Below, in pieces: positions 1-24,893 of a stretch of 24,893 nucleotides of DNA. The stretch is from a virus. Location: positions 1-24,893 of IMG/VR virus record IMGVR_UViG_3300020187_000203, one strand, 5' to 3'. Positions within the stretch are counted from its first letter, which is position 1; each line of letters starts with the position of its first letter. The notes beneath the pieces were generated by a model. It did no database searches, was not told the origin of the DNA, and saw only the letters and a program-made list of their open reading frames with translations. The position numbers and the translations under genes were made by a program.

Positions 1-768
1 AAATTTTAAAGCAGATTTTATAGCGTCACTATCTAAAGCAATATATATTTTTTCAACCTTAGATGACACTATTTTTTTCATTAAACTAGATTGAATATTT
101 TTTCCTAACAGCGGGATAGCATTCCTTTTGATGGCTATGGCGTCAAATGGTCCTTCACACAATACCAACGGGCTATTCCAGTTTATAAACATTTCAAATG
201 GCACTATATCACGCGATACTGATGGGTTTTTATATTTACGGAAAGGTTCTTTTTCAAAACTTCTAGCTGTAAAGTAATTTAAAGTACCATTAGCATCGTA
301 TGAAGGGATAATAATCATGTTTTGGTATTCTCCACCTTCACAATATCCCATATTATATTTAATCATATCCTCCATTGTAACATCTCTTTTCTTTAGATAA
401 GCTAAGGCATGGCGAGACATTAGGCTGGTAGGCTTGTCTATAAATCTAGTAAATTCTGGGGGGAGAGATAAATCATGTTTTACTATTGTTTCTTCAACAA
501 AAGATCCCTGGGGTATTAATTTCTTGGCTTCGGCTATTTTATCATATGCCTCTGCTTTTTTAAGTAAATTAGGTATAGTTTTACCTCGAGTATTACATAC
601 CCAACAATGCCAAGGGTTATGACCCTTTTTATTTTCCGTAAAATTAACCTCTAATTTGGGTTTCTGATGTTTACAAAAAGGACAGTGATAAGCATAATTA
701 CCTCTGGATGTGGTTTTTCCTTTTCCTAAAACAGAATCAACTAGAGTTACTAGTAGGTGATTTACCAT
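1..768 (-). CDS. DnaG-type phage DNA primase, N-terminal part (runs off window edge)
   Basis: This frame is open from the ATG at 768 to the window edge, 256 codons with no stop, so the gene is partial at its 3' end. It encodes a DnaG-type primase that makes RNA primers for lagging-strand replication. Residues 29-58 form a zinc finger (C29-x2-C32, H54, C55-x2-C58) of the kind that binds template DNA. A toprim catalytic domain begins near residue 200, with the acidic motif CEGPFDA (E205, D209) and the metal-binding LDSDA (D246, D248); the window ends just after it. I chose the ATG giving MVNHLL, 24 nt after the upstream gene's stop, because the sequence up to the zinc finger reads as typical primase N-terminus. 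It is odd to find a replication gene directly after the tail-fibre genes. A C-terminal helicase or helicase-binding domain cannot be judged. Confidence 0.9.
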   Translation of the reverse strand, partial: MVNHLLVTLVDSVLGKGKTTSRGNYAYHCPFCKHQKPKLEVNFTENKKGHNPWHCWVCNTRGKTIPNLLKKAEAYDKIAEAKKLIPQGSFVEETIVKHDLSLPPEFTRFIDKPTSLMSRHALAYLKKRDVTMEDMIKYNMGYCEGGEYQNMIIIPSYDANGTLNYFTARSFEKEPFRKYKNPSVSRDIVPFEMFINWNSPLVLCEGPFDAIAIKRNAIPLLGKNIQSSLMKKIVSSKVEKIYIALDSDAIKSALKF

Positions 769-792
769 GAGCGTGAATATACGCTGAATAAT

Positions 793-1242
793 TTAAATAT
801 CCAAGTCTTTGGTAAAGAACTTACCTAAAATATTATCATTATAATACTCATCAGGTTTTTCCAATACCTCTAGCTGGAATAGGTATTTAGTTTCTAGGTA
901 TGTAAGGTGTTTTTTATTAAAGCCTATCTCGATAATTTGTTTATGCAAACTCTCCAGCGTAACTTCACCTTCAGCGATTTGGTTTTTTAGATGTTTATTA
1001 GATCCATAATATTTTTTCCAATCACTTTCTTTACTCACAATTTTATGCAATGCTCTTCTCCCCCGACCGCTCTGTTCTGCTAGTTCGGATTTTTTGAGTT
1101 TTGTTTTTTTATTGTGATATAAAACCTTTTTTCCAATATATTTTTTACCCTCGGGGGTAATCACTTTATACACAAACCCAAATGTATTGAGGGGAAATTG
1201 TGATATGTCCGTGATTTCTTTTTCATTATATAACCAATTCAT
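793..1242 (-). CDS. GIY-YIG-type endonuclease, small phage family
   Basis: This 149-residue protein resembles GIY-YIG nucleases. The two signature strands are visible as GFVYKV (residues 22-27, a variant of GIY) and KKYIGKK (33-39). Basic residues (R60-R63), a W75/YYG (78-80) segment, a candidate metal-binding glutamate in LETKY (E117) and an asparagine in YYNDN (N135) follow in the order expected for the fold. GIY-YIG enzymes make single-strand cuts through a conserved Tyr/Arg/Glu centre; in phages they are often freestanding homing endonucleases, but similar small proteins may have other DNA-processing roles. It lies between the fibre gene (9-nt gap) and the primase (24 nt after the stop). 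No extra DNA-binding repeats such as NUMOD are seen, so the homing role is unproven. Confidence 0.68.
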   Translation of the reverse strand: MNWLYNEKEITDISQFPLNTFGFVYKVITPEGKKYIGKKVLYHNKKTKLKKSELAEQSGRGRRALHKIVSKESDWKKYYGSNKHLKNQIAEGEVTLESLHKQIIEIGFNKKHLTYLETKYLFQLEVLEKPDEYYNDNILGKFFTKDLDI

Positions 1243-1251
1243 TATTAATTT

Positions 1252-3243
1252 TTAAGGATTAACTTGCTGTGCTGTTAAAGGTACTAAACCATTATTAGCA
1301 CTACTTCCGGATTCCCAATACATTACTTGGAATACTGATGTAGTATCTGCATTTGAGAACATTTGAACCCCTTCATTATTATAAAAACTACTTGAGTTAT
1401 GTCCTACGTTATAGAAATATCCATAAAAAGTTCTTGAACTTCCTGCTATTAATTCTACTTCTAAAATAGCATTATCTCCTACATCTAAGGTACTATCTGC
1501 TCTTAAAATAAAAGGTGTAGTTGTATCATCGCTAAGATTTTGTACTGCTATACGATTATATCCTCTAGGAATTGTATATTCATACCAATCAGCATTAATA
1601 TCAAATGTAGTTGCATTTTCACTTCTAACATAAGCTGTGGCATTATTAACTGTTACTGTATCATAAGCTACTGTAATAAATCCAACCCCCTCAGAAACAC
1701 TTAAACCACTAAATGTGCGATCGGCTCCATTTTGTCCAACAAGTCTAATTGATCCACTATTAGCAAGTTGTTGAGTAAACAAATAATAATAATCCCCTGC
1801 TCCTCCTGCACTTCCCGTATTTATAAAAAGTTGACCTGGTGCTGTAGGAGTTGTACCATCGAATCCAATAGCATCTGCTCCAGGATTTCCTGATGAGATT
1901 GTAGTATCAATAGTATATCCTGAGACACTTTCATCAATACTATAAACAAGATTAGGTTGAACTACTCTAATATAATTATTATCTCCATTTCCACCTGTAG
2001 AAGTACTCCCTCCAGCAGTTGAGTTATCTATACTTCCTGCAATTCCCTGACAAGTTATTGTAGCAGCTTCTCCTGAAGTTACTGTAGGGGCACTCGTAGC
2101 AAATACTGTAGCAGAATAAGTAGAAGTACCTACGGGTGAAGCTTCTCCATTAGGACATCCAATTTCAGCATCCCACGCCGTGTTATTCATTGGAGCATAT
2201 ACTTTAAAATCACCATATTCCACAGTAGAAAGATTTTTATCAAAAGTAATAGTAGTAGTTCCTGGGGAAGTTACTGTAGGATACCCATCACTCTCAGTAC
2301 CTGGGATTGATGTATTTGGGTAAGCAAGGTTAGTAATGGGATCTATAAGACCATCTAATGCCGTAGTAAATGATGATCTGTTACCTCCCCCAATATTATA
2401 TGAAGAAGCTCCTCTATATCCACTATCCGCAGCTATACTTCCATTATATTCAACTATAAATCTATCAGGTACAGAATAAGCAACTCCTATTATAGCAACA
2501 TTACCTGTTGAAGTTCCAAAATTAATAGGTTGTTGGATAGGGTATCCAACTCCACCCGAATATCCCGCACTATTTCCACAATCAATAGGGGGTAATACAA
2601 TTAAATTTTGTGTACCACCATCACAGTCACAGCTATCATATGTTATAGTAGATTGACCTGAAGTACTAGGGGTTATAGAATATTGATAACAAGTTAAACC
2701 ACTTGTACCTGATGAACCTGAAGAACCTGAAGTACCTGAAACACCAGATGAACCTGATGTTCCTGAAGAACCTGCTATAGATATTCCTGAAGTACCAGAT
2801 GAACCTGAAGAACCTGAAGAACCTGAAGTACCTGATGATCCTGAGGTACCTGATGTGCCTGATGATCCGCTTGTACCTGATGATCCTGATGTACCTGAAC
2901 TACCTGAAGTACCGCTTGATCCTGATGTACCTGAAGATCCTGATGAACCTGAAGTACCTGATGAACCTGATGTACCACTTGAACCTGAGGTACCTAGAGT
3001 GGTTGATTGTGTTTTAACAATATCTCCATCTAAAACTAAAACATCAGTTTGACCTGTAGTAGTACTTAATCCCTGGAAGATTACACTTCCAGATGTTGTA
3101 AGGCTTCCACTAATTGAAATATCATAGTCTTGGGCAGCTGTAAAGGCATCTACAGATTGAGATACATGCCATGATTGTATCTTAAAATTTTGAACTACCT
3201 CATCAGTAGCAGGAATAAATATTTTTTTTAGTTGTTTAGCCAT
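1252..3243 (-). CDS. Collagen-like tail fibre protein A (663 aa)
   Basis: This is a large virion fibre or adhesin. Residues 1-60 form an N-terminal head with the motifs DEVVQ, SWHVSQSVDA and YDISISGSL, shared with the next gene upstream (about 41 of the first 53 residues identical) and probably used for attachment to the virion. Residues 84-182 are a Gly-X-Y repeat made almost only of GSS and GTS triplets, interrupted once by ISIA; such regions form collagen-like triple helices, here with almost no proline. Residues 183-663 are a large beta-rich, Ser/Thr/Gly-rich region, starting with a cysteine-containing patch (CYQYS, CDCDGG), which likely holds the receptor-binding part. The last 30 residues (MYWESGSSANNGLVPL) resemble the end of the paralogue. 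No enzyme motif is visible. The start gives MAKQLKKIF, matching the paralogue. The exact role (short or long fibre) is inferred. Confidence 0.78.
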   Translation of the reverse strand: MAKQLKKIFIPATDEVVQNFKIQSWHVSQSVDAFTAAQDYDISISGSLTTSGSVIFQGLSTTTGQTDVLVLDGDIVKTQSTTLGTSGSSGTSGSSGTSGSSGSSGTSGSSGTSGSSGTSGSSGTSGSSGTSGTSGSSGTSGSSGSSGSSGTSGISIAGSSGTSGSSGVSGTSGSSGSSGTSGLTCYQYSITPSTSGQSTITYDSCDCDGGTQNLIVLPPIDCGNSAGYSGGVGYPIQQPINFGTSTGNVAIIGVAYSVPDRFIVEYNGSIAADSGYRGASSYNIGGGNRSSFTTALDGLIDPITNLAYPNTSIPGTESDGYPTVTSPGTTTITFDKNLSTVEYGDFKVYAPMNNTAWDAEIGCPNGEASPVGTSTYSATVFATSAPTVTSGEAATITCQGIAGSIDNSTAGGSTSTGGNGDNNYIRVVQPNLVYSIDESVSGYTIDTTISSGNPGADAIGFDGTTPTAPGQLFINTGSAGGAGDYYYLFTQQLANSGSIRLVGQNGADRTFSGLSVSEGVGFITVAYDTVTVNNATAYVRSENATTFDINADWYEYTIPRGYNRIAVQNLSDDTTTPFILRADSTLDVGDNAILEVELIAGSSRTFYGYFYNVGHNSSSFYNNEGVQMFSNADTTSVFQVMYWESGSSANNGLVPLTAQQVNP
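2698..2994 (-). repeat. Gly-Ser-Ser/Gly-Thr-Ser codon repeat (collagen-like), fibre A
   Basis: About 99 codons of Gly-X-Y triplets, mostly GSS and GTS, encoded by near-identical 9- and 18-nt DNA units (glycine mainly GGT/GGA, on the minus strand). The repetition also creates long open frames in antisense and alternate frames, which are not genes. Such DNA can expand or contract by slippage or recombination. Confidence 0.9.
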
Positions 3244-3257
3244 GAGATTATTTAAAA

Positions 3258-5033
3258 TTAACTAAGAGTAGAAGGTTGGAATGAAGTATCATATGCATTT
3301 AAAGGAATTAACCCATATTCACTGCTTGATCTTTCCCAATATTGAAATTTAAAAATTTGGGTTGTGCCATAATTCCCGTTATTAGTAGATATTGAATATA
3401 CTTGGGGGGTACTTGGAGTAACAATTCTTGGTAAAAATTGTCTACGAAGAGTAGCTCCTGAATCACTTGTATTAAATGAAATAAAACTAATAGTAGGACC
3501 AGTGGTTCCGGTTTGTCCCGTATTAGGAAACCATTTTGCTTCTACAATTAATTCATCGCCTGAATTTAAACCTGATCTAAAAGTCTCATCTAACCAAAAT
3601 CCAAATAGGGTTGAACTAACATCATCCGTACTTGAAAGGTTTCCGTATTGAATTGTAGTGTAATAATTTTTAATAGGATATATAGTAGAAGTACTAACAT
3701 TATTTTTAGGTCTGAGTCTAAATACATTAACAGCTGTACCTGCGGTAAAATCAGTACCTCCTTGAGTCGATTGATACTCGAGAGTCATGTCTAAATAATC
3801 TCCTTCAATAGGATCATTTAATAACGAAACACTTTTAATATTATAAGTAGCCCAACTTGATCCTGCCCCTGTAGCAGTATTTCCTATTACAATTTGAGAC
3901 ATTGAAACAGGAGTTACAACATTCATTTCTTGAGTAAAACTTCCTATATTAATTTTAATTCTACTAGTACTTGCTTTAACCCCATTATTAATTACCATTT
4001 CGTTAGCACCAGGAATATCTGTCATAAGAGCATCTATAATAAATTGATACGATCCAGCTCCTGTTAAATCGTCAGCAGTATTACTGTTATAATCAATCCG
4101 ATCAACTTCTACATCTAAATAATTAGAACCTGAATAGTTAGTAGAAACTTGAACTATATTCCCTGCAGTATCTGTTCCTAGATTATAAGTAGGTGTTGAA
4201 GACACAAAATCTCCAGAACTATCATATTTTAGTAATTGAATTTGACCATTATACCCAATTTTCATCTTTTCGCTAGGAACATTAGTAGTATTAGTCCAAA
4301 AAGTTATTGCTGAAGGGGCTATTTTCCATTCCCCACTAGCATATACCCAATTTGCATTATCTGGTTCAAATTGAATTTTAGCATGTTCTATACCTGTAGC
4401 GTCATCAGGCATTTTTCCAACAATATTCCCTAAATTAACTGTGGAAAGTGTAGGAGAAGCAACATCGTTAGTTAATATTAAATTGGATTTTCCTGAGGTT
4501 CCATCATCTGCAGAAGAAATTCTTAATGTTTTATTAACATCATCCCAAGTTAACTCAGAATCTCCTGCTGGATTATCATCACCATCAAAATATAATACTT
4601 GAGTATCTAAACCTGTTACAGCTGTTGCAGATGTGCCTGAAGAACCACTAGTACCTGATGAACCTGAATTTCCTGCAGGACCTACAACTGAAGTACCTGA
4701 AGTACCACTTGAACCCGAAGTACCTGAACTTCCATTTCCTGAAGTGCCACTTGAACCAGAAGTACCTGAAGAACCTGATGCACCTGAGGTGCGTTTTTTT
4801 AATGTACCTGTAGAAGTATCAATAACTACAAAATCAGTAAGGGCAGCATCTGTATTTAACTCTTTAATACTTACTGACCCAGTTACATTTAAACTACCAC
4901 TAATTGAAATATCATAATCTTGGGCAGCTGTAAGAGCATCTACAGATTGAGATACGTGCCATGAATTTACAGTAAAAGCTTGTACTACTTCATCAGTACC
5001 TGCTGCGAATATTTTTTTTAATTTTTTTGCCAT
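3258..5033 (-). CDS. Collagen-like tail fibre protein B (591 aa)
   Basis: This is a paralogue of the fibre gene immediately downstream. It has the same N-terminal head (MAKKLKKIF, SWHVSQSVDA, AAQDYDISISGSL), then a shorter Gly-X-Y region at residues 83-135 built of GSS/GTS with one collagen-like VVGPAGN interruption. A middle part follows (residues 142-235, including VLYFDGDDNPAGDSELTWDD and KSNLILTNDVASPT), which reads like the trimeric fibre-shaft modules found upstream of many phage fibre tips. The C-terminal half is beta-rich and ends in FQYWERSSSEYGLIPLNA, like the end of fibre A. The gene starts 4 nt after the stop of the upstream structural gene. It probably forms a trimeric host-recognition fibre; the receptor is unknown. 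Outside the head and extreme C-terminus the two fibres are clearly divergent, as expected for proteins that bind different receptors. Confidence 0.78.
   Translation of the reverse strand: MAKKLKKIFAAGTDEVVQAFTVNSWHVSQSVDALTAAQDYDISISGSLNVTGSVSIKELNTDAALTDFVVIDTSTGTLKKRTSGASGSSGTSGSSGTSGNGSSGTSGSSGTSGTSVVGPAGNSGSSGTSGSSGTSATAVTGLDTQVLYFDGDDNPAGDSELTWDDVNKTLRISSADDGTSGKSNLILTNDVASPTLSTVNLGNIVGKMPDDATGIEHAKIQFEPDNANWVYASGEWKIAPSAITFWTNTTNVPSEKMKIGYNGQIQLLKYDSSGDFVSSTPTYNLGTDTAGNIVQVSTNYSGSNYLDVEVDRIDYNSNTADDLTGAGSYQFIIDALMTDIPGANEMVINNGVKASTSRIKINIGSFTQEMNVVTPVSMSQIVIGNTATGAGSSWATYNIKSVSLLNDPIEGDYLDMTLEYQSTQGGTDFTAGTAVNVFRLRPKNNVSTSTIYPIKNYYTTIQYGNLSSTDDVSSTLFGFWLDETFRSGLNSGDELIVEAKWFPNTGQTGTTGPTISFISFNTSDSGATLRRQFLPRIVTPSTPQVYSISTNNGNYGTTQIFKFQYWERSSSEYGLIPLNAYDTSFQPSTLS
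4629..4787 (-). repeat. Gly-Ser-Ser/Gly-Thr-Ser codon repeat (collagen-like), fibre B
   Basis: About 53 codons of Gly-X-Y triplets, half the length of the tract in fibre A and interrupted by TSVVGPAGN. The DNA units are the same type as in fibre A, so the two tracts could recombine with each other. Confidence 0.85.
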
Positions 5034-5042
5034 GAGATTATT
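5034..5042 (-). promoter_or_regulatory. Leader shared by the two collagen-like fibre genes
   Basis: Fibre B is preceded by AAATAATCTC then ATG, where AAA TAA is the last codon and stop of the upstream gene. Fibre A has the same 10 bases before its ATG (3244-3253), although its upstream gene ends differently. This is either a relic of the duplication or a conserved translation leader. No Shine-Dalgarno sequence is present. Confidence 0.5.
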
Positions 5043-6138
5043 TATCTATGTTTATAAGTATGGTAGTATCTGTAGTTTGCGAAGTAGGAAGAGGTTGAGA
5101 TAGCTTTCCTATTGCTATTAAATCTTGATTTTCATTATACAACCCCACAGTAGAAACATAAGGACTAAAGTCAGAACCCGTTACAAATCCTTTATATTGG
5201 TTACTTCCTGAAATGAGAATTTCATTTTGTCCAAAATTTTCTAATAAACTAGGATTTAATGAATAATTATATTCATTAGCTCTTATAGTACATTTATATT
5301 GAGTTTCGTATATATCAAATGATGAAGAAAAAGAACAACTAATATTTCTAGTATCCACAAAATTTCTTATCCAAGAAGGATCATTAGTAAAACTCCCAGT
5401 ATCTCCTCCATAAAAATTATTCCCGTAAACATCAGCCCCATAACCACTAACAACTCTACCCGTTAAAATTGCAATTCCTTGTTCATATATAATATTACCA
5501 CAATGTTCATTATCTAATAATAAATTACCTTCACCATCATCCTTTATATCATAATAAGTAGCCCCTGCAGAACCAGACCCAAATCTTATAGTAAAAGATG
5601 AAGGTTGAATATAATTTCCATATAATTTAGAAGGTACTGACAATACTCCTATTGCGGCATTTTTATCTGTTGAAAATCCCCGATCTGGGGTTAGGTTTGA
5701 TTGGGGGAAATTATAAAACCGTCCACGAGAAGTTTTTAATCCCGTTAACCTATCCCCTTCAACATCAACCCCAGGTACTAAACTTGCAGTAGCAGGTGAA
5801 TCCCCTGTAGCAGATGTAGTAAAATTTGAATAATAAAGCTGTTTAATAGAATCATATACTAATTTTTGATACTGAGTAGAAAAATACCCTGTAGTTGGTT
5901 CAGTAATGGTATTAAAAAATCCTTCCTCTGGGGTATTAACAGCTAAAAATCTATCTATATAAGCTTGATTTAAAGTATCTCCCAATATAATTTCTTGCCC
6001 ATATATCCCTGTTCCATAAACTGTTCCCCCATAAGGGGATAAGGATTGTACACTTCTACCAATAAAAGAAAATCCTTTATTAACCCCAAATGGAGTTATA
6101 ATTACATCTTGGTTTGTAAGTGTTTTTAAATAGCTCAT
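5038..6138 (-). CDS. Virion structural protein with shared C-terminal domain (366 aa)
   Basis: I do not recognise this as a named family. It is probably a baseplate- or tail-associated structural protein, judged by its place between fibre and tail genes and by its Tyr/Gly/Ser/Asn-rich composition. The N-terminal part contains VYGTGIYGQ and a segment with many aromatic residues (YFSTQYQKLVYDSIKQLYYS, about residues 106-125). The C-terminal ~80 residues (RANEYNYSLNPS, then FSPYVSTVGLYNENQDLIAIGKLSQPL) match the end of the next gene upstream, so they form a shared module, perhaps for docking or oligomerisation. No transmembrane segment or enzyme motif is visible. The gene begins 3 nt after the stop of its upstream neighbour. 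Confidence 0.65.
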   Translation of the reverse strand: MSYLKTLTNQDVIITPFGVNKGFSFIGRSVQSLSPYGGTVYGTGIYGQEIILGDTLNQAYIDRFLAVNTPEEGFFNTITEPTTGYFSTQYQKLVYDSIKQLYYSNFTTSATGDSPATASLVPGVDVEGDRLTGLKTSRGRFYNFPQSNLTPDRGFSTDKNAAIGVLSVPSKLYGNYIQPSSFTIRFGSGSAGATYYDIKDDGEGNLLLDNEHCGNIIYEQGIAILTGRVVSGYGADVYGNNFYGGDTGSFTNDPSWIRNFVDTRNISCSFSSSFDIYETQYKCTIRANEYNYSLNPSLLENFGQNEILISGSNQYKGFVTGSDFSPYVSTVGLYNENQDLIAIGKLSQPLPTSQTTDTTILINIDK

Positions 6139-6141
6139 TCA

Positions 6142-7194
6142 TTAGAAATCTAGCTTAACTCTAACGAGTGCTTCTTTTGTAAAATCTTTAATAAGAGGTT
6201 TACTTAATTTAGCTACTGCTAGTAATTCATTTTCATCATTATACATTCCTATAGTAGTAATAAATGTCTGAGGTGCATTAATAAAATTATTATAAAGTAC
6301 AGCCCCTGTTGAACCTGAAATAAACGAAGGATTTTCAGAATAATTAAATTGGCTATTTTTTGCTCTTACGAAGACATAATCAGAAGTTATATTTTCTTGA
6401 CTATTTAAAGTAAAATTACCTGAGCTTGATATAGCATTATATAATGTAGCAGGATTATTATCTGTTGTATTAGAGTTATATAAAGTATTTAATCCTACTC
6501 CTCCTCCACTTGATTCTAAATTTAAAGCAGTTGCATTTAAAATTATAGTTCCAATATCTGGGAGGAATAATCCATAAGAACCTGATGCTGTCATGCCATT
6601 AGCAACAGCATCTGAAGGGGTTGCTCCTGTCCCCACAGCTTTTCCTGCTGATCCTGATACTATTTGGAATACTCTTCCTGCTTCATTAAATACAGTAGTT
6701 GAAACATCATTGCTATTATCAGTTAACCGTAAATCAAAGTTTCCCCCTGCACTTGAACTCCTAATTAATAAATCTAAAGTTCCAGGAAAGATACTACCTT
6801 TGTATTTACTTCTTTCTATAGAAAGAGCATAAAAACTTTGAGTAACAGGAGTTACCCCACCAAAAATAAATTGATTATTTTCATCTCCTAAAACAATATT
6901 TTGCCATTGTCCATATACAGTAGAAGTATAGGATTTACCATCAATTCCAGCATCATATAATAAAGATCCAGAACCCGCAGCATCACCAAAAGCAATATTA
7001 AATTGTATTTCTGCCGCTGTTTGAGTAGAACCCGTTTGATATATATTTAAATAATAATTTCCACTTGTTGAAGCTACTTGAACTGAAGAAGTATTAAAGC
7101 TAGTTAATGTAGGGACATTACCAGTCCAAGCACCTGCAGTAACACTATCAGCACTAATTAAAAAGTCGTCAGGAGAAAGTCTAGTAAATGACAT
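6142..7194 (-). CDS. Virion structural protein with shared C-terminal domain (350 aa)
   Basis: This is a Ser/Thr/Gly/Ala-rich, beta-type protein with no recognisable enzyme motif, probably a virion component. The N-terminus reads MSFTRLSPDDFLISADSV. The C-terminal ~80 residues (VRAKNSQFNYSENPS, then FITTIGMYNDENELLAVAKLSKPL) match the C-terminus of the 366-residue protein encoded downstream, so the two genes share a module although their N-terminal parts differ. The end of this motif (KEALVRVKLDF) is beta-strand-like and may form part of a trimer or ring interface; that is inference. The start codon overlaps the stop of the upstream gene as TAATG, indicating coupled translation. Confidence 0.65.
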   Translation of the reverse strand: MSFTRLSPDDFLISADSVTAGAWTGNVPTLTSFNTSSVQVASTSGNYYLNIYQTGSTQTAAEIQFNIAFGDAAGSGSLLYDAGIDGKSYTSTVYGQWQNIVLGDENNQFIFGGVTPVTQSFYALSIERSKYKGSIFPGTLDLLIRSSSAGGNFDLRLTDNSNDVSTTVFNEAGRVFQIVSGSAGKAVGTGATPSDAVANGMTASGSYGLFLPDIGTIILNATALNLESSGGGVGLNTLYNSNTTDNNPATLYNAISSSGNFTLNSQENITSDYVFVRAKNSQFNYSENPSFISGSTGAVLYNNFINAPQTFITTIGMYNDENELLAVAKLSKPLIKDFTKEALVRVKLDF

Positions 7195-7853
7195 TATGCG
7201 TTAGTTTTTGTAATTTTTATTGGGATGGTAATTCTAGCTCCACTATCTCTTCCTACAATTTGTAAAGTAGTATTTAATTCAGTATTTGATCCAAATAAAG
7301 TATTCACTGTAGTAGCTGTCATGTTAATAGTTGTGCCAACAACTGTACTAGAAACATTAGTACCTAACGTTTCTGTTTGGTTTAATGCTACAGCTCCTTC
7401 TGTTTGAATTCCTACACCGTTAAAGGTATTTAATACTCTAACATCTGCTATAGTAGCAGTATAACCATTAGCTTCAAATACTTGGTTATTACCTAAGTAA
7501 TTTAAAGTTTGTGGTGTAATTGCTAATGAAGCACCTTGTTTTAAAGTAACTTGAGAAAAACCTAAATCTAATACAGGCATTTTAGCTGTACCTCTAGGTA
7601 AAGTTACTAATTTATATCTTAAATTTTGAGTAGTTTCAGGAAAAGCCTCTAATAAGGGCATGTTTTCTATAGCTTGACCATAAAAAGCACTTCCTGAAGG
7701 GTGAGTTGGATTATATAAAGTATAATCAATTTCATCATCTGAAAGAGCAAATTGAGTAATTCTAAAAGAACCATCTCCTCTTGCTAAGAGCTCTCTACCT
7801 TTGTTTGTTAAGATAGCATCTACTGTTACTACCGAATTATTTAAATATCCCAT
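7194..7853 (-). CDS. Conserved phage structural protein (219 aa)
   Basis: The N-terminus (MGYLNNSVVTVDAILTNKGR, then ELLARGDGSFRITQFALSDDEIDY) has the look of a conserved virion protein family that I have seen in distant T4-like phages, but I cannot give it a T4 name. The rest is beta-rich, with a Thr/Val/Asn-rich C-terminal half ending in ITIPIKITK. No membrane segment or enzyme motif is present. It sits in the structural cluster, and its start is preceded by two copies of the ATATTTATAA motif, the only doubled case in the window, so it may head a separately expressed transcript. Its role in tail or baseplate is inferred from position. Confidence 0.65.
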   Translation of the reverse strand: MGYLNNSVVTVDAILTNKGRELLARGDGSFRITQFALSDDEIDYTLYNPTHPSGSAFYGQAIENMPLLEAFPETTQNLRYKLVTLPRGTAKMPVLDLGFSQVTLKQGASLAITPQTLNYLGNNQVFEANGYTATIADVRVLNTFNGVGIQTEGAVALNQTETLGTNVSSTVVGTTINMTATTVNTLFGSNTELNTTLQIVGRDSGARITIPIKITKTNA

Positions 7854-7856
7854 TGT

Positions 7857-7880
7857 TTATAAATATGTGGTTATAAATAT
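7857..7880 (-). promoter_or_regulatory. Two copies of ATATTTATAA before a structural gene
   Basis: Coding-strand copies at 7866-7857 and 7880-7871, 14 nt apart, in a 35-nt gap. The nearer copy is 3 nt from the ATG. The motif resembles an inverted T4 late promoter (TATAAATA) and recurs before other genes here. It is a candidate late promoter or initiation element. Confidence 0.45.
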
Positions 7881-7888
7881 TATTATTT

Positions 7889-9355
7889 TTAAGTTTCGTT
7901 ATCTGTTATTATTCCTCTTTCTTTTAAATTAAGAATTATACTATCTAAATTTTTTCTTAATTTTTCAGTAGGATATTCTGGTAAGATAATACCATTAAAG
8001 CCAGTTGTTCCACCTATTTTTTTAACATCTAAAATTATATAAACAGGATTGGTAACATCTACTTTATGTAAAACAAAACTATTTAAAACTAGGTTATAAG
8101 GTAATACTGAATTAAGCCGTAATTTTAATCTTCCATCAGCATCATCTGAGGGTTCTATTACTTCATAAATTGTATAATCATTTTCTTTATTATAACCAAA
8201 CCTAATTCTATCACCTGGGTTGACAATAAAAGGTATAGTTACAGGGGAGAAATTAAACCCTGGCTCTAGTGCAGCTTGAACATTTTGGGAATTTTGAGTA
8301 TTACCATAATTTAAAGAAATTTCATCTGAAGCTGTTACCCAAAAATTATCGCTATTAAAAAAGTTAGGGTCCTTACTCCAAAATGGTAAATTAGTAGCGG
8401 GAGCAGTGGTTTCTGGGGTTTGGGAGGTAATTTTAAAGTTAAGATAATTAATTTGTAATTGACTTGTAGCTCCACTTGGTAAATTCATAGTTATTTGAGC
8501 CTTAAATGTTCCACTAATTAATTCTTCTCTAGTAATTGGTATAGTATGGGTAAATGATTCTATGTAAGGGACACCTGTAGCCGGTGCTTCTTCTAAAGAA
8601 AAAGGTAGGGTATTTCCAATTACACTTCCATCTTTTGTTAATTCAATTGTCCCTGAGACAGCCTCATCATTCCAGCTTTCTAATTCGGTACTTATTGAAA
8701 ATACTACATTTTGAAGTTGATCTGCAGGAGAAACATCTAAAGCAGTCGTAGTATAAGTACCTACAGTTGCATCTACAGTTGCTATTATAGCTTCTGGAGA
8801 TTGAGAGGGTGTATTATAAGTACTAAATGAATTAGCCCCATCTCCAATAGTAGCTGCTCCTTTATTTAACCAAAATAAAGCCCTTGGGGTAGCATTTGTA
8901 TTTATATCACTATTAAAATTAAGAGAATTAATATTAGCCCCTTCACTAGATCCTGTTTGTGAGTATAAAATAGGTTCTTGTTTACCAATTGCTGCAATTT
9001 TTTTTCTCCCTACTAATTGACCATTTACAGCACTTGCAGCATCATTTCTAACAATTACGTTTTTCCCAATTTCAAAATTTTGATTTAAATTAATCAAAGA
9101 ATCATAATCCTCAGAAGGCTTACTTACATTACCATTTTCATCAACCAAATAAGTAATAAAATAAGCAGTTTGATCTATAATTTCAGGCCCTGTTCCTCCT
9201 GCTCCAATAAATACTGCAAAATAACTTTGGTTTCTCTCAGCAACTGGTAAACCTCCTAAAGCTCCATTTACTGGGCCTAAAAAATTATTCAATTGTTGTT
9301 GTTCAATTGAAGTATTAATTAAAGTTTGGGGTTGTGAAGATGGTGCTTGTGGCAT
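7889..9355 (-). CDS. Virion structural protein, unknown family (488 aa)
   Basis: I do not recognise the family. The protein begins with a Gln/Pro/Ser-rich stretch (MPQAPSSQPQTLINTSIEQQ) and continues with a region reading FITYLVDENGNVSKPSEDY and KNVIVRNDAASAVNGQLVGR, then a large beta-rich middle (about residues 200-340) and a domain with SPVTIPFIVNPGDRIRFGYN (about 372-391) and a short helical tail (EKLRKNLDSIILNLKERGI). The size, composition and place among tail genes suggest a virion component such as a fibre-attachment or baseplate peripheral protein. No signal peptide, membrane segment or catalytic motif is visible. The start overlaps the upstream stop as TAATG. Confidence 0.6.
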   Translation of the reverse strand: MPQAPSSQPQTLINTSIEQQQLNNFLGPVNGALGGLPVAERNQSYFAVFIGAGGTGPEIIDQTAYFITYLVDENGNVSKPSEDYDSLINLNQNFEIGKNVIVRNDAASAVNGQLVGRKKIAAIGKQEPILYSQTGSSEGANINSLNFNSDINTNATPRALFWLNKGAATIGDGANSFSTYNTPSQSPEAIIATVDATVGTYTTTALDVSPADQLQNVVFSISTELESWNDEAVSGTIELTKDGSVIGNTLPFSLEEAPATGVPYIESFTHTIPITREELISGTFKAQITMNLPSGATSQLQINYLNFKITSQTPETTAPATNLPFWSKDPNFFNSDNFWVTASDEISLNYGNTQNSQNVQAALEPGFNFSPVTIPFIVNPGDRIRFGYNKENDYTIYEVIEPSDDADGRLKLRLNSVLPYNLVLNSFVLHKVDVTNPVYIILDVKKIGGTTGFNGIILPEYPTEKLRKNLDSIILNLKERGIITDNET

Positions 9356-10389
9356 TATTTATTATAAATATTAAAATCTGTTGAACTATTTTGGCTTCCA
9401 TCATACCTACCATTAGACCAACCCATTTGAGTATAATTTGAATCTTGGATAAAAGCTTTTGGTGCAGATCCACTATATAGTAATCCAAAATTAGTAGGAA
9501 TTGTACCTCCTGTATTGTAATCTATCTGCATAAAAGTTTGAGAATATTGGGGTGTATCAACATTTCCAAAAACAGCATTATAATTAGACCAATCGAATTC
9601 TTCAACTTCAGGATTAATATTAATTAATATAGGATTAGAGACTTGAGGAGGTTGTATAGTAGATTGATTAATTTCTTCTGTTACTTGAATAATAGTAAAA
9701 GACCCCCCAAATAAACTAAAATTTACTCCCCCAAAATAATATCGACCCCCAAAATTATCATTTAAACTACTTTGGGCGCTAATAGTTTGGGTACCTGCCC
9801 CAGTTATATTAATTACATTTAAAAGTTGTATTCCATAGTTTTCCCAAAGATTAATAGGAATCCCTTCTACCCAAGCATCTACACTTCCTTCAGGTATTAA
9901 AACTGAAAGATAAATAGGTGATCCCACTATACTACTTACAGTTATACTAGAGGTTACAGATGTAGGGGTATTTGCTAAATTAAAATCTAAAAGATCAGTA
10001 GCATCATCATAATACCCACCCCCATTTCCACCTGCAACAAACAATCCCCCATCATTATCAGGATTCCACACTGCTACTTCTAATTGATTTAAAGTTTTAG
10101 ACACAGGAGATTTAAATAAGTTAAGATCTAAATTTTTAACATTATTAAGTGAAGAAGTGTTTTCAACAGGAATAACTCCCATTAAATAACACCCGTCTTG
10201 TTCTTGAGTAGTTAGAATATTATATTGAGTGGGGCCTATATCAGGATAGTTTAATATAAGATTATCTGCGGCATTTAATTGAGATCCAAAATCTTCCCCA
10301 TCCTTATCAATTTTATTAATTTTAAGATATTTTACCCCTTTTGTTAAAGTTTGTCCAAAATCTGGTTGGATTGGTGGTGCTGCTGCCAT
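9355..10389 (-). CDS. Virion structural protein, unknown family (344 aa)
   Basis: The protein starts MAAAPPIQPDFGQTLTKGVK and is rich in Asn, Gly, Ile and Thr. Its C-terminal ~80 residues contain a pattern I have seen in distant T4-like structural proteins: a tyrosine-rich stretch (YSQTFMQIDYNTGGTIPTNF), then FIQDSNYTQMGWSNGRYDGS, ending NIYNK. This suggests a conserved attachment module of a virion protein. No enzyme or membrane motif is seen. The gene lies between the 1210-residue tail protein (12-nt gap) and the 488-residue structural protein (1-nt overlap), and is expected to be made with them. Function in the particle is not known. Confidence 0.62.
   Translation of the reverse strand: MAAAPPIQPDFGQTLTKGVKYLKINKIDKDGEDFGSQLNAADNLILNYPDIGPTQYNILTTQEQDGCYLMGVIPVENTSSLNNVKNLDLNLFKSPVSKTLNQLEVAVWNPDNDGGLFVAGGNGGGYYDDATDLLDFNLANTPTSVTSSITVSSIVGSPIYLSVLIPEGSVDAWVEGIPINLWENYGIQLLNVINITGAGTQTISAQSSLNDNFGGRYYFGGVNFSLFGGSFTIIQVTEEINQSTIQPPQVSNPILININPEVEEFDWSNYNAVFGNVDTPQYSQTFMQIDYNTGGTIPTNFGLLYSGSAPKAFIQDSNYTQMGWSNGRYDGSQNSSTDFNIYNK
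9362..9371 (-). promoter_or_regulatory. ATATTTATAA motif before the 488-residue protein gene
   Basis: This copy lies 6 nt before the next start codon and inside the last codons of the upstream gene (NIYN), so coding constraint could partly explain it. Confidence 0.35.
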
Positions 10390-10401
10390 TTTTATTTATT
10401 T

Positions 10402-13400
10402 TTATCCTGAAGTAAATGCTGATTGTTGAGGGCCTGGAGAGCTTCCTTCCCCAGTATCTAAGAAACTACCAGTATCATACCATAAATATATTTCTCCTTG
10501 TTTTGGTATAGAACGTGCATTCAGAAATGGAGTAGATGGAGTTACACTACTACTATAAAAAATAATATCATAATTTATTTCTAAAGTAGAAGGTTTTTTA
10601 GCCGTGTTTTCATCATTCAATTCTCCTGTAGTAGCTATAAATTCACTACCACTAAACTCACCATCATAAAATTCTTCTTGAGTAGTATGAACTATAATTT
10701 GGGGTCCTACAGGTGTATCTACTGAAGATGACCAACTTTGAGTTACAAAAGGAGATATTGGATTAAATAATGACTGAGATTGAAAATCAACACTCTCAGG
10801 ACTATTTGCTAAAGTATTAACATTATTAAACCCACCCCCAGTACTACCACTAATAAACCCTGATTCTATAGATCCTGTATAATAAGGTTCTGAATAAGAT
10901 ACCTCAGGAAGGGGAACTCTATTTCTTTCAAGTAAATGTTGTTTAATTACTACCCCTGAAGCTAATGAAGTACTAGCTGGGATAAAATCTTTAATCATTT
11001 TAAATAAAGAATTATCAAAATATTTAATAAGTCTTATATAATCAGTCCAATTATAATTACTAGAATACTTTTCAAAGTAAGTATCGCGTAATTTATCCAA
11101 TGCAGGATATGAGGTGACAGACTGCGACAATAACCGGGGGTCTCCGATATAATCCCCTATATTAAAGTATCCTAGGGAAGCATTAATGTCATCATTGATT
11201 TCATTTTGTGGTGAAAATGCAACTTCAACATAATTTACATCTCTAGTATAAGCACTACTACTTTGTGGGTAGTTTTGTTGAATACTTCTATAAGGAGATA
11301 AAGTACTCCCAGTAGCAGGTAAAACTAAATCTTGACTTCTAATCTTTTCAGAAATACGATTTTTAATACCTACAGCAGGCTGGTCATAATATATAACTTC
11401 AGTTTGAGGATAAAATATCACATCAGAATTAACAGTATAATTACTAGTACTATTAAAAGAATTAGTTACATATGAACCTGTTATCTTAGGATGAATTGAA
11501 GTTAAAGTACCTGTACTAGTACTTAATTCACTACCTAAAGGAGCCCTAAAAATAAGATTATCAGCAGATGATGATGGATGAGTACCTTCAATAGAATAGG
11601 GGTTCATTACATAATCATGAAATATATTTTCACTTTGAGTTACATTGTAAAATCTTATTTCTTGAAATGATCCTGTTAATCCATAATAAGCATTTCCTCC
11701 TAAGGTAACACTATTATTATTATTATAGGGAAAATTAATTGCTGCGAAGATGGGGTTAACCCATGCTGCAAATGTGGTATTTACAATACTGCTAGTAGTA
11801 AATCCTATTTTAAAACCATCATTTCCATTATATATAGAATTAGCTGCTCTTAAAACTACATTAACATTATCACCTGAAACTCCTTCTCCCCTGGCAACAT
11901 GAACACCCCACCAATTTCCGTCATAAAAAGGTGCATCAACACTAGTAAGTTTAGTTGTACCATCCCATAAAGATAAAGCAGCATAATCATTAGAAGCTGA
12001 TGGGATTGCTCCTGAATATGATGCACTACTATACCCCGAACCAGTATAGTCTAGAGTTAAATAAAAATTACCAGCTCCTTCATTAAAAGAAACTATACTA
12101 TATTTGTCTTCTGATGGTAAAATATCTCCTGCTTTAAATCTAAAAAACATAGACTCAGGATTATCATCATAACTATTCCAATCTGAATTTACATTCCAAT
12201 TTATTTCTATATGATTGTTATTAGAAGAACCACTAACATAAGCAGCATAATTAAATTGATTTTGGAAATAATCCCAATCATTTGTATTATCTTTATCCTT
12301 TCCCCCAAATTCAGATATTCTCAAAATTGTGTCAGGAATACCAAAACAATTAATAAGAGCTCTTAAACCAGCTACAGTACCTTTTTTATTTAAAAGATAA
12401 GGTAAATTATGGTATAAACGTTTATAAGTAGATTTATTTATATTTTCTAAGGGATAGGCATCATTAGAAGCAGTAACATAGTTAGTAATTACTTCTGAAC
12501 CTGTGGGGGGTAATAAACTTCCTGAAGCATTAATGCCTAATAGAGCAGAATATAAATCATCTGATGAAAAATTATTTTGGTATAATTTTAAGCCTGCTCC
12601 CCTTAAAGCATCTGCTACTAAATCTTTAGAAATACCATAATCTAACCTATTATCATTATTAAATCTATCAGTTAAAGTGTTTATATAAGAATATAATATA
12701 TCAAAATGTTGACCTATCATATTTAAAAACAATTCATATCCTTCGTTAGCAGGATCTTCTCTTAAGTAAGTAGGAATAGTATTACATAAATTATCTTGAT
12801 TTTCTTCATCATAAAGTGAAGCGGTGTATAGCCTACCTCCATAATATGCCGAAGATTCATTTGCACTTCCCATCCAACTTATTACCTCAGCACTTCCGGT
12901 TGATTGAAGATTATAGGGTTGTGTTGAATTAGACTTAGGATATGCTAAAGCACCTGAAGTATAATAAAGGTAATTTTCATACCCATCAAAATTTTCAATT
13001 ATATCTGTAATTTGGTTTTGATATACTCCTAGAGAAGAAGACACATTTCCCCCTGGGGAGGATACTCCTGTTAGAGTATTTATACTATTTTGGTAAGATT
13101 CTATTTGACCTACTTTGTAGTAAAAATTTAAAATTCTTTGATAAGCAGAACTAAAATGAATAAAATTATCAAAGTTAGTATAATCTATATTAACTGTTAT
13201 ACCCTTTTGATTAAGGATATTTTGAAGTTCATTATATGAAGAAGTTAATTGAGTATTTTGTTCTAAAGAAGTATAATCTTGTTGGACTGTAGAATTATTA
13301 GTTTGGTCTGATAATTGATAGCTAAAATTAGGACCTTTTATTTGTTGAATATCTTCTTCAATAATAATAGGGGTAGGAGGTAATACTAAATTAAACCCTA

Positions 13401-14034
13401 CAGTTTCTGCTGATTCAAGTACTACTTTAAGTTGAGTATCAACTTCAATAGAACTAGGTAAAGGTTGATATAATTTTATTAAAATGCTATATTCTTCAGT
13501 AGAAGTATCTAAAAGAATATTATTAGCTATATAATAGGAATTATTAATTTCAATATAAAAATCTTTAAATAACCCTTCTACTTCTAATGAAGAACTAAAA
13601 TTTTGGACTAATCCTTCTACCTCTTTATTAGATACATTATTTACTGATAGTCTTATTTCTGTTCTACTAGGAGAAATTGTTTGGATAAAATAATTATATT
13701 CATCCGATTTTATAGCTGTTTTATAAAAGTTATAATATACATTATAAACCCCTTCATTATACCCAACTTTTTCTATATCTTTAACAGGAAAAACAACAAC
13801 AGAAGATATACTTTCTTCATTTAATGTGTTTTCATAATTTCTAATACTAAAATTAGAAACTTTCCCACTTGACAACAAATCCCCAGTAACAGTTTCCACA
13901 GAAAAAATAACTTGATCCGTTACAGGATTAAATTCTGAAGAGGAGTTTATTACAGGAATAAGTACTTCTTGAGAAGTATTATATTCTTGTTGAGTAGCTC
14001 CTTCGGGGTTAGCTAGTGGGGTTAATGTTATCAT
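10402..14034 (-). CDS. Large tail/baseplate protein with inserted LamG-like domain (1210 aa)
   Basis: This is the longest protein in the window. Residues 430-580 contain a core typical of phage tail/baseplate proteins that have been compared with the P2 I family: NEGYELFLNMIGQHFDILYSY, then YKRLYHNLPYLLNKKGTVAG (537-556), LRALINCFGIPDTILRISEFGG (558-579). A LamG/concanavalin-like beta-sandwich follows at about 600-815 (YDGNWWGVHVARG at 704-716; YYGLTGSFQEIRFYN at 783-797), which may bind glycans or other proteins. A second conserved stretch (RLIKYFDNSLFKMIKDFIPA, then SGVVIKQHLLERNR) lies at 1001-1039. The N-terminal 220 residues are beta-rich. It probably links the baseplate wedge to fibres; the exact T4 equivalent is not clear. 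Its start overlaps the upstream gene by 26 nt. Confidence 0.72.
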   Translation of the reverse strand: MITLTPLANPEGATQQEYNTSQEVLIPVINSSSEFNPVTDQVIFSVETVTGDLLSSGKVSNFSIRNYENTLNEESISSVVVFPVKDIEKVGYNEGVYNVYYNFYKTAIKSDEYNYFIQTISPSRTEIRLSVNNVSNKEVEGLVQNFSSSLEVEGLFKDFYIEINNSYYIANNILLDTSTEEYSILIKLYQPLPSSIEVDTQLKVVLESAETVGFNLVLPPTPIIIEEDIQQIKGPNFSYQLSDQTNNSTVQQDYTSLEQNTQLTSSYNELQNILNQKGITVNIDYTNFDNFIHFSSAYQRILNFYYKVGQIESYQNSINTLTGVSSPGGNVSSSLGVYQNQITDIIENFDGYENYLYYTSGALAYPKSNSTQPYNLQSTGSAEVISWMGSANESSAYYGGRLYTASLYDEENQDNLCNTIPTYLREDPANEGYELFLNMIGQHFDILYSYINTLTDRFNNDNRLDYGISKDLVADALRGAGLKLYQNNFSSDDLYSALLGINASGSLLPPTGSEVITNYVTASNDAYPLENINKSTYKRLYHNLPYLLNKKGTVAGLRALINCFGIPDTILRISEFGGKDKDNTNDWDYFQNQFNYAAYVSGSSNNNHIEINWNVNSDWNSYDDNPESMFFRFKAGDILPSEDKYSIVSFNEGAGNFYLTLDYTGSGYSSASYSGAIPSASNDYAALSLWDGTTKLTSVDAPFYDGNWWGVHVARGEGVSGDNVNVVLRAANSIYNGNDGFKIGFTTSSIVNTTFAAWVNPIFAAINFPYNNNNSVTLGGNAYYGLTGSFQEIRFYNVTQSENIFHDYVMNPYSIEGTHPSSSADNLIFRAPLGSELSTSTGTLTSIHPKITGSYVTNSFNSTSNYTVNSDVIFYPQTEVIYYDQPAVGIKNRISEKIRSQDLVLPATGSTLSPYRSIQQNYPQSSSAYTRDVNYVEVAFSPQNEINDDINASLGYFNIGDYIGDPRLLSQSVTSYPALDKLRDTYFEKYSSNYNWTDYIRLIKYFDNSLFKMIKDFIPASTSLASGVVIKQHLLERNRVPLPEVSYSEPYYTGSIESGFISGSTGGGFNNVNTLANSPESVDFQSQSLFNPISPFVTQSWSSSVDTPVGPQIIVHTTQEEFYDGEFSGSEFIATTGELNDENTAKKPSTLEINYDIIFYSSSVTPSTPFLNARSIPKQGEIYLWYDTGSFLDTGEGSSPGPQQSAFTSG

Positions 14035-14392
14035 CAGTTGTTAAATCTATAATATTTTGTTGTAATTCAAGATTTTCTTCTCTTAAAACAGTAATTTCAT
14101 CAAAAAGAGCTTGCATTTCATCCGAAATACCTTGAGCCCCCACATATTCTGTGCTTTGTTTTATTAAAAACTCATGTGAATTTATATCACCTTCTTTTGG
14201 AATTTCATAAAATAAATCATTATACAATACAAAAAATTCATCAACACTAACTGGTTCTTCAATAGGTGGAGTTGGGGAGACCAACTCAGTAAACTGAGTG
14301 TTAATAACATTTAAATAAGCAGGTTTATTATAAAGCTTCTTAGATAATTTTAGTTCACTCCCTGAGTTATATGGTTTGAGTGAGTTATCCAT
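14009..14392 (-). CDS. Small acidic coiled-coil protein (127 aa)
   Basis: I do not recognise this protein. The N-terminal half (KPYNSGSELKLSKKLYNKPA) is basic and polar; residues 94-118 (EMQALFDEITVLREENLELQ) form a heptad-type coiled coil that suggests oligomerisation or binding to another helical protein. It is acidic overall and has no membrane segment. Its 3' end overlaps the start of the 1210-residue tail gene by 26 nt, and its start overlaps the end of the upstream gene by 8 nt, so it is embedded in the operon and likely co-translated. It could be a small baseplate component or an assembly chaperone for the large protein that follows; both are guesses from position. Confidence 0.6.
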   Translation of the reverse strand: MDNSLKPYNSGSELKLSKKLYNKPAYLNVINTQFTELVSPTPPIEEPVSVDEFFVLYNDLFYEIPKEGDINSHEFLIKQSTEYVGAQGISDEMQALFDEITVLREENLELQQNIIDLTTDDNINPTS

Positions 14393-15515
14393 TTATTACT
14401 TTAAAATAATAGTTATCATTTAATATAAGTGTTTCACCTCCCAAAATGGTTTTAATTAAAATCTGATAGTATCTTTCTGGTTCTAAACCATTCATGTATA
14501 AAGTAAAGTAACTACTTTCACTATCAGCACTTACTTGAGTATAATTAGTATCAAAATCTATTACAAATTCATTAGTATCTAAATCCTTTATAGCATAATA
14601 TGAAGATGTAGGTAGATAGTGATTGATGGAGTATAATGAAGCAGTTTGGAATACCCTTTGTGGAAATTGAGGTCTACAATTTATTCTAAACTTTTCAATA
14701 CTTCCCCTATTAAAAGTCCCTGGGTTGTTACCTAGAGAAGCTACCATTTGAGTAGTATCTATGATAGTATTAGTCGAAGATCCGGTATTAAAATCATAAT
14801 CCCTCCATTTCATTGCCAACTCAGGAGGGTATATAGTATGAGTATCTATAGAAAAATATTTTATAGTAGTAACATAATTCCTATTTGCTACAAATTCATC
14901 ACTCTCACTTTGTTTAACTATAAATCCATCATTTAAAAATCCTCCTAAAGAATTAGACCCACTATACCAAGTTAAAACGGTATTAGTTACATCTACATTT
15001 AAATCTTTATCACTAGAGTAACTTAATTCTTGAGATTGAGTAACATTTAAGCCTAGTGCAGATCCCGTATACCAGGTACCCCCTCCTGGGTTATTAGATT
15101 GGTATGAAGCTGTAGCATAAGTTTGGAAAGTAGTAGGCCAATTTCCATCATTAGCACTTAATCTAGAAGTCCAACACACCCCATTTTGGGTTTGGGGTCT
15201 ATTAGGATACCTCCCAGTACCCATATTCCAAGATCCTGATATAGGATAGACTTCTAAAGTAGTAGTAGAATTTAAACCCGTTATATCTGATATGTAAGTT
15301 TTTAGATTAGATTGAAATGAAGCTGTTCCTATTTTATTAGTTAATATATCCTCTATTTCAGATTGAGAAAATTTAACTAGAAATCTACTTACTTGGGGGT
15401 CTGCAGATGTAAAAAAAGTAGATACATCTAATATTTCATCAACCCCTGTGTTTAATAAGGGAAATTGAGAATATATAGAAGCATCTTTTTCGGGAAATAA
15501 TTTATATACTGCCAT
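14385..15515 (-). CDS. Structural protein with DNRLRE-like beta-sandwich (376 aa)
   Basis: The protein starts MAVYKLFPEKDASIYSQFPL, NTGVDEILDVS, the pattern of the DNRLRE (carbohydrate-binding-like) beta-sandwich family, whose members often begin with a repeated 'D-a-x-v-y-x-x-x-P-x-x-N-x-G' stretch. SRFLVKF (43-49) and LNVDVTNTVLTWYSG (172-186) with LNDGFIVK (194-201) fit the later strands of this fold. A C-terminal part (about 245-376) contains FRINCRPQFPQR and a Tyr-rich segment. DNRLRE domains are found in secreted and surface proteins and may bind glycans; here the protein is probably a virion component next to gp6. It lies 9 nt after the stop of gp6. The family call is from motif reading, not a search. 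Confidence 0.58.
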   Translation of the reverse strand: MAVYKLFPEKDASIYSQFPLLNTGVDEILDVSTFFTSADPQVSRFLVKFSQSEIEDILTNKIGTASFQSNLKTYISDITGLNSTTTLEVYPISGSWNMGTGRYPNRPQTQNGVCWTSRLSANDGNWPTTFQTYATASYQSNNPGGGTWYTGSALGLNVTQSQELSYSSDKDLNVDVTNTVLTWYSGSNSLGGFLNDGFIVKQSESDEFVANRNYVTTIKYFSIDTHTIYPPELAMKWRDYDFNTGSSTNTIIDTTQMVASLGNNPGTFNRGSIEKFRINCRPQFPQRVFQTASLYSINHYLPTSSYYAIKDLDTNEFVIDFDTNYTQVSADSESSYFTLYMNGLEPERYYQILIKTILGGETLILNDNYYFKVING

Positions 15516-15524
15516 AATTTATTT

Positions 15525-17441
15525 TTATAATGGTACTACTCTACCTTTAATATCGGTATTAGGAAATTTAACTTCAAAAATAGAAGGATCTTGTGATGGA
15601 TAAACTACTCCACTTTGAGTAGCTCCTATTACATCATAAGCATACTTAGAATAACCTAAACTTTCACCAACTTTATTTACAATTTCAATACTTTTAATAT
15701 TTTGAACTCCCTTAACACTATCGCAAGTACTTAATACAGTATACAACTCATTTATAAGAATAGGCTTATTAATTTGCATATTCTCTACATTAAAATATTC
15801 TTGTAATCTTCTTATACAACTTGATAATACTTCATTACTGTTATAATTAGGTAATACTACAATTTCAAAATTAACTCCTATATTAATAATAAAAGCATCT
15901 TTTATTTTGATAGAATCATTAATCATTCTATATTGGGATAGATAAGTAGATAAATTTTGCTTTAAAGCACTACTAGCATTTACAAATTGACTGCTATCAT
16001 TATAAGCTAAAATATATAAATCTAAGACTGAATTAGACTCTCCTGGTAGGGTATTTTCTAATTTAGGAGACTCAGCATATACTTTTGCTATGGATCCATA
16101 TTGAGAAGGTAAACTATAAGATCTTACTAAATAATCTTCTTGAGTTACTGCTCTAAGTTGGGATGCATAGCTTGACAAAGAATTAAGCCTTAAATCTTGT
16201 GGAGAATCACCATCACCTCCCCCAGTAGCTGGGTTTGGGTTATTTACTGCTAAGGAATTAAATGTAGTTTGTGCTAAAGTAGCATCTAAATTATCAGTGC
16301 TAAATAAAACATTTCCTGTGTTTGTTATGGAACTTAAAGTATTAGCTGGGATATTAGCTCCGACACCTCCTCCAGTTAAATACCTTATAGTTAAAGTAGT
16401 ATTAGAGGGAGCAACACCATAAGTTTTATCAAACATAAAATTAGTAGGAGAATAAGCAGTTGTTAACTTATTTTGACTAAATGGTAAACCTATACCTACA
16501 TTATTGGGGTTTGGTACAATTTCCTCAGCAAAATCATTAGTAGTTCCTGCACCAAATTGTAATTGTAAAGTAGCAGATCCACTATTTAAATTATTACTAC
16601 TTATAAATCTAGAAACAAATCGATTAGGAACTTTTTTAAGCCTTAAAAGTGAAGGCACATTACCCGACTCACTTGTAGTATTAGGATCAGGACCAAAAGG
16701 ATTAGTATTCTGTATTGTTTCAAATACTGTTTCTTGAGCTAAATAATCTACCTCAGTCCACTCGTTCCCATCACTATCAATTATATCTAATATTCCCAAA
16801 GGTTGGCTAGCTATAATATTAGTTGTTAAAAATTGCTGAGGATCTCCAATTGAAATTGTTGTAGTATTAATAGTAGCAGATATTGCTTCTGCTTTCTTTT
16901 TAAGGAGGAAAGATGTTGGATTTCCCCCTGATATTTCATAAACGGATACTGTTGTAGGATCTAAAGAACTAGACTGACTAAAATCAATACGATTTTGTGT
17001 TAAAAATGATACACCCGCAGTACCTGTAACAGTAGAATTTTCTTGTATTATTAAAGAATAATTAAAATCAGGAACATATTCACTACCTACTAAAATAGCA
17101 GGAACTGTTTGAAAAATTTCTAATTCTGTAGTAGCAGCTGAAGAAACAGATGGTTTATATCCAAACATATAAGCTAAATCATATAGATTATTACTTTGCT
17201 TGGCATATTGAATAAAATTTTCCTGGATTTGGTTGTCAGTATAAAAAGCCATAACATCCCCTACGTAAGAAGCCATTTCAATAAACAACATACCCGGAGA
17301 AGCAGCACTAAAATCTGTAAAAGTGTTAGGAAAATATGTTTGGGAAAAGTTAATAAGGTTCGACCTCATCTCAGTGAAATTTCTGTTGATATACTCAACA
17401 TTTCTATTAACTTTTTTACTTGTATTTAAAGATAAGGACAT
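15525..17441 (-). CDS. gp6: Baseplate wedge subunit gp6-like protein (638 aa)
   Basis: This corresponds to T4 gp6 (660 residues), the central wedge protein that dimerises to form the inner ring of the baseplate and changes shape on sheath contraction. The N-terminal region contains the conserved helical stretch INRNFTEMRSNLINFSQTYF (18-37), then DFSAASPGMLFIEMASYVGD (43-62) and FYTDNQIQENFIQYAK. The baseplate J-type region includes RAVTQEDYLVRSYSLPSQYG, with an adjacent SIAKVYAES. The C-terminal part (QEYFNVENMQINKPILINEL) fits the gp6 C-terminal domain. The length matches the family. It follows gp25 with a TAATG stop/start overlap, the same neighbour relation as in many T4-like and contractile systems. 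Confidence in the wedge role is high. Confidence 0.9.
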   Translation of the reverse strand: MSLSLNTSKKVNRNVEYINRNFTEMRSNLINFSQTYFPNTFTDFSAASPGMLFIEMASYVGDVMAFYTDNQIQENFIQYAKQSNNLYDLAYMFGYKPSVSSAATTELEIFQTVPAILVGSEYVPDFNYSLIIQENSTVTGTAGVSFLTQNRIDFSQSSSLDPTTVSVYEISGGNPTSFLLKKKAEAISATINTTTISIGDPQQFLTTNIIASQPLGILDIIDSDGNEWTEVDYLAQETVFETIQNTNPFGPDPNTTSESGNVPSLLRLKKVPNRFVSRFISSNNLNSGSATLQLQFGAGTTNDFAEEIVPNPNNVGIGLPFSQNKLTTAYSPTNFMFDKTYGVAPSNTTLTIRYLTGGGVGANIPANTLSSITNTGNVLFSTDNLDATLAQTTFNSLAVNNPNPATGGGDGDSPQDLRLNSLSSYASQLRAVTQEDYLVRSYSLPSQYGSIAKVYAESPKLENTLPGESNSVLDLYILAYNDSSQFVNASSALKQNLSTYLSQYRMINDSIKIKDAFIINIGVNFEIVVLPNYNSNEVLSSCIRRLQEYFNVENMQINKPILINELYTVLSTCDSVKGVQNIKSIEIVNKVGESLGYSKYAYDVIGATQSGVVYPSQDPSIFEVKFPNTDIKGRVVPL

Positions 17442-17866
17442 TATAGGGGCATATTAAATTCTACAAATTCATTTAAACTAGAAAAAACTGAGTAAAATAT
17501 TTGAATTGTAACTGAGTAGTAATCTTCATCAGCTATGGTTTTTACTTCTTTTAATTTAATCGTAGGGAATATTAAACTAATATCTTCCTCTATACTTTTT
17601 TTAAGAATTTCAAGTGAAGAAGGATCATTTTGCTCAAAAAGAAAAGCTTGAACATTACTGCCAAAAGAAGGATTAAAAATTCTTTCTCCTTTAGCTGTTA
17701 AAAAATAATTAATAAGATTATACTTTATTTGTTCTGCAGTGGTATAATTAATATTAAAAACAGCATCGGAACCTGAAGTAGCAGGAGATTGGAAAGGTAC
17801 AGACAGCCCAATACCCACAGTGGGGTATTGATCAAACGCTGGTATATTTCCAACTTTGATAGCCAT
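17441..17866 (-). CDS. gp25: Baseplate wedge protein gp25-like (141 aa)
   Basis: This matches the gp25/GPW family (T4 gp25 is 132 residues), a conserved baseplate wedge protein that binds gp6 and starts sheath assembly. The diagnostic pattern is at residues 43-75: QIKYNLINYFLTAKGERIF, then NPSFGSNVQAFLFEQND, followed by an alpha-helix (LEILKKSIEEDI) and a C-terminal beta hairpin (YYSVTIQIFYSVFSSLNEF). The N-terminal 30 residues (AFDQYPTVGIGLSVPF) match the usual loose start. The gene directly precedes gp6 in transcription, with a TAATG overlap, and follows a small unknown gene with another TAATG overlap. The family was once annotated as lysozyme-like; the structural role is now standard. Confidence 0.92.
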   Translation of the reverse strand: MAIKVGNIPAFDQYPTVGIGLSVPFQSPATSGSDAVFNINYTTAEQIKYNLINYFLTAKGERIFNPSFGSNVQAFLFEQNDPSSLEILKKSIEEDISLIFPTIKLKEVKTIADEDYYSVTIQIFYSVFSSLNEFVEFNMPL

Positions 17867-18186
17867 TATTTTTTATTTATTAATCCCATTATTTGGTCCA
17901 TTCCTAATTCTCCAGGAGGTAAATCCCCACCAGGCATTGTACCTTGGGGATTAAATCTAGGTTTAACATCTGCTGAAGTAAATGAAGCTGCGGTTTCACC
18001 TAAAATATCAGCATATTTAGCTCTACGGTCTTCAGTTACAGGAACAGATTTAATAACCTTAGAAGGGGTTTCAACTATAGTTTGTTTAGGAGCCTTAACA
18101 GCTTCTAATAAAATTTCTCTTAATTCTTCTTGTATGGCCTCTTTAACGGCCTCTTTAATTAAAGATTTTAATACTTGCGATTTCAT
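17866..18186 (-). CDS. Small protein with amphipathic N-terminal helix (106 aa)
   Basis: I do not recognise the family. The first ~33 residues (KSLIKEAVKEAIQEELREIL) form one long amphipathic helix, followed by a Pro/Val-rich linker, a short motif DRRAKYADILGE (residues 53-64) and a Gly/Pro-rich C-terminus (FNPQGTMPGGDLPPGELGMD). No membrane segment. It lies between the hydrophobic 284-residue gene (17-nt gap holding one ATATTTATAA motif) and gp25 (TAATG overlap), so it is likely made with the baseplate. It could be a small baseplate or tail-assembly factor. Confidence 0.6.
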   Translation of the reverse strand: MKSQVLKSLIKEAVKEAIQEELREILLEAVKAPKQTIVETPSKVIKSVPVTEDRRAKYADILGETAASFTSADVKPRFNPQGTMPGGDLPPGELGMDQIMGLINKK

Positions 18187-18189
18187 TGT

Positions 18190-18199
18190 TTATAAATAT
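18190..18199 (-). promoter_or_regulatory. ATATTTATAA motif before a small baseplate-region gene
   Basis: The motif occupies most of a 17-nt intergenic gap and ends 3 nt before the ATG. The motif and the three bases to the ATG (ACA) are identical to the nearer copy before the 219-residue structural gene. It is non-coding here, which argues that the motif itself is selected. Confidence 0.48.
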
Positions 18200-18203
18200 T
18201 TAC

Positions 18204-19058
18204 TTAATAAGCTTTTAAATTATCTCTGTCAATAATGAATTTTAATTCATTAATCATTATTTGTTCTACTTGGGTAAAGGAAAGTTCGGTTTGGATTAGC
18301 ACTATTCCATCTTGATTTTTCCCAAGTGCCCTTATTCTATCTACAGTAGGTGAATAAGGAACTTTTTCTATTTCTAAAATAAATCCTTGATATGTTGATA
18401 AATTAGGTGATTCTTCAGCCTGCTGCTCAACTTGAGCAATCTCAACTAACTCAGGAGAAGGTTGTGGTAAAGTTATAGTATTAGGAGGACTACAAGTTTG
18501 AATTTTTTCATCTAGTGATTCTAATTTTTTAATAAAATCATTTACATAGAATGACATTAAAGCTACTGGAACTGAAAACCCATCAATAGCAAACTTAATA
18601 GGAGCAATTTTAGAATTCCCAAACTTATCAAATGTTTTATTAGTAATCAAATCATCTAAATCACTCAGCCCAGACACTATAGCTCCAGGTATAACAGGAA
18701 TAAATTTAGAACCCAGTGAAACACCTGTTTTGGCTATTTTTAATGCAACAATTAGTTTTATTAAAGAATCAATTCCAAATTTAGCTAAACCTAATGTTAT
18801 TTTAAACCCTTTTAGTATGTTAGATATAGTATTAGCTTGATCTAACACATTATTTCTAATAAAAATTACATTAGCTACTTCCTCCGGAGTAGGACATTCT
18901 TTATCAAACTTTATTAATTGCTTTTCTAAGCTAGGAATGATTCGATCTGCGAATATCATAGCTTGTTTGGTTATTAACCCTATAATTAAGTATATACCAC
19001 TTTGTTTAAGCGCACCAACAGTGGAATTATTAATAATATTTTCTTCAATTTTAGCCAT
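18204..19058 (-). CDS. Hydrophobic phage protein, unknown function (284 aa)
   Basis: I do not recognise a named family. Three hydrophobic helical stretches are visible: residues 19-41 (SGIYLIIGLITKQAMIFADR), 84-135 (ITLGLAKFGIDSLIKLIVAL, then IPVIPGAIVSGL) and 152-177 (KFAIDGFSVPVALMSFYV). The C-terminal ~60 residues are a soluble region (STYQGFILEIEKVPY, RIRALGKNQDGIVLIQTELS, FTQVEQIMINELKFIID). The gene sits between the gp5-like spike and the gp25 region, with TAATG overlap at its start. A tail hub or tape-measure-associated protein, or a protein that meets the host membrane during DNA entry, would fit the hydrophobic helices and the position, but neither is shown. It is far too short for a usual tape measure. 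Confidence 0.6.
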   Translation of the reverse strand: MAKIEENIINNSTVGALKQSGIYLIIGLITKQAMIFADRIIPSLEKQLIKFDKECPTPEEVANVIFIRNNVLDQANTISNILKGFKITLGLAKFGIDSLIKLIVALKIAKTGVSLGSKFIPVIPGAIVSGLSDLDDLITNKTFDKFGNSKIAPIKFAIDGFSVPVALMSFYVNDFIKKLESLDEKIQTCSPPNTITLPQPSPELVEIAQVEQQAEESPNLSTYQGFILEIEKVPYSPTVDRIRALGKNQDGIVLIQTELSFTQVEQIMINELKFIIDRDNLKAY

Positions 19059-20236
19059 TAGATAGTTTTACTTACTTTAGATTTAGTTTTAGTCTCTAAA
19101 TCAGCTTTGATTTTAACTAATGTAGTAATTAAAGGAGTAGTAGAAGCTACCATAGTTGTTAAATATGGAGAAGGATTTTTATTAAATTGCCCCATCCATT
19201 TTTGCAATTCACCTACTAACTCAGATAAAAGTTCTATAGTAATATCCCCTTTTAAAATAGGTTCTGTTGCATTTTTATCTCCCAATAATATATTAGGAGA
19301 ATTTACTACAAAAGTATCTTTACTATCTATATTAACTGAGTTTTGTGAATTTAAATTTATAGATTTAGCAGCACTTAACAATATGCTATCCTCTTTGGCA
19401 TTAAAAACCAATCTCCCAGAATTAATTAAAACTTGGGGAGAAGAATAATCACTAACTACCTCAGGAGCTACATTATATGAATTATAATTAAATATATTAG
19501 GCTGTAACTCAATTTGTTGTGTTGTAGTTAAATATAAAGATCCACTATCTTCATTTACATCCTCATTTACTGTAGTCCACCCTTCATCTGTTTTTAGACC
19601 TTGACCATTCCTAATTTTAATAATAGGATCTTTACCTTCATATCCCGCTAATCTTATAGAATTACCAAATCTTCCTTCTATAATATAATCACCAATATAG
19701 GGTTGTAAAGGATTTATATTTAACTGTTCAACAAACCCTTCTCCTAAATTAATTTCAGTACCCCCATCGGTAACCCTTCTAACACTACCCGCAGAAGTTT
19801 GCGAATAATCCTTTTGTTGTGATGGAGCTAATTCTGAAAATCCCGGTATTGCGTTGTGGTGTTGACTTCCCCAAACATTAATAGGAGGCAAATAATATAA
19901 TCTATTAGAAGTAGGATTGCTTTCTAAATCTGTAGAGGGTAAAACTAATACTACTACTACTTCATTTAATAAAGGATATTGTTTAATATTAGGAAATAAT
20001 GGGTAAGCAATAGTAATTGAATTAGTAGGTGTAGGTTGAAGTACATCTTCAATAAAGATGGCTCCAATAGAAGCCCATTCCCCAAAATTTTGAAATTCAG
20101 GATGAGATTCATCTAAAATAATATCCTTAACCCTACTAGAAAATATATTTTTATTTCCTTTAGATTTAGCAGGCTTATCATTCCCACTTAAAACCCCCTG
20201 AGAAAGTCCCGCTATGCCATATTGAAGACTAGGCAT
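19058..20236 (-). CDS. gp5: Baseplate central spike protein, gp5-like, without lysozyme domain (392 aa)
   Basis: The N-terminal part (about residues 33-120: FSSRVKDIILDESHPEFQN, GAIFIEDV, LNEVVVVLVLP) fits the OB-fold of gp5/VgrG-type spike proteins. It is followed by LQPYIGDYIIEGRFGNSIRL (177-196), a conserved marker of phage gp5-like proteins. Residues 265-320 show alternating short beta strands (GRLVFNAKEDSILLSAA, SINLNSQNSVNIDSKDTFVV) typical of the trimeric beta-helix needle. The C-terminal 60 residues are helical. T4 gp5 (575 residues) has a lysozyme domain between OB-fold and needle; nothing like it is visible here. The protein probably forms the membrane-piercing spike. It is flanked by TAATG overlaps on both sides. 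Confidence 0.8.
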   Translation of the reverse strand: MPSLQYGIAGLSQGVLSGNDKPAKSKGNKNIFSSRVKDIILDESHPEFQNFGEWASIGAIFIEDVLQPTPTNSITIAYPLFPNIKQYPLLNEVVVVLVLPSTDLESNPTSNRLYYLPPINVWGSQHHNAIPGFSELAPSQQKDYSQTSAGSVRRVTDGGTEINLGEGFVEQLNINPLQPYIGDYIIEGRFGNSIRLAGYEGKDPIIKIRNGQGLKTDEGWTTVNEDVNEDSGSLYLTTTQQIELQPNIFNYNSYNVAPEVVSDYSSPQVLINSGRLVFNAKEDSILLSAAKSINLNSQNSVNIDSKDTFVVNSPNILLGDKNATEPILKGDITIELLSELVGELQKWMGQFNKNPSPYLTTMVASTTPLITTLVKIKADLETKTKSKVSKTI

Positions 20237-20577
20237 TATTTTTTATCTTCCTTGAATTTTTTAACTTCTTCTAATAACTGATATTTCTCATCTTCAGTCA
20301 TTCCAAAGTTGCCATCATCTTGCCCTTCATTATTTACAGCACGTTGAATAATAGTAGCCATTTTGATGAGTTGTTCATCATTTTTAACTGAAATTTCAAG
20401 GTATTCTTTTAATAAGGGAACTACTAAAGTAGCATCCCCAATATCCTGAATTAAAGGTTTTAGCTCTGATATAAGAGTAGAAATTTGTTCTTCTTTTTTC
20501 TTTTGGTTTAGGTAAATCTCTTCCAATATATCGGAAAATTTTTTCTTACCAAATATTTTTTTATCAAGCTGTCCCAT
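20236..20577 (-). CDS. Small charged coiled-coil protein (113 aa)
   Basis: I cannot name the family. The protein is highly charged and almost wholly helical: KKIFGKKKFSDILEEIYLNQ (6-25), a coiled-coil stretch around QKKKEEQISTLISELKPLI (25-43) and a C-terminal helix with DEKYQLLEEVKKFKEDKK. No membrane segment. It is encoded 13 nt after the sigma gene and overlaps the gp5-like gene (TAATG). T4 has a 112-residue co-activator, gp33, that works with gp55 at late promoters; the size and adjacency raise the possibility that this is its counterpart, but I see no sequence motif that proves it. A baseplate-related role is equally possible. Confidence 0.6.
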   Translation of the reverse strand: MGQLDKKIFGKKKFSDILEEIYLNQKKKEEQISTLISELKPLIQDIGDATLVVPLLKEYLEISVKNDEQLIKMATIIQRAVNNEGQDDGNFGMTEDEKYQLLEEVKKFKEDKK

Positions 20578-20590
20578 ATTTATTTTTTAT

Positions 20591-20600
20591 TTATAAATAT
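20591..20600 (-). promoter_or_regulatory. ATATTTATAA motif at the sigma gene's 3' end
   Basis: This copy overlaps the last codons of the sigma gene (Tyr-Leu-stop) and lies 13 nt before the next ATG. It is followed by ATAAAA, so the coding strand also reads TATAAATA, the T4 late promoter consensus, about 15-21 nt before the ATG. Confidence 0.42.
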
Positions 20601-21328
20601 GGTTCTTCTTTAAAATTAGTATAACCATTGTTTTTATAAAAAAGATAATGTTCTTTATAAATTTTACCTAATCTATCTGCTATTTTAGTAATTTGAGGTG
20701 TTTTAACCTCTACCATTTCTCTTATATAGATATAAAGTGCTTTTTTATTAAAAATATCTAAAGAATCCCTTTGTTGAAATATAGATAAAATGGCATCTGC
20801 AATTTGTGCATCTCTAAGTTTAGGAAATAATTCGGAAAGATTATTTTGGCAATAAGTAACATACTCATCCATAAAAAGTGAATCATTGTCTTTTTCCATA
20901 GGGTCATAATCCATATCATATGAATAATTTAAATTATGATATAATTCCTCTACTGGGGCTTTATCAATTCTTTTTTTATAGTTTTTAGTATTTTGTATAA
21001 TTAAATAACGTTTAGCAATAGTACCAAAATATGAAAATGCTTTTGCCCCCCGTGTAGGATCAAATAAATGAATTTTACTTAATAAAAATGTTATTACCTC
21101 GTGTTGGAGGTGTTCAATTTCATTTACTTCTGTATAATAAAATTTAAAAGTATGGATTATATTTTCGGTAAGTTTAAAAAACCCATAATGGATATCCTTA
21201 CGATAAATCTCACTCCTTTCTTCGGGATCAGAAGAGCCATTGTATCTAACAATAGCATCTTCTGTTTCTTGAGTAAAATATTGATTTTTAGTCTTTTTTT
21301 TCCTTTTTCTAGGGGGTAATGTACTCAT
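20591..21328 (-). CDS. gp55: Late-transcription sigma factor, T4 gp55-like (245 aa)
   Basis: This is a small sigma-70-family protein of the phage late type. It directs host RNA polymerase to late promoters, in T4 together with gp33 and the sliding clamp gp45. The N-terminus is basic (PPRKRKKKTKNQYFTQETED). Region 2 is clear at residues 70-118: EIEHLQHEVITFLLSKIHLF, then DPTRGAKAFSYFGTIAKRYL, the usual 'F-D-P-x-R-G-x-x-F-x-x-Y' helix that binds polymerase and melts the -10 element. A C-terminal helical part (KTPQITKIADRLGKIYKEHY, 209-228) could be a DNA-binding helix pair. T4 gp55 has 185 residues; this one is longer. The last residues (NFKEEPYL) are hydrophobic and acidic, which would suit clamp binding, but that is a guess. 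It overlaps the upstream gene by ATGA. Confidence 0.82.
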   Translation of the reverse strand: MSTLPPRKRKKKTKNQYFTQETEDAIVRYNGSSDPEERSEIYRKDIHYGFFKLTENIIHTFKFYYTEVNEIEHLQHEVITFLLSKIHLFDPTRGAKAFSYFGTIAKRYLIIQNTKNYKKRIDKAPVEELYHNLNYSYDMDYDPMEKDNDSLFMDEYVTYCQNNLSELFPKLRDAQIADAILSIFQQRDSLDIFNKKALYIYIREMVEVKTPQITKIADRLGKIYKEHYLFYKNNGYTNFKEEPYL

Positions 21329-21606
21329 AATTTATCTATCCTAAAATTAGATAGAACTTTCTGTAATTCTTTGATCTGCTCATACATAAAACCAATTTCA
21401 TCATCGTTTTTAAATATTCCTTGCTCATCAACTTTTTTCATTTTTTCATCTGAAAATTCTATTATTCTACTGAATTGGTCAAGGTATGTTATATACCCTG
21501 CCAATATATCTTCCTGTTTTTCATTCTTTCGTAAAAGGTTAATAGTAGTAAATCCTAAAATTACAACTATTATACTTAATACACTAATTACTATTGTTTC
21601 TATCAT
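21325..21606 (-). CDS. Small membrane-anchored coiled-coil protein (93 aa)
   Basis: Residues 3-25 (ETIVISVLSIIVVILGFTTI) are one clear transmembrane helix at the N-terminus; the basic residues after it (LLRKNEK) suggest that the rest stays in the cytoplasm. The rest is a charged helical region with likely coiled coil (EKMKKVDEQGIF; YEQIKELQKVLSNFRIDKL). No named family is recognised. The gene overlaps both neighbours by ATGA: the HD hydrolase upstream and the sigma factor downstream, so all three are translationally coupled. Similar one-helix proteins in T4-like phages are often of unknown function; holin- or spanin-like roles are possible but there is no lysis gene nearby to support it. Confidence 0.65.
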   Translation of the reverse strand: MIETIVISVLSIIVVILGFTTINLLRKNEKQEDILAGYITYLDQFSRIIEFSDEKMKKVDEQGIFKNDDEIGFMYEQIKELQKVLSNFRIDKL

Positions 21607-22373
21607 AGCTTATCAAATAAATCTTTAAGACCTTTACTTTCAAGTTGAGAAAGTGCTTTATCTTTTGTGGATTTCTTAGCTTCTTTCGTTAATGTAAAAT
21701 TCCCTGCTTGGGTAGGCACGGAATTTTTAAATTTAGGTAACCATTCACGCTCAAATTCAATACGGGCTGCCATTAAATCCGCTTGATGGAGAATAAATGG
21801 TAAAGAAGTACGTGGTTTTTGTTCGGGCATAAATGCCTTAAGATATTTCTCATTAGCTACATCATACAACCCATCATGGGTTTGAATAGCTAACATTTCA
21901 TTAAATGAGTATTGAATACCATGTGATTGAAGCATAAATAAACCACGATCAGGTACGGATGCGAATGGGACTTGTTTATTAAACATATAATCCTCACCTA
22001 ATTTATCTTTTCTCCACTTATCTGTTTGAGGAATATAAGACTCATGTTCTTCGCTACCCATTTTACCTAAATCATGGTTAATAGCAGAGAATACTAATTC
22101 CTCTGTGGTAAAAGTAGACATATCTGCCCCTTCTTCTTCCCACAATTTAGCTTGTTTAAGAGCACAACGAACTACTCGGTTTACATGCTCAACATAACCC
22201 CCTGGGAATGCATTATGATATTCTTTTTTATGAGCAGCAGGCATCATCATAATGCGGTCCTCATATTTTTTATAAAATTCAATAAGTTTATTCTTTCTAT
22301 CACCTGTAATATGACCTGTAATATTCTTGCAGAATTCTTCCCAATTGATTTGAATTTGTTCGGCTGTAAGCAT
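21603..22373 (-). CDS. HD-domain phosphohydrolase (256 aa)
   Basis: The HD superfamily metal site is readable in order: GGYVEHV (H63), INHDLGK (H100-D101), a later histidine (candidates H151 in QSHG and H166 in QTHDGLYD) and HQADLMAARIE (D199). HD proteins are metal-dependent phosphohydrolases acting on nucleotides, cyclic or oligo-nucleotide signals or RNA; the substrate here cannot be read from sequence. Homologues of this general size occur in T4-like phages, where roles in nucleotide metabolism or in removing host alarm nucleotides have been considered. The N-terminal ~50 residues are helical, and the C-terminus (KEAKKSTKDKALSQLESKGL) is basic. The start overlaps the upstream stop as TAATG; the end overlaps the membrane protein gene as ATGA. 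Confidence 0.82.
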   Translation of the reverse strand: MLTAEQIQINWEEFCKNITGHITGDRKNKLIEFYKKYEDRIMMMPAAHKKEYHNAFPGGYVEHVNRVVRCALKQAKLWEEEGADMSTFTTEELVFSAINHDLGKMGSEEHESYIPQTDKWRKDKLGEDYMFNKQVPFASVPDRGLFMLQSHGIQYSFNEMLAIQTHDGLYDVANEKYLKAFMPEQKPRTSLPFILHQADLMAARIEFEREWLPKFKNSVPTQAGNFTLTKEAKKSTKDKALSQLESKGLKDLFDKL

Positions 22374-22567
22374 TATACTCGGTTTTGTTCGTTAGGAGTC
22401 ATAGGTTCACGTTCTACCGTTGCTTTAATCTCCTCAACTAATTCTTCACACTCTACTTTTACGTTATTAACTTCTAAGCTATTTCCTCTTCCATTATGGA
22501 ATTCAATATGCTTTAATTTAGCTTCGAGATTTTCGAGCTTTTTTTGGATGTGTTGTCTAAAATACAT
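22373..22567 (-). CDS. Small coiled-coil protein (64 aa)
   Basis: This short, charged, helical protein (MYFRQHIQKKLENLEAKLKH, CEELVEEIKATVERE) has a coiled-coil pattern for about residues 5-55 and no membrane segment. I do not recognise it. Its stop overlaps the HD hydrolase start as TAATG, so it is likely co-translated and may bind that enzyme or another small partner; this is inference only. The reading frame looks real because of the coupled start/stop and the charge periodicity, and because opposite-strand frames there show no protein-like pattern. Confidence 0.62.
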   Translation of the reverse strand: MYFRQHIQKKLENLEAKLKHIEFHNGRGNSLEVNNVKVECEELVEEIKATVEREPMTPNEQNRV

Positions 22568-22590
22568 TTTTAAATGGTTTAAAACTAAAG

Positions 22591-23043
22591 TTACGAATTA
22601 AAATTTGAGGAATCAAGTAATTTTTTAAGAAAAGCACATTTTTCATACTCTTCTTGTTCCTCAAAATACTGCATTGATATATTTAATGCCTTCTTTAAAT
22701 TCTTATATGATTTTTCTTTATTACAAATATCTTTTAATATAGATTGAGAATATGAATCGTTAATATCAAATTTATTAATATATTCCCATGCCCTATTAAA
22801 TAGCATATAACGACCTGCTTTTTCAACGCCATCTGCATTAAAGGAAGGATCAGCTTCCTTAAACATTTTAACTAAACCCTTCTGATAAGAAAGATTATTA
22901 TTAATAAGTTTTGAAAACATCCCAATAAAATATCGGGGATGATTTTCATCAATCATTTTTTTAACAAAATCAGGAGTTGGGATTTCTACCCCATTATCTT
23001 CTTTATCAGAATTAAATGCTCCAAAAATTTTGTTAATGTCCAT
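22591..23043 (-). CDS. Small soluble phage protein, clamp-loader small-subunit-like in place (150 aa)
   Basis: I chose the ATG at 23043 (MDINKIFGAFNSDKEDNGVE) rather than the upstream ATG at 23070, because the inner start is preceded by the ATATTTATAA motif 5 nt away and the extra nine residues (MRLTIFIND) look non-conserved. The protein is mostly helical and acidic, with PDFVKKMIDENHPRYFIGMF and a C-terminal helix pair (SMQYFEEQEEYEKCAFLKKL, LD) that resembles UVR-type helical hairpins. Its general helical layout reminds me of the small subunit of T4-like clamp loaders (gp62), but I cannot identify a decisive motif, so the name is only a suggestion. Without other replication genes beside it, the function stays open. 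Confidence 0.55.
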   Translation of the reverse strand: MDINKIFGAFNSDKEDNGVEIPTPDFVKKMIDENHPRYFIGMFSKLINNNLSYQKGLVKMFKEADPSFNADGVEKAGRYMLFNRAWEYINKFDINDSYSQSILKDICNKEKSYKNLKKALNISMQYFEEQEEYEKCAFLKKLLDSSNFNS

Positions 23044-23048
23044 ATCAT

Positions 23049-23058
23049 TTATAAATAT
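23049..23058 (-). promoter_or_regulatory. ATATTTATAA motif before the 150-residue protein gene
   Basis: The motif is 5 nt before the chosen ATG at 23043 and would lie inside the reading frame if the longer start at 23070 were used. It therefore supports the shorter start. Confidence 0.42.
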
Positions 23059-23106
23059 AGTTAACCTCAAGGTCTCCTATAGTAGTGTTGTAAGTCCAAT
23101 AATTTT

Positions 23107-23295
23107 TCATGTAATATCCCATTCTATAGCAGCCATTAAATATGCAGATCCAGTATCTATATTAGGATTTTCTTTTAAAATCGCCATTGCTTCAGCTCTT
23201 ACTTCATTCCTTAGCTCATAATCATCAGCTTTAGATAGAATCATTTGAACTACGTCTTTTGTTTGCATTGTATATGGATTTGTATTCTTAGACAT
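23107..23295 (-). CDS. Small helical protein (62 aa)
   Basis: This short protein (MSKNTNPYTMQTKDVVQMIL, then YELRNEVRAEAMAILKENPN) is mostly helical, with no membrane segment and no family that I recognise. It begins just after the terminator hairpin of the DUF932 gene and is followed by a 63-nt gap before the next start. The gap after its stop holds the ATATTTATAA motif. The sequence is protein-like (balanced charged and hydrophobic residues) and in line with the strand of its neighbours, which is why I accept it in spite of its length. Confidence 0.6.
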   Translation of the reverse strand: MSKNTNPYTMQTKDVVQMILSKADDYELRNEVRAEAMAILKENPNIDTGSAYLMAAIEWDIT

Positions 23296-23316
23296 TAAGT
23301 AAATATTAAATCAAAA

Positions 23317-23342
23317 GTGGGGGGAGTCTTCACTCCCCCCTC
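23317..23342 (-). terminator. Rho-independent terminator after the DUF932 gene
   Basis: A perfect 9-bp stem (GGGGGGAGT with ACTCCCCCC, 23319-23327 and 23332-23340) closes a 4-nt loop. On the minus strand the hairpin is followed by ACTTTTGATTT, a short T-rich tract. It lies 20 nt after the DUF932 stop and separates that gene from the small genes downstream. Confidence 0.8.
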
Positions 23343-23361
23343 AATCAACATGGCATTGCTC

Positions 23362-24198
23362 TTATGCTGCAAATTCTTTTGCTACCTCAAAGAGCTCTTG
23401 GTTTACTTTTAAATCTTGCTTAAAGTTCTTAATCTCACGAGCTTTACGCATTTTGGCACCTGAAACATACTCAAAATCACCTGTAACTACACGCTCTTGT
23501 ACTAGATTAAACACACTCCACAAATCATCTCCTGCATCTTCTTTACGCACTGGGGTAAGGAATTCATCAAGATTAATTTTATAAAGCTGATCAACTTTTT
23601 GATTTTCTTGAACTTTAAATCGTGTTTCAAGCGCTTTACGAGCCAAATCATACTTTTGATTTTTATCAAGTGTAGTGGCTTTAAACTTATTCATACTATC
23701 AACTGTAAGGGGCAATTTATCAACCATCTCATTGATGGTTTCACGCAAAGTATCAAAATCATAACCCATGTGACGAATTTTCATTGAACCGAATTCTTCA
23801 TCGGCAATTACCAACCCATTAGAACATACAAATCGATACATTCCTGCTTGGAACGTGAATGAATTTTTTCCATCATGTGAATTAGTCATGATGATTTGAG
23901 GCCAAACATTATCACCATCTTTTCCTTCAACCATCAAATCTGGGTGGCGGAAAACCATCATATGCTTTTGGAAACCTGCTGTAGCTGTTTTACGAGCAGC
24001 AACTTGTTTCGCTTCAATAACTCCCCAACCCAGCTTACGCATATCATCAATTACTTGATTGGTTGGAATGTGTGTGTAGTGCTTTGAAACTTCACTACTA
24101 GCACTTTCGGAAAATGCTACTGGGCAAACTTCTTTGATTTGCTCGTCGTTCAAAAATTGAACATCTTTTACAGCAGCTGAAAACATTAAATCACTCAT
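23362..24198 (-). CDS. DUF932-family phage/plasmid protein (278 aa)
   Basis: This protein has the features of the DUF932 (phage/plasmid-related TIGR03299-like) family: SHDGKNSFTFQAGMYRFVCS (105-124), immediately followed by NGLVIADEEFGSMKIRH, the conserved 'R-x-V-C-x-N-G-L' core, and a later helical region (ETINEMVDKLPLTVDSMNKF). A C-terminal segment (EYVSGAKMRKAREIKNFKQD) is basic. The molecular function of this family is not established; members are common in phages and mobile elements. The gene stands alone: it has its own candidate Bacteroidota-type promoter with a leader hairpin upstream and a strong terminator downstream, so it is probably expressed separately from the late operon, possibly early. 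Its coding sequence also looks less A/T-biased than the structural genes. Confidence 0.72.
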   Translation of the reverse strand: MSDLMFSAAVKDVQFLNDEQIKEVCPVAFSESASSEVSKHYTHIPTNQVIDDMRKLGWGVIEAKQVAARKTATAGFQKHMMVFRHPDLMVEGKDGDNVWPQIIMTNSHDGKNSFTFQAGMYRFVCSNGLVIADEEFGSMKIRHMGYDFDTLRETINEMVDKLPLTVDSMNKFKATTLDKNQKYDLARKALETRFKVQENQKVDQLYKINLDEFLTPVRKEDAGDDLWSVFNLVQERVVTGDFEYVSGAKMRKAREIKNFKQDLKVNQELFEVAKEFAA

Positions 24199-24217
24199 AA
24201 CTAAAAATTTAAATTAC

Positions 24218-24238
24218 GGCTGCGATTCGCCCGCAACC
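24218..24238 (-). promoter_or_regulatory. Leader hairpin in the 5' untranslated region of the DUF932 gene
   Basis: On the coding strand GGTTGCG pairs with CGCAGCC (one G-U pair) around the 7-nt loop GGCGAAT. It lies between the candidate promoter and the ATG at 24198, about 20 nt upstream of the start, in otherwise AT-rich DNA. It could stabilise the mRNA or be an operator or control element; the sequence cannot decide. Confidence 0.5.
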
Positions 24239-24246
24239 TTACCCTG

Positions 24247-24278
24247 TAAATATACGAACGGCTTCCTGTGCAGCCAAA
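24247..24278 (-). promoter_or_regulatory. Candidate Bacteroidota-type promoter for the DUF932 gene
   Basis: The coding strand has TTTG (24278-24275), a 20-nt spacer and TATATTTA (24254-24247). The known Bacteroidota consensus is a TTG/TTTG element near -33 and TAnnTTTG near -7; only the last base differs. The start of transcription would fall near 24240, giving a leader of about 40 nt. Confidence 0.55.
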
Positions 24279-24279
24279 T

Positions 24280-24301
24280 TTTAATATGACTTTAATATGA
24301 C
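24280..24301. repeat. Tandem 11-bp direct repeat upstream of the promoter
   Basis: TTTAATATGAC occurs twice in a row at 24280-24290 and 24291-24301, just upstream of the candidate -33 element of the DUF932 gene. The place suits a regulator-binding site; a chance repeat in AT-rich DNA cannot be excluded. Confidence 0.5.
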
Positions 24302-24309
24302 GCTTCTTT

Positions 24310-24714
24310 TTAAGGTGTGATAGCTAAATCTACACCAAATAATGAAGCTGTATTATTACCCGATAATCCAGGAAAATTAAATTCAGCATTAGGAGCTGAA
24401 AATTGCATTTGCTCTTTAGCTATAGTAGCAGTAGGAGTAAAAGCAAAAGTAGCAGTAGAAGTAGGATTTATTATAAAAGCAGCATTAGTAGACCCACTCA
24501 CTACAGTGCAATTAGTTAATGCCGATAAAGAGGCAGAAGGGAACAAAGTTTTATAAACAAACTTATTACCATCCCAAATTCTTGCACCTTCCATAGCAAA
24601 ATATGCAGTAGAATTATTATTATTTACTAAAGTAAAAGTATATGCTTGAGCAGTTAAATCAGCAGAAGACGTTTGAAACTTTCTTAATTGTGATCTTGTG
24701 TAGGATGTTGCCAT
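24310..24714 (-). CDS. Small Ala/Thr/Ser-rich protein, possible virion protein (134 aa)
   Basis: I do not recognise a family. After a short basic start (MATSYTRSQLRKFQ) the protein is beta-rich, with many Ala, Thr, Ser and Asn (AYTFTLVNNNNSTAYFAMEG; NAAFIINPTSTATFAFTPTA) and ends FPGLSGNNTASLFGVDLAIT. This composition is typical of small capsid-decoration or tail-surface proteins, but no motif proves it. No signal peptide or membrane segment is seen. It begins about 20 nt after the last stop of the upstream partial reading frame and ends 32 nt before the candidate -33 box of the DUF932 gene. The leader before its ATG (GGATATTTATTAAT) contains a near-copy of the ATATTTATAA motif. Confidence 0.62.
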   Translation of the reverse strand: MATSYTRSQLRKFQTSSADLTAQAYTFTLVNNNNSTAYFAMEGARIWDGNKFVYKTLFPSASLSALTNCTVVSGSTNAAFIINPTSTATFAFTPTATIAKEQMQFSAPNAEFNFPGLSGNNTASLFGVDLAITP

Positions 24715-24735
24715 ATTAATAAATATCCAAAAAAC

Positions 24736-24893
24736 CTAACTTAACACCTCCCCAGTTTCTTTATCTACGTATATACTTTACTCGCTACCACGAGTTGTTC
24801 TTACGATCGAAGGCCGCTTTTTAGATATTACGGTTTTTTGCTCACTATGGGGAAGAGGTTGCGTTGTGGGGCGAATAATGCGAGTATAGCGAG
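24736..24893 (-). other. Edge region: C-terminal end of an ORF entering from outside, with an in-frame stop
   Basis: In the frame starting at 24891, 37 codons are open (RYTRIIRPTTQPLPHSEQKT, then VISKKRPSIVRTTRGSE), basic and Arg/Lys/Thr-rich, ending at TAA (24780-24778). The same frame then continues with SIYVDKETGEVLS and a TAG at 24738-24736, which reads like a normal protein end. The gene start is outside the window, so its identity cannot be given. It may be a short basic protein, a readthrough product or a decayed gene end. Confidence 0.4.

Follow-up and report, generated by a model that had tools for sequence, protein, structure and literature searches.

The 10-nt sequence ATATTTATAA, with its core TATTTATA, is very likely a −10-like late-promoter element in a T4-type lineage of Bacteroidetes phages; it would be read by a gp55-like sigma factor and would give leaderless or nearly leaderless mRNAs where it lies 2–5 nt from the start codon. 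According to the proposed mechanism, host RNA polymerase together with the phage gp55-like sigma factor (region 2, with no sign of −35 recognition) would open the DNA at the box, RNA would start a few nucleotides downstream, and the virion genes would be switched on late. Sequence comparison establishes the upstream enrichment of the box, its orientation, its drifting spacing at orthologues, its position after intrinsic terminators at individual loci, its bias towards late genes, the lack of a −35 element and its co-occurrence with the sigma factor. The transcription start, the late timing and a Bacteroidetes host for the window itself are predicted.

The window, which is the whole stretch of DNA that was analysed, is a 24.9-kb fragment from which the capsid gene is absent. 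It contains six exact copies of ATATTTATAA, all on the minus (coding) strand and at the positions given by the initial annotation, and none on the plus strand. The chance expectation for both strands is 1.32 ± 1.05, and six copies were reached in 0 of 100 dinucleotide shuffles. All six copies lie in the 40-nt zones that precede the 26 window starts; since these zones make up only 4.2% of the strand, the probability of such placement by chance is about 5e-9. The T4 box TATAAATA, by comparison, is not enriched in the window (11 against 9.3 expected).

Two of the copies precede gene 7194–7853, a proximal one at 7857–7866 (3 nt before the start) and a distal one at 7871–7880 (17 nt). The distal spacing agrees with that of the orthologues in G010 (17 nt), G004 (15 nt) and Flavobacterium phage immuto (about 16 nt), and the proximal copy is extra with respect to these relatives, whose box stands 15–17 nt out. 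The copy at 9362–9371 is 6 nt before gene 7889–9355 and falls within the 3′ end of gene 9355–10389. A candidate leaderless start is found at gene 17866–18186, where the box (18190–18199) is 3 nt away, a spacing seen in 49 of the 71 orthologues. The copy at 20591–20600 precedes gene 20236–20577 by 13 nt and extends over the stop and final codons of the gp55-like gene. The last copy, at 23049–23058, is 5 nt before gene 22591–23043, as measured to the ATG at 23043. Two copies had been placed in intergenic gaps; such gaps in fact number three (7854–7888 with two copies, 18187–18203 and 23044–23106). Two variant boxes that were absent from the initial list are also present on the minus strand, ATATTTACTT at 23297–23306 just before gene 23107–23295 and ATATTTATTA at 24717–24726 just before gene 24310–24714. 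Upstream of the first of these lies a GC-rich, terminator-like hairpin, GGGGGGAGTGAAGACTCCCCCC (23319–23340, minus strand, fold z = −3.3).

A set of 102 non-redundant related loci (1.2 Mb) was used for comparison, with upstream regions defined as the 45 nt before starts. The 10-mer is far from equally common inside genes, with a density of 23.9 per 10 kb upstream and 0.22 per 10 kb in sense gene bodies, a ratio of approximately 100 that rules out a chance AT-rich word. In these family loci, 162 upstream sites are in gene orientation and none is in reverse complement; the earlier view that the motif could not fix the direction of transcription is therefore incorrect. The orthologous group of gene 20236–20577 keeps the box in 72 members at spacings of 2–21 nt. 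The core TATTTATA is followed by A-rich DNA, and a logo of 84 non-redundant sites has upstream information near zero and no −35 or −33 signal. When IMG/VR was scanned for ATATTTATAAACAATG, 93 of 120 loci belonged to the phage family of the window. Unrelated phages were also matched, G012 and L018 among them; their matches have the form TTGACT-N-TATAATATATTTATAAACAATG, in which an ordinary sigma-70 promoter gives rise to the word incidentally.

The bias towards late genes was measured in immuto. A motif search on upstream regions pooled across the clade merged the two kinds of box, and the early and the late genes of this phage were searched separately instead. The core TATTTATA is found upstream of 16 of 84 late-half genes and 7 of 147 early-half genes (p = 0.001), and the marked genes include those for the sheath, tube, portal, TerL, tape measure protein and tail spike. 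The early genes have a different, host-like box, TCnTATATTTAGGT. The T4 box TATAAATA is not enriched before immuto late genes (3/84 late, 3/147 early). The seven early-half genes that also carry the late box count against a late-promoter reading.

The box extends beyond the immediate relatives of the window. The Microcystis phage Mel-JY01, a cyanobacterial relative, has the same box at a median spacing of 32.5 nt with Shine-Dalgarno leaders. The Rhodothermus phage RM378, the Far-T4 prototype and, by major capsid protein, the next characterised relative of immuto (38%), has a sister box, TATTTAA, with 39 upstream occurrences and 6 in gene bodies. TATTTAA marks 16 of 29 strand-switch heads as compared to 21 of 116 other genes (p = 1.8e-4) and precedes the tube, sheath and portal genes. 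In RM378 the gp55-like protein also has an unannotated homologue, Rm378p020 (E = 1.9e-11). Since the box recurs in immuto and Mel-JY01, and RM378 has both a sister box and a sigma homologue, the data argue for a late system of T4 type in which the box has changed. A further genome, LR756508, encodes a sigma homologue, but no such box was found in the 100 kb inspected.

The proposed recognition factor is encoded at 20591–21328 on the minus strand of the window and at 78174–78872 in immuto, and the assignment to the sigma-70 family draws on several comparisons. Of 31 relatives, 20 gave a Sigma70_r2 match, the best at E = 1.8e-4; for the window protein itself the match is below the Pfam cut-off (E = 0.11). 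The predicted structure (pLDDT = 74) has mostly sigma factors as top fold matches, none of them significant (best E = 0.04). An hhalign comparison of the family with gp55 of T4 and cyanophages gave a weak match (probability 60%, E = 8.6e-5, 98 co-linear columns), a comparison with phrog_234 gave E = 0.5, and a PDB sequence search with the profile returned nothing. The Pfam models PF02916 and PF16805, used to look for gp45 and gp33 homologues, gave no match, and the controls were equally silent. The gp55-like protein and the late box co-occur, and the protein may well be what recognises the box.

The T4 late system uses a reduced sigma-2-type phage factor and a single −10-like box (PMC2988020, PMC7892883). 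The present system resembles T4 late promoters (TATAAATA, gp55/gp33/gp45) in having one AT-rich −10-like box before virion genes and no −35 element. It differs in the box, TATTTATA(A), which has two substitutions and does not match the consensus TATAAATA; in the far-diverged sigma factor; and in spacings that suggest mRNAs that are often nearly leaderless. The late promoters of cyanophages S-PM2 and Syn9 (NATAAATA) are likewise T4-type late boxes before structural genes (PMC2984593); these phages keep the T4 core, whereas the lineage described here does not, Mel-JY01 included. RM378 shares a sigma homologue and a box, although its heptamer ends in AA instead of AT. Earlier work on Far-T4 phages had detected none of the core genes for T4 transcription regulation (PMC4360716).

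The initial annotation had suggested that the motif might serve a gp55-like sigma factor as a −10 box, with nearly leaderless mRNAs. The upstream enrichment bears out the promoter, and the leaderless transcripts and sigma recognition are predicted from sequence. A box ending 2–5 nt before the AUG would place the RNA start at the AUG or within about two bases of it, and the mRNA would consequently be leaderless or nearly so; a box ending 8–25 nt away would give a short A-rich leader. At sites 2–3 nt from the AUG, the mRNAs are probably leaderless. Five of these, the orthologues of gene 22591–23043 in L263, L290, L292, L294 and L298, present a terminator, the box and an ATG at 2–3 nt in succession, with conserved N-termini. 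At one further locus a terminator is followed by the box and an ATG 16 nt after it, and terminators directly precede the box at immuto TerL and gp65 and at the RM378 genes at 29547 and 99207. Since the overall frequency of terminators before boxed genes is not significantly raised (2/46 as compared to 11/545), this argument rests on the individual loci. It is less probable, but a serious alternative, that the box is a promoter whose RNA starts further upstream, or that genes with an AUG at 2–3 nt depend entirely on polycistronic read-through. Leaders longer than 10 nt are found on most Flavobacterium mRNAs (PMC6847099), leaderless mRNAs account for 5.5% in F. psychrophilum (PMC9723704), and at a 2-nt spacing the T4 register would put +1 within the AUG, one or two bases in. 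The five terminator loci argue against this alternative, as does a hard minimum of box-to-start spacing in both clades.

The box might instead be the −7 element of an ordinary host sigma-A promoter, the phage using no factor of its own, which is improbable. Bacteroidetes sigma-A promoters have an AT-rich element (TAnnTTTG, −12 to −5) at a similar distance; TATATTTA resembles it, and the early promoters of immuto have exactly this appearance. However, neither the terminal G nor the TTG at −33 is present with the late box, C or A often stands in place of the T of the host box (ACTATTTATAA), and the late box precedes a different gene set, apart from the host-like early box. A cyanobacterial phage has kept it too, and RM378 has it in the form TATTTAA.

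A translation-initiation element (ribosome or S1 contact, or a Kozak-like context) in a host without Shine-Dalgarno signals, which had been offered as an alternative, is marginally less probable again. Many sites are 2–3 nt from the AUG, 60% of window genes have an A at −3, and in F. johnsoniae an A at −3, −6 and −11 to −14 tunes translation (PMC6847099). This reading is rejected because the spacing to a single orthologous start is variable and the box recurs about 33 nt out in Mel-JY01, which uses Shine-Dalgarno signals. Moreover, only a minority of genes, mostly late ones, are boxed, and the box directly follows terminators at individual loci and stands at strand-switch heads. Lastly, reverse-complementing TATAAATA gives exactly TATTTATA, but an inverted T4 box read on the opposite strand, with antisense transcription away from the gene, is very improbable because orientation is strict: every site is oriented with its downstream gene, the genomes are nearly one-directional, and both diverging units of RM378 have their own correctly oriented box. 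The core is best read as TATAAATA in the same orientation with two A-to-T changes.

Taken more broadly, a late-promoter reading would describe a branch of the T4 superfamily (the window clade, immuto, Mel-JY01 and RM378) with a late box changed to TATTTA(T/A)A and a previously unrecognised gp55-like sigma factor to read it, in which many late mRNAs are leaderless in non-Shine-Dalgarno hosts and promoter and start codon are fused in a unit of 13–16 nt; our confidence in this wider proposal is evenly divided. For the Far-T4 phages, common in aquatic habitats, this provides a probable late promoter and a candidate sigma factor, with cultured systems for both in immuto on Flavobacterium sp. LMO8 and RM378 on Rhodothermus marinus. 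Late operons may be mapped from DNA alone in hundreds of uncultured contigs. If the mRNAs are indeed leaderless, this phage lineage would tune its promoter-to-AUG spacing to the translation style of the host, with almost no spacing where the host lacks Shine-Dalgarno signals and about 33 nt in a host that has them.

The six exact copies of the 10-mer ATATTTATAA listed in the initial annotation (7866–7857, 7880–7871, 9371–9362, 18199–18190, 20600–20591 and 23058–23049) were confirmed, all on the minus strand with none on the plus, at 3, 17, 6, 3, 13 and 5 nt from a start codon. The shuffled window held 1.3 copies on average and never reached six. Variant boxes precede two further genes, at 23297–23306, preceded by a strong GC hairpin, and at 24717–24726. 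No late box was found before the gene at 23362–24198 (minus strand), upstream of the late region, which encodes a phage family protein of unknown function (phrog_12094, E 8e-46).

Across 102 non-redundant relatives (1.2 Mb), 162 sites of the 10-mer fall no more than 45 nt upstream of a start (23.9 per 10 kb) versus 20 sense sites (0.22 per 10 kb) and one antisense site inside genes; the refuting outcome named initially, an equal frequency in gene bodies, therefore does not hold. Its reverse complement is absent from the same 45-nt zones, and strand ratios in whole relatives are 11:1, 14:0, 7:0 and 6:0. An IMG/VR scan for ATATTTATAAACAATG returned at least 120 loci; 93 among the matches listed belong to the family of the window, and in 89 of these the ATG that follows starts an open reading frame of 40 or more codons. 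TTGACT-N-TATAATATATTTATAAACAATG promoters recur in near-identical form in phages unrelated to this family (G012, loci L229–L233, and L018).

The core of the box, TATTTATA, differs from the T4 late box, TATAAATA, by two A-to-T changes in identical orientation, so the inversion implied by its earlier description as a near-palindrome is unnecessary. TATAAATA itself is not enriched in the window. T4, KVP40 and cyanophages retain TATAAATA or NATAAATA (PMC2984593); the family of the window carries TATTTATA(A/T) and Rhodothermus phage RM378 carries TATTTAA. No earlier description of the box was found in searches of open-access literature.

The window, a complete 24.9-kb IMG/VR fragment, encodes T4-type baseplate wedge proteins (gp6- and gp25-like), collagen-like tail-fibre proteins and a primase. 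Two tail-fibre-like proteins (1252–3243 and 3258–5033, minus strand) are almost the same at their N-termini and carry long Gly-Thr-Ser/Gly-Ser-Ser repeats of a collagen-like type. A baseplate protein is 44% identical over 98% to that of Flavobacterium phage vB_FspM_immuto and 43% to that of Microcystis phage Mel-JY01, the cultured relatives. Since the immuto major capsid protein ranks Mel-JY01 first, LR756508 second and RM378 third, all ahead of the Straboviridae, immuto is placed in the Far-T4 neighbourhood; the window has no capsid gene and its placement thus rests on shared proteins. Genes in unannotated records were called mechanically.

The candidate late sigma factor is a gp55-like protein of 245 aa (20591–21328, minus strand), 46% identical to that of immuto and 39% to that of Mel-JY01. 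Sigma-70 region 2 was detected in 20 of 31 relatives (best E 1.8e-4), and its profile is co-linear with the true gp55 profile over 98 columns (E 8.6e-5, probability 60%). The structure model is of moderate confidence (pLDDT 74) and its top matches in both structure libraries are mainly sigma factors, none significant. The profile also matches Rm378p020 (17032–17826, E 1.9e-11), a hypothetical protein and previously unannotated RM378 homologue; the sigma factor already annotated in RM378 is a different protein, encoded at 128329–128928. T4 gp55 is a strongly diverged sigma-2 protein that makes no −35 contacts and reads a −10-like element (PMC7892883, PMC2988020); the logo of 84 box sites contains no −35 signal, as a gp55-type factor predicts. 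Neither gp33 nor gp45 was found, in searches without a positive control. The 484-kb phage LR756508 encodes a gp55-like protein with 39% identity; despite this sigma homologue, the 100 kb inspected held no TATTTATA box, and its late box may be different.

Unbiased motif discovery in immuto, with temporal classes assigned from gene content, returned nTATTTATAAnA from the late half and TCnTATATTTAGGT from the early half. The TATTTATA pattern, derived from other genomes, precedes 16 of 84 late-half versus 7 of 147 early-half genes (p = 0.001), including those for portal, TerL, sheath, tube, hub, tape measure and tail spike. TATATTTAG lies upstream of 18 of the 147 early-half genes and none of the 84 late-half genes. 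In sequence, the early box is similar to TAnnTTTG, the sigma-A element of the host (PMC9723704, PMC6847099). A run of small early genes, 145 to 125 (67.6–75.3 kb of the immuto record NC_055915), is an early promoter array in which many genes have their own host-like TCnTATATTTAGGT box at a near-constant distance of ~24–31 nt from the start.

The box is best read as a promoter and not as a ribosome site; the alternative raised initially, a translation element, was rejected. The gene right after the gp55-like gene retains the box in 72 relatives, with a spacing to the conserved start that varies from 2 to 21 nt. Mel-JY01, a user of Shine-Dalgarno leaders, has the same box at a median spacing of 32.5 nt; a Shine-Dalgarno-like core is found at 8% of window starts versus 48% in Mel-JY01, the low share matching expectation for a Bacteroidetes host. 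In immuto (TerL, gp65), the relative G001 and RM378, an intrinsic terminator is followed directly by the box; clade-wide, terminators before boxed genes show no significant excess (2/46 versus 11/545). In RM378, where strand switches are numerous, TATTTA(A/T) is present at 16 of 29 strand-switch heads, compared with 21 of the 116 remaining genes (p = 1.8e-4), and the sister box TATTTAA has 39 occurrences no more than 45 nt from starts versus 6 in gene bodies.

As a promoter, the box would probably yield leaderless late mRNAs at sites 2–3 nt from the AUG, judging from sequence. This spacing is seen at 87 of the 162 raw sites and, by median, in 11 of 49 orthologous groups. At five loci, orthologues of the window gene at 22591–23043, a terminator is followed 10–37 nt on by a box and 2–3 nt later by the AUG of a protein with a conserved N-terminus (M-x-x-x-K/R-I/L-F), a packing that leaves no space for a leader. 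In RM378 the first T of the box never comes closer than −13, and 10 of the 36 sites place it at precisely that position; with the T4 register, this would set the RNA start at or adjoining the A of the AUG. Leaderless phage mRNAs are already known (PMC5312081). Leaders below 10 nt are reported for 3.7% of B. thetaiotaomicron mRNAs (PMC7366714), and 5.5% of F. psychrophilum mRNAs are leaderless (PMC9723704). Since such mRNAs are rare in the host phylum, leaderless late mRNAs would be a speciality of the phage.
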